DNA of 64,000 nt, from assembly GCF_001477625.1 (NCBI RefSeq), contig NZ_CP013692.1, forward strand, positions 744,001-808,000. The letters are read 5' to 3'. The translations under genes and the position numbers were made by a program. Under the pieces are notes generated by a model, which had not been told where the DNA came from, did not search any database, and saw only the letters and a list, made by a program, of their open reading frames with translations. Below, one piece after another: positions 1 through 64,000 of this stretch (within the stretch, counting starts at the first letter, position 1; each line of letters begins with the position of its first letter). This stretch comes from Paucibacter sp. KCTC 42545. GTDB taxonomy: Bacteria; Pseudomonadota; Gammaproteobacteria; Burkholderiales; Burkholderiaceae_C.

Positions 1-66
1 GGCCGCGTGATCAGCAGAACGTCCTCACGCCCTGTGCCCTTCTTGAATTCGAATGCCATTGCAGCG

Positions 67-166
67 ACCTAATGCCAAATTTGAATGGTGCCGATGCGGG
101 GTGTGGGAAATGGCCTGCGCTATCACGTTCGAGCTGGCGGAGGTGCACTCGAGTGACTAGTTAGCC
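67..166 (-). repeat. attC-like site (a), degenerate
   Basis: The right half (about 127-166) closely matches the right half of site b at 608-719, including the CTCGAGTGACTAGTTAG segment against TTCGAGCGACCAGTTAG. On the minus strand the R'' box is GGCTAAC at 160-166, three bases past the stop codon of the DUF4019 gene. The R' candidate, ATTAGGT near 67-73, departs from GTTRRRY at the crossover G, so the site may be inactive or its true left end may differ. Confidence 0.45.
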
Positions 167-168
167 CG

Positions 169-588
169 CTACTTGATGAAATAGCCGGATACTCGCCAAG
201 TACCGTCCTTGCCCTTCATGGGTGTCACGGTTTCGATTGCGGCAGCCTTGTTCTCGAACCTCGTATCAAATTGAACGACGACGTATTCACCGTCCGGCGC
301 GCCTGGGAGCGAAGTAGCGAATACGGCTGACTTCAATGTCCGTGATTTGACCGTACCGAGCGGAACCCGGATAGCTTGCATTGCGCTTTCCCATTTGGGC
401 TTGGCAATCGCGGTTTGAAATGGATCAGCAGCTTGGTCCCAACTCGCTGCAAATTGCCCGGAATCCGCAAGCGCCACCCAGCGAGTAGCCGCCAATTGCG
501 CCTGACCCACAGACGCCGCATCTTGCGCAAACACCGAAACGCCAGGAAGCAGGTTTGCAACCAAGGCGATAGCACTGACGATTTTCAT
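169..588 (-). CDS. DUF4019-family exported protein (cassette gene)
   Basis: 139 aa. The N-terminus is a classical Sec signal peptide (hydrophobic residues 4-20, cleavage expected near VFAQ-DA), so the product should be periplasmic. The mature part carries the hallmarks of DUF4019: an early WVAL-D-G-ASW block, a RVPLG-VKSR segment near residues 75-83, PGAPDGEYVVVQF near 94-106, and a C-terminal DGTWRVSGYFI. The ATG at 588 has GGAG upstream at good spacing. The molecular function of the family is unknown. An attC-like site follows the stop codon directly, which makes this a mobile cassette; DUF4019 genes are, as I recall, frequent integron passengers. Confidence 0.8.
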   Translation of the reverse strand: MKIVSAIALVANLLPGVSVFAQDAASVGQAQLAATRWVALADSGQFAASWDQAADPFQTAIAKPKWESAMQAIRVPLGTVKSRTLKSAVFATSLPGAPDGEYVVVQFDTRFENKAAAIETVTPMKGKDGTWRVSGYFIK

Positions 589-607
589 GATGATCTCCGG
601 AGTTGCG

Positions 608-719
608 GGCTAGACGTTCGAGCTGAGGGGTCGCAGCGAGCTAGCCTCGCGGAGCTAAAAATATACAGGCAGCGTAGCGCGGCCAGCTGGCGGAGGTCCA
701 TTCGAGCGACCAGTTAGGC
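608..719 (-). repeat. attC-like site (b)
   Basis: On the minus strand the R'' box is GCCTAAC (713-719) and the L'' region TGGTCGCTCGAA faces a matching arm ending at 608. The R' box is degenerate (rc of GGCTAGACG). The central part (GGCAGCGTAGCGCGGCCAGC) is nearly identical to site d, so the array shares one family of long attC sites of about 110 bp. Confidence 0.65.
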
Positions 720-762
720 ATCGCAATTTCAATCTTGGTTGAGTTCAACCTTCGCTCTACAG

Positions 763-990
763 TTACGCGTACTTATAGAAGAGAAGGAAGGCAGGCTGAA
801 CTGCAAAGAATCCGACGATTGCGTAGTAGGTTCGCTTGCCAATCGTTGAGATCAACCACTGCTTGTCTTTGGTCTTGTGTCCATCAAGTGGGCGCCTCCA
901 AGTTGTATAGGTCAAGAACATAGCCACAAGTAAATCGGCTACAACGATGGCCATCAACACCAGGGTCAGCAGTAACTTCAGTTTGCTCAT
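763..990 (-). CDS. Small two-TM membrane protein (cassette gene)
   Basis: 75 aa from the ATG at 990. Upstream in-frame codons run into attC site c, so a longer protein is unlikely. Two hydrophobic spans are visible, residues 5-27 (LLLTLVLMAIVVADLLVAMF) and about 55-73 (YYAIVGFFAVQPAFLLFYK), with a basic loop containing WRR, HKTKDK and GKR between them. I do not recognise the family. The Shine-Dalgarno sequence is weak (GAATTG), so the start is uncertain. It sits between attC sites b and c and is interpreted as an integron cassette product in the inner membrane. Confidence 0.5.
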   Translation of the reverse strand: MSKLKLLLTLVLMAIVVADLLVAMFLTYTTWRRPLDGHKTKDKQWLISTIGKRTYYAIVGFFAVQPAFLLFYKYA

Positions 991-1100
991 CAATTCAATT
1001 TTCGAAGAATACTTCCAGCCCACAAGTTTCTGCTTTCCGCCAACCTTGTCGTCGAGAATGCTAAAACAGCCTCTCGCGAGTAGCGGTGTAGCCAAGTGAT

Positions 1101-1162
1101 GTCTAACCTTCGAGTTAACCGGACCACCGTAGCGGGTCCGGTAGTTCAACGAGGAATTAGGC
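1101..1162 (-). repeat. attC site (c), short
   Basis: A 62-bp imperfect palindrome. On the minus strand R'' is GCCTAAT and R' is GTTAGAC, which fits GTTRRRY perfectly. The arms ACCGGACC / GGTCCGGT pair around an 8-nt loop, and unpaired extra bases lie in the left arm. The better R' lies on the minus strand, matching the orientation of the genes. Confidence 0.8.
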
Positions 1163-1246
1163 GTCACCTTGGTGGCAGGCTGGCGATGCTTGGCGAGGAC
1201 GAGCGGGCAGTATTGTTGACAATCTCAGCAGTGCGGGAATCTCGTG

Positions 1247-1417
1247 CTAGCTAACGAACACGAGAGCTTGCCGAAGAAGAAGTGGGAGTCCTGTCAATAC
1301 GAGGGTCAACACGATGGCCGCGGGAATTGACGCGAAGGCTAGCTTAATCAAGAAAATGACCATGGACCAGAACTTCATCTGGATATCCACGACCACCACA
1401 GGTTGCTCGTTCTGCAT
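1247..1417 (-). CDS. 56-aa single-TM membrane protein (cassette gene)
   Basis: The frame runs from ATG at 1417 to TAG at 1247-1249. The protein begins MQNEQPVVVVDIQMKFWSMV and continues as a long hydrophobic stretch (residues 17-49) ending LVFVS. From memory, a short protein starting with a QP-VVV-DIQM-FWSMV block followed by one or two membrane helices recurs in integron cassettes and accessory DNA of Proteobacteria; its role is unknown. It lies between attC sites c and d, in the same orientation as the other cassettes. No strong ribosome binding site is visible. Confidence 0.6.
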   Translation of the reverse strand: MQNEQPVVVVDIQMKFWSMVIFLIKLAFASIPAAIVLTLVLTGLPLLLRQALVFVS

Positions 1418-1532
1418 TCTTTGTCTGCCTTGATGTACGTGAGAGTAGTTCTATTGCGGGTAGGCTATTTCGGGTGAGCCGACCAAGTCGGCCGGAAGCA
1501 CGAAGACCGGCGATCTCGATGTCTTTGGTGAC

Positions 1533-1641
1533 GCCTAACGTTGAAGCTGAGGGGCCGGAGCCGGCTGGCCGCGGAGCTGAGAATATCCAGGCAGCGTAGC
1601 GCGGCCAGCTGGCGTAGGTCCGCTCGAGCGACCGGTTAGGT
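1533..1641 (-). repeat. attC site (d)
   Basis: Both boxes fit the consensus on the minus strand: R'' ACCTAAC (1635-1641) and R' GTTAGGC (1533-1539). The body is nearly the same as site b. The TAA stop codon of the preceding cassette gene lies inside R''. Confidence 0.8.
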
Positions 1642-2055
1642 TTCAATCTTTGCATAGCAAGTTACCGCTGCAAACATGAAGGCGTTCTGAACCACAAGAC
1701 TGCGCACAAGATTCTTTCCTCTTCCATCTCTGTACTCGCGAGACTCGTAGCTTCCGCTTGCTGAGTTTCGGCCCTCATCACTGAATAAATTGACCATGGT
1801 TCCCGATGCATTCTTTCCGTGAAGCCGTAGTGAAATGGTGTGTGACTTTTGGCCCCCTAGTCGGTCGTCGTAAAGATCCGCGACGATCCTTCCCCCTTTG
1901 ACTTTGAGCTTGGCATCTCCGGTAACCGTGAACCAGCCGGGCTTTGGTTCTGCATACCCTAGAACGAACTTACATGGAATGTCTTGAGCCCAGCCTGAAC
2001 CGCAAGATGCACTCAGAGCCGCTATGACACAAACCCGTTTGTAGCGAGAGCGCAT
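1636..2055 (-). CDS. Exported hypothetical protein (cassette gene)
   Basis: 139 aa from the ATG at 2055, only six bases past the R' box (GTTAGGT) of attC site e; longer in-frame starts would lie inside the attC site. Residues 1-24 form a signal peptide (basic RSRYKRV, hydrophobic VIAALSAS, cleavage near GWAQ-DI). The mature protein has a beta-rich look with KLKVKGGRIVADLYDDR and SHTISLRLHGKNASG segments and two cysteines (CKF and CYAK). I do not recognise the family. The stop codon lies in the R'' box of attC site d, as in many integron cassettes. Confidence 0.6.
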   Translation of the reverse strand: MRSRYKRVCVIAALSASCGSGWAQDIPCKFVLGYAEPKPGWFTVTGDAKLKVKGGRIVADLYDDRLGGQKSHTISLRLHGKNASGTMVNLFSDEGRNSASGSYESREYRDGRGKNLVRSLVVQNAFMFAAVTCYAKIET

Positions 2056-2060
2056 GTGAA

Positions 2061-2139
2061 ACCTAACTTGGATTTGTGGAGACAACAGTGCCGCATAACT
2101 TGGCACCCTGTCTCCATAACATGTCCGATGTGATTAGCC
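2061..2139 (-). repeat. attC-like site (e)
   Basis: On the minus strand R'' is GGCTAAT (2133-2139) and R' is GTTAGGT (2061-2067). Inside are two nested stems, TGGAGACA/TGTCTCCA and GTGCC/GGCAC, around a 9-nt loop. The body is unrelated to sites b and d. It marks the upstream end of the cassette at 1636-2055. Confidence 0.6.
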
Positions 2140-2586
2140 TGCGGGCGGCTTGCAGCTTGAATTTGTGTGGCATTTGCTGTGCGAAACAACCGTATCAAAA
2201 AACAGGGAAAACCTCGCCCCGATTCTGAGCTCCATTTCCGGGTGAACTGCTCGGTAGCAACCCATAGGTAGACGGCTTTGTGCATTGGAGATTCGCCTGA
2301 GTGATTCGTCCATCGCACCAATGGGGGGAGTTCTGGGCCATGCCCCTCGTCCCCAAAAATGGTGCGGCAAACCTGTCTGCATTGAAGTCGCTACGGCAAC
2401 TCGAGCAACTTCGCGATCTTGTCTGAGTTCTGCGTTGCTACGGTTTTGGTGCCGAGGGCGCTCATGTGCTCAGGTTGCGCGTGTTCATCAAGCTCTCTGG
2501 TGACCGACGCGCGGCTTAAGCGCCACGTTTGCAAACCACGATCCGCCTAGGCAAGCAGTGCAGTCGCGGCGTTAGCCGCAGCGCAC
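2140..2586. other. 447 bp without a convincing gene; possible decayed cassette
   Basis: Two overlapping minus-strand frames enter this stretch. One of them (start 2382 or 2310) stops at 2134-2136 inside the R'' box of site e, which would suit a cassette gene, but neither has a ribosome binding site or recognisable motifs. No integrase fragment or attI site could be identified here. Confidence 0.4.
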
Positions 2587-3888
2587 TCAGCCTTGCCAGA
2601 GCAGCAACTGCTTGGTTACTGCTGGGTCATGCAGCAAGGCCAGATGGCCGGTGCGGAAGGCGATCCATTGCCGCTCAGGCGCGAAGTGCAGGCAGCGTGC
2701 CGGGTCCTCGTGTTCGCCCAGGGCGCTGGACAGGGGCACAAGGCCGTCGCCAATCAAACGCTCGGCCAGTGGGCTGCGTTTGGCCGCAGTCGTGGCAGCA
2801 ATGGCGAAGCAGTCCACGCGGGCGGGGAGGGGCAGGTGTTCGCGCTGATCGGGGCGGCGGGCGAAGCGCTCTTGGCCGTGCCAGTCGGAGTCGAGCAGAT
2901 TGCCGTAGCGCAGATCGGTGATGCCGGCGCTGCGCAATTGGCCCAGCTTGGCGAAGGGGGCGGAGTGGCTGCTGCTGCCCAGCAACACATCGATCCAATT
3001 GCCGGCCCGCTCCAGCGGCGCGCCGTGGTGGGGCGTGCCCAAGAAGTAGACCCGGCTCAGCCGTGCCGGCCACAGCATGCCCTGGCTCAAGGCGCTTTGG
3101 TAGGCGCTGCGCAGCAAGAGGCCGCCCATGCTGTGGGCCAGCACTTGCAATTCGTCGATGGCGCGCGGCCAGCGCCGGCACAGCAACTCCAGTTGCGAGG
3201 CCAGCAAATGCCCGTTCTGCGAAATGTGCAGGCCGGAGTTGTAGCGCAGGAAAACCGGCGTCATGCCGCCCGCATCGCAAAGCGCCTGGGCATGGCCGCC
3301 GTGAAGCTGCTTGTCGCCCGGCGGGCGCCATTGCAAATCATTCATGCACAGGCCGTGCAGCAGCAGCAGAACCTTGCCTTGCACCGCTGCAGCGGCCGGC
3401 CAGCTTTGCGGCGCTTCCTGCAAGACCTGACCCTGCCAGCGCAAGCTCATGGGGGTAGCCAGGGTATTGCTGCTGGCTTGTAGGTGGTCGCCCATCACGC
3501 CGTTCAGGGCGGCCAGCACAGCCTCGCGCTCGGGGGAACTGACGGGGCCCGCCAGCGACTGCACCAACCAAGGTTCCAGGCCGCGCAACATCATGTCTAG
3601 GCCAAGGCCCACCAACTTGGTGCCGCCCTTAACGCTGCGAAACACCAGGCCGCTGATGCCGCTGGCTTGGGGCTGCTCCGGTTTCGCTAGACCCAGACGC
3701 CGCCAAACGGACTGGTGCACGCCTTCCACCATCTCGGTGACGCCCAGCGTGGCCTGCACGGCCAGCTGGCTGAGGGCACGCGCATCGCTGGCCTGCCAGT
3801 GGCGGGCGATGCTGCTGCGGCGCTGCTTGGGCTTTTGCGTTGGCATGTCCGTGGGCTTGGGCGCGCGTTCCGGCTTGGCTGTGCTCAT
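2587..3888 (-). CDS. Alpha/beta hydrolase (lipase/esterase-like)
   Basis: 433 aa. After a basic N-terminus and about 160 residues without motifs, a hydrolase core begins: VLLLLHGLCMND near 173-184 (oxyanion HG), nucleophile elbow AHSMGG with Ser 253, then GTPHHGAPLE, a likely acid in LIGDGLVP near 377 and the catalytic His in FRTGHLALL near 417. The GTPHHG and HSMGG blocks resemble the PGAP1/triacylglycerol lipase group. No signal peptide is seen, so it is probably cytoplasmic or membrane-associated. It is transcribed divergently from the beta-oxidation operon and shares its 95-bp promoter region, which suggests a role in acyl-ester turnover. The substrate is unknown. Confidence 0.85.
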   Translation of the reverse strand: MSTAKPERAPKPTDMPTQKPKQRRSSIARHWQASDARALSQLAVQATLGVTEMVEGVHQSVWRRLGLAKPEQPQASGISGLVFRSVKGGTKLVGLGLDMMLRGLEPWLVQSLAGPVSSPEREAVLAALNGVMGDHLQASSNTLATPMSLRWQGQVLQEAPQSWPAAAAVQGKVLLLLHGLCMNDLQWRPPGDKQLHGGHAQALCDAGGMTPVFLRYNSGLHISQNGHLLASQLELLCRRWPRAIDELQVLAHSMGGLLLRSAYQSALSQGMLWPARLSRVYFLGTPHHGAPLERAGNWIDVLLGSSSHSAPFAKLGQLRSAGITDLRYGNLLDSDWHGQERFARRPDQREHLPLPARVDCFAIAATTAAKRSPLAERLIGDGLVPLSSALGEHEDPARCLHFAPERQWIAFRTGHLALLHDPAVTKQLLLWQG

Positions 3889-3940
3889 GCACCATTGTCA
3901 CTGCAGGGACATCGAATTGTTGGCTTTGCTGCCTAGAATC

Positions 3941-3952
3941 GAACGAGCGTTC
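3941..3952. promoter_or_regulatory. Palindromic operator candidate for fatty-acid regulator
   Basis: GAACGAGCGTTC is a near-perfect inverted repeat (GAACG-N2-CGTTC) lying 32 bp before the first beta-oxidation gene, with a second GAAC at 3965-3968. TetR-family repressors of fatty-acid degradation in beta- and gammaproteobacteria use comparable short palindromes. The assignment to such a repressor is inference. Confidence 0.45.
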
Positions 3953-3983
3953 TATTTTTGCTAACGAACAGAGGATTTTCTGT

Positions 3984-6077
3984 ATGACAGCCACCTACGA
4001 AGTCCGCGGCAATATCGCCGTCATCACCCTCAGCAACCCGCCCGTCAACGGCCTAGGGTTTGCCACCCGCAAGGCGGCTGCTGCGGCCATCGGCCAAGCC
4101 GAGAGCGATGCCCATGTGCAGGCGGTGGTGATCACCGGCGCGGGCAAGGCCTTTTCGGGCGGTGCAGACATCAAGGAATTCGGCTCGCCGCTGGCCATGG
4201 CCGCACCCAATCTGCTGGACCTGATTGGCGTGGTGGAAGCCTGCAGCAAGCCGGTCGTGGCCGCCATTCACAGCGTGTGCATGGGCGGTGGCTTGGAGCT
4301 GGCCCTGGGTTGCCATTACCGCGTGGTGGCGCCCGGCACCAAGGTGGCTTTGCCCGAAGTGAAGCTGGGCTTGTTGCCCGGCGCAGGCGGCACGCAACGT
4401 CTGCCGCGCGCGCTGGGCGTGGAGCCGGCGCTGAACATGATCGTCAGCGGCGAGCCGGTCAATGCCGAGCTGCTGGCCCAGGTGCCAGGCCAAAAATTGT
4501 TTGACCGTGTCGCCAGCGGCGACCTGATGGAAGAGGCATTGGCGCTGGCCGCCGAGGTGGCGCAAGTGCGCCCCCTGCCGCGCGTGCGTGACCTCAAAGC
4601 CCGCCACGCCAACCCCGAGGCCTACTTCCAGTTCGCCCGCAATATGGTGGGCGGCATGAGCAAAAACTTTCCCGCGCCGCTGCGCTGCCTGGAGGCGGTG
4701 GCGGCTGCCGTCAGCAAGCCTTTTGACGAAGGCATCAAGGCCGAGCGCGAAGGCTTTGCCGCGCTGATGATGACGCCCGAGTCCAAGGCCTTGCGCCACG
4801 CCTTCTTTGCCGAGCGCGCCGCCAGCAAGATTGCCGATGTGCCCGAGAGCACGCCGACTCGCAATATCGCCAAAGTGGCCGTCATTGGCGCCGGCACCAT
4901 GGGCGGCGGCATCAGCATGAACTTCCTCAACGCCGGCATCCCGGTCACCATCTTGGAGACCAAGCAGGAGGCGTTGGACCGCGGCGTGGCCACGATCAAG
5001 AAGAACTACGAAGCGCAGGTCAAAAAAGGCAAGCTCAAGGAAGACAAGTACCAGCAGCGCATGGCCTTGCTGAGCACCACGCTGAGCTATGCCGAGATCG
5101 GCGATGCCGATCTGGTGATTGAAGCCGTGTTCGAGGAAATCGGTGTCAAAGAGTCGGTGTTCAAACAGTTGGACGCGGTGATGAAGCCCGGCGCCATCCT
5201 GGCCTCCAACACTTCGACGCTGGACGTCAACAAAATCGCCAGCTTTACCCAGCGCCCGCAGGACGTGGTTGGCATGCACTTCTTCAGCCCGGCCAATGTG
5301 ATGAAGCTGCTGGAAGTGGTGCGCGGCGCGCACACGGCCAAGGATGTGCTGGCCACCGTGATGGCTCTGGCCAAGAAGATTCGCAAGACGGCGGTGGTGT
5401 CTGGCGTGTGCGACGGCTTCATCGGCAACCGCATGATCGAGCAATACAGCCGCCAAGCCGGCTTCTTGCTGGACGAGGGCTGCTCGCCTGCGCAGGTGGA
5501 CCGCGCGGCGGAGAAGTTCGGCTTCGCCATGGGCCCCTTCCGCATGGGCGACCTGGCCGGCAACGACATCGGCTGGGCCATCCGCAAGCGCCGCTATCAA
5601 GAGAAGCCCAATCTGCGCTATTCCAAGAGCGCCGACCTGCTGTGCGAGCTGGGCCGTTACGGCCAGAAGACCGGTGCGGGCTGGTATGACTATGCGCCGG
5701 GCAAGCGCGACGCGCTGCCTTCGGCCGTGGTGGCCGAGATGCTGGACAAGCACCGCGCCGCGCTGGGCATCACGCCGCGCCAGATCAGCGATGAAGAGAT
5801 CGTGCACCGCCTGGTCTATTCCCTGGTCAACGAAGCCGCCCATTTGCTGGAAGAGGGCATTGCCCAGCGCGCCTCGGATGTGGATATGGTCTACCTGACC
5901 GGCTACGGCTTCCCGCTGTGGCGCGGCGGCCCGATGTGCTATGCCGACACGGTGGGCTTGTTCAACGTCGTGCAGACCATGCAGCGCTTCGCCAAGAATC
6001 CGCTGGACGATGCCGAGTTCTGGCAACCCGCCCCCCTGCTGGCCCGCTTGGTGGCCGAAGGCAAATCCTTCTCCTGA
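3984..6077 (+). CDS. Enoyl-CoA hydratase / 3-hydroxyacyl-CoA dehydrogenase fusion
   Basis: 697 aa from ATG 3984 (GAGGA upstream). The crotonase domain occupies about 1-190, with oxyanion-hole signatures SGGADIKEFG and GGGLELALG and the acidic LGLLPGAGGTQRLPR block. A Rossmann NAD-binding domain begins near 296 (VAVIGAGTMGGG), followed by the dehydrogenase signature MHFFSPANVMKLLEVV and the two C-terminal 3HCDH modules (about 480-580 and 610-690). It carries out the second and third steps of beta-oxidation and should pair with the thiolase 23 bp downstream, as in FadB/FadA or FadJ/FadI complexes. Which of the two paralogue types it is cannot be settled by eye. Confidence 0.95.
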   Translation: MTATYEVRGNIAVITLSNPPVNGLGFATRKAAAAAIGQAESDAHVQAVVITGAGKAFSGGADIKEFGSPLAMAAPNLLDLIGVVEACSKPVVAAIHSVCMGGGLELALGCHYRVVAPGTKVALPEVKLGLLPGAGGTQRLPRALGVEPALNMIVSGEPVNAELLAQVPGQKLFDRVASGDLMEEALALAAEVAQVRPLPRVRDLKARHANPEAYFQFARNMVGGMSKNFPAPLRCLEAVAAAVSKPFDEGIKAEREGFAALMMTPESKALRHAFFAERAASKIADVPESTPTRNIAKVAVIGAGTMGGGISMNFLNAGIPVTILETKQEALDRGVATIKKNYEAQVKKGKLKEDKYQQRMALLSTTLSYAEIGDADLVIEAVFEEIGVKESVFKQLDAVMKPGAILASNTSTLDVNKIASFTQRPQDVVGMHFFSPANVMKLLEVVRGAHTAKDVLATVMALAKKIRKTAVVSGVCDGFIGNRMIEQYSRQAGFLLDEGCSPAQVDRAAEKFGFAMGPFRMGDLAGNDIGWAIRKRRYQEKPNLRYSKSADLLCELGRYGQKTGAGWYDYAPGKRDALPSAVVAEMLDKHRAALGITPRQISDEEIVHRLVYSLVNEAAHLLEEGIAQRASDVDMVYLTGYGFPLWRGGPMCYADTVGLFNVVQTMQRFAKNPLDDAEFWQPAPLLARLVAEGKSFS

Positions 6078-6100
6078 TTCAATAGAGACGAGAACAGATC

Positions 6101-7276
6101 ATGAGCAAAGCCGTCATCGTTTCCACTGCCCGCACCCCCCTGGCCAAGAGCTGGAAGGGCGCTTTCAATATGACCCACGGCGCCACCCTGGGTGGCCACG
6201 CGGTCAAGGCCGCCGTTGAGCGCGCCGGCATCGCCCCCGACAGCATCGAAGACGTGCTGATGGGCTGCGCCACCCCCGAGGGCGCCACCGGCAGCAATAT
6301 CGCGCGCCAGATCGCCCTGCGCGCTGGCCTGCCGATCAGCGTCAGCGGCGTCACCATCAACCGTTTTTGTTCCAGTGGCCTGCAAACCATCGCCATGGCC
6401 GCGCAGCGCATCATTGCCGGTGAGGGTGATGTGTATGTGGCCGGCGGGGTGGAGAGCATCTCCTGCGTGCAAAACGAAGCCAACCGCCACATGATCACCG
6501 ACCCGGCCTTGCGGGGGGCCAAGCCGGAGATCTACTGGAATATGTTGCAAACCGCCGAGCAGGTGGCCAAGCGCTACCAGATCAGCCGCGAGCGTATGGA
6601 CGCCTACGGCGCGCAAAGCCAGCAACGCGCATGCGCCGCTCAAGCAGCCGGTTACTTCAATGCCGAGCTGGCCCCCATCACCGTGACCATGGGTGTGGCC
6701 GACAAGACCCTGGGCCTGACGACGCGTGAAGTCACCGTTAGCGCCGACGAGGGCTTGCGCGAAGGCACGACGGTGGAGGCCATTCAAGGCCTGCGCTCGG
6801 CCTTGCCCGGCGGCCTGATCACCGCCGGCAATGCCAGCCAGTTCTCCGATGGCGCGGGTGCTTGCGTGCTCACCAGCGAGAGCTACGCCCAAAGCCATGG
6901 CCTGCAGCCCCTGGGCCGCTTCCTGGGCTTTGCCGTGGCCGGCTGCGAGCCCGATGAGATGGGCATTGGCCCGGTCTTCGCCGTGCCCAAGGTCTTGAAG
7001 CGCTTGGGTCTGACGGTGGCCGATATCGACCTGTGGGAACTCAACGAAGCCTTTGCCGTGCAGGTGCTGTATTGCGCCGACACGCTGGGTATTCCGCTGG
7101 ACCGCCTCAACGTCAATGGCGGCGCGATTGCGGTGGGCCACCCCTACGGCGTGTCGGGCCAACGCCTGACCGGCCACGCGCTGATCGAAGGCAAGCGGCG
7201 CGGCGCCAAGCTGGTGTGCGTCACCATGTGCATCGGCGGCGGCATGGGCGCGGCGGGCGTGTTCGAGGTGCTCTGA
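6101..7276 (+). CDS. Acetyl-CoA acyltransferase (thiolase)
   Basis: 391 aa. All thiolase catalytic elements are present: acyl-accepting Cys 90 in [10 protein letters not shown], His 347 in [11 protein letters not shown] and the second Cys 377 in [12 protein letters not shown]. It performs the thiolytic last step of beta-oxidation and probably forms a complex with the upstream hydratase/dehydrogenase fusion. The next gene starts three bases past this stop codon, so the genes form one operon. The Shine-Dalgarno is modest (GAGACGAGAAC). Confidence 0.95.
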
Positions 7277-7278
7277 CC

Positions 7279-9102
7279 ATGAGCATGCGCCAAACCCTGG
7301 ACTTTCTGCTGAGCGACTGGCTGCACGCGCAAGACCTGAGCTCGCGCGAGCGCTTCGCTGAGCATTCGGCCGAGACCTTTGGCGCGGTGTTGGACAGCTG
7401 CGAGCGCATCGCCGCCGAGAAGTTCGCACCCTTCAACCGCCTCAGCGATGTGGAGGAACCCCGCTTCGACGGCGAGCGGGTGCATCTGCCCGAGCCCACC
7501 GCGCAGGCGGTGCGCGCTTATGCTGAGTCGGGCATGTTGGCGGCCTCGCAAGACTATGACTGGGGCGGCATGCAGCTGCCTTGCGTGGTTGAGATGGCGG
7601 CCAACGCCTTTTTCAGCAAGGCCAGTGTGGCCATGGGCGCTTACGCCATGCTCACCAGCGGCAATGCCAATTTGTTGCTGGCCCATGGCACGCCGATGCA
7701 GCGCGAAGTCTTTGCTCGGCAGGAGTTGGCCGGGCGCTGGTTTGGCACCATGTGCTTGAGCGAGCCGCAGGCGGGCTCAAGCCTTTCTGACATCGTCACC
7801 CGCGCCACGCCGGATGGCGCTGACTTTGCCGTAGACCCGCTCGGGCCGCGCTACCGCCTCAAGGGCAACAAGATGTGGATCTCGGCCGGCGAGCATGAGC
7901 TGGGTGAGAACATCATCCATTTGGTGCTGGCCAAGATCCCGGATGCCGAGGGCCGGCTGATCGCCGGCGCGCGCGGCATCTCTTTGTTCATCGTGCCCAA
8001 GCATTTGGTCAACGCCGAAGCCGAGTTGACCGGCGAGCGCAACGATGTGGCCCTGGCCGGGCTGAATCACAAGCTGGGTTTTCGCGGCACCAGCAATTGC
8101 TTGCTGAACTTTGGCGAGGGGCGCTTTACGCCCGGCGGCGCAGCCGGTGCCATCGGCTATCTGGTGGGCCAGCCCGGCGAGGGCCTGAAGTGCATGTTCC
8201 ACATGATGAACGAGGCCCGCATCGGCGTGGGCTTGGGCGCCGTGATGCTGGGTTACGCCGGCTATGAGGCCAGCCTGGCTTACGCGCGCCAACGCCCGCA
8301 AGGCCGCGCGCTCACCGCCACCGGCAAAGATGCCAGCCAGCCGCAGCGCCCCATCATTGAGCACGCTGATGTGAAGCGCATGCTGCTGGCGCAGAAGAGC
8401 TATGTGGAGGGCGGCCTGGCCCTGGCTCTGTTCTGCGCCCGCTTGGTGGACGAGCAGCACACCGGCACACCGGAGGCAGCGAAAGAAGCGCGCTTGCTGC
8501 TGGAGGTGCTGACGCCCATCGTCAAGAGCTGGCCCAGCGAGTGGTGTGTGGAGGCCAACTCCCTGGCCATCCAGGTGCTGGGCGGCTATGGCTACACGCG
8601 TGACTTCCCCGTTGAGCAGTATTGGCGCGACAACCGCCTCAATATGATTCACGAGGGCACGCACGGCATTCAGGGCCTGGACTTGCTGGGCCGCAAGGTG
8701 ACCATGGATGGGGGGCAGGCCTTGCTGGCACTTGCCGGGCGCATCAACACCAGCGTGCAGCAAGCCTTGCAGGAGCCGAGCCTGGCGGCGCTGGGCAACC
8801 AGCTCGCCGCGGCCCTGGGCCAAGTCGGCGGGGCCACAAAGAAGGCCTGGTCAACGGGACAGCCCGAGGAAGCGCTGGCCAACGCCACACCGTATCTGCA
8901 GGCCTTTGGCCATCTGGTGCTGGCTTGGCTGTGGCTGGATGTGGTGTGCCATTTGGGCGAGCGCGATGAGGAGTTTGCGCGAGGCAAGCGCAGCGCCGCG
9001 CGCTATTTCTTTGCCTATGAGTTGCCCAAGATCGACGCCTGGCTGGGCGTGGTGGCACGGCGCGAAGCGCTGTGCCGGGAGATGCAAGATGAGTGGTTCT
9101 GA
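7279..9102 (+). CDS. Acyl-CoA dehydrogenase, about 600-aa class
   Basis: 607 aa from ATG 7279. It carries the FAD-dependent acyl-CoA dehydrogenase fold: MCLSEPQAGSSLSDI near 157-171, the middle beta domain with GNKMWISAGEHEL, and the C-terminal helical domain with GYGYTRDFPVEQYWRDNR and MIHEGTHGIQGLDL. Glu 459 in IHEGTHG is the expected catalytic base. The length and the C-terminal tail place it with the long DmdC-like/FadE-like enzymes rather than the 380-aa class. It supplies the first beta-oxidation step for the operon. Substrate chain length is not deducible. Confidence 0.93.
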   Translation: MSMRQTLDFLLSDWLHAQDLSSRERFAEHSAETFGAVLDSCERIAAEKFAPFNRLSDVEEPRFDGERVHLPEPTAQAVRAYAESGMLAASQDYDWGGMQLPCVVEMAANAFFSKASVAMGAYAMLTSGNANLLLAHGTPMQREVFARQELAGRWFGTMCLSEPQAGSSLSDIVTRATPDGADFAVDPLGPRYRLKGNKMWISAGEHELGENIIHLVLAKIPDAEGRLIAGARGISLFIVPKHLVNAEAELTGERNDVALAGLNHKLGFRGTSNCLLNFGEGRFTPGGAAGAIGYLVGQPGEGLKCMFHMMNEARIGVGLGAVMLGYAGYEASLAYARQRPQGRALTATGKDASQPQRPIIEHADVKRMLLAQKSYVEGGLALALFCARLVDEQHTGTPEAAKEARLLLEVLTPIVKSWPSEWCVEANSLAIQVLGGYGYTRDFPVEQYWRDNRLNMIHEGTHGIQGLDLLGRKVTMDGGQALLALAGRINTSVQQALQEPSLAALGNQLAAALGQVGGATKKAWSTGQPEEALANATPYLQAFGHLVLAWLWLDVVCHLGERDEEFARGKRSAARYFFAYELPKIDAWLGVVARREALCREMQDEWF

Positions 9103-9144
9103 GCCTGCGGCAAGCACGCAGCGCAGCAGCGCAAGGCTTGAGCG

Positions 9145-9360
9145 ATGAGCCCCAAGGCCATTGCCTGGATCGAGCGCCTGGTGTGGATCTTCATCTACCT
9201 CGGCAGCCTAGCCTTTGTGCTGGGCTTGTTCGTGCTGCGCCAGGGCATTGATGAGCAAATGGGCCAGAGCTTTGGCCTTGCTTTGATGGTGGGCGGCGCG
9301 CTGGGCGCGGCGGTTGGCGTGCTGCTGATCTGGCTGCGTTCGCGGCTCAAGGCCGATTGA
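9145..9360 (+). CDS. Small two-TM membrane protein
   Basis: 71 aa with two hydrophobic helices, residues 10-31 (LVWIFIYLGSLAFVLGLFVL) and about 42-64 (FGLALMVGGALGAAVGVLLIW), and a basic tail RSRLKAD. It lies in the beta-oxidation operon between the dehydrogenase and the SDR gene. The family is unknown to me; proteins of this type are common next to acyl-CoA metabolism genes in Burkholderiales as far as I recall. Confidence 0.7.
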   Translation: MSPKAIAWIERLVWIFIYLGSLAFVLGLFVLRQGIDEQMGQSFGLALMVGGALGAAVGVLLIWLRSRLKAD

Positions 9361-9407
9361 GTCAACAAATTCACTGACGACGTTTAATCTTTTTTGGAGT
9401 GTTCCGC

Positions 9408-10205
9408 ATGACGACAGCCCGCACGGTGCAAAGCCTTTTTGATTTGACCGGCCAGGTGGCCTTGGTCACCGGTGGTTCACGCGGCCTGGGGCTGCAAATC
9501 GCCGAAAGCCTGGGTGAGGCCGGCGCCAAGATCATGCTGTGCTCGCGCAAGGCGGCCGATCTGGAGCAGGCCGTGGCGCATTTGCAAGATCGCGGTATCG
9601 ACGCCCGCTGGATCGCCGCCGATGTGTCCGACGCCGCCGAGGCACAGCGCGTGGTCAACGAAACGCTGGAGCGCCTGGGCCAGATTGACATCCTCATCAA
9701 CAACGCCGGCGCCACCTGGGGTGCGCCCGCTGAGGACCATCCGATCGAGGCTTGGGACAAGGTGATGAACCTCAATGTGCGCAGCCTCTTTGTGATGGCG
9801 CAAGCGGTGGCCAAGCTGAGCATGATTCCGCGCCGCCATGGCCGCATCATCAATGTGGCCTCCATCGCCGGCCTGAGCGGCAACCCCAGCGCGATGAAGA
9901 CGATTGCCTACAACACCAGCAAGGGCGCGGTGGTCAACTTCACCCGCGCGCTGGCGGGGGAGTGGGGCGAGTTTGGCATCACCGTCAATGCCTTGGCGCC
10001 GGGCTTTTTCCCCAGCAAGATGACCAAGGGCTTGCTGGCCGCGCTGGGCGAAGAAAATCTCGCGGCCCATGCGCCGCTGCGCCGCATCGGCGATGACGAA
10101 GACCTCAAGGGCGCTGCGCTCATGTTCGCCTCCGCCGCAGGCAAGCACATCACCGGCCAGATCCTGGCGGTGGACGGTGGCGTCAGCGCGGTGCACGGCG
10201 CATGA
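9408..10205 (+). CDS. Short-chain dehydrogenase/reductase (SDR)
   Basis: 265 aa. The ATG at 9408 is chosen because GGAG lies eight bases upstream; a GTG nine bases earlier would overlap that site. The Rossmann cofactor motif TGGSRGLG (near 23-30), the NNAGA block and the catalytic Tyr 168/Lys 172 pair (YNTSK) are intact. The C-terminal ITGQILAVDGG is typical of 3-oxoacyl-ACP/CoA reductase-like SDRs. The following thioesterase overlaps it by an ATGA, so both are translated together in the beta-oxidation operon. The substrate is unknown but probably a 3-hydroxyacyl thioester or alcohol. Confidence 0.88.
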   Translation: MTTARTVQSLFDLTGQVALVTGGSRGLGLQIAESLGEAGAKIMLCSRKAADLEQAVAHLQDRGIDARWIAADVSDAAEAQRVVNETLERLGQIDILINNAGATWGAPAEDHPIEAWDKVMNLNVRSLFVMAQAVAKLSMIPRRHGRIINVASIAGLSGNPSAMKTIAYNTSKGAVVNFTRALAGEWGEFGITVNALAPGFFPSKMTKGLLAALGEENLAAHAPLRRIGDDEDLKGAALMFASAAGKHITGQILAVDGGVSAVHGA

Positions 10206-10717
10206 GCGAGGCCGACAGCAATCCCGTGAAGTCAGCGGAGTCTGGCCCGCTGCCCTTCCCGGTGCACATCCCCTTCGTCGAGGACTTGGGTCTGAGCTTG
10301 CACGCCCTGGGCGGCGGCGCGGCGGAGTTGCGGGTTGACCTGAGCGAGAAACATCACAACTCATTTGCCGTGGCGCACGGCGGGCTTTTGATGACCATGC
10401 TGGATGTAGCGATGGCGCATGCCGCGCGCAGCGTGCACATGGATCAACCCGGCATGGGGCCGGGCGTGGTCACGGTGGAGATGAAGACCTCCTTCATGCG
10501 CCCGGGCGAGGGCGAGTTGCGGGCCGTGGGCAAGCTCTTGCACAGCTCGGCCACCTTGGCCTTTTGCGAGGGCTCCATCTTCACGGCGGACGGCCGGCTC
10601 TGCGCCCATGCCACCGCCACCTTCAAATACATCAAGGCCCTGCCGGGTCAGGGCAGGGCCTTGAAGGCTTTGCAGCGTAAGGCGCAGGATTCGGCGGATT
10701 CATCATCGGCCGACTGA
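10202..10717 (+). CDS. PaaI-type hotdog thioesterase
   Basis: 171 aa. Hotdog-fold features: HHNSFAVAHGGLLMTMLDVAMAHAAR near 56-81, with the HGG element seen in PaaI/YiiD thioesterases, and VVTVEMKTSFMRPG in the second half. The C-terminal 25 residues are low-complexity. It would release free acids from CoA thioesters. Start and upstream stop overlap (ATGA), so it is the last gene of the operon. Downstream, 10706-10747 holds three near-repeats of TCGGCCGAYTGA able to fold into a hairpin between convergent genes. Confidence 0.88.
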   Translation: MSEADSNPVKSAESGPLPFPVHIPFVEDLGLSLHALGGGAAELRVDLSEKHHNSFAVAHGGLLMTMLDVAMAHAARSVHMDQPGMGPGVVTVEMKTSFMRPGEGELRAVGKLLHSSATLAFCEGSIFTADGRLCAHATATFKYIKALPGQGRALKALQRKAQDSADSSSAD

Positions 10718-10755
10718 ACTTGGCCGATTGAGTTCGGCCGATTCAGACAGCCTGC

Positions 10756-12309
10756 TCAGCGGGTCTTGAAGAAGGCCACCGCCCCCACCAGTTGATCGGC
10801 CTGCTGGCGCAAGCTCTCTGCGGCGGCGGCGCTTTCCTCCACCAGAGCGGCGTTTTGCTGGGTCACCTTGTCCATCTGGGTGATGGCCTCGCCGACTTGT
10901 GAGATGCCCAGGCTTTGCTCGGTGCTGGAGGCGCTGATCTCGCCGACGATATCGGTCACTCGCTTGATCGAGCCGACGATCTCGGTCATGGTTTCACCGG
11001 CCTTGTCCACCAACACCGTGCCTTGCTCGACCCGCTCGACGCTGGCATTGATCAAGTTCTTGATCTCTTTCGCCGCTTCCGCGCTGCGCTGCGCCAGGCT
11101 GCGCACTTCGGAGGCCACCACCGCGAAACCGCGCCCTTGCTCGCCCGCGCGGGCGGCCTCGACGGCGGCGTTCAGGGCCAGGATATTGGTCTGGAAGGCA
11201 ATGCCGTCGATCACCGAGATGATGTCGGAGATGCGCTTGGAGCTGTCATTGATGCCCTTCATCGTCTCCACCACCTCGCCCACCACATGGCCGCCGCGTG
11301 TGGCCACTTGCGATGCATTCAGGGCGAGCTGATTGGCTTGCTTGGCGTTGTCGGCGTTATTGCGCACGGTGGAGCTGAGTTGGTCCATGGTGGCGGCGGT
11401 TTGTTCCAGCGCGCTGGCTTGCTCTTCGGTGCGTTGGCTCAGGTCGGCATTGCCCTGGGCAATTTCGCCACTGCCGGTGGCCACGTTCTCGGCATTGGAG
11501 CGCACGGTGGCCACGATGTCGCGCAGGCGCAGGCGCATGCCTTCGAGGGCTTGCAGCAGTTGGCTGGTTTCGTTGCGGCCCTCGGCATGCAGGGCAATGC
11601 TCATATCGCCGCCGCTCATGGCGCCGGCCACTTCGGCGGCGCGCGCCAAGGGCACGGTCACCTGGCGGCTGATGAACCAGCCCAGGCCAATGCCTAGGCC
11701 CATGCCCAGCGCGATCAGCAAGACGGAGATATTGCGGCTGCTGTCGTAGATGGCGTCGTTGTCGTCGGAGGTTTGCTTGGCCACTGCTTCTTTGGTGGAG
11801 CTCAGGGTCGACATCAGTTCTTGTATGCGGCCGGTTTGTTTGGCGGCATCGCCGAACAGATAGTCTGAGGCATCGGTCGCGTCCACCAGGGGTGCGCTCA
11901 AAGTCAGCTTTTCGAGTTTGACAATGACCGCTTCATAGCCGGCCCATTCAGACTGAAGCTGGCGCATTTGCTCCTTGCCCTTTTCGGTCCAGAACAGCGG
12001 CACGGCTTTGTCGATATTGCTTTTGGCTTCCTTTACCGCCTTTTGCACCTGTTCCTGCGCCTGTTTGCGTGCGTCCATCGAGGGCGCCAACAAGGCGGCG
12101 CGCACCGCGCGCCCGGCCAGGGCGATATCTGTTTTCGCTTCCTTGACCAGCGAGAGCCCCACCAGCTCGCGCTCATAAAGCAGGGTGTCGGCATCGTTGA
12201 TGCGGCCCATCTGCAGCACCGCAAACAGGCCGACCAAAGCCATCACGGTGGTGACGATCACAAAGGCACCGATCAGCTGGGTCGAGAGTCGGTAGTCAGA
12301 TAAACGCAT
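10756..12309 (-). CDS. Methyl-accepting chemotaxis protein
   Basis: 517 aa. TM1 is at about 10-30 ([21 protein letters not shown]), followed by a four-helix-bundle periplasmic sensor of about 150 residues, TM2 near 190-210 ([20 protein letters not shown]), HAMP, and the methyl-accepting signalling domain with the hairpin tip [17 protein letters not shown] and [20 protein letters not shown]. The protein ends AVAFFKTR without the pentapeptide CheR tether. ATG at 12309 has a perfect AGGAGG. The ligand is unknown. It stands alone, convergent with the beta-oxidation operon, with no other chemotaxis genes nearby. Confidence 0.95.
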
Positions 12310-12716
12310 GCTGTCCTCCTGGGTACTGGGGCGGTCGTGGTTCAGCGTGAGCTGAAAGGTCGGAGCGAGTCGGCGAGTGAGCAGGTGGCGAGCTCAGCAG
12401 CGGCCTTGATGCCGCTGAGCCCAGGCCATTCTAGGCATGGCTTGACGGCGATGGCAGACCCTTTTGGACCGGTCTTCACCCCGTATTTCGCCATTACTTG
12501 GGCCTCATCGCAAGCCGCTAAAACTGTGTCAAACCCATTTCTATCGACCGAGCGCGGCGTTTCTTTAAGGGTTGCTTGGAAAGGACATAGCTGGGGATCG
12601 CCAGCCTAGGCGCCCGGCTCGTGCCCTTGTCGCTGAAGGGACGCCAGCCGCATTCAGCTCGTGGTTCAATCAGCCGCATTCTTTCCCCACAAACCCAAGA
12701 AGCAGGAGAACGCCCC
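12310..12716. other. 407-bp intergenic region, no gene seen
   Basis: This is the divergent promoter region between the MCP gene and the CurA-like reductase. A TTGACA occurs on the minus strand (12527-12532), but no matching -10 hexamer was found at 16-18 bp, and no convincing sigma-28 promoter for the MCP was seen. The overlapping plus-strand frame at 12337 has no ribosome binding site. Confidence 0.4.
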
Positions 12717-13739
12717 ATGAGCCAAGCCATCAACCGCCAGATCGTGCTGGCCTCGCGCCCGAGCGGCGAGCCCAGTGCCGCCAATTTCCGCCTGGTGGAG
12801 ACACCTGTGCCCGAGCTGGCCGAAGGCCAGGTGCTGGTGCGCAACCACTTCCTCAGCCTCGACCCCTATATGCGCGGCCGCATGAATGACGGCAAGAGCT
12901 ATGCCGACCCCCAGCCGCTGGACGCGGTGATGCTGGGCGGCACCGCCGGTGAGGTGGTGGCCAGCAAGAACAGCGCCTTCGCCGTGGGCGACAAGGTGGT
13001 GGGCATGGGCGGCTGGCAAGAGTATTTCGTCGTCGACGCGGCCCAGCGCGGCGTCTTGCAAAAGGTGGACACGACACACATCCCCTTGTCCGCCTACCTG
13101 GGCGCCGTCGGCATGCCCGGCGTGACCGGCTGGTACGGCCTGGTGAAGATCATCAACCCCAAGGCCGGTGAAACCGTGGTGGTGAGTGCCGCCAGCGGCG
13201 CCGTAGGTGGCGTGGTGGGCCAACTGGCCAAGGCACGCGGTGCACGCGCAGTGGGCCTGGCCGGTGGTGCAGACAAATGCCGCTATGTGGTGGAAGAGCT
13301 CGGCTTCGATGAATGCATCGACTACAAGCAGCACCCCGATGTGAAGTCGCTGAATGCCGCACTGAAGGCAGCCTGCCCCAAGGGCGTGGACGGCTATTTT
13401 GAAAACGTCGGCGGCATGATTCTGGACACGGTGATGCTGCGCGCCAATGCCTTCAGCCGTATTGCCATGTGCGGCATGATCGCCGGCTACAACGGCGAGC
13501 CCATTCCGATGGCCGCGCCGCAGCTGATCCTGGTCAACCGCATGAAGGTGGAAGGCTTCATCGTCAGCGAGCACATGGACGTCTGGCCCGAAGCGCTCAA
13601 GGAGCTGGGCGGCCTGGTGGCCACCGGCCGCTTGAAGTACCGCGAATCGCTGGCCGAAGGTATTGCCAGCGCGCCGGAAGCCTTCCTGGGCTTGCTCAAG
13701 GGCCGCAACTTCGGCAAGCAGTTGGTCAAGCTGGTGTGA
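12717..13739 (+). CDS. NADP-dependent oxidoreductase, CurA/prostaglandin-reductase type
   Basis: 340 aa from ATG 12717 (AGGAGAA upstream). This medium-chain dehydrogenase/reductase lacks zinc ligands. The N-terminal catalytic domain has LSLDPYMRGRMND, typical of the leukotriene B4 dehydrogenase/CurA group; the cofactor domain has VVVSAASGAVGGVVGQLAK near 157-175 and GGADKC downstream. It probably reduces alpha,beta-unsaturated carbonyl compounds with NADPH. The next gene starts in its stop codon (TGATG), so the two are co-translated, and an SDR gene follows. Confidence 0.9.
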   Translation: MSQAINRQIVLASRPSGEPSAANFRLVETPVPELAEGQVLVRNHFLSLDPYMRGRMNDGKSYADPQPLDAVMLGGTAGEVVASKNSAFAVGDKVVGMGGWQEYFVVDAAQRGVLQKVDTTHIPLSAYLGAVGMPGVTGWYGLVKIINPKAGETVVVSAASGAVGGVVGQLAKARGARAVGLAGGADKCRYVVEELGFDECIDYKQHPDVKSLNAALKAACPKGVDGYFENVGGMILDTVMLRANAFSRIAMCGMIAGYNGEPIPMAAPQLILVNRMKVEGFIVSEHMDVWPEALKELGGLVATGRLKYRESLAEGIASAPEAFLGLLKGRNFGKQLVKLV

Positions 13740-14200
13740 TGGCGGAACTGACCTGGCACTGTGAGCGTCTAACTGCACTCAGCGCACCGCAGCTCTACCA
13801 AATCCTGGCGCTGCGTGCGCGAGTGTTTGTGCTGGAGCAGCAGTGCGTTTATCTGGACCCGGACGGGCTTGACCTGCAGGCCTGGCATTTGCGCGGCCTC
13901 AATGAGGCCGGTGAATTGCAGGCCTATGCCCGGCTGCTGCCGCCGGGGCTTAAAGGCCCCGAGCAGACCGAGCCGGCCATTGGCCGTGTGCTGACGGCGC
14001 CCGAGGCGCGCGGCCAAGGCCAGGGCCAGCAGCTGATGAGCCAGGCCGTGGCCGAGGGCCGGCGCCTCTGGCCGGGCTTAGCCCTGGTGCTGAGTGCGCA
14101 AGCCCATCTGCAGCGCTTTTACGCCGGCTTCGGCTTTGTGCCGATCTCTGATGTGTACGACGAAGACGGTATTGCCCATATCGACATGCGTTTGCCCTGA
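13739..14200 (+). CDS. ElaA-family GNAT N-acetyltransferase
   Basis: 153 aa. The opening LYQILALRARVFVLEQQCVY-DPDGLD matches the ElaA signature (L-LR-VFV-EQ--Y-D-D--D). The acetyl-CoA-binding loop is RGQGQGQQLM near 99-108, and the C-terminus ends IAHIDMRLP. The start ATG overlaps the upstream stop as TGATG, indicating translational coupling with the CurA-like reductase. The acceptor substrate is not known for the family. Confidence 0.88.
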   Translation: MAELTWHCERLTALSAPQLYQILALRARVFVLEQQCVYLDPDGLDLQAWHLRGLNEAGELQAYARLLPPGLKGPEQTEPAIGRVLTAPEARGQGQGQQLMSQAVAEGRRLWPGLALVLSAQAHLQRFYAGFGFVPISDVYDEDGIAHIDMRLP

Positions 14201-14210
14201 GGGGCCAAGG

Positions 14211-15113
14211 ATGACTATGAAGAACTGCTCAGGCCAAACGGCCGTGATCACCGGCGCTGCCTCGGGCTTCGGCCTGGAAGTGGCGCGTATTGCTGCGGCG
14301 CGCGGCATGAATTTGGTGCTGTGCGATGTGCAGGCCGATGCCCTGGAGGCCGCGGCGGCTGAGTTTGAAGGCCGGCCCATGCTGGTGCAGCGGGTGGATG
14401 TCAGCAAGGCGGCCGAGATGGAAGCCTTGGCTGCCGCCGTCAAGCAGCGTTTCGGCGCCCCGCATTTCGTCTTCAACAATGCCGGCGTCGGCTCGGGTGG
14501 CTTGGTGTGGGAAAACACCCTGGCCGACTGGGAGTGGGTGCTGGGCGTGAATCTGATGGGTGTGGTGCACGGCGTGCGCCTGTTCACGCCCATGATGCTG
14601 GAGGCCGCCGCGGCCGACCCGGCTTATGAAGGCCATATCGTCAACACCGCCTCGATGGCCGGCATGGTCAATGCGCCGAATATGGGTGTGTACAACGTCA
14701 GCAAGCATGCCGTTGTGTCGCTGAGCGAAACGCTCTATCAAGACCTGGCCCTCGTCAGCAGCCAGGTGCATGCCGCCGTGCTGTGCCCCTTCTTTGTGCC
14801 CACCGGCATTTCGCAAAGCCACCGCAACCGCCCGGGCGAGTTTGCGGCGACCAAGCCGACTAAGAGCCAGCTGGTGTCGCAAGCCATGAGCGACAAGGCA
14901 GTTTCCTCCGGCAAGGTCACTGCGGCGGAAGTGGCGGCCATGGTGTTTGCGGCGGTGGATGAGCAGCAGTTCTATATCTTCAGCCACCCCAAGGTGCTGG
15001 CCGGCGTGCAGACCCGGCTGGAAGACGTGATGCAGCTGCGCAATCCGACCAGCCCCTTCATCGACAAGCCCGAGCTCGGCGAGCAAATCAAAGCCTTGTT
15101 GAAAGCTTCTTGA
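14211..15113 (+). CDS. Short-chain dehydrogenase/reductase
   Basis: 300 aa from ATG 14211; an ATG six bases later is equally plausible. The cofactor motif is TGAASGFG near 13-20, followed by CDVQAD (an NAD-type acidic residue after beta-2), NNAGVG, and the catalytic YNVSK near 163-167. The extended C-terminal part with CPFFVPTGI resembles larger SDRs of oxidoreductase type. It sits third in a run after the CurA-like reductase and the acetyltransferase. The substrate is unknown. Confidence 0.88.
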   Translation: MTMKNCSGQTAVITGAASGFGLEVARIAAARGMNLVLCDVQADALEAAAAEFEGRPMLVQRVDVSKAAEMEALAAAVKQRFGAPHFVFNNAGVGSGGLVWENTLADWEWVLGVNLMGVVHGVRLFTPMMLEAAAADPAYEGHIVNTASMAGMVNAPNMGVYNVSKHAVVSLSETLYQDLALVSSQVHAAVLCPFFVPTGISQSHRNRPGEFAATKPTKSQLVSQAMSDKAVSSGKVTAAEVAAMVFAAVDEQQFYIFSHPKVLAGVQTRLEDVMQLRNPTSPFIDKPELGEQIKALLKAS

Positions 15114-15174
15114 GCCGGGGCGGGGCGAATCTGGCACACTCGCAGCCCCCCATGCCCCAGCCAGAAAGCGCCAG

Positions 15175-16449
15175 ATGTCCCAGCCAGCCCCCACCAAATC
15201 CGCCATCGTCATCGGCGGCGGCCCTGCCGGACTGATGGCGGCCGAGCGCCTGCGCGCCGCGGGCTTGGATGTCGAGCTCTTCGATGCCATGCCCTCGGTG
15301 GGGCGCAAATTCCTGCTGGCCGGCAAGGGTGGGCTGAACCTGACCCACTCCGAAGACCGCCCGGTGTTCGACCAGCGTTTCGCCGAGCGCGCACCCGAAG
15401 TAGCCCGCTGGCTGGACAAGCTAGACGGCCCCGGCCTGCGCGGCTGGGCGGCCAAGCTGGGGGTGGAAACCTTTGTCGGCAGCTCGGGCCGGGTCTTCCC
15501 GGTCAGCCTGAAGGCCGCGCCGCTTTTGCGCGCCTGGCTGCATCGCCTGCGCGAAGCTGGCGTGCGCTTTTCGATGCGCCAGCGCTGGCAGGGTTGGGCG
15601 GCTGATGGCCAGAGCCTGCGTTTTTTGAATGCCGATGGGCAGGAGCGTCTGGTGCGCGCCGATGTGCTGGTGCTGGCGCTGGGCGGGGCCTCATGGCCGC
15701 AGCTGGGCTCTGACGCAGCTTGGCTGCCGCTGCTGAGCGCCCGCGCCGTGGGCGTGGCGCCACTGCGTGCCGCCAACTGCGGTTTTGATTTGGGCCCACG
15801 CCGCGCTGGCGCGGAAGAGCCGGGCTGGAGCGCGCTGTTCGCCAGCAAGTTCGCCGGCCTGCCGATCAAGCCGGTGGCCTTGCATTTCCAGGGCCAGGGT
15901 GGCCGGCAGTTTGCGCGCCAGGGTGAGTTCGTGGTGACGGCCAGCGGCATTGAAGGCTCGCTGGTTTATGCCGCGTCCAGCCTTTTGCGCGAGGAGATTG
16001 CCGAATTCGGTTCGGCCACCGTTCATCTTGATTTGCTGCCCGACCGCAGCGAAGATTTTGTCGCCGCCGAAGTGGCGCGCCCACGGGGCCCGCGCTCGCT
16101 GTCCACCCATCTGAAGAGCCGTTTGGGCATCGAAGGCCTGAAGGCCGGCCTGCTGCATGAAGTCTTGAGCAAGGAAGAGTACAACGACCCCGTGCATCTG
16201 GCCCGCACCCTCAAGCGCCTGCCGCTGACGCTGCGCGCCACCCGCCCGGTGGCCGAAGCCATCAGCACCGCCGGCGGCGTGCGATTGGAAGAGCTGGATG
16301 AGCGCCTGATGCTCAAGGCCTTGCCGGGCGTGTTTTGCGCCGGCGAGATGCTGGACTGGGAGGCGCCGACCGGCGGCTATCTGCTGACCGCCAGCATGGC
16401 CAGCGGCGCAGTGGCGGGCGAGGGCGCGGCGGCATTCGCTCGCGCTTGA
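15175..16449 (+). CDS. HI0933-like flavoprotein (TIGR03862 type)
   Basis: 424 aa. The N-terminal dinucleotide motif is VIGGGPAGLMAAERLRAAG (residues 11-29), followed by GRKFLLAGKGGLNLTHSE, a signature of the HI0933/YhiN flavoproteins. The C-terminus has PGVFCAGEMLDWEAPTGGY, the second FAD-contact region, and ends with a helix LTASMASGAVAGEGAA. It is predicted to bind FAD and a nicotinamide cofactor; the physiological role of the family is unproven. It is the last gene of the plus-strand run before the convergent ribonuclease gene. Confidence 0.9.
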   Translation: MSQPAPTKSAIVIGGGPAGLMAAERLRAAGLDVELFDAMPSVGRKFLLAGKGGLNLTHSEDRPVFDQRFAERAPEVARWLDKLDGPGLRGWAAKLGVETFVGSSGRVFPVSLKAAPLLRAWLHRLREAGVRFSMRQRWQGWAADGQSLRFLNADGQERLVRADVLVLALGGASWPQLGSDAAWLPLLSARAVGVAPLRAANCGFDLGPRRAGAEEPGWSALFASKFAGLPIKPVALHFQGQGGRQFARQGEFVVTASGIEGSLVYAASSLLREEIAEFGSATVHLDLLPDRSEDFVAAEVARPRGPRSLSTHLKSRLGIEGLKAGLLHEVLSKEEYNDPVHLARTLKRLPLTLRATRPVAEAISTAGGVRLEELDERLMLKALPGVFCAGEMLDWEAPTGGYLLTASMASGAVAGEGAAAFARA

Positions 16450-16506
16450 GTCGGTGGGGCCGGCTGGGCCAGAGTGCTCACTTGCCGCAATGGCGGCAGT
16501 GCATCC

Positions 16507-18006
16507 CTAGCCCTGCACATACTCGAAGTCGATGAAGCCGCGCTCGATATTGCAGCCCACGAGGCGCACCCGCAAGCGCTGACCCAGGCGCAGCTCGGGC
16601 GCGTGGCCCACCAGCATGCCTTCCACCGGCGGCGTCAGCAGGCGCACCCAGATGCCCGAGGCGCCGTGACCGGTGACCAGGGCCGAGAACACCTCGCCCA
16701 GGCGCGGCTCCAGGAATAGCGCGGCTTCTGACTTGCGCATGCGCCGTTCCACCTTGCGGGCGGCGTCTTCTTGCTGGGTGCAGTGCAGGGCCAGGTCTTC
16801 CAGCTCGGCCGGGCTGTAGGGCGCGGGGCGGCCGGCCAGCAGGGCTTTGACCATGCGCTGGCTGATCAGGTCGGGATAGCGCCGGTTGGGCGCGGTGGCA
16901 TGGGTGTACTCGCGTTCGGCCAAGCCGAAATGCCCGATGGGCTCGCGGCCCGGGCGCTCCACCACATATTCCCCCGAGCCCATCAGCTTGATGATGATCA
17001 GGGACAGATCGGGGAAGCGCAGCGGGTCGGCGCGGCGGCGCCGGGCCAGAAAGCCTTCCAGCGCATTCGCGTCGGGCGAGCTGGGCAGCTGCTCGCCATA
17101 TTTGTTCGCCTCTTCCCGGATGCGAGCCCAGCGCTCGGGTGAGCGCACCACGCGGCGCAGCGAGGCGCCGCCATGGCTGGCCAGAAAGCGCGCGCAGCAG
17201 CCGTTGGTGGCGATCATGAATTCCTCGATTAGCTGGCGGGCGCGGTTTTGTTCCTGCTGCTGCAGATCCACCACCCGATCGCCCTCGAAGATGACGCGCG
17301 GCTGCAAGGTTTCGAACTCGAGTGAGCCGTGGGCATGGCGGCGCGCGCGCAGGGTTTGCGCCATCGCATCTTGCAGGCGCAGCTGCTCGTCCATGCCGGG
17401 CCAGGCCTGAGCGGCGGCGGGTAGCTCGGCCTCGCCCAGCAGCCAGGCGGAAGTGGCGTCGTAGGCCAGCTTGGCCTGGTTGCGCACGCGGGCGCGGTAA
17501 ATCCTTGAGTCCAGCAAATCGCCTTGGCCGTCGATCAGCATCTCGGTCACCAGGGCCAGGCGGTCTTGCTGCGGGTTGAGCGAGCTGAGGTCGGTGGACA
17601 GGCGTTCGGGCAGCATCGGGAAAATGCGCGCCGAGGTGTAGACCGAGCAAGTGTTGTGGCGGGCGTGTCGGTCAATGGCGGAATCCCGGTGCACCAGCGC
17701 GTCCACATCCGCCACCGCCACGAAGAGGCGCAGGCCGCCGCCAGCCTCGCGCTGGCAGGCGGTGAGCTGATCGAGATCGAGCGAGTCGTCGTTGTCCAGC
17801 GAACACCAGGGCAGGGCGCGCAGATCGGCAATCTTTGAGCCCTGTTCTTCCGGCGCATCGGCCGCCGGGCGGCGGTGCGACGCCGCCAAGCGGCTGAGTT
17901 CGAGTTCGACGGCGGGCGGGAATTCGGGTTCCAGCCCGCGCTCCAGCATGGCTTGGCTGGCCAGGGCGGCCAGGTCGTGGCGTTTGAAGCGGCGTTGATT
18001 TCGCAT
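16507..18006 (-). CDS. RNB-domain exoribonuclease (RNase II/R family)
   Basis: 499 aa from ATG 18006 (AGTAGG upstream). The RNB catalytic core includes CSLDNDDSLDLDQL (acidic residues 71-79, magnesium ligands), RIFPMLPERLSTDLSSLNP and the RRYPDLISQRMVKALLAGRP block. A short C-terminal S1-like module (GHGASGIWVRLLTPPVEGMLVG) ends the protein. It is much shorter than RNase R (about 800 aa) and lacks clear N-terminal cold-shock domains. A longer frame reaching 18135 would overlap the divergent tex gene and lacks a ribosome binding site. Function: 3'-5' RNA decay in the cytoplasm. Confidence 0.9.
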   Translation of the reverse strand: MRNQRRFKRHDLAALASQAMLERGLEPEFPPAVELELSRLAASHRRPAADAPEEQGSKIADLRALPWCSLDNDDSLDLDQLTACQREAGGGLRLFVAVADVDALVHRDSAIDRHARHNTCSVYTSARIFPMLPERLSTDLSSLNPQQDRLALVTEMLIDGQGDLLDSRIYRARVRNQAKLAYDATSAWLLGEAELPAAAQAWPGMDEQLRLQDAMAQTLRARRHAHGSLEFETLQPRVIFEGDRVVDLQQQEQNRARQLIEEFMIATNGCCARFLASHGGASLRRVVRSPERWARIREEANKYGEQLPSSPDANALEGFLARRRRADPLRFPDLSLIIIKLMGSGEYVVERPGREPIGHFGLAEREYTHATAPNRRYPDLISQRMVKALLAGRPAPYSPAELEDLALHCTQQEDAARKVERRMRKSEAALFLEPRLGEVFSALVTGHGASGIWVRLLTPPVEGMLVGHAPELRLGQRLRVRLVGCNIERGFIDFEYVQG

Positions 18007-18127
18007 CAGCCTACTGTAGAGCTTTCTGAGCTGCTGGCTCGAACGACCTCCTTGCCCAGCCTCGGGCGGCCGGGTCGGCCTGTGGCAAACTCCGCCGCTT
18101 CCCGTTTTCATGTGATTCCAGACTGCT

Positions 18128-20482
18128 TTGGACAAGATCCTGCTTCAAATTGCCGCCGAGCTGGGTGTTCGGCCGGCCCAAGTCAACGCCGCTGTTGAAT
18201 TGCTCGATGGAGGTGCGACCGTGCCCTTCATCGCCCGCTACCGCAAGGAAGTGACCGATGGCCTGGATGACGCGCAGCTGCGCGATCTGGAAGCGCGCCT
18301 GGGCTATTTGCGCGAGTTGGAAGACCGCCGCGCCGCGGTGCTCAAAAGCATCGACGAGCAGGGCAAGCTCACGCCTGAGCTGCGCGCCCTGATTGAAGCC
18401 GCCCCTACCAAGCAGGAGCTGGAAGACCTTTACCTGCCCTACAAGGTCAAGCGCCGCACCAAGGGCATGATCGCCCGCGAAGCCGGCCTGGAGCCGCTGG
18501 CCGACAAGCTGTTTGCCGACCCGAGCCTGGACCCGCAAGCCGAGGCGCAGGCCTTCATCAATGCCGACGCTGGTTTTGCCGATGCCTTCGCTGTGCTGGA
18601 CGGTGTGCGCGATCTGCTGTCCGAGCGCTGGGCCGAAGACGCCTTGCTGATCGGCAAGCTGCGCGAGTGGCTGTGGGAGGAGGGCTTGTTCCGCTCCAAG
18701 CTGATGGAAGGCAAGGACGAGAACAATCCGGACATTTCCAAGTTCCGTGACTACTTCGACTACGACGAGCCGATCAAGACCGTGCCCTCGCACCGTGCCT
18801 TGGCCGTGTTCCGTGGCCGCACGCTGGAGTTTCTCGACGCCAAGCTGGTGCTGGACGAAGAAACGGTGGCGGGCCAGCCAGGCTTGGCCGAAGGCCGCAT
18901 CGCCCGCCATCTGGGCTGGAGCCACGCCAACCGCGCCAGCGACGCGCTGATCCGCAAATGCGTGGCCTGGACCTGGAAGGTCAAGCTCAGCATGAGCTTG
19001 GAGCGCGATTTGTTCTCGCGCCTGCGTGAGTCGGCCGAGGCCGTGGCCATCAAGGTGTTTGCCGAGAATCTGCGTGACCTGCTGCTGGCCGCGCCGGCCG
19101 GCAAGCGGGTGGTGATGGGCCTGGACCCGGGCATTCGCACCGGCGTCAAGGTAGCGGTGGTCAGCGACACCGGCCGGGTGCTGGACACCTGCGCCGTGTT
19201 CCCGCATGAGCCGCGCAAGGACTGGGAAGGCTCGATTCACACCCTGGCGCGCTTGTGCGCGGCCCATGGCGTGAACCTGATCGCCATCGGCAACGGCACG
19301 GCCAGTCGCGAAACCGACAAGCTGGCCGCTGACTTGATCAAGCGCATCCAGCAGCTCGCACCCGGCACCGAGATTCAAAAAGTGGTGGTCAGCGAGGCGG
19401 GTGCCTCGATCTATTCCGCCTCGGAATTCGCCTCCAAGGAATTGCCCGATTTGGACGTGACCCTGCGCGGCGCGGTGTCCATCGCCCGCCGCTTGCAAGA
19501 CCCGCTGGCCGAGCTTGTGAAGATCGACCCCAAGAGCATTGGTGTTGGCCAGTACCAGCATGATGTCAACCAGAGCGAGATGGCCAAGACCCTGGACGCG
19601 GTGGTGGAAGACTGTGTCAACTCGGTGGGTGTGGACCTCAACACCGCCTCGGCCCCCTTGCTATCGCGCGTTTCGGGCCTGAGCGCCACGGTCGCCGCGT
19701 CTATCGTCCGCTGGCGCGATGCCAACGGCGCGTTCAAGAGCCGCAAGCAGCTGTTGGATGTGACGGGCCTGGGTCCTAAGACTTTTGAGCAGTCGGCCGG
19801 CTTCTTGCGTATTCGCGGCGGCGACAACCCGCTGGACTTCTCCGGCGTGCACCCCGAAACCTATCCGGTGGTGGAGCGCATCCTGACCGCGCTGCAACGC
19901 CCGGCGGCCGAGGTGATGGGCAAGAGCGATGTGATCCGCAGCCTCAAGCCCGAGGCCTTTGCCGACGAGAAGTTCGGTGCCATCACGGTCAAAGACATCC
20001 TGGCCGAGCTGGAAAAGCCCGGCCGCGACCCGCGCCCCGACTTCAAAGTGGCCCGTTTCAGCGAAGGCGTGGACGACATCAAGGATCTGGTCGAAGGCAT
20101 GGTGCTGGAAGGCACAGTGTCCAACGTCGCCCAGTTCGGCGCTTTTGTGGACCTGGGCGTGCACCAGGACGGCCTGATTCACGTCAGCCAGCTGGCCAAT
20201 AAGTTCGTCAGCGATGCGCGTGAAGTGGTCAAGACCGGGGACATCGTCAAGGTGCGCGTGCTGGAGGTGGACCTGGCCCGCAAGCGCATCTCGCTGACCA
20301 TGAAGCTGGATTCACCGGTGCAAAAGAGCGGCAGCCCTGGCGGCAAGGCCGACAACAGCTACCGCCCGGCCGCTCGTAACGAGCGCAGTAGCGGTGGTGG
20401 GCGCTCGGCCCCGGCCGCGTCTGTGCCCGCAGGCGGCAATGCGATGGCGGCCGCCTTCGCTAAGCTGCAGGGCAAGCGCTAA
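18128..20482 (+). CDS. tex: Tex-family RNA-binding transcription accessory protein
   Basis: 784 aa. It begins at TTG 18128; the encoded [17 protein letters not shown] is the conserved start of Tex, and no in-frame ATG fits better. The order is: N-terminal helical Tex domain ([13 protein letters not shown]), YqgF/RNase H-like domain from about 329 ([15 protein letters not shown]), helix-hairpin-helix domain ([10 protein letters not shown]..., about 500-570) and S1 domain from about 653 ([19 protein letters not shown]). The C-terminal 60 residues are Gly/Ser/Ala-rich and disordered. Tex is a cytoplasmic nucleic-acid-binding factor affecting transcription. It is divergent from the RNB ribonuclease with a 121-bp gap. 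Confidence 0.93.
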
Positions 20483-20718
20483 GCCAGGCGCTTGCGGCCC
20501 GGCTGCTGAGCGGTGGCATCCGGGCCTAGGGTGTTATTTGGATGAAGGGGTGAGGGCGGGTTGCTTCGGGCAGCCGGCCCCAGCCAGGGTCGGCACCGGT
20601 TGCTGACCCCCTCAAATCCACCATTGGTCGCAAAGGTGGCAGACCGCGCCGCGACTTCCGCTATGGTTCAGCCATCGAATTTTGAGCTGCCTTGCGCAGC
20701 GATCACGGAGCCTGTTTC

Positions 20719-22932
20719 TTGAAATCCCTGTCGCCCATTGCCGCCGCCTGTGTTTTGTTGTCTGTGACCCTGGCGCAAGCCCAAGAAGCCCAGCCAGGTG
20801 CCGAGCCGCAAGCTCGCCCTGGCGCCAAGCTGGAGCGGGTTGAAATCTCGCGCCAAAGCAGCGACACCGATTTGCGCCGCCGTGCGCCGGTGGCCAAGCA
20901 GATTTACGGCCGCGAAGAACTGGAAAAGTTCGGCGACACCAATGTGGCCGATGTGCTCAAGCGCCTGCCTGGCGTGTCGGTCGCCGGTGGCGCCCCGCGC
21001 ATGCGCGGCCTGGGCTCGGGCTACACCCTGATCTTGATCAACGGCGACCCGGCGCCTCCGGGCTTTGCCCTGGATCAGCTGGATCCCGCCCAGGTGGAGC
21101 GCATCGAGGTCACCAAAGGCCCGACCGCTGACCAAAGCGCCCAGGCCGTGGCCGGCGCCATCAACATCATCCTGAAGGACGCGCCGCGCGTTTCGCAACG
21201 CGATCTGCGCTTGGGGCTGGGCTATAGCGCCGTGCGGCCGACGCCGTCGGGCACCTTCACCTACGGCGAGAAGATCGGCAATGTGTCGATCTCGGTGCCG
21301 CTGTCTGGCTTTGAGTGGCGCCAGCAAACCGATGTGGTCACGAACCGCAAGGCACTCGGTAGCAATGACCAGCCTTCGGAAGTCATTCAGCGCGGTGTGC
21401 AAGACAACTGGGGCCATGGCTTCAATTCGGCGCCGCGCGTCAACTGGCGCATCAGCGATGAAGAGTCGCTGGCCCTGCAAGCCTTTGTGCAAAAAGGCTA
21501 TTGGCGCAATCGCATGACCTTCCAAAACGAGGTGATCAGCGGCTTCCCAGGCGTGGATGACGACTCGCTCAGCCGTGGCACTTGGCAGAACCTGCGCGGC
21601 AATGCGCAGTGGATCAACCGCTTCAGTGACTCGCAGCGCATCGAGTTGAAGCTGGCCTTGCAGGATTCCAAGGGCACGAATAACAACCGCAGCTTCCGCG
21701 TTGTGGCCCCGGCCACCGAGGCGCAGGTGTGGCGTGTCAATCTGGGTGAAAGCCACGACCAGAGCGTGATCCAGGGTGGCAAATACGGCCAGCTGCTGGG
21801 TGAGGATCACAGCCTGACGGTGGGCTGGGACCTGGAATGGCGTCAGCGCGACGAGACCCGCAGCATTACCGAGAACGGCCGGCCGCAGCAGCCCGGCATT
21901 GAAGGCCAGCCCTTTGGTGCGCGCATCCAGCGCCAAGCCCTGTTCGTGCAGGACGAGTGGGAGCTGTCGCCTCAATGGTCCACCTATATCGGCCTGCGCG
22001 CCGAGCGCATTCAAACCACCAGCAGCGGTGAAGGCAGCCAGGTCAGCAATACCAGCACCGTGGTGACGCCGCTGTGGCACTTGAATTACAAGCTGGACCC
22101 CAAGGGCAAGGACATGATCCGCGCCAGCGTCACGCGCAGCTACAAGGCACCCGACTTGAACGCACTGCTGGCTCGGCCCAGCATCAGTGGCGTCAAGCCC
22201 TTGTTGGATGCGAATGGCAATCCGCAGACCAACGACCCGCTCAACCCGGATCGCATTGGCAACCCGAACTTGAAGCCCGAACTGGCCACCGGCCTGGACA
22301 TCGCGTTTGAAAAGTACCTGGCCGGCGGCGGCATGGTCAGCGTGGGCGGCTTCTACCGCGGCATCAGCGACCTGATTCGTAACGTCACAACCCAGCAGAC
22401 CGTGGATTGGTCGCCGCTGCCGCGCTATGTGTCGCAGCCGCAGAACTTCTCGCGTGCCCAGACGATGGGCTTGGAATTGGAAGTCAAGGGTCGCGCCGGC
22501 GAGTTGCTGCCCGCCTTGTTTGACCCCAAGCTGGCGCTGAATCTGCGCGGCAATATCAGCGTCTACCACTCCAATGTGGACGCGATTGCCATGGCCAATA
22601 ACCGCCTCGACGGTCAGCAGCCTTGGTCCGCCAATGCCGGTTTTGATTACCGGCTGAGCAGCCTGCCGCTGAATATGGGCGTGTCGCTGGCCTACACGCC
22701 GGGCTATCTGACGCAGCAGACGCTCAGCCAGTCGCTGGATGCGTCCAATAGCCGCGCCTTGGACATGTTCGCGCAGTGGACCTTCAGCAAGAGCTTGTCG
22801 CTGCGGGTCTCGGCCAATAACCTGGCGCCGCTGGATACCCGCTCGCTCCTGGTCAATGGTGCGGACAACAGCATCGGCGTCGAGCGCAGCTCCCGCACCC
22901 AGTACGGCGCGGTGCTGGAATACAAGCTCTGA
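20719..22932 (+). CDS. TonB-dependent outer membrane receptor
   Basis: 737 aa if the TTG at 20719 is used; it has GGAG eight bases upstream, whereas the earlier in-frame TTG at 20692 has none. A signal peptide follows (SPIAAACVLLSVTLAQAQ). The plug domain spans about 50-165 (VADVLKRLPGVSVAG, RMRGLGSGYTLILINGDP, IEVTKGPTADQSAQAVAGAINI), then a 22-strand barrel of about 570 residues ending in YGAVLEYKL. The terminal leucine is less usual than the aromatic residue of many barrels. No clear TonB box was seen. The ligand is unknown; with no iron-uptake genes nearby, a carbohydrate or other substrate is possible. Confidence 0.92.
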   Translation: MKSLSPIAAACVLLSVTLAQAQEAQPGAEPQARPGAKLERVEISRQSSDTDLRRRAPVAKQIYGREELEKFGDTNVADVLKRLPGVSVAGGAPRMRGLGSGYTLILINGDPAPPGFALDQLDPAQVERIEVTKGPTADQSAQAVAGAINIILKDAPRVSQRDLRLGLGYSAVRPTPSGTFTYGEKIGNVSISVPLSGFEWRQQTDVVTNRKALGSNDQPSEVIQRGVQDNWGHGFNSAPRVNWRISDEESLALQAFVQKGYWRNRMTFQNEVISGFPGVDDDSLSRGTWQNLRGNAQWINRFSDSQRIELKLALQDSKGTNNNRSFRVVAPATEAQVWRVNLGESHDQSVIQGGKYGQLLGEDHSLTVGWDLEWRQRDETRSITENGRPQQPGIEGQPFGARIQRQALFVQDEWELSPQWSTYIGLRAERIQTTSSGEGSQVSNTSTVVTPLWHLNYKLDPKGKDMIRASVTRSYKAPDLNALLARPSISGVKPLLDANGNPQTNDPLNPDRIGNPNLKPELATGLDIAFEKYLAGGGMVSVGGFYRGISDLIRNVTTQQTVDWSPLPRYVSQPQNFSRAQTMGLELEVKGRAGELLPALFDPKLALNLRGNISVYHSNVDAIAMANNRLDGQQPWSANAGFDYRLSSLPLNMGVSLAYTPGYLTQQTLSQSLDASNSRALDMFAQWTFSKSLSLRVSANNLAPLDTRSLLVNGADNSIGVERSSRTQYGAVLEYKL

Positions 22933-22934
22933 GC

Positions 22935-24062
22935 ATGAGCGGCGGCAGCAGCAGCGTCCCGGCTCTGCAGATCTTCGCTGGCCCGCGTGCGCGTGCCCGT
23001 CTGGCCGAGCGCGGCCTGCGGCCCGAAGATGTGCAGGTCGTGCCGGCGGCGGCTGGCGGGCCCAAGGGCCTGATCCTGGGGCCGCTGGACCAGTTCATCT
23101 TTGGCGACTGGCTGGCGCGCAGCCAGCAGCCGGTGCATTTGATGGGTGCCTCCATCGGTGCATGGCGCATGGCCACGGCCTGCGTGACCCGCAATGCCGC
23201 CGAGGTCAAACATGAGTTTGACCAGCTGGCGCATGGCTATGTGCACCAAAGCTATGCGGATGAGCCGGGTGCCAAAAAGGGCAAGATGCCTTCGGCTGCC
23301 TGGGTCAGCCAGGGTTTTGCGCAAACCCTCGATCAGGTCTTCGGTGGGCGCGAACAGCTGGCCCTCAGCCACCCGCGCTTTCGTCTGCATGTGCTGGCCT
23401 CGCGCGGGCGCAAGCTGCTCAGCCGGGAAGGGCGCTGGCGCACGCCGCTGGGCTACACAGCTGCGTTCGCGGCCAATTTGATTTCACGACCCAACCTGGG
23501 CTCGTGGCTGGAGCGGGTGGCTTTTTCTGACCCGCGCACGCCGCTGCCCCTGCCGCTGGACGACTTCCGCAGTCATGCCGTTGAGCTGAATCAAGCCAAC
23601 TTCCAGGCCAGCATCTTGGCCAGCTGCGCCATTCCTTTTTGGCTTCAGGCGGTGCATGACATCCCCGATGCCCCGCGCGGTGCCTACTGGGACGGCGGCA
23701 TCACCGACTATCACCTGCACCTCAACTACGCGGCCATGGCCGCTAATGAGCAAAGCGCAGGCTTGGTGCTGTACCCGCACTTCCAGCAGCAGGTGGTGCC
23801 GGGTTGGCTGGACAAGGCCTTGAAGCGGCGCCATGCCGCCACGCCGTCACTGGACAACGTCGTGCTGCTGGCGCCTAACCCGGCCTGGATCGCAACCCTG
23901 CCCAATGCCAAGCTGCCGGATCGCAATGACTTTCAGCGCTACGGCGACGATATGCCCGCGCGCGCCAAAGCCTGGCTGCGCGCCATTGCCGAGAGCCAGC
24001 GCCTGGCGGATGAGTTTGCCCAGGCCTGCGAGGCGCCCAGCCTGCGCGCTTTACAGTTGTAA
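22935..24062 (+). CDS. Patatin-like phospholipase
   Basis: 375 aa. Patatin signatures: an oxyanion-type glycine block AAAGGPKGLILG near 36-47, serine hydrolase motif GASIGAWR (Ser near 73) and the catalytic Asp in WDGGITDYHL (near 252). It starts two bases after the TonB receptor stop, so the two genes form an operon. No signal peptide is visible, so it is probably a cytoplasmic acyl hydrolase acting on lipids. The pairing with an outer membrane receptor is unusual but may only reflect co-transcription. Confidence 0.88.
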   Translation: MSGGSSSVPALQIFAGPRARARLAERGLRPEDVQVVPAAAGGPKGLILGPLDQFIFGDWLARSQQPVHLMGASIGAWRMATACVTRNAAEVKHEFDQLAHGYVHQSYADEPGAKKGKMPSAAWVSQGFAQTLDQVFGGREQLALSHPRFRLHVLASRGRKLLSREGRWRTPLGYTAAFAANLISRPNLGSWLERVAFSDPRTPLPLPLDDFRSHAVELNQANFQASILASCAIPFWLQAVHDIPDAPRGAYWDGGITDYHLHLNYAAMAANEQSAGLVLYPHFQQQVVPGWLDKALKRRHAATPSLDNVVLLAPNPAWIATLPNAKLPDRNDFQRYGDDMPARAKAWLRAIAESQRLADEFAQACEAPSLRALQL

Positions 24063-24151
24063 GAGAAAGCAAGTCTCGACAACCCGGCGGCCCGCGGCGG
24101 CGTTGAGCCAGCGTTCCAATCTGGAATGCCATTGCGCTGGAGTTGTCCGCC

Positions 24152-24499
24152 ATGTCTGAATCCCCCGCTTTTCAGCCCCGCAAAGACTTGTCGCGTGGGT
24201 TGCGCTTGCTTGTCGTTCTGTGCGCTGCCAGCAGCTTGAGTGCTTGTGTTTGGGTCGCCCCGCGTGGCGGCCATCACCACCACTACGACGAGCGGCGCGG
24301 CTATGGTGATGATCATGGACGGCGCGGCTACGGCCCCAGTCGCTACGGCGCAGGCCCCAGCTCGGGTGGTGGGGCGCTGGTGGGTGGTGTGGTCGGCGGT
24401 GTGCTGGGCCATGCGGTGGAGCCTGGCGTGGGCACCGCCATTGGCGTGATCGGCGGCGCGGTGATCGGCAATGAGATCGAGCGCGGTCAGCGGCGTTAG
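24152..24499 (+). CDS. Glycine-zipper lipoprotein
   Basis: 115 aa from ATG 24152; a TTG nine bases earlier is in frame but less likely. The lipobox is LSAC after a hydrophobic LRLLVVLCAASS, predicting a lipoprotein. A His/Tyr/Gly/Arg-rich stretch (GGHHHHYDERRGYG...) of about 45 residues comes next, then a glycine zipper GGGALVGGVVGGVLGHAV with a second GVIGGAVIGNEIE, like the 2TM glycine-zipper domain of outer membrane stress lipoproteins. The His cluster could bind metal. It stands alone upstream of the thrS leader. Confidence 0.8.
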   Translation: MSESPAFQPRKDLSRGLRLLVVLCAASSLSACVWVAPRGGHHHHYDERRGYGDDHGRRGYGPSRYGAGPSSGGGALVGGVVGGVLGHAVEPGVGTAIGVIGGAVIGNEIERGQRR

Positions 24500-24572
24500 A
24501 AGCGAACGTAGCGATTGCGCTGCTCAAGGCGCTAAAAATGGCGGGCTCTGCAAGGGCTCGTCTACAATCTCA

Positions 24573-24578
24573 GCTCGA
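24573..24578 (+). promoter_or_regulatory. Candidate -10 element for thrS leader transcript
   Basis: TACAAT lies 28 bp before the leader peptide start. The corresponding -35 region (CTGCAA or GCAAGG) is weak, so this is tentative. Confidence 0.3.
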
Positions 24579-24605
24579 TCAACGAACAAGGGCGAGAAAG
24601 GCATC

Positions 24606-24653
24606 ATGGTTATGACACCGCGAACTACGAGCACAACCTCACAGGTTCTCTAG
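24606..24653 (+). CDS. Threonine-rich leader peptide of the thrS operon
   Basis: 15 codons, MVMTPRTTSTTSQVL. Five of the 15 residues are threonine and all four threonine codons are used. A good ribosome binding site (GAGAAAGG) lies before the ATG. The stop codon is 55 bp before a strong hairpin with a T-run, and thrS, the enzyme that charges tRNA-Thr, follows. This is the arrangement of a ribosome-mediated attenuator: scarcity of Thr-tRNA would stall the ribosome on the threonine codons and keep the terminator from forming. Function is inferred from the architecture. Confidence 0.75.
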   Translation: MVMTPRTTSTTSQVL

Positions 24654-24655
24654 TC

Positions 24656-24737
24656 GGCCGCGGCTTGTCACGTCTTTCTTAGCTGTTTTCAAAGCAGCAA
24701 CCCAGTCAAAAGCGCGGCACAGTGGCCGCGCTTTTTT
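24656..24737 (+). terminator. Attenuator: antiterminator segment plus intrinsic terminator before thrS
   Basis: The terminator stem AAAAGCGCGG / CCGCGCTTTT (24708-24717 with 24726-24735) has 10 bp, an 8-nt loop and a run of six T at 24732-24737. A GC-rich segment right after the leader stop codon (GGCCGCGGC, about 24656-24665) contains GCCGCG, which can pair with CGCGGC at 24713-24718 and so compete with the terminator. A ribosome resting at the leader stop would cover that segment, while one stalled on the Thr codons would leave it free. Confidence 0.75.
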
Positions 24738-24803
24738 CATTGTCGGGCTGGCTTTATTCATCTTCTGCCACAAGCGCCCGCGCAAATTTCGGAGTACTGA
24801 GCA

Positions 24804-26711
24804 ATGATTTCGATTCAACTGCCTGACGGTTCCAAGCGTGAATTTCCGCAAGCCGTCACCGTGGCCGATGTGGCTGCCTCCATCGGCGCCGGCCTGGCCA
24901 AGGCCGCGCTGGCTGGCCGTGTGGACGGCAATTTGGTGGACACCAGCCACTTGATCGAGGCCGACGCGCAGCTGGCCATCATCACCGACAAGGATGCCGA
25001 TGGCCTGGAGGTCATTCGCCACTCCACCGCCCACTTGCTGGCCTATGCCGTCAAGGAATTGTTCCCCGAGGCGCAGGTCACCATCGGCCCGGTGATCGAG
25101 CATGGCTTCTTCTACGACTTCTCGTACAAGCGCCCCTTCACGCCCGAGGATTTGGCGGCCATCGAAGCCAAGATGACGGCGCTGGCCAAGCTGGACGAAA
25201 AGGTCACCCGCTCGGTTTTGCCGCGCGACGAGGCTGTGGCTTATTTCAAGAGCCTGGGTGAGGCCTATAAGGCCGAGATCATCGAGAGCATCCCGGCCGA
25301 TCAGGCGGTGTCGCTTTACGCCGAAGGCAAGTTCACTGACCTGTGCCGCGGCCCCCACGTGCCGTCCACCGGCAAGCTCAAGCATTTCAAACTGATGAAG
25401 GTGGCTGGCGCCTACTGGCGCGGCGACCACCGTAACGAGCAATTGCAGCGCATCTACGGAACGGCCTGGGCCAGCAAGGATGATCTGCAGAAGTACCTGC
25501 TGCGTCTGGAAGAGGCGGAGAAGCGCGACCACCGCAAGCTGGGTCGTGAACTGGACCTGTTCCATATCGACGAGCATTCGCCCGGCACCGTGTTCTGGCA
25601 CCCTAAGGGCTGGACCGTCTGGCAGGAAGTGGAGCAGTACATGCGCCGCGTCTACCGCGACAACGGCTACCAGGAAGTTAAGGGTCCGCAAATCCTGGAC
25701 AAGGGCCTGTGGGAGAAGTCCGGCCACTGGGACAAGTACCGGGACAATATGTTCATCACCGAGTCGGAGAAGCGTGACTACGCCTTGAAGCCGATGAACT
25801 GCCCGGGTCACATCCTGATCTTCAAGCATGGCATCAAGAGCTACCGCGATCTGCCGCTGCGCTTCGGTGAGTTCGGCCAGTGCCATCGCAACGAGCCGAC
25901 GGGTGGCCTGCACGGCATCATGCGTGTGCGCGGCTTCACGCAGGACGACGGCCACATCTTCTGTACCGAAGACCAGATCCTCGACGAGTGCGCCAATTTC
26001 ACGGCGCTGCTGAAGAAGGTCTATGCCGACTTCGGCTTCACCGACATCGTCTACAAGGTGGCAACTCGCCCCGAGGCGCGCATCGGCACGGATGAGTATT
26101 GGGATCGCACCGAGCAGGTGTTGATGGAATCGCTGCGTCGTTCGGGCTGCGAGTTCGAGATCGCCCATGGCGAGGGAGCCTTCTACGCACCCAAGATCGA
26201 ATACGCGCTCAAGGATGCCCTGGGTCGCCAGTGGCAGTGTGGCACCATTCAGATCGACTCCAATATGCCCTCGCGTCTGGAGGCCGAGTTTGTCGATGAG
26301 GACAGCCAGCGCAAGACCCCGGTCATGCTGCACCGCGCCATCGTCGGCAGCCTGGAGCGCTTCATCGGCATCTTGATCGAACAGCATGCCGGCGCGCTGC
26401 CGGTGTGGCTGGCGCCGACGCAGGTGGTGGTGGCCAATATCACCGACGCACAAGCGGATTACGTCGCGGAAATCGTGAAATCGCTGCAGAAACAAGGGCT
26501 TAGAGTTCAGGCCGATTTGCGTAACGAGAAGATCACGTATAAAATCCGCGAGCATTCTTTGCAAAAGGTTCCTTTCATCCTGGTTGTAGGCGACAAGGAG
26601 AAGGCAAATGGAACCGTTGCGGTGCGCGCCCGTGGCAACCAGGATTTGGGTGTGATGGCTCTGACAGACTTCCAAGCGAAGGCCTCAGCCGATATCTCCT
26701 CAAAGACCTGA
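24804..26711 (+). CDS. thrS: Threonyl-tRNA synthetase
   Basis: 635 aa, the normal length. The N-terminal TGS domain (1-62) is followed by the editing domain ([19 protein letters not shown] with HSTAH, and later the RGPHVPSTG block) and the class II catalytic core with YQEVKGPQI, the zinc ligand Cys in MNCPGH near 333, [20 protein letters not shown] (motif 2) and [13 protein letters not shown] (motif 3). The anticodon-binding domain closes the protein. It charges tRNA-Thr and heads an operon with infC, rpmI, rplT, pheS and pheT. Expression is probably controlled by the Thr-rich leader and terminator upstream. Confidence 0.98.
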
Positions 26712-26783
26712 TTCTTGCCAAGCGAGGCGCGCTTTTGTTTTGTTTGGGCCTCTCGCCTTGGGGCTCGCTGAAAGGTTTTCACC

Positions 26784-27329
26784 ATCGCTACTTTTGCTGA
26801 CCGTCGTGCTGTACCGGAGCGTAAGCATCGGCTGAATCGCGAAATCATGGCTCCCGAAGTTCGTCTGAACGGTCCGGAAAACGAGCCGCTCGGAATCGTG
26901 AGCATCCAAGAAGCGCTGCGCATGGCGGGCGAGTTGGATGTTGACGTTGTCGAAATTTCCGCCACCGCGACACCGCCTGTGTGCCGCCTGATGGACTACG
27001 GCAAGTTCAAGTACATCGAGCAAAAGCGTGCGGCCGAGGCGAAGTCCAAGCAGAAGGTCATCGAAATCAAGGAAGTCAAGTTCCGCCCGGGTACGGACGA
27101 AGGCGACTACCAGATCAAGATGCGCAATCTGCGCCGCTTCATCGCTGAGGATGGTGACAAGGGCAAGGTCACGCTGCGTTACCGCGGTCGTGAAATTACC
27201 CACCAAGACATCGGCATGCGCTTGTTGGAACGCATCCGCGATGAGTTGGCGGATGTGGCCGTGGTTGAGAATATGCCGCGCCTTGAAGGCCGTCAGATGA
27301 TCATGGTGCTGGCGCCGAAAAAGCGCTAA
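26784..27329 (+). CDS. infC: Translation initiation factor IF-3 (ATC start)
   Basis: 181 aa when started at ATC 26784, giving [21 protein letters not shown] before the first ATG at 26847. Those 21 residues belong to the conserved IF-3 N-domain, and rare AUC/AUU initiation is the known device by which IF-3 represses its own synthesis. A purine-rich AAAGG precedes the ATC. The N-domain ([20 protein letters not shown]), linker and C-domain ([34 protein letters not shown]) are complete. It binds the 30S subunit and checks start-codon pairing. Confidence 0.95.
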
Positions 27330-27344
27330 GGACTGTTGACCCCC

Positions 27345-27506
27345 GGGTCCGTGAGTACACGGACCCACCCCCCGAGGGGGTGCAATCAAAAGCGGGCAGT
27401 GGCCCGGTTTTGATTGCAAGGTGGCCGCCTTTGGGGCGGCCCGGCAGGCGGCCAAGATGGCGCCCGTATGAAGTTCAAGCCCGCTGATTTGGTCATCGGC
27501 GGGCTT
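27345..27506 (+). promoter_or_regulatory. Five consecutive hairpins in the infC-rpmI gap
   Basis: The 250-bp gap holds stems at 27345-27366 (GGGTCCGTG/CACGGACCC, perfect, loop AGTA), 27366-27382 (CACCCCC/GGGGGTG), 27382-27417 (16-bp arms with a single mismatch), 27423-27441 (GGCCGCC/GGCGGCC) and 27477-27506 (AAGCCCGC/GCGGGCTT). None is followed by a proper T-run. They could be RNA-processing sites or a binding region for ribosomal protein L20, which represses rpmI-rplT in other bacteria. The role is inference. Confidence 0.55.
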
Positions 27507-27579
27507 ATTAGTCTCCAGAGGCTGGCAAGTGTTGAGAGGCCCTCAACCGCCCCTGGGACATCTTAAAAGGAGCACTCAC

Positions 27580-27783
27580 ATGCCCAAAATGAAGACCAAG
27601 AGCAGCGCGAAGAAGCGCTTCCGCGTTCGTCCGGGTGGTACCGTCAAGCGCGGTCAAGCGTTCAAGCGCCACATCCTGACCAAGAAGTCGACCAAGAACA
27701 AGCGCCATCTGCGTGGTTCGGTTGCCGTGCACGAAACCAATATGGGTCACATCGCTCAGATGTTGCCCGGCTTTGGTCTGTAA
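27580..27783 (+). CDS. rpmI: 50S ribosomal protein L35
   Basis: 67 aa from ATG 27580 with an AAAAGGAG ribosome binding site; the in-frame extension to 27529 lacks one. The very basic sequence [20 protein letters not shown] and the [10 protein letters not shown] block are the L35 signature. It is a component of the large ribosomal subunit, in the usual order infC-rpmI-rplT. Confidence 0.97.
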
Positions 27784-27809
27784 ACCCATTTAACTAAAGG
27801 AGATTTAAT

Positions 27810-28166
27810 ATGCCTCGCGTTAAACGTGGTGTTACCGCTCGTGCCCGTCACAAGAAGGTCCTGGCTCTGGCCAAGGGCTTCCGTGGTCGTCGTAAGAATG
27901 TCTTCCGCATCGCCAAACAGGCGGTGATGAAGGCAGGCCAATACGCCTACCGTGACCGTCGCGCCAAGAAGCGTGTGTTCCGTGCTCTGTGGATTGCTCG
28001 TATCAACGCAGCAAGCCGTGGCCTGGGACTCACCTACAGCAAGTTTGTGGCTGGCCTGAAGAAGGCTCAGATCGAGATCGACCGCAAGGTCTTGGCCGAC
28101 ATGGCCGTCAACGATCCGGCTGGCTTTGCCACCGTCTTCGCCAAGGTTAAGGCCGCACTGGCTTAA
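27810..28166 (+). CDS. rplT: 50S ribosomal protein L20
   Basis: 118 aa, full length. It begins [20 protein letters not shown] and continues with the [29 protein letters not shown] block that binds 23S rRNA. It is preceded by AAGGAGA. L20 is essential for early 50S assembly and is the autogenous repressor of rpmI-rplT in several bacteria, which makes the structured gap upstream of rpmI relevant. Confidence 0.97.
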
Positions 28167-28198
28167 TGCAGAGGGCCGCCTTTGGCGGTTCTTTGCAG

Positions 28199-28264
28199 CC
28201 GCGGCTCTTTCGGGAGCCGCGGTGAGCAACCTCAAGGCCGACACCCTGGTGCTCGGCCTTTTTT
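28199..28264 (+). terminator. Hairpin plus intrinsic terminator between rplT and pheS
   Basis: A perfect 9-bp stem CCGCGGCTC/GAGCCGCGG (28199-28222) is followed by a second hairpin AAGGCCGA/TCGGCCTT (28234-28260) running into TTTTTT. It lies 28 bp before pheS, so it would lower expression of pheS-pheT relative to rplT or act as an attenuator. The only short frame here (ATG 28166, 19 codons) has just two Phe codons and is not a convincing leader peptide. Confidence 0.7.
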
Positions 28265-28291
28265 GTTTCCGCCCGAAATTTCCTCTTCAAG

Positions 28292-29335
28292 ATGACTGAT
28301 CTCGAACAATTGCTGCAAGCCGCCCAGGCCGAATTCGCCGCCACCAGCACGCCTGCCGAACTGGAGAACGCCAAGGCTCGTTTTCTGGGCAAGGCCGGTC
28401 GCGTGACCGAGTTGCTCAAGGGTCTGGCGGCCCTGCCTGTGGACGAGAAAAAGGCGCGCGGCGCCGAGATCAATGTCTTGAAGAGTGGCATCGAGGCCGC
28501 GCTGACCGAGCGCCGCCAAGCCCTGGCCGATGCCGAGTTGGCTCTGCAGCTGAAGGCTGAAGCGCTGGACGTCACCCTGCCAGGCCGCAGCCGTGGCACC
28601 GGTGCCTTGCACCCGATCACGCGTGCCATGGCGCGCATCGAGGCCATCTTCGGCTCGATGGGTTTTGATGTTGCCGATGGCCCTGAGATCGAGACCGACT
28701 GGTTCAGCTTCTCGGCCCTCAACAATCCTGAGAACCATCCTGCGCGCTCCATGCAGGACACCTTCTATGTGGATATGAAGGACGAAGGCGGGCGCTATTT
28801 CAATCTGCGTCCGCACACCAGTCCGATGCAGATCCGCTATGCCCAGGCCCATGCCCGCCGCTATGCCGGTCAGGACCACATGCCTGAGATTCGCGTCATC
28901 GCCCCCGGCCGCACCTACCGGGTCGACAACGACGCCACGCACTCCCCCATGTTCCACCAGGTCGAAGGCCTGTGGGTTGGCGAGAACATCAGCTTCAAGG
29001 ACTTGAAGGCGGTCTATCTCAACTTCATCACCGCCTTCTTCGAGACCGACCAGCTGCAGCTGCGCTTCCGTCCGAGCTACTTCCCCTTCACCGAGCCCAG
29101 CGCTGAGATCGACATCATGTTCGAGTCCGGCCCGCTGAAAGGCCGTTGGTTGGAAGTGTCTGGCTCCGGCCAGGTGCACCCGCAGGTGGTCCGCAATATG
29201 GGCCTGGACCCTGAGCGTTACATCGGCTTTGCTTTTGGCTCCGGCATCGACCGCCTGGCCATGTTGCGTTACGGCGTGAATGATTTGCGCCAGTTCTTTG
29301 ATGGTGATCTGCGCTTCTTGTCGCAGTTCAAGTGA
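28292..29335 (+). CDS. pheS: Phenylalanyl-tRNA synthetase alpha subunit
   Basis: 347 aa, normal length. An N-terminal coiled-coil region (about 1-90) is followed by the class II core: [19 protein letters not shown], motif 2 [38 protein letters not shown] and the motif 3 region [17 protein letters not shown]. It forms the alpha2beta2 enzyme with PheT, encoded 53 bp downstream. The ribosome binding site is weak. Confidence 0.98.
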
Positions 29336-29388
29336 GGCCCAGCACCTCATCCCACGCCACCATCTGAGAACCCGAGAGAACACACACC

Positions 29389-31815
29389 ATGCAATTTCCT
29401 GAATCCTGGCTGCGGGCCTTTTGCAACCCTGCACTGAACACCCAAGAACTGGCCGAGCTGTTGACCATGTCCGGCTTGGAAGTCGAAGAGCTGCGCCCGG
29501 TGGCGCCGCCTTTCCACGGCATCAAAGTGGCCGAGATCTTGTCGGCCGAGCAACACCCTAACGCCGATAAGCTGCGCATCTGCTCGGTCAATGTCGGCGC
29601 GGCCGAGCCGCTGCAAATCGTCTGCGGCGCGCCCAATGCGCGTGCCGGCATCAAGGTGCCGCTGGCCACTGTGGGCGCCGAATTGCCCCCGGGCGAAGAT
29701 GGCAAGGCCTTCAAGATCGGCGTTGGCAAGCTGCGCGGCGTCGAGAGCTACGGCATGCTGTGCTCGGCGCGTGAGCTCAAGCTCAGCGAAGAGCATGGCG
29801 GCCTGTTGGAACTGGCCGCCGATGCCCCTGTGGGCCAAGACATCCGCGAACACCTGAACTTGGATGACACCTTGTTCACCCTCAAGCTGACGCCGAATCT
29901 GGCCCATGCCTTGAGCGTCTACGGCATTGCCCGTGAGGTCTCGGCCCTGACCGGCACACCGTTGACTCAGCCTGATTGCACGCCGGTGCCGGTGGCGCAT
30001 CAAGACAAGCTGCCGGTGCGTATCGAGGCTGCTGATCTGTGCGGCCGTTTCTCCGGCCGCATCGTGCGCGGCGTCAATACCAAGGCGCAAACGCCCGCGT
30101 GGATGGTGGATCGTCTGGCGCGCTGTGGCCAACGTTCGGTGACGGCGCTGGTGGACATCTCCAACTATGTGATGTTCGAACTGGGCCGCCCCTCGCATAT
30201 CTTCGATCTGGACAAGATCCACGACGAGCTGGTGGTTCGCTGGGCCAAGCAGGGCGAGACGCTCAAGCTGCTCAACGGCAATACCGTCGAGCTGGATGAG
30301 AAGGTTGGCGTGGTGGCCGACAGCCAGGCGCCTGAGTCCCTGGCCGGCATCATGGGCGGCGACGCCACTGCTGTGTCGGACGACACGCAAAACATTTACG
30401 TCGAAGCCGCTTTCTGGTGGCCCGAGGCGGTGATGGGCCGTTCGCGCCGCTTCGCTTTCTCGACCGACGCAGGCCACCGCTTCGAGCGCGGTGTTGACCC
30501 GGCCCTGACCGTGGCCCATATCGAGCGCATCACCCAGCTGGTGCTGGAGATTTGCGGCGGCCAGGCCGGCCCGATCGACGACACCATCACCACGCTGCCC
30601 GAGCGTCAGCCGGTGGCCCTGCGCGTGGCGCGCGCCGCCAAGATCATCGGCATGCCGGTGACGCAGGAAGACTGCGCCCGCGTCTTCACCCGCCTGGGCC
30701 TGAGCTTCACCGAGAGCGACGCCAATGGCGGCGTGCTGACCGTGACGCCACCGAGCTTCCGCTTCGATCTGCGCATCGAAGAAGACCTGATCGAAGAAAT
30801 CATCCGCGTGCTGGGCTACCCCACGCTGCCGGACACGCCGCCGCTGGCGCCCGTGGTGGCCAAGGTGGGCTCGGAGTCGCGCCGCGCCACGCATGCACTG
30901 CGCAGCGCCGTCGCCGGCCTGGGTTACTTCGAGACCATCAACTTCAGCTTTGTTGAAGCGCGCTGGGAAAAGGAATTGGCGGGCAATCAGAATCCTATCC
31001 AGTTGCTCAACCCGATCGCAGCACCACTGGCCGTGATGCGCACCAGCTTGATCGGCAGCCTGGTCAACACCTTGCGTTACAACCTGAGCCGCCGCGCCTC
31101 GCGCGTGCGCTTGTTCGAGATCGGCCGCGTGTTCCTGCGCGACGCTTCGGTGCAGCAGGGCGACACCAGCGTGGCCGGCATTCACCAGCCCATGCGTCTG
31201 GCCGGCTTGGCCTTTGGCCCGGCCGAGCAGCAGCAGTGGAGCCAGCGTGATCGCCTGATCGACTTCTTCGATGTGAAGGGTGATTTGGAGGCGCTGTTCG
31301 CGCCGCGTCAGCTGCGCTTCGTGGCGGCTGAGCATCCCGCTTTGCATCCCGGCCGCAGTGCCCGTGTGGAGTTGGACGGCGTTGACATCGGTGTGATCGG
31401 CGAGCTGCATCCCAAATGGCGCCAGGGCTATGAACTGCCCAGCGCGCCGGTGCTGTTCGAACTGGACCTCGATGCCACGCTGCAACGCGTGCTGCCCGCT
31501 GCCCAGGCCATTCCTCGCCAGCAAGCTGTGCTGCGTGATCTGGCCGTCATCGTGGGCGAGGGCGTCACACACGATGCCTTGATGCAGACCATTCTGGGCT
31601 CGGCCCACCAAGGCCTGATCCGCTCGGCCAAGCTGTTTGACGTGTTCAAGCCGACCCAGGCCAGCGCTGACCTGAAGGACGGCGAGCGCAGCATGGCCGT
31701 GCGCCTGGAATTGCTGGACGATGAGCAAACCTTGACCGACGAGCGCATCGAGCAGACGGTGGCAGTTGTGATCGCGGCACTCGCTCAAGGGCTGGGCGCG
31801 CGCTTGCGCGGCTGA
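29389..31815 (+). CDS. pheT: Phenylalanyl-tRNA synthetase beta subunit
   Basis: 808 aa, typical length. The N-terminal tRNA-binding (EMAP-like) domain begins at about 39 ([20 protein letters not shown]), the B3/B4 editing domain contains the [18 protein letters not shown] block, B5 carries the [18 protein letters not shown] region, and the C-terminal ferredoxin-fold anticodon-binding domain ends [23 protein letters not shown]. It provides tRNA binding and editing of mischarged Tyr-tRNA. It is followed by ihfA, the usual arrangement in proteobacteria. Confidence 0.98.
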
Positions 31816-31874
31816 TAGTCTCAGAACCATCCAGCTCTTGCTCCACCCACCTGAGAACAGCGAACGCTTGCTTG

Positions 31875-32291
31875 ATGATGACGATGGAAAACAATAAGAA
31901 CAACAGCGCCGATGACAGCAAGCTGGATGCTTTGAGCACGCCCAGCGCGCCTGCCCGCGTGCTGCTGCCCAGCCTGGAAACGCCCACCTTGACCAAGGCC
32001 GAACTGGCCGAGCTGCTGTTCGACAAGCTGGGCCTGAACAAGCGCGAGTCCAAGGACATGGTCGAGGCCTTCTTCGACATCATCCACGCCAATCTGGTGC
32101 GCGGTGATGACGTCAAGCTCTCAGGCTTTGGCAATTTCAATATCCGCCGCAAGGCACCGCGCCCGGGACGCAATCCGCGCACCGGTGAGTCCATCCCGAT
32201 CAAGGCGCGCGATGTGGTGACTTTTCACGCCAGCCACAAACTCAAGAGTGCAGTGCAAGGCGATGCGTGCGATGAAGACGACATCGAGTAG
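31875..32291 (+). CDS. ihfA: Integration host factor alpha subunit, extended N-terminus
   Basis: 138 aa from ATG 31875; ATG codons at 31878 and 31884 and a TTG at 31872 are also in frame. The IHF-alpha core starts only at about residue 39 ([20 protein letters not shown]) and includes [20 protein letters not shown] and the DNA-intercalating loop proline context [12 protein letters not shown]. The extra 38 residues are Asn/Ser/Asp/Pro-rich and probably disordered; the usual length is about 100-115 aa. IHF bends DNA as a heterodimer with IhfB. Position after pheT is conserved. Confidence 0.93.
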
Positions 32292-32326
32292 AGTCTGAGC
32301 TCCCAAAGGTCTAGCCCTTGATTTGC

Positions 32327-32851
32327 ATGGACAACGTGCTTCCCGCCATTCCGCCCAAGCGCTACTTCACCATCGGTGAGGTGAGCGAGCTTTGTGGCGT
32401 GAAGCCTTATGTGCTGCGTTACTGGGAGCAGGAGTTCACCCAACTCAAGCCCATGAAGCGGCGCGGTAATCGGCGCTATTACCAGCACCATGAAGTGCTG
32501 CTGATTCGCCGCATCCGCAGCTTGCTGTACGAGCAGGGCTTCACCATCAGCGGCGCCCGCAATCAGTTGGTCGATGCCGCCAGCTCGCGTGGCGACGCGG
32601 CCCTTGCTTTTGAGCATTTGCAAGACAGTGATGTCGATGCGGCGGACGACATCGAGGGCTTTGATGTCGGCGCCTTGGATGCAGATGACTTGCCTCGCAA
32701 GACCGTTGCTTCAAGCCAGGGTGTTTCGGCCGCAGCTTTGGCTGTTAGCCAAATTCACCGTGCCAGCACGAGTACAATGCCTGCAGGTCCTTGGTCTATC
32801 GAACAGATCCGGGACGAGCTTTTTTCAATACGCGAAGATCTTTTAAAGTAA
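32327..32851 (+). CDS. MerR-family transcriptional regulator
   Basis: 174 aa from ATG 32327. The MerR winged helix is at the N-terminus: YFTIGEVSELCGVKPYVLRYWEQEF and RRGNRRYYQHHEVLLIRRIRSLLYEQGFTI. The remaining C-terminal half is acidic and low in motifs (DSDVDAADDIEGFD...) with a final amphipathic helix EQIRDELFSIREDLLK; no metal-binding cysteine pattern is present. This ihfA-linked MerR gene is conserved beside pheT-ihfA in betaproteobacteria; its target is unknown. Confidence 0.88.
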   Translation: MDNVLPAIPPKRYFTIGEVSELCGVKPYVLRYWEQEFTQLKPMKRRGNRRYYQHHEVLLIRRIRSLLYEQGFTISGARNQLVDAASSRGDAALAFEHLQDSDVDAADDIEGFDVGALDADDLPRKTVASSQGVSAAALAVSQIHRASTSTMPAGPWSIEQIRDELFSIREDLLK

Positions 32852-32855
32852 TTCT

Positions 32856-32884
32856 TTGCATGGGACAAAAAACTGTCCTATAAT
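32856..32884 (+). promoter_or_regulatory. Sigma-70 promoter of tRNA-Pro
   Basis: TTGCAT (32856-32861), exactly 17 bp, TATAAT (32879-32884). The tRNA starts 12 bases after the -10 hexamer, so transcription begins just before or at the mature 5' region. Confidence 0.85.
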
Positions 32885-32895
32885 GCAAAGCTCAG

Positions 32896-32973
<78 letters not shown>

Positions 32974-32990
32974 TTTATAAGAAGAGACTA

Positions 32991-33024
32991 ACGGCCTAGC
33001 GGCGTAAGCAGCTAGGCCGTTTTT
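32991..33024 (+). terminator. Intrinsic terminator after tRNA-Pro
   Basis: A perfect 10-bp stem ACGGCCTAGC/GCTAGGCCGT with a 10-nt loop is followed by TTTT. It lies 18 bp after the tRNA. Confidence 0.9.
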
Positions 33025-33318
33025 CCATTGCGGGTCCGAAACAGCCATAACAACGCGATGCTTGAGCCTAGGGTGCTCGCTGAGTGGGCAGGGTGTCTGC
33101 GGAATTCCGAATGTGCGGCGCTCTTTTTCGCGGATGTTTCCCACGCGCATGCCAACACTTCAGCAAAGCGCTGCCGCCCCATCTGATGCTGGCAGTCACC
33201 CCGCCGTTTGGGGTTGAATCAATAGCCCGCCAGCGGCTGCGTCCAGAACATGGGTGAGCGGCGATGACCCGGCTGTTTCGGGCATGGCGCCCAGTGCTCG
33301 CGCCGGACAATCTGAGTC
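33025..33318. other. 294 bp without recognisable features
   Basis: No gene with a ribosome binding site, no second copy of the tRNA 3' end (so no att site of an island) and no clear promoter was found. Confidence 0.4.
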
Positions 33319-33798
33319 ATGGCCATCCCACACCCCATCTCCGCAGCGCCCAGCCAGCCGGCAAGGGAGATCACCGTCACCCGTTTGACGCAGGCCTTGC
33401 AGCCGCGTCTTGAGGCATGTGCGCAAATACTGCTGCGGCGCTTTCAGGGCATCGGCCTGCGCGGTGATGTGCAAGTCAGGCAGACGCCGCGCGGGCACTC
33501 GACCTTTTTGGCCCTGGTTGGCCAGCGTGGTCTGATCGGCATCGTTGACATCACTTTGCTTGATGGCATGGCGCAGGGCCAAGAGGCCTACCTAGCGCTG
33601 GATGTCCGACTGCTGGATGCCTGTGGCGATGTGGTGATGGCGGCGCTGGCCCAGCGGGAACCGCTTCACAGCACCGCTGAACTCGCGAACTCTGATGCCT
33701 TCAGCCCGGAGAGCCTGGACCGTGCCATGACTGCGGTCTATGTGGCCAGCCTGGCGCAGTTCGAATTGCAATTGCGCCCACCCGTGCCCCAGTCTTGA
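33319..33798 (+). CDS. Hypothetical protein, 159 aa
   Basis: The coding frame is open for 159 codons with normal high-GC third positions. It has no signal peptide or membrane segment. Visible features are an amphipathic LTQALQPRLEACAQILLRRF near 23-42, a beta-rich centre GHSTFLALVGQRGLIGIVDI and a C-terminal helix LDRAMTAVYVASLAQFELQL. I do not recognise the family. It is transcribed alone and convergently with the small gene at 33824. Confidence 0.6.
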   Translation: MAIPHPISAAPSQPAREITVTRLTQALQPRLEACAQILLRRFQGIGLRGDVQVRQTPRGHSTFLALVGQRGLIGIVDITLLDGMAQGQEAYLALDVRLLDACGDVVMAALAQREPLHSTAELANSDAFSPESLDRAMTAVYVASLAQFELQLRPPVPQS

Positions 33799-33823
33799 AC
33801 CTATCCGCACAGCATCGGCGTTA

Positions 33824-34045
33824 TCAGTCCAGCAGCACCAAATGCCCTTGATCTTGGGCGGCTTGTAAATCTTCGAAGGGCAGGGTGACGGAGCTTTGCC
33901 CCTGCGCGCCCCAGACGATGTCGATCGGCCGCCCGTCCCGGCTTTCAACCAGACAAGGCCCGATTGGAATGCGTTGTTTGCGCCCCGTGCCGGCCAGGTA
34001 AGAGACCGGGCCGATGATGCGTGCGCGGTGTGTGGTGATGTCCAT
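33824..34045 (-). CDS. Hypothetical protein, 73 aa
   Basis: Starts at ATG 34045 with AAGGGG upstream; a longer frame to 34141 has no ribosome binding site. The product has a beta-barrel-like pattern (ITTHRARIIGPVSYLAGTG, PIGPCLVESRDGRPIDIVWG) and ends HLVLLD. No signal or TM segment. Function unknown. It lies 133 bp downstream of the BON-domain gene on the same strand and may be co-transcribed with it. Confidence 0.6.
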   Translation of the reverse strand: MDITTHRARIIGPVSYLAGTGRKQRIPIGPCLVESRDGRPIDIVWGAQGQSSVTLPFEDLQAAQDQGHLVLLD

Positions 34046-34178
34046 GCTGCTGCCCCTTGCTGATTGTTGGTCCTGTGAGCATGCCAAGGCGAGACGGAAT
34101 GACGCCGCTCGGCCACGGCTGACTGATCGCGTGCGAAACAAGCAGGACCTGCCTCGCTCGCAATCCGCGCCACCTCGC

Positions 34179-34829
34179 TCAGACGAGGTTCATCTTGTCG
34201 ACGACATTGCGCACGCCCACGCTGCCCCAGGCGGAGCGTCTGGCCAGGTCACGCTCGGCCCAGCTGTGCACGGTGCCGGTGAGGGTGACGTCGGTACCCT
34301 TGACCTCGACCGTGATGGTCTTGGCATCGGCTGCGGCGCGACGCTTGAGTGCAGACTCAATGTCCGCCTTGACGACCGTGGCCGACAACAAGGGCTTGAT
34401 GGCGATCTGATTGCTGACGCCGACCACGCCCATCAGATAGCGCACGCTGTCCGCGGCGTCTTGACGTTGGAATTGCCACTCCACATCGCCCGACAGGGTC
34501 AGCCAGCCGTCCTCCACCAGCACCTTGACGGCGTCGCTGGGGAGTGAGCTGGTCCAGCTCAGGATATTGCGGGCGGAGCCGGCGATGTCCGCATCATTGC
34601 GCTTGCCCAGTTGTGAGAGCTTGACCGACATTTCCACGGCCAAGGCCTTGACGCCATGCACCCGTTGCGCGGCGCGCTCGGCATTGAGTTTCTCGGTATA
34701 GCTGCTGACCTCACCGGCCAGCGTCACTACACCGTCCTTGACCTCGACGCCGACCTGCGCGGCATGCACCGAAGGCTCCCACTTCAGCTCGGCCATCACG
34801 TCTTGTTGCAGCTGTGAATCAGTTTTCAT
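34179..34829 (-). CDS. Triple BON-domain protein
   Basis: 216 aa from ATG 34829. Three BON repeats are visible, each of about 60-65 residues with a V-V-DG-VTL-G-V core: V-VEVKDGVVTLAGEVSS (near 27-44), VKVLVEDGWLTLSGDVEWQ and ITVEVKGTDVTLTGTVHSW. Each ends in an AER/AA-RV-GV-- helix. No signal peptide is present, unlike OsmY, so it is probably cytoplasmic. BON proteins bind phospholipid or envelope partners and are commonly stress-induced. Its promoter carries palindrome A of the regulon described in the findings. Confidence 0.88.
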   Translation of the reverse strand: MKTDSQLQQDVMAELKWEPSVHAAQVGVEVKDGVVTLAGEVSSYTEKLNAERAAQRVHGVKALAVEMSVKLSQLGKRNDADIAGSARNILSWTSSLPSDAVKVLVEDGWLTLSGDVEWQFQRQDAADSVRYLMGVVGVSNQIAIKPLLSATVVKADIESALKRRAAADAKTITVEVKGTDVTLTGTVHSWAERDLARRSAWGSVGVRNVVDKMNLV

Positions 34830-34859
34830 AAGTGTCCATCCGGTTGCTTGAGGGGCTTG

Positions 34860-34901
34860 AGCTTGCGCGCCGGTGCACATGATTTCTGTGCGACAGCGCA
34901 C
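34860..34901 (-). promoter_or_regulatory. Stress palindrome A with -10 for the BON gene
   Basis: GTGCG-ACAG-CGCAC (34888-34901), perfect 5-bp arms; its reverse complement reads GTGCGCTGTCGCACAGAA. A weak -10 hexamer CAAGCT occupies 34865-34860 on the minus strand, the same offset (29.5 bp from the palindrome centre) as in the stronger copies. Confidence 0.6.
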
Positions 34902-34932
34902 CTTGAAGCGCCAATGAACTGATGTCGCGCGC

Positions 34933-34974
34933 GTGCGCTGTCGCACAGAAGGCCGCGCTGGGCTTGCTTAGGCT
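34933..34974 (+). promoter_or_regulatory. Stress palindrome B with -10 for the 55-aa gene
   Basis: GTGCG-CTGT-CGCAC (34933-34946), perfect arms, followed by CACAGAAGG. TAGGCT at 34969-34974 is the -10 hexamer; its first T lies 29.5 bp from the palindrome centre, placing the palindrome at -41.5. Site A is 45 bp to the left and faces the BON gene. Confidence 0.75.
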
Positions 34975-35035
34975 GTGCGTTCCCATGCTGACGTCATTGC
35001 GGACGCCGGTGCCCACGTTTTGATAGGAGCTCCTG

Positions 35036-35203
35036 ATGAACAAGAAGTACCAAAGCCCCTGGATGGCGCCCGTGCCTGGGCGGCCGACTAAGCCCGCGCA
35101 AAACAAGCCCGCAGCCAAGTCACCCCTCGCGCCGACCGAGCCCAATGAAGTGCTGGGCCGGCACAAGAACACGGGCCAAAAAGATCACAAGGGGGCGCAA
35201 TGA
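35036..35203 (+). CDS. Small basic protein, 55 aa
   Basis: ATG 35036 has a perfect AGGAG. The protein starts MNKKYQSPWMAPVPGRPTKP, is rich in Lys, Pro and Ala, and ends TGQKDHKGAQ; it looks disordered. It has no recognisable family. The stop codon overlaps the ATG of the next gene (ATGA), so both are translated from one message, and palindrome B plus a -10 hexamer lie in front. The good ribosome binding site and coupling support a real gene. Confidence 0.65.
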   Translation: MNKKYQSPWMAPVPGRPTKPAQNKPAAKSPLAPTEPNEVLGRHKNTGQKDHKGAQ

Positions 35204-35730
35204 GCCGCGCCGGCCTTGCCGCATTTGCGCCCTCATTCACCTACCCGCCACCGTCTGAACTTGAAGTGCCCAGCGGCCGCGGCTTCATCGCCTTGCTGGA
35301 GGCCTTCCGGGCGACGGGGGGCACGGCACCGGCTGATGTGTTGGCGCGCTTGCTGGAGGAATATCAGCTCGGCCGTGCCTGCAGCCTTACCCAACTTGTT
35401 CAACTCGTCCAACTCGTTCATACCGGCCAAGTCTTCGGCTTTGAATGGCGCAGCAGTTTGTGGATACCGATGTTTCAGTTTGAGGCGCAGGACTTGGCCT
35501 TGAAGGCGGAGGCGCAAGAGGTGCGTGCCGCCTTGCCGCAGCTGTGGTCGGGCTGGGCGGTGGCGGCTTGGTTCGCTGGGGCTAACGCGCATCTAGCTCA
35601 GTGCCGGCCGGTCGATATGTTGGCGTCGGATTTTGAGGCGGTGCGGCGGGCCGCCAGCGCCGTGCAATCGGTCGGCGGCTTTAACCCTGTGCATGGGCGC
35701 AGGGCTGAGGGCCTCGGCCTGCGCGGGTGA
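35200..35730 (+). CDS. Hypothetical protein with DUF2384-like C-terminus
   Basis: 176 aa. It has no signal peptide. The first half is alpha-helical (GFIALLEAFRATGG, ADVLARLLEEYQL). Residues about 129-155, WFAGANAHLAQCRPVDMLASDFEAVRRAAS, resemble the antitoxin/toxin-binding DUF2384 (MbcA/ParS/Xre) signature of W---N--L-G--P-D-L followed by a helix. That likeness is by eye and moderate. The gene overlaps the 55-aa gene upstream by ATGA and follows palindrome B. Confidence 0.6.
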   Translation: MSRAGLAAFAPSFTYPPPSELEVPSGRGFIALLEAFRATGGTAPADVLARLLEEYQLGRACSLTQLVQLVQLVHTGQVFGFEWRSSLWIPMFQFEAQDLALKAEAQEVRAALPQLWSGWAVAAWFAGANAHLAQCRPVDMLASDFEAVRRAASAVQSVGGFNPVHGRRAEGLGLRG

Positions 35731-35995
35731 ATTCGCCCCGCTTAAACCAAGTCGTTCATTGGGGCTTGACCCACGCTGCGGTGCGCGCTCAGTTCACCGC
35801 CATGTGCGCTGCCGAACAGACGGCCTGTTCATCGCCTTCTAAAACTGCGTCATCGTCACAACTCGCCGACATGGCCGGTTGGCTGCAGCAGCGGAGGACT
35901 TGCATCATGCCCCTGAACCTTGATGGCCCTGGCGAACTTGCCGGCCTGGCGACGCCGCGCCGCAACGCCGGTCGGCCGCGCCGGTGAGGCTGCAC
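35731..35995. other. 265-bp gap before the efflux operon
   Basis: A plus-strand frame (35727-35987) exists but has no ribosome binding site and no recognisable sequence. No promoter stands out. Confidence 0.35.
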
Positions 35996-37459
35996 ATGGG
36001 CATCGCGCCAGGCGCGACTTTGGCGTGCCGCTTCGCCGGCCTGGGCTTGCTCGGCAGCTTGGCGGCCTGTGCGTCGCTGGCGCCAAGCGAGCAAGCGCCG
36101 CTGGCCAAGCTCGATATGCCCGTCGCTTGGTCAAGGGGCACTGCGGCGGCATCAGCGGCAGCAGGCGGCTCCGCCGTCAGCACCGCTTCGCTCTTGGCTT
36201 GGTGGCAGCGCTTTGATGATGCGCAACTGGATGCCTTGGAAGGCCAAGCCCTGCAGGCCAACACCACGGTGCAGGGCGCGCGTGCCGCGCTGGGTCAGGC
36301 GCGGGCCTTGCGCGATCTTGCCGCTGCCGCCTTGTGGCCGAATTTGACGGCCCAAGCCTCCGCGCAGCGTGGCACGGTGGGCGGCCGCAGCAGTGGCAAC
36401 AACTTTCAGCTCGGTGCCGATGCCAGCTGGGCACTGGACTTGTTTGGCGCGCGGCGTGCCGCCTTGGAAGCGGGCGAAGCCGGCCTCGCGGCCAGCCAGG
36501 CCAGCCTGGGCGATGTGCAGGTGCAAATCGCGGCGGAAGTGGCGCTGAACTACATCTTGCTGCGAACCAGCCAGGTGCGCAGCCTCATCGCGGCCGAGAA
36601 CCTGGCCAGCCAGGAGGAAACGCTGCAGATCACGCTGTGGCGCCAGCAAGCGGGCTTGGTCACCGCGCTGGAGGCCGAGCAGGCGCGCGCCGCCGTCGAG
36701 CAAAGCCGCGCGCTGCTTCCCCTGCTGCAAACCAGCAGCGGGCAGACGCTGCATGCGCTGGCGGTGCTGACGGGGCGGCCGCCGGCGGCCCTGTTGGAGA
36801 TGGCCGAGCTTGGCGCTGTGAGTTCGGCGCTCAAGGTCCCGCAAGCGCGCGAGGCGCTAACCTTGAACATCCCCGCCGAGACCTTGCGCCAACGTGCCGA
36901 TGTGCGCGCGGCCGAATACCAAGTGGCCGCGGCCCTGGCCCGCGAGGCACAGGCCCAGGCGCAACGCTATCCCAGCTTTGCCATTGGCGGTTCTTTGGGC
37001 TGGAGTGCTGCCACGGTCGGCGCGCTGGGCAATAGCAATGCGGTGCTGGGCAGCTTGCTGGCCAGTGTGAGCTTGCCGCTTTTCGATGGCGGCGCCCTGA
37101 GCGCGCAGCTGCGTGTGCAGCAGGCGGCTTTGACTCAGGCGCAGTTGCTGTATCGCGCGGCAGTGCTTGCCGCTTTGCAGCAAGTGGAAGACGCGCTGCT
37201 GGCGCTGCAGGGCGCGCGCCTGCGCCTGGCCAGCCTGCGCTTGGCGGCCGACGCCGCCAGCAGCGCCGCTCAGCTGGCCCGCCAGCGCTACAGCAGCGGC
37301 CTGATCGATTTTCAAACCGTGCTCGAAACCCAGCGCACCCAGTTCGCCACCCAGGACGGCGTGGCCAGCGCCAGTGCCGAAGTGGGTAGCGACCAGGTGC
37401 GCTTATTCAAAGCATTAGGCGGCGGTTGGTCGCCCGCAGTGGAAGCACCCAACAGATGA
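35996..37459 (+). CDS. NodT-family RND/MacAB outer membrane lipoprotein
   Basis: 487 aa from ATG 35996 (GAGG eight bases upstream; a GTG at 35984 is in frame). Signal peptide with lipobox LAAC (GLLGSLAACASL). It has the duplicated TolC-like architecture of the NodT family: WWQRFDDAQLDALEGQALQAN near 65-85, LGADASWALDLFGARRAALEAGEAG, and second-half QRYSSGLIDFQTVLETQRTQF. It forms the outer membrane exit duct for the adjacent MacA/MacB-type pump; its stop overlaps the next start by ATGA. Confidence 0.93.
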   Translation: MGIAPGATLACRFAGLGLLGSLAACASLAPSEQAPLAKLDMPVAWSRGTAAASAAAGGSAVSTASLLAWWQRFDDAQLDALEGQALQANTTVQGARAALGQARALRDLAAAALWPNLTAQASAQRGTVGGRSSGNNFQLGADASWALDLFGARRAALEAGEAGLAASQASLGDVQVQIAAEVALNYILLRTSQVRSLIAAENLASQEETLQITLWRQQAGLVTALEAEQARAAVEQSRALLPLLQTSSGQTLHALAVLTGRPPAALLEMAELGAVSSALKVPQAREALTLNIPAETLRQRADVRAAEYQVAAALAREAQAQAQRYPSFAIGGSLGWSAATVGALGNSNAVLGSLLASVSLPLFDGGALSAQLRVQQAALTQAQLLYRAAVLAALQQVEDALLALQGARLRLASLRLAADAASSAAQLARQRYSSGLIDFQTVLETQRTQFATQDGVASASAEVGSDQVRLFKALGGGWSPAVEAPNR

Positions 37460-38928
37460 ACTTAGCGATCCCGCCCCCGGCTCCAGTGGTAGTTCCCGTG
37501 CCCGTGCCTGCGCCCGAAGTTGCCGCCGCCACTCCAACCGAGCCCCAAGCTGCCGCCAAACCTGAGGCAAAGGCTGAGGCAAAGGCTGAAGCCAAACCCG
37601 CAGCAGCAACAAGCACGGCCACGCCCGGCGCCGATCTGTCTGAACTGTTGGGCGAGCCGGCTGCGCGGCCTTGGTACCTGCGGCGCTGGCTGTGGGGCTT
37701 GCTCGCCGCCGTGTTGCTAGCCGCGGCTGGCCTTGCCTGGTGGTGGGCGGGGCGGGCGGCCAAGGCGGAGCCGGGCTACACCACGGTGGTGGTGGGGCGG
37801 GGCGATCTCACGCTGACCGTCACCGCCAATGGCACGGTGCAGCCCACGCGCTCCATCAATATTGGCAGTGAGCTGTCGGGCACGGTCTTGAAGGTCAATG
37901 TCGACGTCAATGACAGCATCAAAAAAGGCCAGGTGCTGGTGGTGCTGGACACCGCCAAGCTGCGCGGCCAGATCCTGCGCTCACAAGCCACTTTGGCTGC
38001 CGCCCACGCCCGGCATGCGCAGACCGGGGCCACCGTGGCCGAAGCCCGCGCCGCTTTAGGCCGGCTAGAGGAAGTGGCGCGCCTGTCCGGCGGCAAGGTG
38101 CCGTCCAAGGCCGAGCTGGATAGCGGCCGCGCCACCCTGGCCCGCGCTGTGGCCGATGACGGCAGCGCGCAGGCCGGCATCAGCGATGCGCTGGCTGCAC
38201 TCTCCACCGACCAGATCAACCTCTCCAAAGCCTCGATCACCGCGCCCGCCGATGGCGTGGTGCTGACCCGCGCGGTCGACCCCGGCAACACGGTTGCCGC
38301 CTCGCTGCAGGCAGTCACGCTGTTCACCGTGGCCGAGGATCTGGCCCGGCTGCGCCTCTGGGTTTATGTGGACGAGGCCGATGTGGGGGCGGTCAAGGTT
38401 GGGCAGGCGGCCACCTTCACCGTGAGCGCCTATCTGAGCCGGCCCTTCCCGGCGCGCATCACGCGGGTGGGTTTTGGCTCGACCATCACCGACAACGTCG
38501 TCACCTATCTGACCTACCTCGATGTGGACAACGCCGACCTCAGCCTGCGCCCGGGCATGACGGCCACCGCCATCATCGTGGCCACCCAGCGCAAAGACGT
38601 GCTGCTGGTGCCCAATGCCGCCTTGCGTTACGCGCCCAGTACGGCCGCGGCCGCCGCTAAGAAGGGCATTGCCTCAGGCATTGCCTTCGGCCCGCCCAAG
38701 ACCGAGAGTAGGCGCCGCGGCGCGGCGGATGGCGCCAGCACGGCCGCGGCACGCCAGGTCTGGGTCTTGCCCGCTGACTCAAACGGCGTAGCCATCAGCG
38801 GCGCGGTGCCCAAGGCGGTGGCCGTGGTGCCTGGCATCAGCGACGGCCATATGACCGAGATCGTCAGCGGCGCGCTCAGCGCCGGCATGCGGGTCATCAC
38901 CGCCCAGCAAACAGCGGGTGCCAAATGA
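37456..38928 (+). CDS. MacA-like periplasmic adaptor (membrane fusion protein)
   Basis: 490 aa from ATG 37456, overlapping the upstream stop. A proline/alanine-rich cytoplasmic head with an EAKAEAKAEAKPAA repeat precedes a single TM helix (WLWGLLAAVLLAAAGLAWWW, near 79-98). The adaptor core follows: lipoyl/barrel-sandwich half motifs TVQPTRSINIGSELSGTVLKV and ASITAPADGVVLTRAVDPG, an alpha-hairpin of about 90 residues, and a beta-barrel (TFTVSAYLSRPFPARITRVGF). The long N-terminal head is unusual for MacA. It connects the MacB pump to the outer membrane lipoprotein. Confidence 0.92.
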   Translation: MNLAIPPPAPVVVPVPVPAPEVAAATPTEPQAAAKPEAKAEAKAEAKPAAATSTATPGADLSELLGEPAARPWYLRRWLWGLLAAVLLAAAGLAWWWAGRAAKAEPGYTTVVVGRGDLTLTVTANGTVQPTRSINIGSELSGTVLKVNVDVNDSIKKGQVLVVLDTAKLRGQILRSQATLAAAHARHAQTGATVAEARAALGRLEEVARLSGGKVPSKAELDSGRATLARAVADDGSAQAGISDALAALSTDQINLSKASITAPADGVVLTRAVDPGNTVAASLQAVTLFTVAEDLARLRLWVYVDEADVGAVKVGQAATFTVSAYLSRPFPARITRVGFGSTITDNVVTYLTYLDVDNADLSLRPGMTATAIIVATQRKDVLLVPNAALRYAPSTAAAAAKKGIASGIAFGPPKTESRRRGAADGASTAAARQVWVLPADSNGVAISGAVPKAVAVVPGISDGHMTEIVSGALSAGMRVITAQQTAGAK

Positions 38929-39674
38929 GCACGCGCCTGATCGAGTTGCGCGGCGTGAGCAAACGCTATGGCAGCGGTGCGGCGGAGCTGCTGGCGCTCA
39001 AGGGCATCAACCTGGACATCGACGCCGGCGAATTCGTTGCCATCATGGGCCCCAGCGGCTCGGGTAAGTCTACCGCCATGAACATCCTGGGCTGCCTGGA
39101 TACGCCCAGCAGCGGTCAGTATCTGTTCCGCGGCGCGCATGTCGAAGCGCTGTCGCGCGACCAGCGTGCGCGCTTGCGGCGGCGCTACCTGGGCTTTGTG
39201 TTCCAGGGCTTCAATCTGCTGGCGCGTACCTCGGCGCAAGAGAATGTGGAGTTGCCGCTGCTGTACCGGGGCGACGGTGCGGCGGCGCGCCGCAGCGCGG
39301 CCGCCAAGGCCTTGGCCGATGTGGGCTTGGCCGGCTGGGAGCAGCACACGCCGGGCGAGCTCTCGGGCGGCCAGCAGCAGCGGGTGGCGATTGCCCGCGC
39401 CATCGTCACCCAGCCCGCCGTGGTGCTGGCCGACGAGCCCACCGGCAATCTGGACACCCTGCGCAGCCACGAGATCATGGGCCTGCTGATGGCGCTGAAC
39501 CGTGACCACGGCATCACCGTGCTGATGGTGACGCATGAGCCCGATATGGCCGCGTACGCGCGGCGCATGGTGCATTTCGTTGATGGCCGCATCGCCAAGG
39601 ATGTGCTCAACCCCAATCCGACCACGGCCGCGCCGGTGATGGACGGCATTGAGAGCAGTGTGGAGAGCATCTGA
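38925..39674 (+). CDS. MacB-type ABC transporter ATP-binding protein
   Basis: 249 aa. Walker A GPSGSGKST near 43-51, Q-loop FVFQGFNLL, signature LSGGQQQR, Walker B VVLADEPTGNLD and the H-loop MVTHEPD are all intact. It belongs to the MacB/LolD/FtsE group. In classical MacB the ATPase and permease are one chain; here they are separate genes with overlapping stop and start codons on both sides. Confidence 0.95.
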   Translation: MSTRLIELRGVSKRYGSGAAELLALKGINLDIDAGEFVAIMGPSGSGKSTAMNILGCLDTPSSGQYLFRGAHVEALSRDQRARLRRRYLGFVFQGFNLLARTSAQENVELPLLYRGDGAAARRSAAAKALADVGLAGWEQHTPGELSGGQQQRVAIARAIVTQPAVVLADEPTGNLDTLRSHEIMGLLMALNRDHGITVLMVTHEPDMAAYARRMVHFVDGRIAKDVLNPNPTTAAPVMDGIESSVESI

Positions 39675-40888
39675 TGCTGTTCAGCGTCTTCATGCTGGCG
39701 CTGCGCTCGGTGAGGCGCAATATGCTGCGCTCATTTCTTACCATTCTGGGCATCGTCATCGGCGTCAGCGCCGTCATCACCATGGTGACCTTGGGCAATG
39801 GCGCTACGCAGGCGATTGAAGAAAAGATCACCAGCTTGGGCACCAATTTGCTGATGGTCAGCCCGGGCCAGCGCATCGGTGGCGGCGGGGGCGGCGGCGG
39901 TGTGCCGCAGTTCATTGAGGCCGATGGTGAGGCCATCGCCGCGCAGATCGGCGGCGTGGCTGCGGTGGCACCCCAGGGCCGCGCCACCGCCACCGTGGTG
40001 GCTAATGGGCGCAACTGGGCCACCACGGTGGTGGGCAGCAGCAATGCCTGGTTCGAGACCGGCAATTGGGAGCTTGCCAGCGGCCGGCTGTTCGCGCCCG
40101 ATGAGCAGCTCTCGGGTGCGGCCGTGTGCATCATCGGCGAGACGGTGCGGCGCGAACTCTGGGGCGGCAGCGTGGGGCAGACCGGCCTGGGCCAGCAGTT
40201 GCGGGTCAAGCATTTCTCCTGCGAGGTGATCGCCATCCTGGCGGCCAAGGGGCAGGGCAGCATGGGGGATCAAGACGACACTGTGCTGCTGCCGCTGCAC
40301 ACGCTGCAGCGGCGGGTCACCGGCAGCCGCAAGGTGGGCGTTTTGCTGGTGTCCATGCAAGACGGCAGTGACAGCGCGCCGCTCAAAGCCAGCCTGCGTC
40401 AGCTGCTACGCGAGCGCCGCCACCTGGCCGAGAGCGATGACGACAACTTCAATATCTTCGACACCCAGCAACTCGCCGAAACCTTGTCCAGCACCATGGG
40501 CGTGCTGACCAGCTTGCTTGGCGCGGTGGCGGCGGTCAGCCTGCTGGTGGGCGGCATTGGCATCATGAACATCATGCTGGTCAGCGTCACTGAGCGCACC
40601 CACGAGATCGGCCTGCGCCTAGCCGTGGGCGCGCTGGAGAGCGAGGTGCTGCTGCAGTTCCTGATCGAGGCGGTGGTGCTGTCGGCTCTGGGCGGCGTGA
40701 TCGGCATCGTCATTGCCACGGCGGCGTCTTATGCGCTGTCGGGTGTGATGGGCGTGCCCTACACATTCGATCCGGCCATCAATCTGCTGTCCCTGTTGTT
40801 CTCCGCGGTGATTGGCGTGGTGTTCGGCTACTTCCCGGCCCGCCGCGCGGCGCGCATGGACCCGATTGAGGCGCTGCGGCATGAGTAG
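39674..40888 (+). CDS. MacB-type ABC transporter permease
   Basis: 404 aa. TM1 lies near 21-43 (LTILGIVIGVSAVITMVTLG), then the large periplasmic MacB domain (about 50-270), and three C-terminal helices of the FtsX module (LLGAVAAVSLLVGGIGIMNIMLVSVTERTHEIGLR, a signature of MacB permeases). A run of eight glycines near 72-79 lies in the periplasmic domain. It couples ATP hydrolysis to extrusion of substrates from the periplasm (macrolides, peptides, or virulence factors in relatives). Starts within the stop codon of the ATPase gene. Confidence 0.94.
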   Translation: MLFSVFMLALRSVRRNMLRSFLTILGIVIGVSAVITMVTLGNGATQAIEEKITSLGTNLLMVSPGQRIGGGGGGGGVPQFIEADGEAIAAQIGGVAAVAPQGRATATVVANGRNWATTVVGSSNAWFETGNWELASGRLFAPDEQLSGAAVCIIGETVRRELWGGSVGQTGLGQQLRVKHFSCEVIAILAAKGQGSMGDQDDTVLLPLHTLQRRVTGSRKVGVLLVSMQDGSDSAPLKASLRQLLRERRHLAESDDDNFNIFDTQQLAETLSSTMGVLTSLLGAVAAVSLLVGGIGIMNIMLVSVTERTHEIGLRLAVGALESEVLLQFLIEAVVLSALGGVIGIVIATAASYALSGVMGVPYTFDPAINLLSLLFSAVIGVVFGYFPARRAARMDPIEALRHE

Positions 40889-40940
40889 CTGGCACAAGCG
40901 TTCGGCCTGGCTAACTAGAAATTTGATGGGGGTTTGAGTC

Positions 40941-41648
40941 ATGCGTCTTCCCGCTGAAAACCACCGCAGCGCCCGCATCGGCTGGCTGCGCGCCGCCGTG
41001 CTGGGCGCCAATGACGGCATCGTGTCCACTGCCAGCCTGGTGCTGGGTGTGGCGGCAGCCGGCACCGAGCCGCGATTGATTTTGCTCACCAGCGTCTCGG
41101 GCCTGATCGCCGGTGCCATGTCGATGGCGGCGGGGGAGTTCATCTCGGTGCACTCGCAAAAGGACACCGAGCATGCCGACTTGGCACGTGAGCGTGCCGA
41201 GCTGGCCCAAGACCCTGCGGGTGAGCAGCGCGAGTTGGCGGACATCTACGTCGGCCGTGGCCTTAGCTTGGCGCTGGCCGATCAAGTCGCCGCGCAGTTG
41301 ATGGCGCATGACGCGCTGGCGGCCCATGGGCGGGACGAATTGGGCTTGTCTGACACCACGGCCGCGCGGCCTCTTCAGGCGGCCTGGGCTTCAGCGGCCA
41401 GCTTTGCGTTGGGTGCCGCCTTGCCGATTGCCGTTGTCGCCGTGACTGTGGTGGCTGCGCCTGCGCAGCTGAGTGTTTGGGTGTCCGCCTCGTCCCTGGC
41501 CTTTTTGGCCGGCCTGGGCGCGCTTTCGGCCCAGGCGGGCGGGGCGCCCATCTGGGGCGGCACTTGGCGGGTCGCGTTCTGGGGCGCGGTGGCGATGGCA
41601 GTCACCGCGGCGGCCGGCGCCATATTTGGCGCGGTCGCTGGCGTTTGA
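40941..41648 (+). CDS. VIT1/CCC1-family transporter
   Basis: 235 aa. The N-terminal signature AAVLGANDGIVSTASLVLGVAAAG and SGLIAGAMSMAAGEFISVHSQKD are characteristic of the vacuolar iron transporter/Ccc1 family; three further TM helices follow (about 145-235). A cytoplasmic helical stretch with Glu/Asp-rich metal-binding pattern (RERAELAQDPAGEQREL) lies between. It probably exports Fe(II) or Mn(II) across the inner membrane. GGGGG at 40928-40934 may be the ribosome binding site. Confidence 0.92.
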   Translation: MRLPAENHRSARIGWLRAAVLGANDGIVSTASLVLGVAAAGTEPRLILLTSVSGLIAGAMSMAAGEFISVHSQKDTEHADLARERAELAQDPAGEQRELADIYVGRGLSLALADQVAAQLMAHDALAAHGRDELGLSDTTAARPLQAAWASAASFALGAALPIAVVAVTVVAAPAQLSVWVSASSLAFLAGLGALSAQAGGAPIWGGTWRVAFWGAVAMAVTAAAGAIFGAVAGV

Positions 41649-41699
41649 TCGTTGGCGATGGCATTGAAGCGACCATGCCCTTGTGCGGCGCCTGTGCGT

Positions 41700-42359
41700 T
41701 CAGGCGCTGGACTCTGCCTTCATCCCGCCCACCGTCTGCGACAGCAGCAGTTGGTGATCGGCTTGCAGGCCCATGGCTTGCGACAGCGCGTCGCGGTCGA
41801 ACCAAGCACGAATCACCGTGGCCAGGCCTTCCGAGGCGCAGTAGAGATACACGTTCTGCGCCATCGCACCGGCCATGACGTAGGCATAGGCCTCGCGCTG
41901 GGCGGCGGGCACCAGGCCCAGGCGCGAATGGTCGGCCACAAAGACGAGGTCCAGCGGGGCGGTGTCGACAAAATCTTGCTGGCCGGTGACGCGGCGCACA
42001 TCGCTGGCAACGATCAGGCGCAAATGGTGAGGCAACGGCTCGTAGAGGAACAGGCCCTGCGGCATCGCCACATACAGCAGCACCTCTTGCGAGTTCATCG
42101 CGCTGGGCACGGTGCGCCCGCCGAGTTCATGCCGGTTGATGCCGGCCGCGGCCCACAGCAGATCGGAGAGTTGTTGTTCGGCCAGAGGCTCGGGCGCGAA
42201 CTCGCGCCGCGACTGCCGGCTGGCCAGCGCAGCGATCAAGGGCATGCCGCCGCTCAGCGAGGGCGCAGGCAAGTGCAGCAGGGTGCTGGCACCTTCAAGC
42301 GCCGGCAAAGGCTTCAATTGGCCGATCAGGCCGAGGGCCATTTTGGTCAAGCTATTCAT
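41700..42359 (-). CDS. Nitroreductase-family protein (SagB/ThcOx-like)
   Basis: 219 aa. After a 45-residue lead, the FMN-binding RQSRREFAPEPLAEQQLSDLLWAAAG motif typical of SagB-type and NfnB-like nitroreductases appears, followed by RTVPSAMNSQEVLLYVA, the middle AYAYVMAGAMAQNVYLYCASEGLA segment and a C-terminal core QLLLSQTVGG. It is the first gene downstream of the small metal-related pair at 42371-42876 only in the sense of transcription direction. Probable flavin oxidoreductase, substrate unknown. Confidence 0.85.
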   Translation of the reverse strand: MNSLTKMALGLIGQLKPLPALEGASTLLHLPAPSLSGGMPLIAALASRQSRREFAPEPLAEQQLSDLLWAAAGINRHELGGRTVPSAMNSQEVLLYVAMPQGLFLYEPLPHHLRLIVASDVRRVTGQQDFVDTAPLDLVFVADHSRLGLVPAAQREAYAYVMAGAMAQNVYLYCASEGLATVIRAWFDRDALSQAMGLQADHQLLLSQTVGGMKAESSA

Positions 42360-42370
42360 CGCATCCGTCC

Positions 42371-42679
42371 TCAGGCAAGCCGGTCCATATCGTGGACCTC
42401 GCGCTCATGGGTGGCTGGGCCGTCCATCACAATGGTGGCGCGGCCGCCCTCATAGTCTGCCACCATGAACTGGCGGTCGGGGATGTGACCATGGGTCGAA
42501 GGAAATAGGGCGAACACCGGGGCGCCGGCGCGAATGGCCTTGACGGCCTTGCTCACCGGCACTTCCACCTCGGGCGCGGCCCAGGCGTTTTTCTCGGTGT
42601 CCACCGGACCCCAGAGCACGGCGGTGATGCGCCCGCCAGCATCCAGCCTGACCTTGGAAACCGCAAAAGTCTTCTTCAT
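42371..42679 (-). CDS. Hypothetical protein, 102 aa
   Basis: Starts at ATG 42679, overlapping the stop of the upstream HMA gene (ATGA). It begins MKKTFAVSKVRLDAGGRITA and has VLWGPVDTEKNAW and PVFALFPSTHGHIPDRQFMV; it ends with a short acidic tail. No signal peptide. I do not recognise the domain. Coupling with a copper-chaperone-like gene suggests, but does not prove, a metal-related function. The nitroreductase gene follows 11 bp downstream. Confidence 0.65.
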   Translation of the reverse strand: MKKTFAVSKVRLDAGGRITAVLWGPVDTEKNAWAAPEVEVPVSKAVKAIRAGAPVFALFPSTHGHIPDRQFMVADYEGGRATIVMDGPATHEREVHDMDRLA

Positions 42680-42876
42680 GCCGCCACCGGCGAATAGCCG
42701 GCCCGCTTGATCGCATCGCTCAGCTGCCGCGCTGTGGCGTGGCTGGGCTCGATCTCGACCGTGAAAGTGGCCAGATCCACCCGCACCAAGGCGGAATGAT
42801 CGGCCTCTTTGAGTGCCTTGGTGATGGCGCCGGCACAACGCGAACAACTCATATCGCTGACTTGAAACGCAATCAT
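42676..42876 (-). CDS. Heavy-metal-associated (HMA) domain protein
   Basis: 66 aa, one HMA ferredoxin-like fold. The metal motif is MSCSRC (MxCxxC) at residues 9-14, and the pattern ends IKRAGYSPV as in copper chaperones of the CopZ type. It should bind Cu(I) or Zn(II) in the cytoplasm. No P-type ATPase is adjacent, so its partner must be elsewhere or it acts with the coupled 102-aa protein. Confidence 0.9.
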   Translation of the reverse strand: MIAFQVSDMSCSRCAGAITKALKEADHSALVRVDLATFTVEIEPSHATARQLSDAIKRAGYSPVAA

Positions 42877-42963
42877 GGCGAGGCCATCCTTTCAAGGCGC
42901 AGCCCAAGCGGGGCCTGGGCTGCTGGCATGTCGACCGGGCATCTCACTGCCCCGAACTAAAAC

Positions 42964-43515
42964 TTAGTCCTTACCGACGCTGGCCTTGGCGTTCGCCACG
43001 CAGCTGGCCTTGGCGTCACCGGACTGGGAGTCGCACTTCTCGACACGCACCTTGTAGTCGGCGTCACGCTTGGTTTGCACATCGTCCTTCACGGCCGAGT
43101 CGATCTTCTTGCTCAACTTCACATCGGCCAGGATCTTGGCTTCGACTGCCTTGGCTTCTTTGACGCAAACGTCCTTGTCATTGCCGGACCGGTCATCGCA
43201 TTTTTCTTTGGCGATCGCGTAGTTCGATTCCGCCTTGGCGATGATCACTTTTTTGCTGTCGGCGGCGCTGCCGGTGTGGGCATATTCGCCTTCAGCGAGT
43301 GCCACCTTTTCGCGACCCTTCGCTTCCTCAACGCAAATGTCCTTGGCATTGCCGTTCATGGCGCCACAGGCCGCTTTCTCGGACTTGTAGTCCGCGGCAA
43401 TGCGGGTCTTGTTGGCCTTGTACTCATCGTTGCTGGTCATGGCGGCTTGCGCCACAGGCACGCAGAACAGGGCGGCAAGAAGGATTGAAGCCTTGAGATT
43501 GAATTGAGTGTTCAT
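42964..43515 (-). CDS. Exported protein with three Cys-pair repeats
   Basis: 183 aa with a clear signal peptide (SILLAALFCVPVAQA, cleavage near QA-AM). The mature protein is highly charged and helical and contains three copies of the pattern C-x5-7-G-x2-K/A-x2-C-V-x2-A-K: AACGAMNGNAKDICVEEAK, KCDDRSGNDKDVCVKEAK and KCDSQSGDAKASCVANAK. Each pair could form a disulphide in a helical hairpin. Similar Lys/Ala-rich proteins occur in Burkholderiales without known function. Periplasmic location is likely. Confidence 0.8.
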   Translation of the reverse strand: MNTQFNLKASILLAALFCVPVAQAAMTSNDEYKANKTRIAADYKSEKAACGAMNGNAKDICVEEAKGREKVALAEGEYAHTGSAADSKKVIIAKAESNYAIAKEKCDDRSGNDKDVCVKEAKAVEAKILADVKLSKKIDSAVKDDVQTKRDADYKVRVEKCDSQSGDAKASCVANAKASVGKD

Positions 43516-43587
43516 GATGTTCCTTGGTGGTTGATGAAAGAAAGGGAGGAAGAATTTTTTGTGGGTGCGCGATCGGCTTGGGGGCGA

Positions 43588-43731
43588 TCAGTCATCCCAG
43601 ATCCGCAAGCCGCCCAGCGCCTGGCGCCCCATTTCCGCCTGGACTTGCTCTGCGGCATACCAGCTCAAAATCGCGAGTCCGCATGAGGACGCAAACGCCA
43701 GCGCGGTCAGCGCTAAAAGAACGAAGCTCAT
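43588..43731 (-). CDS. Small membrane protein, 47 aa
   Basis: Runs from ATG 43731 to TGA at 43588-43590. AAAGG lies six bases before the ATG. The protein is one hydrophobic helix (FVLLALTALAFASSCGLAIL) followed by an amphipathic tail SWYAAEQVQAEMGRQALGG. No family recognised. It lies between two envelope genes on the same strand. Confidence 0.5.
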   Translation of the reverse strand: MSFVLLALTALAFASSCGLAILSWYAAEQVQAEMGRQALGGLRIWDD

Positions 43732-43825
43732 GGGGGACCTTTTGCGACGGGTGAGCGAGTCCCCAGTGTTGGCTTGCCGGGGCGGCTGGCCTAGCGGACG
43801 ACTTCGCTTGTCGGGGTAGTCAATG

Positions 43826-43831
43826 TCCTAC
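43826..43831. promoter_or_regulatory. TCCTAC box 1
   Basis: TCCTAC in the gap between the crystallin/glycine-zipper gene and the 47-aa gene. It is one of at least five copies in noncoding DNA around the two-component cluster. Confidence 0.35.
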
Positions 43832-43862
43832 GGTCAGCGCCGGGCCATGGCTGCGCGTGACT

Positions 43863-44675
43863 TCAAGTGCGCGGTTCGCCTTGCCGGTTGACGATGATGG
43901 TGCGGCCCGGGGGTGAGCTCATTTGCATGCGGTGCTGGCGGCCCTGAAAGGTGTAGGACACGTCCCAGTACTCAGGCTGGCCTTGTTGTTGGCCCGTGTC
44001 GGAGCTGCAGCGCTGCACGTCCTGGGTTCGGCTTGATGGCCCGTCATCCCCCATCCGCGAGCCGAGTGCCGCGCCGGCCACCACACCACCCACGGTCGCC
44101 AGGTCTTTGCCGCGGCCGCCGCCCACCTGGTGACCCAGCACGCCGCCAATCAAGGCGCCCACCAGGGCGGCCGGCACATTGGCATTGCTGCTTTGGGAGA
44201 CTTCTTGCTGCTCAATCCAGCAGCGCTGTTGGGCTTGATGGCCCATCACGGCGCGCACCGAGGTGACCTCGGCCTCATACAGGCGCTCGTTATCGCGGCG
44301 GCGCGAGTCATAGCTGGACACCGGCGCGGGGGCATAGCGCTCATCCTCGTATTGGGCATTGGCCGACACCGCGCGCGCCGACGAGATGCGGTCGTTCAGA
44401 CCCATGGATGAGAAGTTCAGGTAGTTGCCACGGCGCAAGATGACGCAGCGCCCTCCGAAATTCTGCTGATCGCAAACCTCCCAGCGCCCATTGCCGACCA
44501 CCGCCGAGGAGGCCATGTCGTTGAAGCCATAGCGCTGCAGATTGTTGACCTTGTTCTGCGTTTTGAAGGATCGGCCGGCGAAGCTGTCATGCTCGTAAAG
44601 GGTGATCTGGGCGCCGGCCTGGGTGGCCAAGGCGAGGCCCGCTGCAGCGGCCAGTAGTTTCAGCTTTGAACTCAT
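43863..44675 (-). CDS. Beta/gamma-crystallin-like and glycine-zipper exported protein
   Basis: 270 aa from ATG 44675; an upstream in-frame start at 44732 lacks a ribosome binding site. Signal peptide LKLLAAAAGLALATQAGA. Residues about 22-95 form two crystallin-like Greek-key halves (ITLYEHDSFAGRSF and WEVCDQQNFGGRCVILRRGNY). After a linker comes a glycine-zipper 2TM domain (VPAALVGALIGGVLGHQVGGGRGKDLATVGGVVAGAALG) and a C-terminal beta segment ending RTIIVNRQGEPRT. The product is probably anchored in the envelope. Combination of the two modules occurs in proteobacteria, role unknown. Confidence 0.82.
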   Translation of the reverse strand: MSSKLKLLAAAAGLALATQAGAQITLYEHDSFAGRSFKTQNKVNNLQRYGFNDMASSAVVGNGRWEVCDQQNFGGRCVILRRGNYLNFSSMGLNDRISSARAVSANAQYEDERYAPAPVSSYDSRRRDNERLYEAEVTSVRAVMGHQAQQRCWIEQQEVSQSSNANVPAALVGALIGGVLGHQVGGGRGKDLATVGGVVAGAALGSRMGDDGPSSRTQDVQRCSSDTGQQQGQPEYWDVSYTFQGRQHRMQMSSPPGRTIIVNRQGEPRT

Positions 44676-44734
44676 CGAAAGCTCCTGAAGTGAGAGTGGT
44701 TCACCGCTAATGTTGAATTTGAGCGGCATCATTG

Positions 44735-44853
44735 CTACGGTAGGAGCAGTGTTGAAGCCAGCACCCTTTTGCGGAAGCAGACGGGGGCTTGGGAGCGCGT
44801 AGTTGCTGTCCTACGCATGGGCCTTGGGCTGCTGCTGTAGGCCAATTCCTACA
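44735..44853. promoter_or_regulatory. TCCTAC boxes 2-4 in front of response regulator
   Basis: CTAC-G-GTAGGA at 44735-44745, TCCTAC at 44809-44814 and a clean inverted repeat TGTAGG-CCAATT-CCTACA at 44836-44853. They lie in the 298-bp divergent region between the crystallin-like gene and the receiver-only response regulator. Inverted hexamers of this kind suit a NarL/FixJ-type dimer; the binder is inferred. No other gene is seen in 44676-44973. Confidence 0.5.
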
Positions 44854-44973
44854 TCAAGCCGGGCAAGTCCAACCTGCGGCATGCGTGGCTTTGCTGGCAC
44901 ACTCGGCCCATCCACCAATGACCCGAGGTCAGCGGGATACGTTTGGGCCTTGCCCAGCCAGCCGCCACCCCCC

Positions 44974-45423
44974 ATGACACCTGAAATCTCGGCCCCTGAC
45001 CCCATCGAACTTGCGCGGCCCATGGCCAGGCTCAAGACTTACATCGTCGAGGACAGCCCGGTGATCCGTGAGAATTTGATCGCGACCCTGGAAGAGCTCG
45101 GTCCGATCGAAGTGGTCGGTACGGCCGAAGATGAGGCCAGCGCGGTGCAGTGGACCCGCCAGAACGCGCAGCGCTTCGACCTGGCCATCGTCGATATCTT
45201 CTTGAAGCAGGGCTCAGGCATCGGTGTGTTGACGGCGCTCAGCGCCATACCCGGCCACCACACCATGGTGGTGCTCAGCAACTACGCCACCAGCGATATG
45301 CGGCGTAAGTGCCTGGCCTTGGGTGCGGCGCGGGTGTTCGACAAGTCCAATGAAATCGATGATTTGCTGGACTATTGCTGCCGCTTGGCGGTGGGCGACA
45401 CCGGCCGCGCTGGCTTGGACTGA
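44974..45423 (+). CDS. Single-domain response regulator
   Basis: 149 aa from ATG 44974; an internal ATG at 45022 (MARLKTYIVED) would give 133 aa and neither has a clear ribosome binding site. A complete receiver domain: acidic pocket VEDSP, phosphoacceptor Asp in LAIVDIFLKQGSG (near 69), VVLSNYA with the conserved Ser/Thr position and the Lys in VFDKS. There is no output domain, so it acts like CheY/Spo0F or competes for phosphate. It lies next to the NarL-type regulator and sensor kinase and is probably part of that system. Confidence 0.85.
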   Translation: MTPEISAPDPIELARPMARLKTYIVEDSPVIRENLIATLEELGPIEVVGTAEDEASAVQWTRQNAQRFDLAIVDIFLKQGSGIGVLTALSAIPGHHTMVVLSNYATSDMRRKCLALGAARVFDKSNEIDDLLDYCCRLAVGDTGRAGLD

Positions 45424-45478
45424 GATGGGCGCGCGCAGTGCTTGGCGAGTGAGTCCCCGCGCTGCCCGCCCGCCGGCC

Positions 45479-46111
45479 TTATTGAATCAGGCCGTTCTTC
45501 AGGGCGTAGTAGGTCAGGTCGCTATTGGATGCGAGCGACATTTTTTCCATCACCCGGGTGCGGTAGGTGCTGACTGTTTTGACGCTGAGCGACATGCTGT
45601 CGGCCATATGGCCAATCGTCTCACCCCGGGCCAGGCGCAAGAAGACCTGCAACTCACGCTCCGACAAGCTTTCATGCGGTGGGCGGTCGCCGCCGCTGGC
45701 CAGCCCGTTGGCCAATTGCTCGGCCACACCGGCGCTGATGTATTTGCGCCCGCGCACCACGGTGCGGATGGCGCGAACAATCTCATCCGGGTCGCAGTCC
45801 TTGTTCAGATAGCCGCTGGCACCTTGGCGCAGCAAGGTGGTGGCGTAATGGGCCTCGGGGAAGCCACTCAAAATCAAGACCGGCAAGTCCGGCGCGCGCG
45901 CCTTGATGGCGGCCAGGGTATCGACGCCGCTCTGGTCGGGCATGGAAATGTCCAGCAAGATCACATCGACCTCACCCTGGCGCACGATCTCCATCGCCGC
46001 CCGGCCGGTGGCCGCCTCGGCCACGACTTGGAAATCGATCTGCTCGGCAAAAAACTGCTGCAAGCCGGCGCGAACGATGGCGTGGTCATCAACAATGGCA
46101 ATACGAATCAT
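45479..46111 (-). CDS. NarL/FixJ-family response regulator
   Basis: 210 aa from ATG 46111. The receiver domain has IVDDH, phosphoacceptor Asp in VILLDISMPDQSG and K in GYLNKD. The output is a LuxR-type helix-turn-helix: LSERELQVFLRLARGETIGHMADSMSLSVKTVSTYRTRVMEKM. It is divergent from the sensor kinase with a 56-bp gap, so the two genes can share regulation. Likely binds DNA as a dimer once phosphorylated; the TCCTAC boxes nearby are candidate sites. Confidence 0.93.
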   Translation of the reverse strand: MIRIAIVDDHAIVRAGLQQFFAEQIDFQVVAEAATGRAAMEIVRQGEVDVILLDISMPDQSGVDTLAAIKARAPDLPVLILSGFPEAHYATTLLRQGASGYLNKDCDPDEIVRAIRTVVRGRKYISAGVAEQLANGLASGGDRPPHESLSERELQVFLRLARGETIGHMADSMSLSVKTVSTYRTRVMEKMSLASNSDLTYYALKNGLIQ

Positions 46112-46167
46112 GGGTGTGACGGCGCTCCTATGGGCCATGATCCCACGAATTCCCTTTGGGCCGGCTT

Positions 46168-47538
46168 ATGAATCTTTTCACTGTCGCAAGGCGCAGTCCG
46201 CTGGTCGTGCCCTTGGCCTGTGTGGCGACGGTGGCCGTTATCTTTCTGAGCGAGAGTTCCTATTTGCAGGCCACAGAGAGCCTGGAGGAATTGACCGTCA
46301 TGACGAAGATGCGAGCGACCACGCGCATGATGTTGGTCGGCTTGCTCGACGCTGAAACCAGCCAGCGCAACTATTTGCTGACCGCTGATAAAACCTATCT
46401 GGAACCCTATGAGCGTGGTCTGGCAGCCAGCCGAGAAGGCATGCAGGCGCTGAACCTGGCTTACGGTGCTGACCCCAGCTTTGTCCCGATCTTGGCCGAC
46501 ACCAAGCAGCAATGGGAGGCCAAGATCGCGCTGCTTGAAGCCGGCGTCCGCTTGACCGAGTCCGGCCAGCACGAGCAGGCCCGGCAATTGGTCAGCAGTG
46601 GCGTCGGCAAGACCTTGATGGAGGCCTTCCGTGCCGATGTCAGAAAGCTTTTGGCGCTCGAACTTGATCGCACGGCCCTGGAGCAAGCCGCGCTGGCCAG
46701 CACCCTGCTGGTCAACCGCATCGGCCTGGCCGCCCTTTGCGCGGCTTGCTTGCTGGCCTTGTTCTTGTATGTGCGCAAGAGCCTGATTCTGAAACAGCAG
46801 CTGCAGGACTCCAGCCGCAGCCTGCAAGACGACCGCGATCAGCTGCAAGACGAGGCCGGCATCAGCAAGCTGATGCTGACCGAGCTGACCCAACACTTGC
46901 TGACCGCCCGCGAAGATGAGCGCGGCCGCCTGGCGCGCAATCTGCATGATGAGCTGGGCGCCTTGCTGACCTCGGCCAAGCTGGATGCCGCGCGCATCAA
47001 GTCGCGCCTGAACCAGGCGCCGGTGCCCGCGCCTGGCGTGACCGAGGCCTTGGAGCGCTTGGCGCATCTGGTCAGCACCCTCAATGCCAGCATCGCCCTG
47101 GGGCGCACCATCATCGAGGATTTGCGGCCCTCCACGTTGAGCAATCTCGGCCTGCTGCCGACCCTGGAGATCTTGGTGCGTGACTTTGCCGAGGCCCAGG
47201 GCGTGCAAGCGCATTGCGATTTGCATCCGGTGGCACTGGCCAGCGGCACCGAGATCGTGGTTTACCGCGTGCTGCAAGAGGCGATCACCAATATCTCCAA
47301 ATACGCGCAGGCGAGTCAGCTCTGGGTGGAGATGAAACAGGCGCAGGGCTGGGTGACGGTGTCGGTGCGTGACGATGGCCTGGGCTTCGATGCCGACGCT
47401 ACGCCGCGTTCGGCCTATGGCTTGCTCGGTATGCGCGTGCGGGTGGAGGCCGAGGGCGGGCGCCTGACGGTGAGCTCGCAGCCGGGCCAGGGCACTTTGA
47501 TCCAGCTCTTGCTGCCGGCCCAAGACAGCCCGGCATAA
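46168..47538 (+). CDS. CHASE3-type sensor histidine kinase (HisKA_3)
   Basis: 456 aa from ATG 46168. TM1 near 11-29 (LVVPLACVATVAVIFLSE), a CHASE3-like periplasmic helical domain (RATTRMMLVGLLDAETSQRNYLLT, about 35-180), TM2 near 186-206, a coiled coil, and the NarX/LytS-type dimerisation motif with phosphoacceptor His 260 in ARNLHDELGALL. The ATPase part has DDGLGFD and YGLLGMRVRVEAEGG. It is the cognate partner of the divergent NarL-type regulator; the signal is unknown. Confidence 0.93.
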   Translation: MNLFTVARRSPLVVPLACVATVAVIFLSESSYLQATESLEELTVMTKMRATTRMMLVGLLDAETSQRNYLLTADKTYLEPYERGLAASREGMQALNLAYGADPSFVPILADTKQQWEAKIALLEAGVRLTESGQHEQARQLVSSGVGKTLMEAFRADVRKLLALELDRTALEQAALASTLLVNRIGLAALCAACLLALFLYVRKSLILKQQLQDSSRSLQDDRDQLQDEAGISKLMLTELTQHLLTAREDERGRLARNLHDELGALLTSAKLDAARIKSRLNQAPVPAPGVTEALERLAHLVSTLNASIALGRTIIEDLRPSTLSNLGLLPTLEILVRDFAEAQGVQAHCDLHPVALASGTEIVVYRVLQEAITNISKYAQASQLWVEMKQAQGWVTVSVRDDGLGFDADATPRSAYGLLGMRVRVEAEGGRLTVSSQPGQGTLIQLLLPAQDSPA

Positions 47539-47740
47539 GCCGATTTGCGGCCAAGCTGCCCGCCTCGCGGGCGCTCAGAGCCATCGTCCTACACAGCGGC
47601 GCCGGGTCGTCCGACCCTGCTGCAAGCGGGCCGCCTATCGCGGCTGCGCTGTGCTGAGCCCACACTCCTTGCATGCCGCCGCCACTTGGGCAGCGACCTC
47701 ACCGCCATCAGCCCTTGCCCCGGCTTGACAGGAGATCAGC
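47539..47740. promoter_or_regulatory. Upstream region of DUF1328 gene with TCCTAC box 5
   Basis: TCCTAC at 47587-47592, followed by ACAGCGGCG. No gene is present in this 202-bp gap. Confidence 0.35.
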
Positions 47741-47905
47741 ATGCTTCATTACGCCGTTGTCTTTTTCGTGATCGCCCTGATTGCCGCCGTGTTTGGCTTC
47801 GGCGGCATCGCGGCCAGTGCCGTGGGCATCGCCAAGATCTTGTTCGTGATCTTCGCGGTGCTGGCGGTTGCCAGCTTTTTGTTTGGCTTGATTGGCAAGA
47901 ACTGA
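47741..47905 (+). CDS. DUF1328 (YtjA-like) small membrane protein
   Basis: 54 aa from ATG 47741 with ACAGGAGA upstream. The sequence [20 protein letters not shown] and the following [20 protein letters not shown] and SFLFGLIGK are the DUF1328 pattern: two short membrane helices with a conserved glycine-rich turn. Family members are small inner membrane proteins often induced by stress. It opens a short plus-strand cluster with the DUF883-like and holin-like genes. Confidence 0.92.
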
Positions 47906-47956
47906 CTTGCTCAGCTGCCTGTTCGGCTCGCCCCCACAACTCACTAAGGACGCATC

Positions 47957-48346
47957 ATGTTCGGTAGCAATAAGTCTTCATCTAGCCCTGCGCTCAGCAG
48001 CCTCGATCACGCCGGTCACCCGGTTGAGCAAGCGGCCCAGGCCGTTCAGGCCACGCAGCAGCTCGCACAAGAGGCCCTCAATGGCCTGAGCGACGGCGTC
48101 CAAGAATTGCGCGATCAGGCCGAGCCCATGCTGCACAGAGCGGCCGACCGCGCCAGCCATCTGGCGCACCAAACCGTGGATGCCGTGCGCGACCAATCGC
48201 TGCGCCTTCGTGAGCAAGCGCTTCGGGCCGGCACCAACAGCACGAACTACATTCGCGCCGAGCCGCTCAAGTCGGTGCTAATGGCCGCAGCTGCCGGCGC
48301 GGCCCTGATGGCCCTGGTCAATATGCTGAACCGCACGCGCAGCTGA
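47957..48346 (+). CDS. DUF883/ElaB-like protein
   Basis: 129 aa from ATG 47957 (AAGGA upstream). A long amphipathic helical part rich in Ala/Gln/Glu (VEQAAQAVQATQQLAQEALN...) is followed by a C-terminal basic-hydrophobic anchor, RAEPLKSVLMAAAAGAALMALVNM. This is the DUF883 (ElaB/YqjD) layout, an inner membrane tail-anchored protein that can bind ribosomes in E. coli under stationary phase. The assignment is by pattern. Confidence 0.8.
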   Translation: MFGSNKSSSSPALSSLDHAGHPVEQAAQAVQATQQLAQEALNGLSDGVQELRDQAEPMLHRAADRASHLAHQTVDAVRDQSLRLREQALRAGTNSTNYIRAEPLKSVLMAAAAGAALMALVNMLNRTRS

Positions 48347-48392
48347 AGCTGCACGGCACCGCTCCCAGGCATTTCTCCACATCCGCACCGCC

Positions 48393-48797
48393 ATGCTGCA
48401 TGCGCTTTTCCATCTGTTCACGACGCAGCCCACGGCCTTGGCCGAGCATGCGCAAGCCTATGCCGACTTGTTCGGTGCGGAGTTTGAAGAGGCCAAGCAC
48501 GCGCTGCGGCGGCGCTTCGTGCTGCATGCCGTGGTGATGTGCAGCGTGGCTCTGGGCGTTGGCTTGGGCGGCGTGGCGCTGCTGCTGTGGGCGGTGACGC
48601 CGCCGGCGCAAATCCACGCGCCCTGGCTGATGGTGTGCGTGCCGCTGCCGCCGCTGTTGTTGGCGCTGGTATGCCTGCGCGCCGCCGCGGCCAGCGGGAG
48701 CCGGGACGGTGCCTTGTTTGCCCATCTGCGCCAGCAGTGGGCCGCCGACCGTGCCCTGTTGCAGAGCCGCGATGCAGCGCCGGAAGGTGGCGCATGA
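48393..48797 (+). CDS. Phage-holin-superfamily-like membrane protein
   Basis: 134 aa with two TM helices near 46-70 (VVMCSVALGVGLGGVALLLWAV) and 76-99 (LMVCVPLPPLLLALVCL). The first 40 residues are an amphipathic helix with FGAEFEEAKHALRRR. Such proteins are usually annotated as phage holin family/DUF1469, but here it sits with DUF883 and DUF1328 genes, not with phage genes, so a lysis function is unlikely. The start of the next gene overlaps the stop (ATGA). Confidence 0.75.
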   Translation: MLHALFHLFTTQPTALAEHAQAYADLFGAEFEEAKHALRRRFVLHAVVMCSVALGVGLGGVALLLWAVTPPAQIHAPWLMVCVPLPPLLLALVCLRAAAASGSRDGALFAHLRQQWAADRALLQSRDAAPEGGA

Positions 48798-49375
48798 GCA
48801 GGCCGCCGGAAAGTTCACGTTCAATCGGAACATCCACTTCAGCGGCCCTGGCTCGCTTGGCACTGTCGCGCACCCGCTTGCAGCAAGGCTTGCGTGATCG
48901 GCCCGCTGGCAATGCCGAGCTGGCAGACTGCTTGGCCGATTTGAAGGCTATGCCAGCGACCGGCCTCTTGATGGCCTTGGCGCGGGCTTGGTGGCAAAAG
49001 CAGCCGCTGCATGGCGTCGTCTCGCTGTTGGCGCAGAGCGCCAAGGCGGGCTTGGCGCCGTTCGCCAAAAAGCACCCGCTGGCTCTGGTCTGCCTGGGTG
49101 CGGCAGCCGGCTGCTTGCTGGTCTGGGCGCGGCCCTGGCGCTGGGGTGGCGTGTTTAAGCCTGCCTTGTTGGTGGGCTTGGTTCAGCCCCTGCTGGCCAA
49201 GGCGCTCAGTGGCGCCGGGCTGGAAGACTGGCTGGCGGCGCTGGGGCAGATGCTGCAGGCGCACGGAGCCACAGCTGCTGCTGGCACCGGCCCTACAGCC
49301 AATACGCCCAGGCACTCGCAAACCACTCCTGCAGCCGGTCCGACAGCGGGCGTTGCTGCCACATCGCCCAACTGA
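48794..49375 (+). CDS. Hypothetical membrane protein, 193 aa
   Basis: Overlaps the upstream gene by ATGA and so is translationally coupled. It has one or two hydrophobic segments (about 97-115 LALVCLGAAAGCLLVWARPW and 120-137 GVFKPALLVGLVQPLLAKAL) and a Thr/Ala/Pro-rich low-complexity tail. The tail overlaps the 3' end of the convergent phospholipase-D gene by 83 bp. No family recognised; a frequent companion of DUF883/holin-like genes in Burkholderiales. Confidence 0.65.
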   Translation: MSRPPESSRSIGTSTSAALARLALSRTRLQQGLRDRPAGNAELADCLADLKAMPATGLLMALARAWWQKQPLHGVVSLLAQSAKAGLAPFAKKHPLALVCLGAAAGCLLVWARPWRWGGVFKPALLVGLVQPLLAKALSGAGLEDWLAALGQMLQAHGATAAAGTGPTANTPRHSQTTPAAGPTAGVAATSPN

Positions 49376-50729
49376 TCTGGGTCGAGGCGCTCAGGTCGCG
49401 CTCAAACAAGGCTTGCAGCTGCGCGCCAAAGTCGGCGCCTAGCACCACCGCATTCAACTCCTGGTTGTGCACAAAGCTGCGCCAGTCCAGATTGGTGGAG
49501 CCCACGGTCGACCAGACGCCGTCGATCGAAGCGGACTTGGCGTGCAAGATGGCGCCTTGGTGCTCAAAAATCTTCACCCCCGCTTGCAGCAGCGGCGCGT
49601 AACTGGCGCGCCCGGCCTGCAGCACCAGCTGGGAATCCGACTTGCCGGGCAGGATCAGGCTGACGTCCACCCCGCGCTGGGCCGCATCGATCAGAGCGGC
49701 CAGCAGCCGCGGGTCGGGCACAAAGTAGGCATTGGTCAGATGCACGCTGGTTTCGGCGCTGGCAATGGCCGACAGCAAGGTGGCGTAGATCAGGCTGAAG
49801 GGCTCGTCGGGTGAACTGCCGATGGCGCGCACCACCTCCCGGCCCACCGCCGGCAGGGCAGGGAAGTAGTGTCTTGCGGCCAAGGGCGGGCCCTGCTGGG
49901 CCTGCCAGCTGGCGATGAAGAGGCGCTGCAAATCAGCCACCACCGGCCCTTGCAGCTGCAGATCGGTATCGCGCCAAGCCAAGCCGCTTTGCGCATTCGC
50001 TGTCTTGGCCGCGTGCGACCCCGACTTGAAGGACCCGCCCGAATAGACGCTGCTGATATTGATGCCGCCCAGAAAAGCGATGCGGCCGTCCACGATCAGC
50101 AGCTTGCGGTGGTCGCGCTGATTCAGCGCCCACTCGCTGCGCTCGCCCAGCGCTTGCACCGGGTTGAGCGGGTTGAATTCCAGCTCCGCAATGCCGGCGG
50201 CGCGCAGGCGCTCGAAAAAGGCCGCCGGCGTGGCCATGGTGCCGGCGCTGTCGCGCAGCAAATTGACCTGCACGCCGGCGCGCTGTTTGTCGATCAAGGC
50301 CTGGGCAAAACGTTGGCCGACCTCATCGTCGTCGAGGATGTAGGTCTCCATATTGATGTGATCCTGCGCCGCCAAAATGGCCGCAAACATGGCCCGGTAA
50401 GTGGCCGGCCCGTCCTGCAAGAGCTGCACCGCATTGCCTGCGCTCAAGGGGCTGCCGTTAATGGCTTCTTCCAGCGCCAGATGGCGCTCGAAGATGCCGG
50501 TCGCTGGGGCGCTTTCGCTCAGGCGCAGCAAGATGGCCTTGGCCTGGCGTGCCGACAAGGGGCCGTTGGCGCCCTCGATGATCAGCGGTGTACGGGCGCT
50601 GCGCGACAACTCCGGGCTGAGTGTGGGCAAGCGGGTGCAGCAGGCCAGGCCGAGGATGGCCAGCAGGCTCGGCACTCCCAGCGCAAGCCAAAGCCAGCCA
50701 CGCTTGCTGCGATTCTTGGATTGCCGCAT
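49293..50729 (-). CDS. Phospholipase D-family protein (cardiolipin synthase-like)
   Basis: 478 aa from ATG 50729, chosen for the GGAG eight bases upstream. An N-terminal hydrophobic anchor (GWLWLALGVPSLLAILGLACC) precedes two HKD motifs: HRKLLIVDGRIAFLGG near 196-211 and HAKSASIDGVWSTVGSTN near 391-408. The C-terminus RPLSDRLQEWFASAWAYWL is typical of ClsB/ClsC-type enzymes. It should form or remodel cardiolipin at the inner membrane. The last gene of an operon with the PQQ-type dehydrogenase upstream (15-bp gap). Confidence 0.92.
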   Translation of the reverse strand: MRQSKNRSKRGWLWLALGVPSLLAILGLACCTRLPTLSPELSRSARTPLIIEGANGPLSARQAKAILLRLSESAPATGIFERHLALEEAINGSPLSAGNAVQLLQDGPATYRAMFAAILAAQDHINMETYILDDDEVGQRFAQALIDKQRAGVQVNLLRDSAGTMATPAAFFERLRAAGIAELEFNPLNPVQALGERSEWALNQRDHRKLLIVDGRIAFLGGINISSVYSGGSFKSGSHAAKTANAQSGLAWRDTDLQLQGPVVADLQRLFIASWQAQQGPPLAARHYFPALPAVGREVVRAIGSSPDEPFSLIYATLLSAIASAETSVHLTNAYFVPDPRLLAALIDAAQRGVDVSLILPGKSDSQLVLQAGRASYAPLLQAGVKIFEHQGAILHAKSASIDGVWSTVGSTNLDWRSFVHNQELNAVVLGADFGAQLQALFERDLSASTQISWAMWQQRPLSDRLQEWFASAWAYWL

Positions 50730-50743
50730 GCCGGGCTCCGCCT

Positions 50744-52159
50744 TCAATGCAGCGCGCTGACGCGCCAAACCACATTGCCGACATCGTCCGCCACCAGCAG
50801 CGCGCCGCTGCGGTCCAGGGCGACGCCGGCCGGGCGGCCGTGGGCCTCGCCCTCAGGGCTGAGGAAGCCGCTCAAGACCTCTTGCACCGGCCCATCAAGC
50901 GCCCGCCCTTGGGCAAAGGGCACAAAGATGACCTTGTAGCCGCTGTGCGGGCGGCGGTTCCAGGAGCCATGTTGGCCGATGAACATGCCCTCGGCGTAGC
51001 GCGCGGGCAGGCGATTGCCTTGCGCCGCGGCCAGGCCCAGCGGGGCCGTGTGGGCGCCAAGTGCAAAGTCGGGCGCGACAGCGCGGGCGACCAACTCGGG
51101 TGCTTGTGGCTGCGCACGGCTGTCCACATGCTGGCCGAAGTAGCTGAAGGGCCAGCCGTAAAAGGCGCCGTCGCGAACCGAGGTGAGGTAGTCGGGCACC
51201 AGATCGCTGCCGAGTTCATCGCGTTCGTTGACCACGGTCCACAAACTGCTTTGGCCCGGCCCGGTGCTTGCCCAGGCCATGCCATTGGGGTTGCGCAAGC
51301 CGGTGGCGAAGAGGCGGCTGACGCCGGTCTTGAGCTCCAGCTCCCAAATGGCGGCGCGCCCCTGCTCAACAGCCAGGCCACGCTCCGCCACATTGCTGTT
51401 GGAACCCACGGTGATGTAGAGCCGCAGGCCATCAGGGCTGGCGATGATGTTCTTGGTCCAGTGGTGATTGATGGGGCCTGCGGGCAGATCCAGCACTTTG
51501 AGCCCCGCGCAGCTGATGCGGGTGCTGCCGGTCGTGTAGGCGAACTTCAGCAAGGCGTCTGTATTGGCCACATACAAGTCCTGGCCCAGCAGTGCCATGC
51601 CGTAGGGCGAATGCAGGCCCTCCAGAAAAGGGACTTGGACGTCGGCGACGCCGTCGCCATCGCTGTCACGCAGCAAGCTGATGCGGTCGGCGCTGGCAAC
51701 GCCCGCGCCGGCCCGCTTCATCACCCAGCCCATCACACGGCTTTTGATGCTGGCCCACAAACCCTCTTGCAGGGCCGCTTTGGCGGGCGCATTGCTCTCG
51801 GCGACCAGCACGTCGCCATTGGGCAGTACGAGCAAATTGCGTGGGTGCTCGAGCCCACGGGCAAAGGCTTGTACTTGCAGGCCCGGGGCTGCGACAGGCG
51901 CAAGCCCCTTGGGCCACCCAATGGCGGGTGCAATATGGACGGTGGGGATGAGCCGGCTCACCGGTGCCGGCAGCGTGGGCTGAGGGCCGGTGCCGGCGCT
52001 CAGCGGTTGAGTGGCCAGGTCACCGCAGGCGCTGAGCGTTAGGCCTAAACTTAAACCCACGCCCAAGCTCAGCAGCATCCGGCGATGCGGTGCTTGGCGG
52101 CGACCTGTTGTGGGCCGTGCGCCTACGCGTCCACCTGACGGTCTGCCGGAAGCGCCCAT
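50744..52159 (-). CDS. PQQ-dependent sugar dehydrogenase-like lipoprotein
   Basis: 471 aa from ATG 52159, preceded by AGGG. The N-terminal region contains a signal with lipobox LSAC ([15 protein letters not shown]); an internal ATG at 52078 would start right at the signal. The rest is a six-bladed beta-propeller of the glucose/sorbosone dehydrogenase type: [39 protein letters not shown] and [19 protein letters not shown]. Predicted periplasmic quinoprotein anchored in a membrane. It lies between DUF3309 and the phospholipase-D gene on the same strand. Confidence 0.88.
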
Positions 52160-52166
52160 GCCCGCC

Positions 52167-52325
52167 CTAGATGCGGCCCAGCAGCAGCAAGACCACGATG
52201 ATCAACACCACCAGGCCGACACCGCCACTAGGCCCGTAGCCCCAGCCGCGGCTGTGCGGCCAAGCGGGGAAGACGCCGATCAGCATCAGAATCAAAACGA
52301 TCAAAAGTATGGCGCCTAAGCTCAT
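52167..52325 (-). CDS. DUF3309 small membrane protein
   Basis: 52 aa from ATG 52325 (CAGGAGA upstream). [20 protein letters not shown], then [14 protein letters not shown] and a final helix [13 protein letters not shown]: the DUF3309 signature, complete. It is a tiny two-helix inner membrane protein of unknown role, found widely in proteobacteria. Seven bases separate it from the PQQ-type dehydrogenase gene downstream. Confidence 0.93.
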
Positions 52326-52405
52326 GGTGTTCTCCTGAAACGGGCAATGGTGGTTTGACTTAGAACCCATCCGTCAATCGCTGGGCGCGGCTGGCGGACA
52401 AGTTC

Positions 52406-52645
52406 TTAGTTCTGTACGGCGGAAGCCGGTGGCGTGACGACAATCACCGCGGCGCCGCCCTGTGCGCCACTGGCGCCTTGGGGCCCAGTCATGCCTGTGG
52501 CGCCGGTGCTGCCGGTGGCGCCGGTCGGGCCGGCTGGGCCAGGTACCGGCGTGGCCGGCGGCGGCACATTGACGACGGTGGGCTTGTCGCAGGCCGCAAG
52601 GCCCAGGGACAGCATGAGTGCAGCTAGCAATACAAAGTTCTTCAT
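52406..52645 (-). CDS. Collagen-like lipoprotein, 79 aa
   Basis: Signal peptide with lipobox LAAC (LMLSLGLAACDKP). Residues about 36-65 are ten Gly-X-Y triplets (GPAGPTGATGSTGATGMTG and on), a short collagen-like repeat, then VIVVTPPASAVQN. A lipidated collagen-like rod on the cell surface or in the periplasm is expected. The promoter carries palindrome F with an exact -10 hexamer, so it belongs to the inferred stress regulon. It may be co-transcribed with DUF3309 (80-bp gap). Confidence 0.82.
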   Translation of the reverse strand: MKNFVLLAALMLSLGLAACDKPTVVNVPPPATPVPGPAGPTGATGSTGATGMTGPQGASGAQGGAAVIVVTPPASAVQN

Positions 52646-52689
52646 GGGATTCCTTGGAATTTGGGTGGACCTTGGGACTGAACATGCTC

Positions 52690-52731
52690 AGACTAGGGCG
52701 GCAGCGCCGCGGCTTCCGTGCGTTAGCGAAC
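52690..52731 (-). promoter_or_regulatory. Stress palindrome F with -10 for the collagen-like lipoprotein
   Basis: GTGCG-TTAG-CGAAC (52718-52731; one mismatch in the right arm). TAGTCT at 52695-52690 (minus strand) is the -10 hexamer; first T to palindrome centre is 29.5 bp. Predicted start about 38 nt before the ATG. Confidence 0.75.
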
Positions 52732-52753
52732 ACAGCGCTCAGATACTTGGCCT

Positions 52754-54481
52754 TTAACGCCAGACATAAGCTTGCGCCACATGCAATGACCAGCTGCCGT
52801 CGCCCGGCAACTCCAGCACTTGCCGGTGATGGCAGAGCAAGCTGGCGTGGTGGCTGACGCTGACGGGCGTGATGCTCAGCCCGGCCAGCTGGCCGTAGAG
52901 CTTGGCCTCGTTGGCCGCGTCGAGGGCGCTGGTCGATTCGTCCAGCAGCAAATAGCGCGGCTTGGCCAGCAGCGCGCGGGCAAATGCCAGGCGCTGCTGC
53001 TCACCCACCGAGAGCACCCGCGCCCAGTCCAGCTCGGCCGCCAAGCCGCCGCAGCGTTCGGCCAGCAGGGGCAGGTTGACGCGCTCTAACCAGCCCAGCA
53101 ACTCTTGGTCTGAAATCAAACGCTCGGTCTGCGGATAGATCAGCTGATCGCGCAAGCTGCCCAGGGGCAAATAGGGCTGCTGCGGCAGGAACAACATGTC
53201 CAGCCCGGCCGGGCGTTGCACCTGGCCCGAGCCACTGGTCCACAGGCCGGCGATGACGCGCAGCAGCGAGCTTTTGCCCGAACCGCTGGCGCCGGCAATC
53301 AAGAGCCCTTCACCGGGCGGCACGCTCAGGTCCAGGTTTTGAATCAGCAGATGCTCGCGGTTAGGGGTCAGGACGGTCAGCCGCGCCACGCTCAAGGCGA
53401 AGGCCGGTGCGGTGATGATTTGCTGCAGGGCTTCATCTGGCGGGCAGGCTGCTGCCTGGCCGGGCGTGCCCAGCGCCGCGGCAAAAGCATGCAGGCGATC
53501 AACGCCGGCCGAGAAGCGGCTCAGACTTTCGAAGTGGTCCACGATCACGGTCAGCGCGCTCAGAATCGCCACGAAGGCGCCCGCGGCCTGGATCGCACGG
53601 CCAACTTCCAAGTCGCCCGCCAGCACCGGGCCGGCGATGATCACAATCGGCAGCACCGCGATCAAAAAGCTGTGCGCGTACTGAAACAAATTGAGCTTGA
53701 ACTGCCAGCGCAGCACTTGCAGATAGTTGCCGTAAAGCGCCGTGAAGACGCGCTGCAGCGCCGACATTTCGCGCGCCTCGCCGTCGTGAAAGGCGATGGC
53801 CTCGGCATGTTCGCGCACCCGCACCAGGTTGTAGCGAAAGTCAGCCTCGCGTTGCAGCTGGCGGAAGTTCAGGGCAATCAGTCGGCGCCCGAACATCGTG
53901 CTGGCGAACCAGGTGCTCAAGAGTGCATAGCCCACCAGGAAATAGACCAAGCCCTGCGAGATCGACCACAGCACGCCGGCGAAAGCGATCAGCTGCATCA
54001 CCGAGCCAATCACAACCATCGAGAAGTACAGCGACTGCTGGGTGAAGGCATTGATGTCTTCGGCGATGCGCTGGTCCGGGTTGTCGATGCCGGAGGCTGC
54101 CGTTAGCCGGTAGAAAGCGCGCTGCTCAAAGTAGCGGGCCAGAAAGTGATCAGTCAACCAACGCCGCCAGCGCAGGCCCAAGGTGTCGCGCACATAGAAG
54201 TAAAGCGCGTAGATCGGCACCGCGCCGACGAGGATGGCGGTGTAGCGGCCGATGGCGCTCCAAAAGCGCGCGCCGTCGCGGGCGGCCAGCGCCGAGGTGA
54301 ACTCGCCCGTCTCTTGATTGAACAAGACGTTGAAAGCGGTCTGCCCCAGCAGCAAGACCACCAGCAAGGCCAGCAGGCCGCTGGCCCGCCAGCGTTGCTC
54401 GCTGCGCCAAAACGGCTTGGCGATGGCGGCAAAGCGATGCCAGAGGCGGGCGTTGAATCCGGGCTCGGCAAGGCTTTGCAT
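52754..54481 (-). CDS. ABC transporter, fused permease and ATPase (SbmA/YddA/ABCD type)
   Basis: 575 aa. Six TM helices span about 30-330, with ETGEFTSALAARDGARFW and RWRRWLTDHFLARYF, features of the YddA/peroxisomal ABCD-like exporters (SbmA_BacA fold). The C-terminal ATPase has Walker A GASGSGKSS, signature VLSVGEQQRLAFAR and Walker B YLLLDESTSALD. In this subfamily the signature reads LS-GEQQR as here. The transported substrate is unknown. It follows the PRC-barrel gene on the same strand (29-bp gap). Confidence 0.92.
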   Translation of the reverse strand: MQSLAEPGFNARLWHRFAAIAKPFWRSEQRWRASGLLALLVVLLLGQTAFNVLFNQETGEFTSALAARDGARFWSAIGRYTAILVGAVPIYALYFYVRDTLGLRWRRWLTDHFLARYFEQRAFYRLTAASGIDNPDQRIAEDINAFTQQSLYFSMVVIGSVMQLIAFAGVLWSISQGLVYFLVGYALLSTWFASTMFGRRLIALNFRQLQREADFRYNLVRVREHAEAIAFHDGEAREMSALQRVFTALYGNYLQVLRWQFKLNLFQYAHSFLIAVLPIVIIAGPVLAGDLEVGRAIQAAGAFVAILSALTVIVDHFESLSRFSAGVDRLHAFAAALGTPGQAAACPPDEALQQIITAPAFALSVARLTVLTPNREHLLIQNLDLSVPPGEGLLIAGASGSGKSSLLRVIAGLWTSGSGQVQRPAGLDMLFLPQQPYLPLGSLRDQLIYPQTERLISDQELLGWLERVNLPLLAERCGGLAAELDWARVLSVGEQQRLAFARALLAKPRYLLLDESTSALDAANEAKLYGQLAGLSITPVSVSHHASLLCHHRQVLELPGDGSWSLHVAQAYVWR

Positions 54482-54510
54482 GAGGCGGGGCAGCCTTTTC
54501 TTTCTGCGCT

Positions 54511-54984
54511 TCAGTTCATCAAGGTTTCAGCGCGCGGCGTGGTGCCGTAGTAGGCGTGGATGCCGGCGGCCCATTCGGGGTCGGCCATATCGGGCCATTG
54601 GTCCTTGTCAAAGCCGGGGGCGCTTTCCAGCCGTGTCTTGTCGATGCTGACGGTGAAGCGCTTGTTGACGGTATCCAGCTTGAGTGCGCTCCAGGGCACG
54701 GCAAAGAGCTTCTCGCCCATGCTGAGGAAGCCGCCAAAGGACAGCACGGCGTAGCTGATGCGGCCGCTGCTGACGTCCAGCATGATTTCCTTGATTTCGC
54801 CCAGATCGTCACCGTCTTGATTGCTGACGTCGTTGCCGATCAGGGTGTTGGCTCCCATCAGCCGTGGGCCGGGGCCTTGATGCGTTGGGGTGTAAAGGCT
54901 GCCATTACCCTGGCTGTTGAGATCGGTACCCGTGCCGTTATTGACGCGGTACATGCCGTAGGGGTCGCGTTCTTCGTAGTTCAT
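54511..54984 (-). CDS. PRC-barrel domain protein
   Basis: 157 aa from ATG 54984; GGAG is six bases upstream (an in-frame TTG at 54996 would overlap it). The PRC-barrel is at about 43-115: LIGNDVSNQDGDDLGEIKEIMLD, GRISYAVLSFGGFLSMGEKLFAVPW. The C-terminal ends WAAGIHAYYGTTPRAE. PRC-barrel proteins of this kind are cytoplasmic and often stress-linked. The promoter carries palindrome C with an exact -10 hexamer. Confidence 0.9.
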   Translation of the reverse strand: MNYEERDPYGMYRVNNGTGTDLNSQGNGSLYTPTHQGPGPRLMGANTLIGNDVSNQDGDDLGEIKEIMLDVSSGRISYAVLSFGGFLSMGEKLFAVPWSALKLDTVNKRFTVSIDKTRLESAPGFDKDQWPDMADPEWAAGIHAYYGTTPRAETLMN

Positions 54985-55057
54985 CTGCTGCTCCAAGTGG
55001 ATGACTCATTGGCAAGTGGATGCGCGCGCTGCAATGAGGAAGCAGCGCCGCACCCAT

Positions 55058-55099
55058 AAGCTAAGGACTGAGGCTGCTTTCGGCTGTGCGTTCGCGCAC
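55058..55099 (-). promoter_or_regulatory. Stress palindrome C with -10 for the PRC-barrel gene
   Basis: GTGCG-TTCG-CGCAC (55086-55099), perfect arms in TGTGCG...CGCACA. TAGCTT at 55063-55058 (minus strand) lies at the standard 29.5-bp offset. Predicted start about 67 nt before the ATG. Confidence 0.78.
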
Positions 55100-55129
55100 A
55101 GAGCGGGGCGGCAAGCGGCCAGCGTGCAT

Positions 55130-55172
55130 GTGCGCCAGCGCACGGACAAGCGGATTTGGCCGCTCGCAAGAT
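55130..55172 (+). promoter_or_regulatory. Stress palindrome D, facing the 83-aa gene
   Basis: GTGCG-CCAG-CGCAC (55130-55143), perfect arms; the reverse complement is GTGCGCTGGCGCACA. It is 44 bp from palindrome C, the same layout as A and B. A weak -10 candidate CAAGAT is at 55167-55172, one base further than the standard offset. Confidence 0.6.
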
Positions 55173-55225
55173 GCCAGCCACTGAACCGCATCGGTGCAGT
55201 GCCCCATCCAGCCAGCGGAGCCGCC

Positions 55226-55477
55226 ATGAGCAGACCAGCGCAGATCACCGGAACAGTCGAATACCGCGAAGGCGAGGGCGCACAGATGACGATTCGCAAA
55301 GGCCGCTGCGAGGTTGAGGAGTCAGCGCAGGATGTGACGCTGAGTTGGAGCGAGGCGGATGGCGAGGAGCAGGGCGAGGGTGTGATGCATGGCTCCGCCG
55401 CAATCCCGCTGGCCGTCTACAAAAGCTACGTCGCCAGCCGGGCGATTGAGTTGCTTGATGAAGAGAGTTCAGCATGA
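55226..55477 (+). CDS. Hypothetical protein, 83 aa
   Basis: ATG 55226 has GCGGAG upstream. The product is small and acidic: ITGTVEYREGEGAQMTIRKG, VEESAQDVTLSWSEADGEEQG, then AAIPLAVYKSYVASRAIELL. It has no signal or TM segment and no family I recognise. The stop overlaps the start of the flavodoxin-fold gene (ATGA). It is divergent from the PRC-barrel gene over a region with two palindromes (C and D). Confidence 0.7.
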   Translation: MSRPAQITGTVEYREGEGAQMTIRKGRCEVEESAQDVTLSWSEADGEEQGEGVMHGSAAIPLAVYKSYVASRAIELLDEESSA

Positions 55478-56544
55478 GCACCATCCGTACCGGTCAAGCG
55501 CCAGCGCCCCTGACGCGTGCGGAGTTCAGCACCCGCTTCAAGGCGCGCTTCTACGACCCAGCTTTCGAGGCGGAAGGGCCTGCCATCGAACGTTTGGAGG
55601 CCATTGCCTGGACGGCCTTGCAGCAAGGCCGCAAAGCGCCGCTCACTCGGCCGGCCGGGCGCGGCTTTGCCGACCCGAGCTACGAGGTGTCGGTACAGTG
55701 GCTGGACACCCATCAGCGCCTGAAGGCCGCGCAAAGGCGCTGGAGCGACAGCAAGGTCCCCTCCCGTGTGCTGGTGATTTGCGGCAGTGCACGCAATGAC
55801 GGTACTTGCCCGGGCGAAGTGTCCAAGACCTGGCGCTTGAGCGGCTTGGTTCGAGAGGTGATCGAGCAAGCGGGCCTGCAAGCCGATTTGCTGGATCTGA
55901 GTCTGGTGACCTCGGAATACGGCCGCAAGATCCACCCCTGCAAGGCTTGCGTATCGACCGCGATGCCGCTGTGTCACTGGCCCTGCAGCTGCTATCCGAA
56001 TCATGCGCTGGATCAGACCAATGATTGGATGGCCGAAATTTATGAGCGCTGGGTCGCCGCGCATGCGGTGATCATCCTGGCGCCGACTTATTGGTATCAG
56101 TCGCCCAGCCCACTCAAGCTGATGATGGACCGCATGGTCTCGGCCGATGGGGGCAACCCCGATCCGACGACGACCCACGGCAAGCATGTGGCCGAGGCCA
56201 AGCTGATCGAAGAGCAGGGCTGGGACTACCCCAAACACCTGGCCGGCCGGGCTTATGGCGTGATCGTGCACGGCGATGTGGCCGGTGCCGAAGCACACCG
56301 GCGCACGCTCTGTGATTGGCTGGAGTGGATGGGCCTGATCGACGCCGGTGCTGCCGCCAAACTAGATCGTTACATCGGCTACTACGAGCCCTACTTCAAC
56401 AGCCACGAAGCCCTCGACCGTGACTTAGCCGTGCAAGAGGAAGCCCGCAACACCGCGCGCGCCGTGGTTCAGGCCGTGTTGCAAGTGCGCTTGGGGCAGT
56501 TGAGCCAGCCCGATCAGCAAGTCAAGGCGCCGCGCCCGAAGTAA
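55474..56544 (+). CDS. NAD(P)H-dependent FMN reductase (flavodoxin-fold)
   Basis: 356 aa. A leader of about 85 residues precedes the flavodoxin-like reductase domain: VLVICGSARNDGTCPGEVSK near 91-110 (phosphate-binding loop), VIILAPTYWYQSPSPLKLMMDRM near 196-218, with HPCKACVSTAMPLCHWPCSC holding five cysteines. A C-terminal extension with GYYEPYFNSHEALDRD ends the protein. It resembles the multimeric flavodoxin WrbA/iron-sulfur flavoprotein group; the cysteine cluster suggests a redox or metal role. It is translated together with the 83-aa gene. Confidence 0.85.
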   Translation: MSTIRTGQAPAPLTRAEFSTRFKARFYDPAFEAEGPAIERLEAIAWTALQQGRKAPLTRPAGRGFADPSYEVSVQWLDTHQRLKAAQRRWSDSKVPSRVLVICGSARNDGTCPGEVSKTWRLSGLVREVIEQAGLQADLLDLSLVTSEYGRKIHPCKACVSTAMPLCHWPCSCYPNHALDQTNDWMAEIYERWVAAHAVIILAPTYWYQSPSPLKLMMDRMVSADGGNPDPTTTHGKHVAEAKLIEEQGWDYPKHLAGRAYGVIVHGDVAGAEAHRRTLCDWLEWMGLIDAGAAAKLDRYIGYYEPYFNSHEALDRDLAVQEEARNTARAVVQAVLQVRLGQLSQPDQQVKAPRPK

Positions 56545-56602
56545 GCGTGCGCAGCCAAGTCCGTGGCCGGCCGCGCCTGAGCGGCCACCCTGCGGCCCAG
56601 CG

Positions 56603-56749
56603 TCATGCCTGCGGTTCGCCTTCGTGCTCGGGCTCACTTGGGATCTGGCTTGGGTCAGCCCCAGAGTCCGGCTCCACCGGCAGCGCGCCGGGTTCAAATT
56701 CTGCCGGCACATCGGTATGGGGATGAGGGTGTTTGTGGGCTTGAGCCAT
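56603..56749 (-). CDS. Small acidic/His-rich protein, 48 aa
   Basis: Runs from ATG 56749 to TGA at 56603-56605. It starts MAQAHKHPHPHTDVPAEFEP and continues GALPVEPDSGADPSQIPSEPEH. A short protein with a DVP-EF-PG-LPVEPD core is, from memory, widespread in Burkholderiales as an uncharacterised small protein. It has no ribosome binding site that I can point to, and no domain; it is probably disordered. Confidence 0.55.
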   Translation of the reverse strand: MAQAHKHPHPHTDVPAEFEPGALPVEPDSGADPSQIPSEPEHEGEPQA

Positions 56750-56820
56750 ATTCGTTCATGCGTCCAGGTGAGAGTGCCAGGGCAAGCCTTGCAGTGTGGG
56801 GGCGGCAGCACCGCAGGTCT

Positions 56821-56862
56821 GTGCGCTGGACAACAGACAGCAACGTTCCCGGCCGCGAGCAT
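56821..56862 (+). promoter_or_regulatory. Degenerate stress palindrome H before the CBS gene
   Basis: GTGCGCTGG with a poor right arm (ACAAC) followed by CAGACAG; a similar right flank is seen in copy G. At the standard offset stands GAGCAT (56857-56862), which keeps only A2 and T6 of the -10. Weaker than the others. Confidence 0.4.
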
Positions 56863-56918
56863 GGGAGCAGACAAAGAACGCCCCTGCCACCGCTTTGAGT
56901 TTGATGAAGGGATTCACC

Positions 56919-57428
56919 ATGGCTGACACCGTTACCGATAACCACACCGATAGTGGCAGCACAAAGACCGGCCGCGCCCCGCCATCCCCGGTCAGTGCGA
57001 TTGAGGCGGTCGCCCGCTCGCGGCTGCTGACCGTGGCGGCGGACACCCACTTGGTCGAGGTGGCCGCCCTGCTCGCGAATGCGCAGATCAGCGTGGTGGT
57101 GGTCTGTGACGCGCAAGGGGAAGTCTTAGGCCTGATCACCGAGACCATGCTGGTCAGGCAGCTGGGCCTGGGGGAAGCCGACTTCTTCAGCACCCGGGCC
57201 GACGCGGTGATGACGCGGGAAATCAAGTCCTGCACGCTGCAAGACCTGCTGACTGAGGTGGTGGCTGAGATGCACCAGCAGGGCTTGATCCACATGCTGC
57301 TGCTCGATACCGACAACAAGCCGCTGGGCGTTTTGAATCTGCGTGACGGCCTGCGCGCGCTGCTCTTGGCGGGTAATTTCGAGGAGGAATTGTTGCGCAA
57401 CTATGTGATGGGCATTGGCTATCAGTAG
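56919..57428 (+). CDS. CBS-domain pair protein
   Basis: 169 aa from ATG 56919 (GAAGGG upstream). Two CBS motifs are visible: SRLLTVAADTHLVEVAALLANAQISVVVVCDAQGEVLGLITETML (about 34-78) and the second with CTLQDLLTEVVAEMHQQGLIHMLLLDTDNKPLGVLNLRD (about 107-147). Bateman modules bind adenosine nucleotides (AMP, ATP, SAM). There is no other domain. It is a free-standing CBS protein of the kind found in stress clusters; regulation by palindrome H is possible. Confidence 0.9.
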   Translation: MADTVTDNHTDSGSTKTGRAPPSPVSAIEAVARSRLLTVAADTHLVEVAALLANAQISVVVVCDAQGEVLGLITETMLVRQLGLGEADFFSTRADAVMTREIKSCTLQDLLTEVVAEMHQQGLIHMLLLDTDNKPLGVLNLRDGLRALLLAGNFEEELLRNYVMGIGYQ

Positions 57429-57472
57429 CCCCTGGTGAGAGCTTGGCCTCACCTTGCACCTTGCTCCACCAA

Positions 57473-58900
57473 CTAGGCCTGCGGCCCCAGCATCAGGCGA
57501 GGATCGACCCAGGCGTCAAACTCCTCGGCGCTGAGCGCGCCAAGTGCCAGTGCTGCGTCGCGCAGTGTTGAGCCGCTGGCTTGGGCCTGCTTGGCGATGG
57601 CGGCTGCGCGGTCGTAGCCGATATGCGGCACCAGCGCGGTCACCAGCATCAGCGAAGATTCCAGCAAGGCCTGGATGCGCTCGGGCGCGGCCCGCAGGCC
57701 CAGCAAGCAGTGCTGCTGGAAGCTGCGCATGGCCTGGCTGAGCAAGTGCAGGCTGTCCAGGCAATCCAGAATGATCAGTGGCTTGTAGGTGTTGAGCTCG
57801 AACAGGCCTTGCGAGGCCGCGAAGCCGATGGCTGCGTCATGGCCGATGACTTGCGCGCAGATCATGGTCAGCGCCTCGATCTGCGTCGGGTTGACCTTGC
57901 CCGGCATGATGGAGCTGCCCGCCTCATTGGCCGGCAATTGCAGCTCACCCAGGCCGGCGCGTGGGCCGCTGCCCATCAGGCGGATGTCGCAGGCGATCTT
58001 GTTCAGGGCGATGGCCAGCATCTTCAAGCCAGCATGCAAGCCCACCAAGGCTTCGTGGCCGGCCGTCGCGGCAAAGAGATTGCTGGCCTGGCGCAGCGGC
58101 AAGTCCAGCGCCTGCGCCAGCATGGCGGCCACGCGCTTGCCGAACTCCGGGTGGGTGTTCAGGCCGGTGCCCACCGCCGTGCCGCCAATCGCCAAGGTGT
58201 GTACCGCTCGCAAGGCATAACGCAGATGCTCCTCGCACAGGCGCAGCTGCGCTGCATAGCCGCTGAATTCCTGGCCCAGGGTCAGCGGCGTGGCGTCCTG
58301 GCCATGGGTGCGGCCGATCTTAATGATGGCGGCCCATTCAGTCGCCTTGGCCGTCAGCGCCTGCTGCAAGTCGCCGAGCGCCGGCAGCAGGCTTTGCTTG
58401 GCCTGCAGGGCCACGGCGAGGTGCATGGCGCTGGGGAAAACGTCGTTGCTGCTTTGTCCGAGATTGACCTGGTCATTGGGGTGGATCGAGCGCTGCTCGC
58501 CCAAGGCGCCGCCGAGCGCTTGCGAGGCCAGATTGGCGATCACTTCGTTGACATTCATATGGCTTTGCGTGCCCGAGCCGGTCTGCCAGACCGAGAGCGG
58601 GAATTGCCCGTCATGCGCGCCCGCCGCCACCTCGCGCGCCGCTGCCGCGATGGCCTCGGCCTCGGCGCCGTCCAGCAGGCCCAGATCCCGGTTCACCAGC
58701 GCCGCCGCCCATTTGAACCAGGCCAGCGCGTGGATCTGGCTCAAGGGCATGATTTGCTGCTGACCCTCGTGCTGGCCGATCTTGAAGAACTGCAAGCTGC
58801 GCGCGGTCTGCGCGCCCCAGAGGGCGTCCAGGGGCAACTCCAGCGTGCCAAAGCCATCGGTCTCGCTGCGAGTGCTGGCCATGGCCGGTGGGGGTTTCAT
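57473..58900 (-). CDS. fumC: Class II fumarate hydratase
   Basis: 475 aa from ATG 58900, overlapping the stop of the regulator gene (ATGA); ATG 58882 is an alternative. The fumarase/aspartase signature GSSIMPGKVNP is near 324-334, and the conserved TGSGTQSHMNVNEV near 105-118 and the HTHGQDATPLTLGQE variant (GRTHGQDATPLTLGQEFSG) are present. FumC is the iron-independent, oxygen-stable isoenzyme of the citric acid cycle, commonly induced in oxidative stress. Co-translation with an Fnr-family regulator is noteworthy. Confidence 0.95.
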   Translation of the reverse strand: MKPPPAMASTRSETDGFGTLELPLDALWGAQTARSLQFFKIGQHEGQQQIMPLSQIHALAWFKWAAALVNRDLGLLDGAEAEAIAAAAREVAAGAHDGQFPLSVWQTGSGTQSHMNVNEVIANLASQALGGALGEQRSIHPNDQVNLGQSSNDVFPSAMHLAVALQAKQSLLPALGDLQQALTAKATEWAAIIKIGRTHGQDATPLTLGQEFSGYAAQLRLCEEHLRYALRAVHTLAIGGTAVGTGLNTHPEFGKRVAAMLAQALDLPLRQASNLFAATAGHEALVGLHAGLKMLAIALNKIACDIRLMGSGPRAGLGELQLPANEAGSSIMPGKVNPTQIEALTMICAQVIGHDAAIGFAASQGLFELNTYKPLIILDCLDSLHLLSQAMRSFQQHCLLGLRAAPERIQALLESSLMLVTALVPHIGYDRAAAIAKQAQASGSTLRDAALALGALSAEEFDAWVDPRLMLGPQA

Positions 58901-59784
58901 TGCAGGGTCGCGCCGGGCGCTCGAACCTGGGGCTGCGCGTGAGCTTGGGCTTCGACCTGAATGAAGTCGCTCAAGGCCTGCAGGTCGGGGATTTGAATCA
59001 TGCGGCGGCCGCGCTCTGAGAAGCAGATCACCTGCGCCCGCGCCAGGCTAGAGAACGCACGGCTGACCGACTCCAGCGTCATGCCCAGGTAGTTGCCGAT
59101 CTCGGCGCGCGACATGCGCAAGATGATCTGGTCATTGCGCAGGCCGCGCGCGGCCAGGGATGCGGCCGACTGGCGCAAAAACTCCGCCACCCGCGCCGTG
59201 ACCGGCAGGGTGCAGACCGAGAGCATCGCATCCCGCCCGCGGCTGATGGCGCGGCTCATCTCCGCATGCAGCACCTGCAGCAACTGGGGCTGGGCGCTGG
59301 CTGCGTCCATCAGCGCGTCATAACGCAAGCTCCAGATCTCGCCAATCTCCAGGGCTTGTGCGCTGCAGCCGTAGCGGCCTTTGGCAATGCCGTCAAAACC
59401 CAGCCAGTCACCCCGGAGCAGGAGCCCAACGACTTGGTTGCGCCCGTCCGCCGCGGTGTTGACCAGCTTGACGCTGCCCGAATTGAGCACATAGAGCTGC
59501 TTGAACGGAACGCCCGCTTCAAAGATCAGGTCGCCGGCATGCACCAGGCGGCGCCGCAGTGGCAAATGCTCTTGCAGCAAGCTCAGTGAGCGGGCGATCC
59601 GGTCGGCGCCAGGGCTTGTTCCGGCGCTGGTGCCGCGATGGTTGGCTGCTGCGCTGCGGCGCCCGCCATCCGCTGCGTCGGCGGCATTCAAGGCATTCAA
59701 GGCCTTCGGTGGCTGCGGATGCCCGGCCAGGGCGGTAAGCCGGGGCGGGCGGTCTTCAGATATGTCCTGCTGGGCTTTGTACAC
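58897..59784 (-). CDS. Crp/Fnr-family transcriptional regulator (no Fe-S ligands)
   Basis: 295 aa from GTG 59784. A disordered head of about 65 residues precedes the effector domain (LRRRLVHAGDLIFEAGVPFKQLYVLNSGSVKLV, GDWLGFDGIAKGRYGCSAQ), and a C-terminal winged helix has MSRAEIGNYLGMTLESVSRAFSSLARAQVI. The effector fold resembles Fnr (GFDAIGSG...), yet the N-terminal cysteine cluster is absent and the position of Fnr Cys122 appears to be Trp. It overlaps fumC. Palindrome E stands at -41.5 before it, so autoregulation is likely. It is the nearest candidate to bind the palindrome family. Confidence 0.9.
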   Translation of the reverse strand: MYKAQQDISEDRPPRLTALAGHPQPPKALNALNAADAADGGRRSAAANHRGTSAGTSPGADRIARSLSLLQEHLPLRRRLVHAGDLIFEAGVPFKQLYVLNSGSVKLVNTAADGRNQVVGLLLRGDWLGFDGIAKGRYGCSAQALEIGEIWSLRYDALMDAASAQPQLLQVLHAEMSRAISRGRDAMLSVCTLPVTARVAEFLRQSAASLAARGLRNDQIILRMSRAEIGNYLGMTLESVSRAFSSLARAQVICFSERGRRMIQIPDLQALSDFIQVEAQAHAQPQVRAPGATLQ

Positions 59785-59809
59785 GGCGACTCCCCTGGGC
59801 TAGATGTTC

Positions 59810-59851
59810 AGGCTAAGACCCTAGGGCGGCGCTGTATGTGCGCTGCGCAAC
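59810..59851 (-). promoter_or_regulatory. Stress palindrome E with -10 for the Crp/Fnr regulator
   Basis: GTGCG-CTGC-GCAAC (59838-59851); left arm intact, right arm shifted, followed by ACAGCGGCG as in copy F. TAGCCT at 59815-59810 (minus strand) lies 29.5 bp from the centre. Predicted start about 19 nt before the GTG. A CCTAG stands between. This suggests the regulator controls itself and fumC. Confidence 0.68.
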
Positions 59852-59889
59852 ACAGCGGCGTGCCATAGCGCGGTTCAGCTCAGCTCAGC

Positions 59890-60810
59890 TCAGTCGTCTG
59901 GAAAAACCGGGAGCTTCAAGGCAGGGCTTGCCGGGCCCGGCAGGCGCTCAAACTCCGCGATCGCTTGCGCGCCCAGCAGCAGCAAGCTGGCCGCCAGCTC
60001 CAGGTTCAGCAGCACGGCGATGGCCGTGGTCAGCGAGCCGTAGACCAGGCCGATCTGCGCCAGGCTGCTGAAGTACCAAGCCAGCAGGCGGCGTGAGATC
60101 TCCCACAGGCTGGTCGCAAACACCGCACCGAACAAGGCATGCTTGAGCGGCAGGCGCCCGGCCGGCATCACCATGTAAATTGACGTTAGCACCGCCACCT
60201 CGCCAGCCAGGCCCAGCAAATACAGCAAGGCGCTGGAGGGCCGGCCCAGCGACCAGTCGCGGCCCAGCAGTTCAATCTCGTCCTGCCCCAGGGCCAGCAA
60301 GCTGCCGGTCATCAAGGTCACCAGCAAAAGCCCCAGACCGAGGCAGAGGATGAAGGCGTAGGGGATCAGCGCGGAGATCAACCAGCGCCGGCCCCGCTTG
60401 CGGCCCCGCTGCAGCAAGGCCAGTCGGTGGCGGAAGATCACCGCCATGGCGCTCTCCAGCACGGTGAAGGCCAGGGAGCTGGAAAACAGCATGGTCAGCG
60501 CCAAGGTCCAGCCAATGACCTGGCGGTGCGCCAAAAACAGCACCAACTCAGCCACCAGCGCCGGCGCCTGCCCCGGCAGCAGCCAATCGAGGTAGCGCCG
60601 TAAAGTCTGCAGCAACTCGGCCTCAGGCGTCAGGTGCGACAAGGCGATCAGGATCAGGATCAACATGGGCACGATGGACAGCAGCGCGTAATAAGCCACC
60701 GCGCCCGCCAGCAGCAGGCCCTGATTGCGCTGAAAGTTGCGCAGCACGCGCAGGCTGAAGGCCGCGGGATGCGCCAGCAGCAGGCGCAAGCGTGGGTCGA
60801 TGAGGGGCAT
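59890..60810 (-). CDS. YihY/BrkB-family membrane protein
   Basis: 306 aa with six hydrophobic helices. The opening AFSLRVLRNFQRNQGLLLAGAVAYYALLSIVPMLILILIAL and the later GSLTTAIAVLLNLELAASLLLLGAQAIAEFE match the YihY/virulence factor BrkB family (formerly RNase BN). Role probably in envelope or transport; unknown. The gene lies 33 bp after the DUF3185 gene on the same strand and likely shares its promoter. The stop codon sits inside four tandem TCAGC-like units. Confidence 0.9.
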   Translation of the reverse strand: MPLIDPRLRLLLAHPAAFSLRVLRNFQRNQGLLLAGAVAYYALLSIVPMLILILIALSHLTPEAELLQTLRRYLDWLLPGQAPALVAELVLFLAHRQVIGWTLALTMLFSSSLAFTVLESAMAVIFRHRLALLQRGRKRGRRWLISALIPYAFILCLGLGLLLVTLMTGSLLALGQDEIELLGRDWSLGRPSSALLYLLGLAGEVAVLTSIYMVMPAGRLPLKHALFGAVFATSLWEISRRLLAWYFSSLAQIGLVYGSLTTAIAVLLNLELAASLLLLGAQAIAEFERLPGPASPALKLPVFPDD

Positions 60811-60843
60811 GAACGCCGCCTTGAGGCTGCTGCCGCCCGCGCC

Positions 60844-61065
60844 TCAGCGCCTCGCCCCCCACAGCAGCAGCGCGCCGCCCAGCACCAGGGCGCCCAAGCC
60901 GACCCAGATCGGCACATTGACAACATGGGTTTCATCCACTGTCACGGCCACCGGCCCCAGCTTGATCGCTTGACTGCGCTCGGTATAGCTGAATCCGCCG
61001 TAAGCCAGGGCCATGAGGCCGGCCACGATCAGGGCCAATGCCATGACTTTGATTGCATTCATCAC
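60844..61065 (-). CDS. DUF3185 small membrane protein
   Basis: 73 aa. Two TM helices, residues 8-27 (MALALIVAGLMALAYGGFSY) and 52-70 (IWVGLGALVLGGALLLWG), separated by a beta-like stretch LGPVAVTVDETHVVNVP. This is the DUF3185 pattern. Small inner membrane protein, unknown role. Its promoter (copy G, minus direction) has a TAGCCT at the exact offset, about 24 nt before the start. Confidence 0.88.
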   Translation of the reverse strand: MMNAIKVMALALIVAGLMALAYGGFSYTERSQAIKLGPVAVTVDETHVVNVPIWVGLGALVLGGALLLWGARR

Positions 61066-61095
61066 TGCCGCCTTGCCAAAGAGTTGTGGTGTCTC

Positions 61096-61165
61096 AGGCT
61101 ATGCGGCGAAAGTGCAGTCGTCCGTGCGCTGGCAGACAGACACAGCGAATAGCGCGGCATAGGGT
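61096..61165. promoter_or_regulatory. Stress palindrome G with two divergent -10 elements
   Basis: A single degenerate palindrome GTGCG-CTGG-CAGAC (61124-61137) lies midway in the gap. On the plus side TAGGGT (61160-61165) and on the minus side TAGCCT (61101-61096) are both exactly 29.5 bp from its centre, giving symmetric promoters for the glycine-zipper gene and DUF3185. The symmetry is the strongest single piece of evidence for the spacing rule. Confidence 0.72.
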
Positions 61166-61205
61166 CAGGTCTTTCAACGTCCCTTAACCCTTCAAGAGGT
61201 CCTTT

Positions 61206-61445
61206 ATGAACTCACTGCAACGCTTGGCAAATATGGCGCTCAGCGCCGCCCTGCTGCTCGCTCTTGGCGCCTGCGCCGGTATGTCTCAGCGAGACAAAAA
61301 TATGGCCATCGGTGCAGGCATCGGCGCTGCCGGCGGCGCGGTGCTGACCGGTGGCAACGCGGCTGCGACGGTGGGCGGCGCGGTCGTTGGCGGCGTCATC
61401 GGCCATGAGCTTGAGAAGGACAAGAAGAAGGATAAGAAGGACTGA
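61206..61445 (+). CDS. Glycine-zipper lipoprotein (OsmB-like)
   Basis: 79 aa. Lipobox LGAC (ALLLALGACAGMS), then a glycine zipper MAIGAGIGAAGGAVLTGGNAAATVGGAVVGGVIGHELE and a Lys/Asp tail KDKKKDKKD. The layout is that of osmotically inducible lipoprotein OsmB. It is preceded by AAGAGGTCC. Its promoter contains copy G with -10 TAGGGT, so it is a likely regulon member. Confidence 0.88.
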   Translation: MNSLQRLANMALSAALLLALGACAGMSQRDKNMAIGAGIGAAGGAVLTGGNAAATVGGAVVGGVIGHELEKDKKKDKKD

Positions 61446-61494
61446 AGCCGTGCGGCCCAGTGCTTGGCCGCGCTTGTGCTGAGCCCCGCTCAGC

Positions 61495-63165
61495 TCATTC
61501 CGACAGCGGTAAGCTGACCAGGAACTGGCAGCCTTGGCCGATGCCGGGGCTGCTGGCGCGCACCGTGCCGCCATGCGCCGCGACGATCTCGCGCACCACC
61601 GTCAAGCCCAGGCCTAGCGCATCGCCGTGCACGCCCACTGCATGGGCCTCGCGGCCGAAGGGCTCAAAAATCGTTTGCAAGGCCTGGTCGCTGATGCCGA
61701 TGCCGGCGTCGCTGATGGTGATGAGCGCCTGCTCGCCGGCGCGCTGCAGTGTCATCTGAATCGTGCCGCCCTCGTGCGAATAACGGCTGGCATTGCTGAG
61801 CAGATTGCTGACGGCCTGGGTCAGCCGCAGGGCGTCACCGTAGACGCACAAGGATTCGGGCGCTAGCTCGCACCTCAGCCGCTGCTGGCGCTGCTCCAGC
61901 AGCGGCCGGCACAGCTGCGCGCAATGAGCCAGCAGGGGCGTCAGCGGCAGCGTTTGCCGATTCAGCAGCAGCTTGGCCTTGGCTTTTGCTGATGCATCAA
62001 GCGGATGCAGCAAGTCGCTGACAAAGCCGCGTATTTGCGTGGCCTGCTGCGCCATCATGTCCTGGGCGTGCGGCAGCAGCGATGCGGCATCGGGCTGGCG
62101 GCCCAGCGCCGTCATGGCGAGGCGGATTGGCGACACAGGATCATTCAGCTCGGCAGCCACACTGGCGATGAAGTCGCCCTGGCGTTGCTGCGCGGCTGCC
62201 GCAGCGGCCTGCAAGTCCAGCGCGCTGAGGGTGGCCAGCACCAACTGCTCGTTGGCCTCTTGCAAGAGCAGTTGGGATTTCTCTTGTCGGGCCAAGCGTT
62301 GAGTCAATTCGGCGGTTTGACGTTGCAGGGCCAATACAGAGGGCTCTGAGGACTCCGATGGCTCTGCGGCCGTGCCGGCTGCCCAAGGCGAGCCTAGTTC
62401 CGGAAAGGCCGTGCGTTCGACGAAAAAGGAAATGCCGCCAGGCCCTTGGCGCTTGGCGATGTACATGGCCTGGTCGGCGCAGGCGATGAGCGCCGTGGCC
62501 GTGTCGGCGTCGCGTGGGTAGATGCTGATGCCAATGCTGGCGCTCAGCTCGGCCCATTGCTCATTGCTGGCTCTGGCCTCGCCCAGTACTTCCTTGAGCT
62601 TTTCGGCCACGCTCAAGGCGTCTTTGATCTGGGCCAGATCGTCCAGCAGAATCAAAAATTCATCGCCGCCATGGCGGCTGACGGTGTCTGACTCCCGCAC
62701 CGCTGACAAGAGGCATTGCGCCACTTGGCGCAAGACCTGGTCGCCAATGGCGTGGCCTTTGGAATCATTGATCTGCTTGAATTTATCCAGGTCCACGAAC
62801 AGCAGGGCCAGCTGGGTGCCTTGGCGCTTGGCATGGGCGATGGCCTGCTCCAATCGGTCAAAGGCCAGTGCCCGGTTGGCCAGCTGCGTCAAGGGATCGA
62901 GCCCGCTGGTGCGAGCCGCTTCGTCCAGCGCTTGCATGGCCGATTCACTGTCGATCTGCGCGTCTAAAGCGCTCAGCAGCAGCTGCTCATTCGCTTCCAG
63001 CAGCTGCACGCTTTGGCTTTCGTCGAGAAAGCTCTCGGCCCGCACAACATCCTGCAGCAAGCGCACCAAGACCGCTCGCATCGCTTCGACGCGTTGGGTG
63101 ATCCTGCTCAGCGCCTGCTCGGCCTCGGCCACAGCAGGTGTTGGGGGAGTGGGCGGCGCGTCCAC
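61495..63165 (-). CDS. GGDEF domain fused to a histidine-kinase-like module lacking the His
   Basis: 556 aa from GTG 63165. A helical start (EANEQLLLSALDAQ) leads to a GGDEF domain (about 90-245) with FVDLDKFKQIND, I-site RESD and active site SRHGGDEF, all intact, so it can make cyclic-di-GMP. A second EANEQL helix leads to a dimerisation-like helix where the usual SHE is AAE (SVAAELNDPVSPIR, near 337), and a full HATPase domain: LLSNASRYSHEGG, ISDAGIGIS, IFEPFG, GLGLTVV. The missing phosphoacceptor suggests the kinase half binds ATP but does not autophosphorylate in the usual way. Confidence 0.85.
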   Translation of the reverse strand: MDAPPTPPTPAVAEAEQALSRITQRVEAMRAVLVRLLQDVVRAESFLDESQSVQLLEANEQLLLSALDAQIDSESAMQALDEAARTSGLDPLTQLANRALAFDRLEQAIAHAKRQGTQLALLFVDLDKFKQINDSKGHAIGDQVLRQVAQCLLSAVRESDTVSRHGGDEFLILLDDLAQIKDALSVAEKLKEVLGEARASNEQWAELSASIGISIYPRDADTATALIACADQAMYIAKRQGPGGISFFVERTAFPELGSPWAAGTAAEPSESSEPSVLALQRQTAELTQRLARQEKSQLLLQEANEQLVLATLSALDLQAAAAAAQQRQGDFIASVAAELNDPVSPIRLAMTALGRQPDAASLLPHAQDMMAQQATQIRGFVSDLLHPLDASAKAKAKLLLNRQTLPLTPLLAHCAQLCRPLLEQRQQRLRCELAPESLCVYGDALRLTQAVSNLLSNASRYSHEGGTIQMTLQRAGEQALITISDAGIGISDQALQTIFEPFGREAHAVGVHGDALGLGLTVVREIVAAHGGTVRASSPGIGQGCQFLVSLPLSE

Positions 63166-63177
63166 GGGTGCAGGGCC

Positions 63178-64000
63178 TTAAGCCGTTTTGCTTTTTTGGC
63201 GGGGCCGGCCGCCCAGCAGGCCTTCCTGATCGGCCAGCGGGGCGCCGATCTGCAGGCCTTGGTCGTCGATATGGAACTCGCGCAGCTGGTCGGAATGCGC
63301 GCTGCCCCTGAGCTTGACCACGGCCAACAAGCGGCGCAAGCGGCTGTCGATCTCGATGTAGCGCTGCACGATGATGGCGTCGGTCAGGAAGGCGGTGCCG
63401 TAGGGGCTGAAGCGCAGATCGGTGTAGCGATCCTCCAGCTCGGAGGTCATCAAAATCGTCACGCCCGCACCCGCCATCGCGAGCACCAAGCGCGCCAGTG
63501 ATTCGCGGAAATCCTCACGGAAGGTGGGGGCTACCGCCAGCTCAAAGCCCGACAGCGAATCGATCACCACGCGGGTCGCACCCAGCCGCGTGATTTCGCT
63601 CAGCAGCAGACCAATGACTTCATCAATCGAGAGATCCGGCGCCCGGCTGTCCACCAGCCCGACCTGGCCGCTGGCGACCAGCTCGGCAATGATGCGGTTC
63701 TGCGCTTGATGGGAGCGCTGCTCAAAAGCCGCCACCACGCCGGTTTCGCCGCGCCGTGCGCCTTCGGCCAGAAAGGCGGCCGCCAGAATGCTTTTGCCTG
63801 AACCCGAAGGGCCGGCCACCAGCAGCGAATAGCCGCGCGGCAAACCGCCGCCCAGCATCTCATCCAGCTCGGGCACGCCCAGCTGCAAGCGGGTGTCGGT
63901 GGCGGGCGCGCTGGCAACTGTCTCAGCCGACGAGGCCATTGTTTGATGCCCAGCCGGGGCGAAGATCTGGATGCCGGAGCTGGCGATGCGGAAGGTGTGC
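63178..64000 (-). CDS. KaiC-like RecA-fold ATPase (5' end beyond window)
   Basis: The frame stays open to the right edge: upstream of the Met at 63939 it reads HTFRIASSGIQIFAPAG, a sequence like the linker of double-domain KaiC proteins, so the first ATPase domain probably lies outside the window. The visible domain has GVPELDEMLGGGLPRGYSLLVAGPSGSGKSILAA (Walker A) and TRVVIDSLSGF (Walker B), with ILMTSELEDRYTD later. KaiC-like ATPases may act as circadian, stress or signalling proteins. Twelve bases separate it from the GGDEF/kinase gene, so an operon is likely. Confidence 0.88.
   Translation of the reverse strand, partial: HTFRIASSGIQIFAPAGHQTMASSAETVASAPATDTRLQLGVPELDEMLGGGLPRGYSLLVAGPSGSGKSILAAAFLAEGARRGETGVVAAFEQRSHQAQNRIIAELVASGQVGLVDSRAPDLSIDEVIGLLLSEITRLGATRVVIDSLSGFELAVAPTFREDFRESLARLVLAMAGAGVTILMTSELEDRYTDLRFSPYGTAFLTDAIIVQRYIEIDSRLRRLLAVVKLRGSAHSDQLREFHIDDQGLQIGAPLADQEGLLGGRPRQKSKTA

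Follow-up and report, generated by a model that had tools for sequence, protein, structure and literature searches.

The palindrome GTGCG-N4-CGCAC, which recurs in this DNA, is with a probability of roughly 85% the operator of a Crp/Fnr regulator with the recognition helix RREGVT, encoded beyond the window, that would act as a class II activator of envelope and stress genes. It has the appearance of real regulatory DNA for envelope-stress genes, and it recurs in many relatives living in soil and water. Regulator, operator and promoter geometry recur in Variovorax, Polaromonas, Ramlibacter, Hydrogenophaga, Collimonas, Paucibacter and other loci, which makes this a directly testable regulon. Stress proteins such as CsbD, BON/OsmY, OsmB, DUF3309, DUF1328 and other small envelope proteins of that sort are widespread, and to our knowledge it is often unclear what switches them on outside the enterics.

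The palindrome and its neighbouring genes

The window is the whole 64,000-nucleotide stretch that was analysed (G000:744001-808000 in genome coordinates). The first-pass annotation had placed eight sites, A to H, in it, and all eight coordinates are right. The sites, scored with the matrix described below, and their surroundings are as follows.

34179-34829, - strand: BON gene, faced by site A
34888..34901: site A, exact arms, score 22.5
34933..34946: site B, exact arms, score 19.5
34969..34974, + strand: -10 box TAGGCT of B, 29.5 bp from its centre
35036-35203: first open frame downstream of the B box, 55 aa, no Pfam match
35804..35817: extra site, overlooked in the first-pass annotation, score 20.7, box TAAAAC, 185 bp before the efflux gene
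35996-37459, + strand: outer-membrane efflux gene
52409-52645, - strand: collagen-like lipoprotein gene
52690..52695, - strand: -10 box TAGTCT of F, before the lipoprotein gene
52718..52731: site F, one mismatch, score 22.3
54511-54984, - strand: PRC-barrel gene
55058..55063, - strand: TAGCTT, the -10 box that belongs to C, ahead of the PRC-barrel gene
55086..55099: site C, exact arms, score 19.7
55130..55143: site D, exact arms, score 21.2
56821..56834: site H, good match in one half only, score 17.4, 91 bp upstream of the CBS gene
56919-57428, + strand: CBS gene
57473..58882, - strand: fumarase/lyase gene, directly downstream of P0001
58897..59784, - strand: P0001, FNR-like Crp/Fnr protein gene
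59810..59815, - strand: TAGCCT, the -10 box that belongs to E, ahead of P0001
59838..59851: site E, good match in one half only, score 10.4, the weakest
60844-61062: gene for 72 aa, DUF3185 in the first-pass annotation, no Pfam match of its own
61096..61101, - strand: leftward -10 box TAGCCT of G, before 60844-61062
61124..61137: site G, two mismatches, score 16.2, between divergent genes
61160..61165, + strand: rightward -10 box TAGGGT of G, before the OsmB-like gene
61206-61445: OsmB-like gene, downstream of the rightward G box
G000:809225: palindrome 1.2 kb past the window end

The motif is genuine, beyond chance, for exact or near-exact sites. It ranks first of 11,264 possible 5-bp dyads in the surrounding 144 kb (8 versus 0.34 expected), a stretch that contains the window and was chosen after a genome scan had already revealed sites there. 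De novo dyad ranking in 30 P0002 neighbourhoods, which represent 28 genomes, several picked after the motif had been noticed in them, also put the palindrome first (35 versus 2.7 expected). A 20-bp matrix built from relatives only found 12 matches scoring at least 14 in the 144 kb, every one of them intergenic, while column-permuted matrices gave a mean of 0.4; its training set was 69 intergenic sites with at most one mismatch, which sharpens the arms. Of the eight lettered sites all but E are among these matches, and four further sites at this threshold lie within 15.1 kb past the right end of the window. The first-pass annotation rightly gave A to D perfect 5-bp arms, but its statement that all eight sites share the palindrome goes too far for E, G and H. 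E and H are beyond two mismatches: their left half is kept, but of the right half just the outer ACA.

Seven of the eight exact palindromes in the 144 kb are intergenic, as are 28 of the 35 in relatives, where intergenic DNA makes up 13% of the sequence. Across the genome, exact arms occur 28 times (18 for the reversed control); 14 of the 20 exact sites outside 725-823 kb are coding, with four intergenic and two scoring below 8. Beyond the cluster, near-exact intergenic sites with a TAnnnT box lie at 1208375, 4273616 and 4274587 (offset 29) and at 626337 (offset 28). With up to two mismatches the pattern shows no enrichment in the window (68 matches against 110 expected) and hardly any genome-wide (319 versus 276 for the reversed control); such loose matches therefore carry no meaning and were rejected as evidence. 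As controls we used mononucleotide shuffles or the products of 5-mer counts, and genes were called with our own codon-bias script, whose starts are approximate and some of whose calls are wrong. The distances between paired sites (45 bp for A-B, 44 bp for C-D) seemed at first to suggest a fixed spacing, which we did not retain, as 434 sites scoring at least 12 show no dominant one.

The targets are likely to be envelope and stress genes, in line with the stress-type targets proposed at first pass. Candidates in this genome are the BON, PRC-barrel, OsmB-like, CBS, lipoprotein and CbpA-like genes, joined in relatives by CsbD, DUF3309, DUF1328, Ysc84 and DUF1003 and, in many of them, by the regulator gene itself. 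In Roseateles koreensis (L216), too, a palindrome site stands before a CBS gene. Stress and envelope families predominate among our own targets and the cluster representatives, the only cluster members scanned; identical targets had been merged except in our own region.

Distance to the -10 box and direction of control

All the TAGNNT hexamers that the first-pass annotation listed at 29.5 bp from a centre (for B, C, E, F and, in both directions, G) are confirmed; no TAnnnT starts at that distance from A, D or H, and next to P0002 a good -10 box is lacking on both sides of the site. Among 85 site-gene pairs from relatives, 25 have TAnnnT starting 29.5 bp from the centre (offset 29), against a mean of 0.12 at other offsets. 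In a larger set (359 pairs, reduced to 353 distinct sequences) the box starts at offset 29 in 81 of 353, the next best being 14, at offset 30. This result is independent of the matrix training. It is because of the 25 of 85 pairs that a centre at -41.5, as assumed in the first-pass annotation, is supported.

The site overlaps the -35 region. A half-site in place of the -35 element at fixed -10 spacing is the class II arrangement of CRP and FNR, and CRP class II sites stand at -41.5, as the palindrome is predicted to do here. The geometry thus supports a class II Crp/Fnr-type promoter, with a predicted operator centred at -41.5 and the -10 box at a fixed distance. A dimer bound there would cover the -35 region and recruit RNA polymerase to the TAnnnT box, presumably with stress as the cue. 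The same regulator might instead repress from this position until a signal removes it, as repressors, too, commonly bind over the -35 region and at the promoter of their own gene, where the palindrome often lies; the fixed spacing and the half-site replacing the -35 element are, however, those of class II activators, and a pure repressor would not need a fixed phase. We regard repression as unlikely, at about one chance in ten.

Candidate regulators beyond and inside the window

The palindrome is most likely read by an RREGVT-type Crp/Fnr regulator encoded just outside the window, judging from which genes carry it upstream.

G000:821293-822054, - strand: P0003, adjacent paralogue of P0002
G000:822116-822835, - strand: P0002, candidate palindrome reader, 14 kb beyond the window
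G000:823031-823044: palindrome near P0002 and P0003

P0002, a Crp/Fnr regulator with the helix RREGVTE, lies beside TGTGCGCTGGCGCACA and, being encoded outside the window, was invisible to the first-pass annotation. It belongs to the Crp/Fnr superfamily, with a cNMP-binding domain (PF00027, cNMP_binding, 28.3 bits, cut-off 27.5) and a Crp-type helix-turn-helix (PF13545, HTH_Crp_2, 50.0 bits, cut-off 27). Its sole NCBIfam match is NtcA (17.9 bits, cut-off 244.95), and the curated CRP model PRK11753 is unmatched.

The palindrome tracks RREGVT-type regulators, and the earlier proposal of a Crp/Fnr-type regulon is supported. Sites with at most one mismatch stand upstream of 18 of 30 P0002-like genes (1.6 expected) versus one of 20 P0001-like genes (1.3 expected), both sets selected by protein match alone and one locus with 50 bp upstream kept. 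Named P0002 homologues, of which 80 were kept from at least 585 relatives by protein match alone and one was dropped for too little upstream DNA, have such a site in 51 of 79 cases (2.5 expected), with 18 exact sites against 0.08 expected; the other 28 have none within 400 bp, in windows that begin at the protein match and not always at the true start codon. Named and other genome samples overlap in Thiomonas delicata, Rubrivivax pictus and a Rhizobacter MAG. With near-identical proteins removed, a site lies directly before 69 of 88 REGVT genes that have their own upstream gap. Sites also stand upstream of 17 of 27 RVG[IV]T paralogues (75 of 294 for other genes in those loci); therefore, we do not claim binding by REGVT alone, and dependence on the recognition helix within the family was not upheld. 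The RREGVT clade has more than one copy in several genomes.

In a phylum sample, seven of 14 closer homologues have an upstream site scoring at least 14, and so does one of 15 distant homologues (L293, 16.2, helix RRPGVT), with two more at 11-13. No site scoring at least 11 precedes the Roseateles koreensis regulator. Over 99 genomes the exact 16-mer is weakly associated with a P0002 homologue (22 of 40 with one, 18 of 59 without; p=0.02). The consensus TCTGTGCG-N4-CGCACAGA would serve as a putative operator for P0002, perhaps with or instead of P0003.

Another factor in the clusters, such as a two-component response regulator, might read the palindrome, leaving the RREGVT genes as co-located targets: 14 PAS histidine kinases are among the clustered targets, recurring near sites, and the representative of a three-member target cluster, named by eye, looks like a response regulator. 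We hold this to be very unlikely given the sites directly before RREGVT-type genes counted above, in a size, TGTG half and -41.5 position that are those of Crp/Fnr operators.

The first-pass annotation had named P0001 as the activator, and P0001 is indeed the only cNMP-binding-domain match inside the window, with site E and its perfect TAGCCT before it. Its recognition helix, however, aligns with that of FNR (TLESVSR / TVETISR), the E..SR type, and its best NCBIfam model is Fnr (113 bits, cut-off 228). FNR has an N-terminal cysteine cluster for Fe-S; in P0001 this cluster is absent, with no cysteine before GCSAQ. Leaving out our own loci, TTGA-N6-TCAA occurs upstream of 10 of 19 P0001 relatives (0.02 expected) and the exact palindrome of none, versus 0 of 29 and 7 of 29 for P0002 relatives. 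On this double dissociation, and as ten stretches of 20 kb around P0001 relatives, from 19 loci other than our own, hold no exact palindrome while 20 genomes without a P0001 relative (E<=1e-40) still have 19 exact sites around the P0002-type regulator, we rejected P0001 as palindrome binder and activator of the regulon and its own gene, a role we find extremely improbable. P0001 is probably a target of the palindrome rather than its reader, and no TTGA-N6-TCAA lies near its own gene. The earlier suggestion that the regulator controls its own gene with fumC is recast: P0001 and the fumarase gene, whose product best matches the NCBIfam class II fumarate hydratase model just under its cut-off, are probable outputs, through the weakest of the eight sites.

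The RREGVT regulators point to an uncharacterised Crp/Fnr clade. Rather tentatively, at somewhat less than even odds, this could be a separate DNA-specificity class that governs an RpoS-like module of envelope-stress genes in Burkholderiales and in some other proteobacteria, sensing its signal via conserved cysteine/histidine positions (CNRHH, CECY).

Comparison with known systems

We found no described regulon with this palindrome in open-access papers, and the first-pass annotation knew of none. At the level of description, the low-oxygen-activated (lxa) locus of Burkholderia cenocepacia is similar, with clustered stress genes, among them one for a BON protein, and with a Crp-family regulator under discussion; that regulator is, however, Anr/FixK-like, and the word 'motif' is absent from the three main texts (PMC6127331, PMC9104464, PMC3759415). 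FNR, FixK and DNR proteins recognise TTGAT-N4-ATCAA (PMC1274295, PMC2908626). P0001 falls on this side by its helix and the TTGA boxes before its relatives, whereas the palindrome and P0002 do not.

CRP of Escherichia coli and the CRP-like HcpR use TGTGA-N6-TCACA (PMC1274295) and share with our system the TGTG outer half-site, the 16-bp palindrome and the R180-E181 pair, kept in the P0002 helix, whose R and E line up with the RE pair in Crp/Fnr proteins of known structure. The specificity rule given in PMC1274295 has the R-E pair go with a TGTG half-site. The C that follows TGTG is unpredicted by that rule, though E181 is kept. The palindrome differs in having CG where the CRP site has A-N, and at the position of R185 P0002 carries E and P0003 carries A. 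P0002 as a CRP orthologue was rejected, PRK11753 being unmatched and TGTGA-N6-TCACA being absent from the 144 kb of this genome, from the P0002 neighbourhoods (581 kb) and from the named loci (1.12 Mb). The specificity code of the superfamily thereby gains a case in which R and E are kept, the position of CRP's second arginine is changed and A-N becomes CG.

The nearest published motif is that of the alphaproteobacterial NnrR, TTGCG-N4-CGCAA (PMC1274295): the inner CG-N4-CG is identical and one base per half-site differs, the palindrome having G for the first T of TTGCG, as expected with R180. NnrR targets denitrification, whereas the palindrome here is predicted to serve envelope and stress genes.

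Palindromic sites and promoter spacing

All eight window positions given for the palindrome GTGCG-N4-CGCAC in the first-pass annotation were correct, and the motif said to be shared held to differing degrees:
34888, site A, exact arms
34933, site B, exact arms
52718, site F, one mismatch
55086, site C, exact arms
55130, site D, exact arms
56821, site H, one half intact, the second reduced to ACA
59838, site E, one half intact, the second reduced to ACA
61124, site G, two mismatches

With up to two mismatches allowed, the palindrome showed no enrichment in the window (68 matches versus 110 expected), and we therefore rely on exact or near-exact matches alone. We ranked every dyad with arms of 5 bp and a spacer of 0 to 10 bp (11,264 in all) across 144 kb containing the window; GTGCG-N4-CGCAC came first (8 versus 0.34 expected), and the same arms with other spacers from 0 to 8 bp occurred once or not at all. 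Seven of these eight exact palindromes are intergenic, the intergenic share being 10.6%. Genome-wide there are 28 exact palindromes, of which eight fall within 725-823 kb; a reversed control gave 18.

The six TAGNNT hexamers described at 29.5 bp from the palindrome centre are present. Among relatives, a TAnnnT -10 box starts at this distance (offset 29) in 25 of 85 site-gene pairs, with a mean of 0.12 at other offsets. In a larger set of 110 loci, with sites called by a threshold on a 20-bp matrix built only from relatives' sites, the count was 81 of 353 pairs, the runner-up being offset 30 with 14. This peak places the palindrome centre at -41.5, the position of a class II activator as for CRP and FNR, and the sequences of relatives thereby support the placement proposed earlier. 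Boxes in the own region accompany B, C, E, F, both sides of G, the left side of 809225 and the weak site 824468; distant own-genome sites with a box are 1208375, 4273616 and 4274587 (offset 29) and 626337 (offset 28). At window 61124-61137 and at L170:7997, in a relative, one operator is flanked by -10 boxes, 29.5 bp away to either side, and serves two divergent promoters. We consider the regulon real, and its sites and spacing largely well read.

The protein that accompanies the palindrome

The cyclic-nucleotide-binding domain has 19 matches in the genome, one of them inside the window. Three proteins concern us here:
window 58897-59784 (-), P0001, FNR-like Crp/Fnr protein with a fumarase gene downstream
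G000:822116-822835 (-), P0002, Crp/Fnr protein with RREGVT
G000:821293-822054 (-), P0003, adjacent paralogue, also with RREGVT

P0001, previously proposed as the activator reading the palindrome, has an FNR-type recognition helix (TLESVSR, aligned with TVETISR of solved FNR-type proteins) and no N-terminal cysteines in its sequence. P0002 is preceded, at a distance of 0.2 kb, by an exact palindrome, TGTGCGCTGGCGCACA; the RREGVT pair occupies 821.3-822.8 kb.

We compared 350 bp upstream of 19 P0001 and 29 P0002 relatives, leaving out the own genes. TTGA-N6-TCAA preceded 10 of the 19 P0001 relatives (0.02 expected; L066-L069, L071, L072, L075-L077, L084) and none of the 29 P0002 relatives, whereas the exact palindrome preceded none of the former and seven of the latter (0.035 expected). 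Within 600 bp, own genes included, a palindrome with at most one mismatch was found upstream of 1 of 20 P0001-like genes (1.3 expected) versus 18 of 30 P0002-like genes (1.6 expected). Neighbourhoods of up to 20 kb held 35 exact sites around 30 P0002 loci (2.7 expected), several of them picked after the exact 16-mer scan had been seen, and none around 10 P0001 loci; 19 of the 35 come from loci of 20 genomes without a P0001 relative. By this double dissociation, relatives of the FNR-like protein belong with the classical TTGA box, and the palindrome belongs with the RREGVT proteins. The regulator was probably wrongly assigned. The upstream TTGA-N6-TCAA box suggests that P0001 relatives are autoregulated; the own P0001 gene has none nearby, and site E stands in its place.

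The family sample comprises 100 genomes, the own one among them: 19 have a P0001 relative (E ≤ 1e-40) and 41 a P0002 homologue (E ≤ 1e-20). Exact TGTGCG-N4-CGCACA has 68 matches outside the own genome, 44 of them in genomes with a P0002 homologue; 14 of these 44 lie within 5 kb of it (0.24 expected). Association by presence is weak (22 of 40 genomes with a homologue versus 18 of 59 without, p = 0.02), and G162, the sole other same-genus genome in this sample, lacks P0001 relative, P0002 homologue and exact 16-mer alike.

Of at least 585 loci confirmed in named genomes, 80 were kept. These are mostly from Burkholderiales (Variovorax, Polaromonas, Hydrogenophaga, Ramlibacter, Collimonas, Rubrivivax), with Thiocystis, Dyella, Rhodanobacter and Methyloversatilis among the others represented; the closest among the matches listed is Paucibacter sp. 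Y2R2-4 (88%). In the 79 of these 80 with enough upstream DNA, 400 bp held an exact site in 18 (0.08 expected) and one with at most one mismatch in 51 (2.5 expected), including Thiocystis and Uliginosibacterium loci; Rhodanobacter, Paludibacterium and two of three Collimonas loci are examples with none at that stringency. The top de novo dyad in the 79 was again GTGCG-N4-CGCAC (60 versus 5.28), with several other dyads also above expectation. In a phylum-wide sample (200 genomes with the own one), a homologue at E ≤ 1e-30 occurs in 34; of the loci drawn from it, 7 of 14 closer and 1 of 15 distant ones had a site scoring at least 14.

Judged from sequence, the RREGVT protein most likely acts as a class II activator at these promoters, and would often act on its own gene too; that it binds, in which sense it regulates, what signal it answers and how P0002 and P0003 share the task are what we infer. 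P0002 homologues carry a near-invariant CNRHH motif and a C-terminal CECY motif. In an alignment of 22, C139, H142, H143, C216 and C218 (first sequence's numbering) do not vary, and C150 hardly does. Redox or metal sensing is thus a possibility to consider; P0003 lacks C216 and C218.

Probable target genes

Probable targets in the own region comprise two BON genes, PRC-barrel, CBS, collagen-like lipoprotein, OsmB-like and outer-membrane efflux genes, a CbpA-like DnaJ, a FeeM-like N-acyl amino acid synthase, an amino-acid permease and the P0001-fumarase pair. The OsmB and fumarase names are best matches that fall short of the curated cut-offs. The gene earlier called DUF3185 has no Pfam match of its own, and its relative in L170 resembles DUF3185 and DUF202, both below cut-offs. 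Together with those of relatives, 325 targets formed 108 clusters, named from one representative each; the list is biased to the regulator's neighbours because loci were chosen around it.

Target clusters (number of targets)
Crp/Fnr genes, 100
BON, 21
PAS kinases, 14
CsbD, 12 (-10 box in 9)
293-aa family without a name, 10
DUF4398, 8
Fatty acid hydroxylase, 7
OsmB-like, 6 (-10 box in 5)
PRC, 4
DUF3309, DUF1328, Ysc84, DUF1003, CbpA-like, 3 each

The gap that separates the BON gene from its divergent partner has sites in Paucibacter (L185) and Roseateles koreensis (L216) too; facing the partner, all three species have TACGGT or TATGGT at offset 29. In R. koreensis a site also precedes the CBS homologue and a weaker one the PRC-barrel homologue. 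Homology of these neighbours rests on inspection by eye, supplemented for CBS and PRC by the target clusters. For these promoters, the loss of motif and spacing that the first-pass annotation named as refuting its reading was not seen.

The gap before the FeeM-type gene (L018:11653-12465; G000:819653-820465) holds two sites scoring at least 14, at 819486 and 819563. This gene may connect the regulon with the cell envelope or with lipid signalling. Window 41700-47538, with genes for a nitroreductase, a beta/gamma-crystallin with glycine zipper and a CHASE3 histidine kinase, has no intergenic matrix site scoring 10 or more. Past the regulon cluster, outside the window, are two very long open frames, G000:826985-835735 (2916 aa) and 837257-843256 (1999 aa) (L018/L019).

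The operator compared with known motifs

The symmetrised matrix consensus is TCTGTGCG-N4-CGCACAGA. A published specificity rule associates G3 with R180 and A6 with E181 (PMC1274295). P0002 retains the R, so G3 of the operator fits this rule; C at position 6 is not predicted by it, though P0002 retains the E. This C may stem from T-E in P0002 replacing the G-R of CRP. We could not find this operator type, within the known Crp/Fnr superfamily, described in the open-access literature, nor the regulon or clade; a motif may appear as a figure only, which makes this weak evidence of absence. The nearest published motif that we found is that of NnrR, TTGCG-N4-CGCAA (PMC1274295).

What the first reader, a model, noticed from the sequence alone, without database searches (positions are those of the whole stretch)
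34860..61165. Repeated palindrome GTGCGCTGNCGCACA at -41.5: a candidate Crp/Fnr-type stress regulon
Seen: sites at 34888 (A), 34933 (B), 52718 (F), 55086 (C), 55130 (D), 56821 (H), 59838 (E) and 61124 (G) share GTGCG-N4-CGCAC. A, B, C and D have perfect 5-bp arms. For B, C, E, F and both sides of G, a hexamer TAGNNT (TAGGCT, TAGCTT, TAGCCT, TAGTCT, TAGGGT, TAGCCT) begins exactly 29.5 bp from the palindrome centre. Established: CRP/FNR class II activators sit at -41.5, and TGTG(AT)N4(AT)CACA is the CRP pattern with two bases exchanged here. Inference: one Crp/Fnr-family activator controls BON, PRC-barrel, collagen-like lipoprotein, DUF3185/YihY, OsmB-like, its own gene with fumC, and perhaps CBS. 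I do not know of a described regulon with this motif.
Basis: partly seen in the sequence, partly recalled or inferred. Interest (0 to 1): 0.88.

Follow-up and report, generated by a model that had tools for sequence, protein, structure and literature searches.

The report
Crp-type stress regulon, regulator misassigned
The repeated DNA palindrome looks like a real switch site placed at a fixed distance from the promoters of many cell-envelope and stress genes, but the protein whose presence best matches it across genomes is a different Crp-like regulator just outside the window, not the one first suspected.

Summary
In 124 kb of own chromosome a weight matrix trained only on other genomes gives 19 strand-wise hits at 14 places, all intergenic, none in the 89% called coding. 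The full site is about GTCTGTGCG-N4-CGCACAGAC, recurs at orthologous promoters and fits class II (about -41.5) activation by a Crp/Fnr-family protein.

The named regulator (58897-59784) is probably a target: it is FNR-like and missing from 4 of the 9 genus genomes that carry the promoters. A better candidate lies 14 kb right of the window: CRPa (genome 822119-822835), present in exactly those 9 of 18 genomes. Across 399 family genomes, 53 of 164 with CRPa-type proteins have at least two sites, against 1 of 235 without; within-genus label shuffling reached the observed value 0 of 20,000 times. CRPa keeps CRP's Arg180 and Glu181 but has Glu at Arg185, which could suit a GTGCG half-site. Targets include PRC-barrel, BON, DUF3309, glycine-zipper, Dps-like and DnaJ proteins and the FNR-like/fumC unit. 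Binding and activation are inferred.

The parts
34888..34901 (-). site A, perfect palindrome, oriented to the BON gene 34179-34829; hexamer at the -10 spacing is CAAGCT (poor)
   Evidence: 25.7 bits with matrix trained on other genomes; palindrome at the same place in G009, G001, G008, also there without TANNNT
34933..34974 (+). site B (34933-34946) plus -10-like TAGGCT (34969-34974), oriented to the small ORF 35036-35203
   Evidence: 31.3 bits; orthologous promoter keeps site and TACGCT in G009, G001
35804..35817 (+). additional weaker site before the gene 35996-37459 (efflux outer-membrane type by eye), hexamer TAAAAC
   Evidence: 16.2 bits; 17.0 bits in G009, G001
52690..52731 (-). site F (52718-52731) plus -10-like TAGTCT (52690-52695), before the collagen-like lipoprotein gene 52406-52645
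   Evidence: 34.3 bits; conserved in G009, G001, G007
55058..55099 (-). site C (55086-55099) plus -10-like TAGCTT (55058-55063), before the PRC-barrel gene 54511-54984
   Evidence: 29.2 bits; conserved in G009, G008, G007, G002; not found within the range searched in G001
55130..55143 (.). site D, perfect palindrome 44 bp from C, before ORF 55286-55477 and the FMN-reductase-like gene; no TANNNT at class II spacing
   Evidence: 10.7/9.2 bits; palindrome before the ortholog in G009, G001, G008, G007, none with TANNNT
56821..56834 (.). site H, imperfect palindrome before the CBS-domain gene 56904-57428; no TANNNT at 29.5
   Evidence: 15.8 bits, oriented away from CBS; GTGCGCTG-N3-AACAGAC kept in G008, G007, G002
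59810..59851 (-). site E (59838-59851) plus -10-like TAGCCT (59810-59815), before the FNR-like gene and fumC
   Evidence: 20.0 bits; site and TAGNCT kept in L016 (same contig as G009) and L017 (same contig as G007), and in G001, G008
61096..61165 (.). site G (61124-61137) with a -10-like hexamer on each side (TAGCCT 61096-61101, TAGGGT 61160-61165): possible bidirectional promoter for DUF3185/YihY and the OsmB-like gene
   Evidence: 20.9 and 20.5 bits; both directions kept in G009 and G007
34179..34829 (-). target: protein with three BON domains
   Evidence: PF04972 3.6e-42, 3 stretches
52406..52645 (-). target: small lipoprotein with collagen-like repeat
   Evidence: PF01391 4e-4, below curated cut-off
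54511..54984 (-). target: PRC-barrel protein
   Evidence: PF05239 1.6e-16
58897..59784 (-). target, not the likely regulator: FNR-like Crp-family protein
   Evidence: PF00027, PF13545; FNR-type recognition helix
57473..58900 (-). target (probably same unit): fumarase C
   Evidence: PF00206 2.8e-98; directly follows the FNR-like gene
   Evidence: PF03631 1.6e-33; the small one has only a weak DUF202 match below cut-off
61206..61445 (+). target: glycine-zipper, OsmB-like lipoprotein
   Evidence: PF13488 0.004, weak, below cut-off

Best explanation
The palindromes are operators of a Crp/Fnr-superfamily dimer that sits about 41.5 bp before the start of transcription (class II), over the -35 region, and activates promoters with TANNNT -10 boxes. 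The dimer is most likely CRPa, a 239-aa Crp-like protein encoded at genome 822119-822835 (14 kb right of the window), next to one or two tandem paralogs. CRPa switches on envelope and general-stress genes and, as one target, the FNR-like/fumC unit in the window, so the FNR-like protein is a second tier. In two relatives the CRPa gene has a class II site of its own. Shown by sequence: the site, its spacing, its recurrence at orthologous promoters, its restriction to intergenic DNA, and its co-occurrence and adjacency with CRPa. Inferred: binding, activation, and that Glu at CRP position 185 accounts for GTGCG in place of GTGAT. Not known: the signal.
For: (1) 19 of 19 strand-wise matrix hits (14 places) intergenic, matrix trained without own-genome sites. 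(2) TANNNT 22 times at 29.5 bp, 9 times at 30 other offsets together. (3) Composite promoter in genus: 41 sites (control 2) in the 9 genomes with CRPa, 0 (control 2) in the 9 without; relaxed form 53 (control 8) against 1 (control 5). (4) Family: 225 sites (control 46) in 164 genomes with a CRPa-type protein, 20 (control 58) in 235 without; at least 2 sites in 53 of 164 against 1 of 235, P 3.6e-22. (5) In 46 genera that hold both kinds: 141 sites (control 27) in 105 genomes with CRPa-type, 10 (control 22) in 103 without; within-genus shuffles reached 141 in 0 of 20,000. (6) 15 of 150 listed composite sites lie within 500 bp of a listed CRPa-type gene, in 13 genomes. (7) In G010 and G005 the CRPa gene has a class II site of its own (31.1 and 20.6 bits). 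(8) R183, E184 and E188 of CRPa align with the recognition-helix positions of two solved Crp/Fnr proteins; all three are invariant in 22 of 22 aligned close homologs (77-90% identical). The CRP base contacts Arg180, Glu181, Arg185 are from PMC12531629, section 7.
Against: No binding, transcription-start or expression data. 111 of 164 genomes with CRPa-type proteins have fewer than 2 composite sites, and 69 of 164 have none, so the strict pattern misses much, or the E <= 1e-40 cut takes in paralogs of other specificity. In the own genome the palindrome nearest the CRPa gene (79038 in window numbering) has no TANNNT at the class II spacing in either direction. Co-occurrence could arise if CRPa and its targets travel together and another factor binds. 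The invariance was seen among close homologs only. The structure model was too poor to use (pLDDT 47).
Confidence: 0.82

Rival explanations
1. The FNR-like protein of the window (58897-59784) is the regulator and controls its own gene.
For: It has the motif upstream, kept in relatives; within the genus the 5 genomes that have it carry the most composite sites (7, 6, 6, 7, 5); weak family association (22 of 84 against 32 of 315 with at least 2 sites, P 5e-4).
Against: 4 genus genomes with the promoters have only 35-37% identical hits. The family association is carried by genomes that also have CRPa: with this type only, 37 genomes, 4 sites, 9 control. Its helix aligns with FNR (TLESVSR beside TVETISR), which from recalled FNR work predicts TTGAT-type boxes; such boxes are in excess around its more distant homologs.
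Confidence: 0.07
2. One of the tandem paralogs beside CRPa (the EGVTA type or the RVGVT type), alone or as a heterodimer, is the binder.
For: They lie in the same cluster and are related (43-60% identical); EGVTA keeps Arg-Glu.
Against: Each is found in only 6 of the 9 genus genomes with the promoters (assigned by me from the identities and the helices), CRPa in all 9.
Confidence: 0.07
3. An unrelated factor binds; CRPa and its targets merely travel together as a stress island.
For: In the own genome 6 of 10 relaxed composite sites lie within 50 kb of CRPa (places).
Against: Sites are spread over several contigs in other genomes, some lie next to CRPa genes, and a 5-4-5 palindrome centred at -41.5 is the Crp/Fnr geometry (recalled general knowledge).
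Confidence: 0.04

Closest known systems
E. coli CRP and its class II promoters
   Same: Crp-type domains, palindromic site at the class II distance, GTG in each half-site (CRP site recalled), Arg-Glu at the first two base-contact positions
   Different: Half-site GTGCG instead of GTGAT; Glu instead of Arg at position 185; marginal cNMP domain score (28.3 bits, cut-off 27.5); a different kind of target set
FNR and FNR-like regulators
   Same: 5-4-5 palindrome geometry (TTGAT-N4-ATCAA, recalled), class II activation; the window's own FNR-like protein resembles these
   Different: CRPa lacks the FNR recognition helix; TTGAT-N4-ATCAA is not among the 15 most enriched palindromes of the own 104 kb
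Solved Crp/Fnr proteins 3dv8 and 4cyd (the latter C. glutamicum GlxR by recall)
   Same: Two of the four solved sequences matched by CRPa, aligned through the recognition helix
   Different: Distant (E 1e-6 and 7e-5); Arg (3dv8) and Lys (4cyd) where CRPa has Glu188

Membership tests
Crp/Fnr superfamily (CRPa) | cNMP-binding-like domain plus Crp-type helix-turn-helix | tested here: met
   PF13545 2.9e-13; PF00027 28.3 bits against cut-off 27.5
Crp/Fnr superfamily (CRPa) | conserved base-contact residues (CRP Arg180, Glu181, Arg185) | tested here: inconclusive
   Arg and Glu kept, third is Glu; all three invariant in 22 of 22 close homologs
cAMP-dependent CRP (CRPa) | NCBIfam CRP family match | tested here: not met
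   no NCBIfam family matched at E <= 0.001
class II Crp-type promoter (sites) | palindrome centre fixed relative to the -10 box | tested here: met
class II Crp-type promoter (sites) | transcription start 41.5 bp from centre | not testable with these tools
   no transcript data
FNR regulon (sites) | TTGAT-N4-ATCAA boxes | tested here: not met
   sites are GTGCG-N4-CGCAC
FNR proteins (window 58897-59784) | recognition helix E-x-x-S-R | tested here: met
   TLESVSR aligned with TVETISR of a solved FNR-type regulator
FNR proteins (window 58897-59784) | NCBIfam FNR subfamily cut-off | tested here: not met
   113 bits, cut-off 228

The most novel reading that the evidence does not exclude
CRPa heads an undescribed envelope and general-stress regulon found across much of this Burkholderiales family. 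It has its own DNA code in the Crp superfamily (Arg-Glu-x3-Glu reading GTGCG), recurrent single-palindrome bidirectional class II promoters, and possibly a thiol- or metal-based sensor built on its four invariant cysteines.
Probability: 0.35. Interest if true: 0.75.

Novelty: new variant of a known kind. Interest (0 to 1): 0.6.

Why it matters
It links a widespread Crp-like protein type, for which I found no description, to a defined operator and to a coherent set of poorly understood envelope and stress genes. It gives a sharp prediction for how the Crp recognition helix can be re-coded. It also warns against naming the nearest Crp gene as the regulator: co-occurrence over many genomes picked a different one.

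Tried and rejected
Window FNR-like protein as the regulator: rejected on co-occurrence and helix. Plain palindrome TGTGCG-N4-CGCACA as a family-wide probe: too noisy without the -10 (159 of 399 genomes). Perfect sites around more distant homologs of the FNR-like protein: 10 in 80 loci against 6 for the reversed control, 3 of the 10 in the two closest relatives. RNA-element reading of the palindrome: Rfam at gathering thresholds found only a tRNA at 32897-32970. Structure of CRPa: mean pLDDT 46.9, not used; no fold search was made. A helix scan over CRPa loci mostly caught neighbouring paralogs and was redone. An earlier extraction of Crp proteins read minus-strand loci on the wrong strand and was redone. 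Papers: ten searches of the held open-access library; none of the listed papers describes this motif or protein by title and abstract start. Searches matched 51 and 285 papers and listed 20 and 30. Only PMC12531629 was opened (abstract, outline, three passages, section 7). The term 'crp fnr' probably cannot match the spelling with a slash, so those three are weak; most subscription papers are not held.
Full report
What is there. Four are perfect, F has one arm mismatch, E and G two, H three. At up to one mismatch the window holds no more than chance (10 found, 9.9 expected), so that count alone proves nothing. The perfect form does stand out: among all 5-bp-arm palindromes with gaps 0-8 it is the most over-represented in the 104 kb around the window (8 found, 0.26 expected, P 4e-10 before allowing for about 9,000 combinations; the stretch was chosen after seeing the genome hits). 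Of 28 perfect sites in the genome (18 for the reversed control), 8 lie within 98 kb. By my own codon-usage gene calls, 15 of the 20 others are inside genes.

Spacing. In stretches from five genomes, chosen because they held hits or the FNR-like gene, 26 of 27 perfect sites and 24 of 44 one-mismatch sites are intergenic. Around the 50 intergenic sites TANNNT starts 22 times at 29.5 bp from the centre and 9 times at the other 30 offsets together; around the 21 coding sites it occurs at none of the 31 offsets. Of the 10 one-mismatch sites with this hexamer, 9 have the mismatch in the arm away from the promoter (listing). In smaller sets also not selected on the -10 the count at 29.5 is 3 (28 own sites), 8 (20 genus sites) and 3 (31 family sites), against 5, 2 and 4 at all other offsets. 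Among 72 composite sites the flank after the promoter-side arm is A 65%, G 89%, A 78%, positions that were not selected for, so the full site is about GTCTGTGCG-N4-CGCACAGAC.

Independent test in the window. A weight matrix trained on 65 sites from other genomes gives 19 strand-wise hits above 9 bits, at 14 places, in 124 kb of own sequence: 19 intergenic (14,162 bp), 0 coding (109,838 bp). It recovers A to H and adds 35811 in the window and 65232, 75493, 75570, 79038 and 80475 to its right. At orthologous promoters the site with TANNNT recurs for the small ORF (G009, G001), the lipoprotein (G009, G001, G007), PRC-barrel (G009, G008, G007, G002), the FNR-like gene (G009, G001, G008), the DUF3185-like gene (G009, G001, G007), the OsmB-like gene (G009, G007) and the gene at 64653 (G009, G001, G008, G002); for BON the palindrome recurs (G009, G001, G008) without TANNNT, as in the own genome. 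These relatives contributed training sites, so this part shows position, not independent scoring. Misses: PRC in G001 had no site in the 260 bp searched (a composite site lies 260 bp from the next called gene on that contig at 77055); BON in G007 only 5.8 bits; the search start for the FNR-like gene in G007 was wrong, but its site was read directly in L017 and found as G007:C227:4136.

Which protein. The composite pattern GTKCG-N4-CGCAC-N22-TANNNT occurs in 9 of 18: 7, 6, 6, 7 and 5 in those five, and 4, 3, 2 and 1 in G010, G005, G002 and G011; control 4 in all 18. The four latter have only 35-37% identical hits, and no relative of the candidate lies in the stretches taken around their sites. 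In G000 and G010, Crp-family proteins were listed by PF13545. A pair lies inside the site cluster of each; one member (CRPa) is 78% identical between the two. Searching CRPa in the genus found it in exactly the same 9 genomes: 41 composite sites (control 2) with it, 0 (control 2) without. One-sided chance is 1 in 48,620 if genomes were independent, which they are not.

Family test. In 399 genomes (drawn evenly from a larger group) composite sites total 245, control 104. With a CRPa-type protein (E <= 1e-40, 164 genomes): 225 sites, control 46. Without (235): 20 sites, control 58. At least two sites: 53 of 164 against 1 of 235 (P 3.6e-22). Genomes with the window FNR-like type (E <= 1e-60) but no CRPa (37) have 4 sites, control 9. 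In the 46 genera that hold both kinds, 141 sites (control 27) fall in 105 genomes with CRPa-type and 10 (control 22) in 103 without; the genus mean is higher with CRPa in 31, lower in 4, equal in 11 (control: higher in 15, lower in 10); 0 of 20,000 within-genus shuffles reached 141. Of 150 listed composite sites 15 lie within 500 bp of a listed CRPa-type gene, in 13 genomes (both lists are partial). Against: 111 of the 164 genomes have fewer than two sites and 69 have none.

The regulator. CRPa has PF13545 and a marginal PF00027, no NCBIfam family and distant solved relatives. In 22 homologs that I picked from the 120 listed (77-90% identical to CRPa; at least 8,000 exist at E <= 1e-30) LIAxMLGVRREGVTE is invariant apart from x, and so are Cys142, 153, 219 and 221; among such close homologs invariance is only weak evidence. 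CRP's base contacts are Arg180, Glu181 and Arg185 (PMC12531629 section 7); the alignments put Glu188 where 3dv8 has Arg and 4cyd Lys. That this swap reads C in place of A in the fourth half-site position is my inference. In a tree of 63 rows CRPa-type proteins form one group (support 92/76) beside an EGVTA-type group and apart from RVGVT-type paralogs. In G010 and G005 CRPa has a class II site of its own; in the own genome the nearby palindrome lacks the hexamer.

Targets. From 66 distinct composite sites in loci L186-L265, 10 were inside called genes, 12 had no called gene within 250 bp, and 44 gave a downstream protein. With the window PRC protein added (one gene thus counted twice) 45 were scanned: 7 PRC-barrel, 4 DUF3309, 2 BON, 2 glycine-zipper 2TM, 1 DnaJ, 1 ferritin-type (Dps by eye), 1 FeeM, 1 cation ATPase, 1 Crp-like, and others such as 2 NAD-binding and 2 PEP-CTERM (38 families, first 25 shown). 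I read this as an envelope and general-stress set.

Bidirectional use. Site G has a hexamer at 29.5 bp on both sides, kept in G009 and G007. In the listing 6 palindromes (G330, G275, G066, G181, G139, G220) appear on both strands 28 bp apart, that is, one palindrome with two class II arrangements.

Verdict. The motif, spacing and regulon are right; the regulator is most likely CRPa outside the window, with the FNR-like/fumC unit as one of its targets. All binding and activation statements are inferences from sequence.

Noticed in passing
L097:13353-14835 (genome 821353-822835): Tandem Crp-like paralogs: CRPa (EGVTE helix) followed by an EGVTA-type copy; in some other genomes an RVGVT-type copy as well.
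   Followed up: partly
window 61096-61165; G007 C227:1746-1815: Single palindrome with a TANNNT at 29.5 bp on each side, so one dimer site could serve two divergent class II promoters; 6 further cases in the listing.
   Followed up: partly
L018-L095 (loci of distant FNR-like homologs): Strong excess of FNR-type boxes: TTGAT-N4-ATCAA 32 against 0.45 expected and TTGAC-N4-GTCAA 25 against 0.43.
   Followed up: no
CRPa, residues 142, 153, 219, 221: Four cysteines invariant in 22 of 22 close homologs; possible sensor site.
   Followed up: no
L225 about 9837; L226 about 9555 and 9616 (genome 3783837, 4273555, 4273616): Own-genome composite sites far from the cluster; downstream proteins look like a P-type cation ATPase and a GDSL-type lipase.
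   Followed up: partly
L097:11653-12465: N-acyl amino acid synthase (FeeM-like) gene with two weak sites upstream (75493 and 75570 in window numbering).
   Followed up: no
window 32897-32970: tRNA gene found by Rfam.
   Followed up: no
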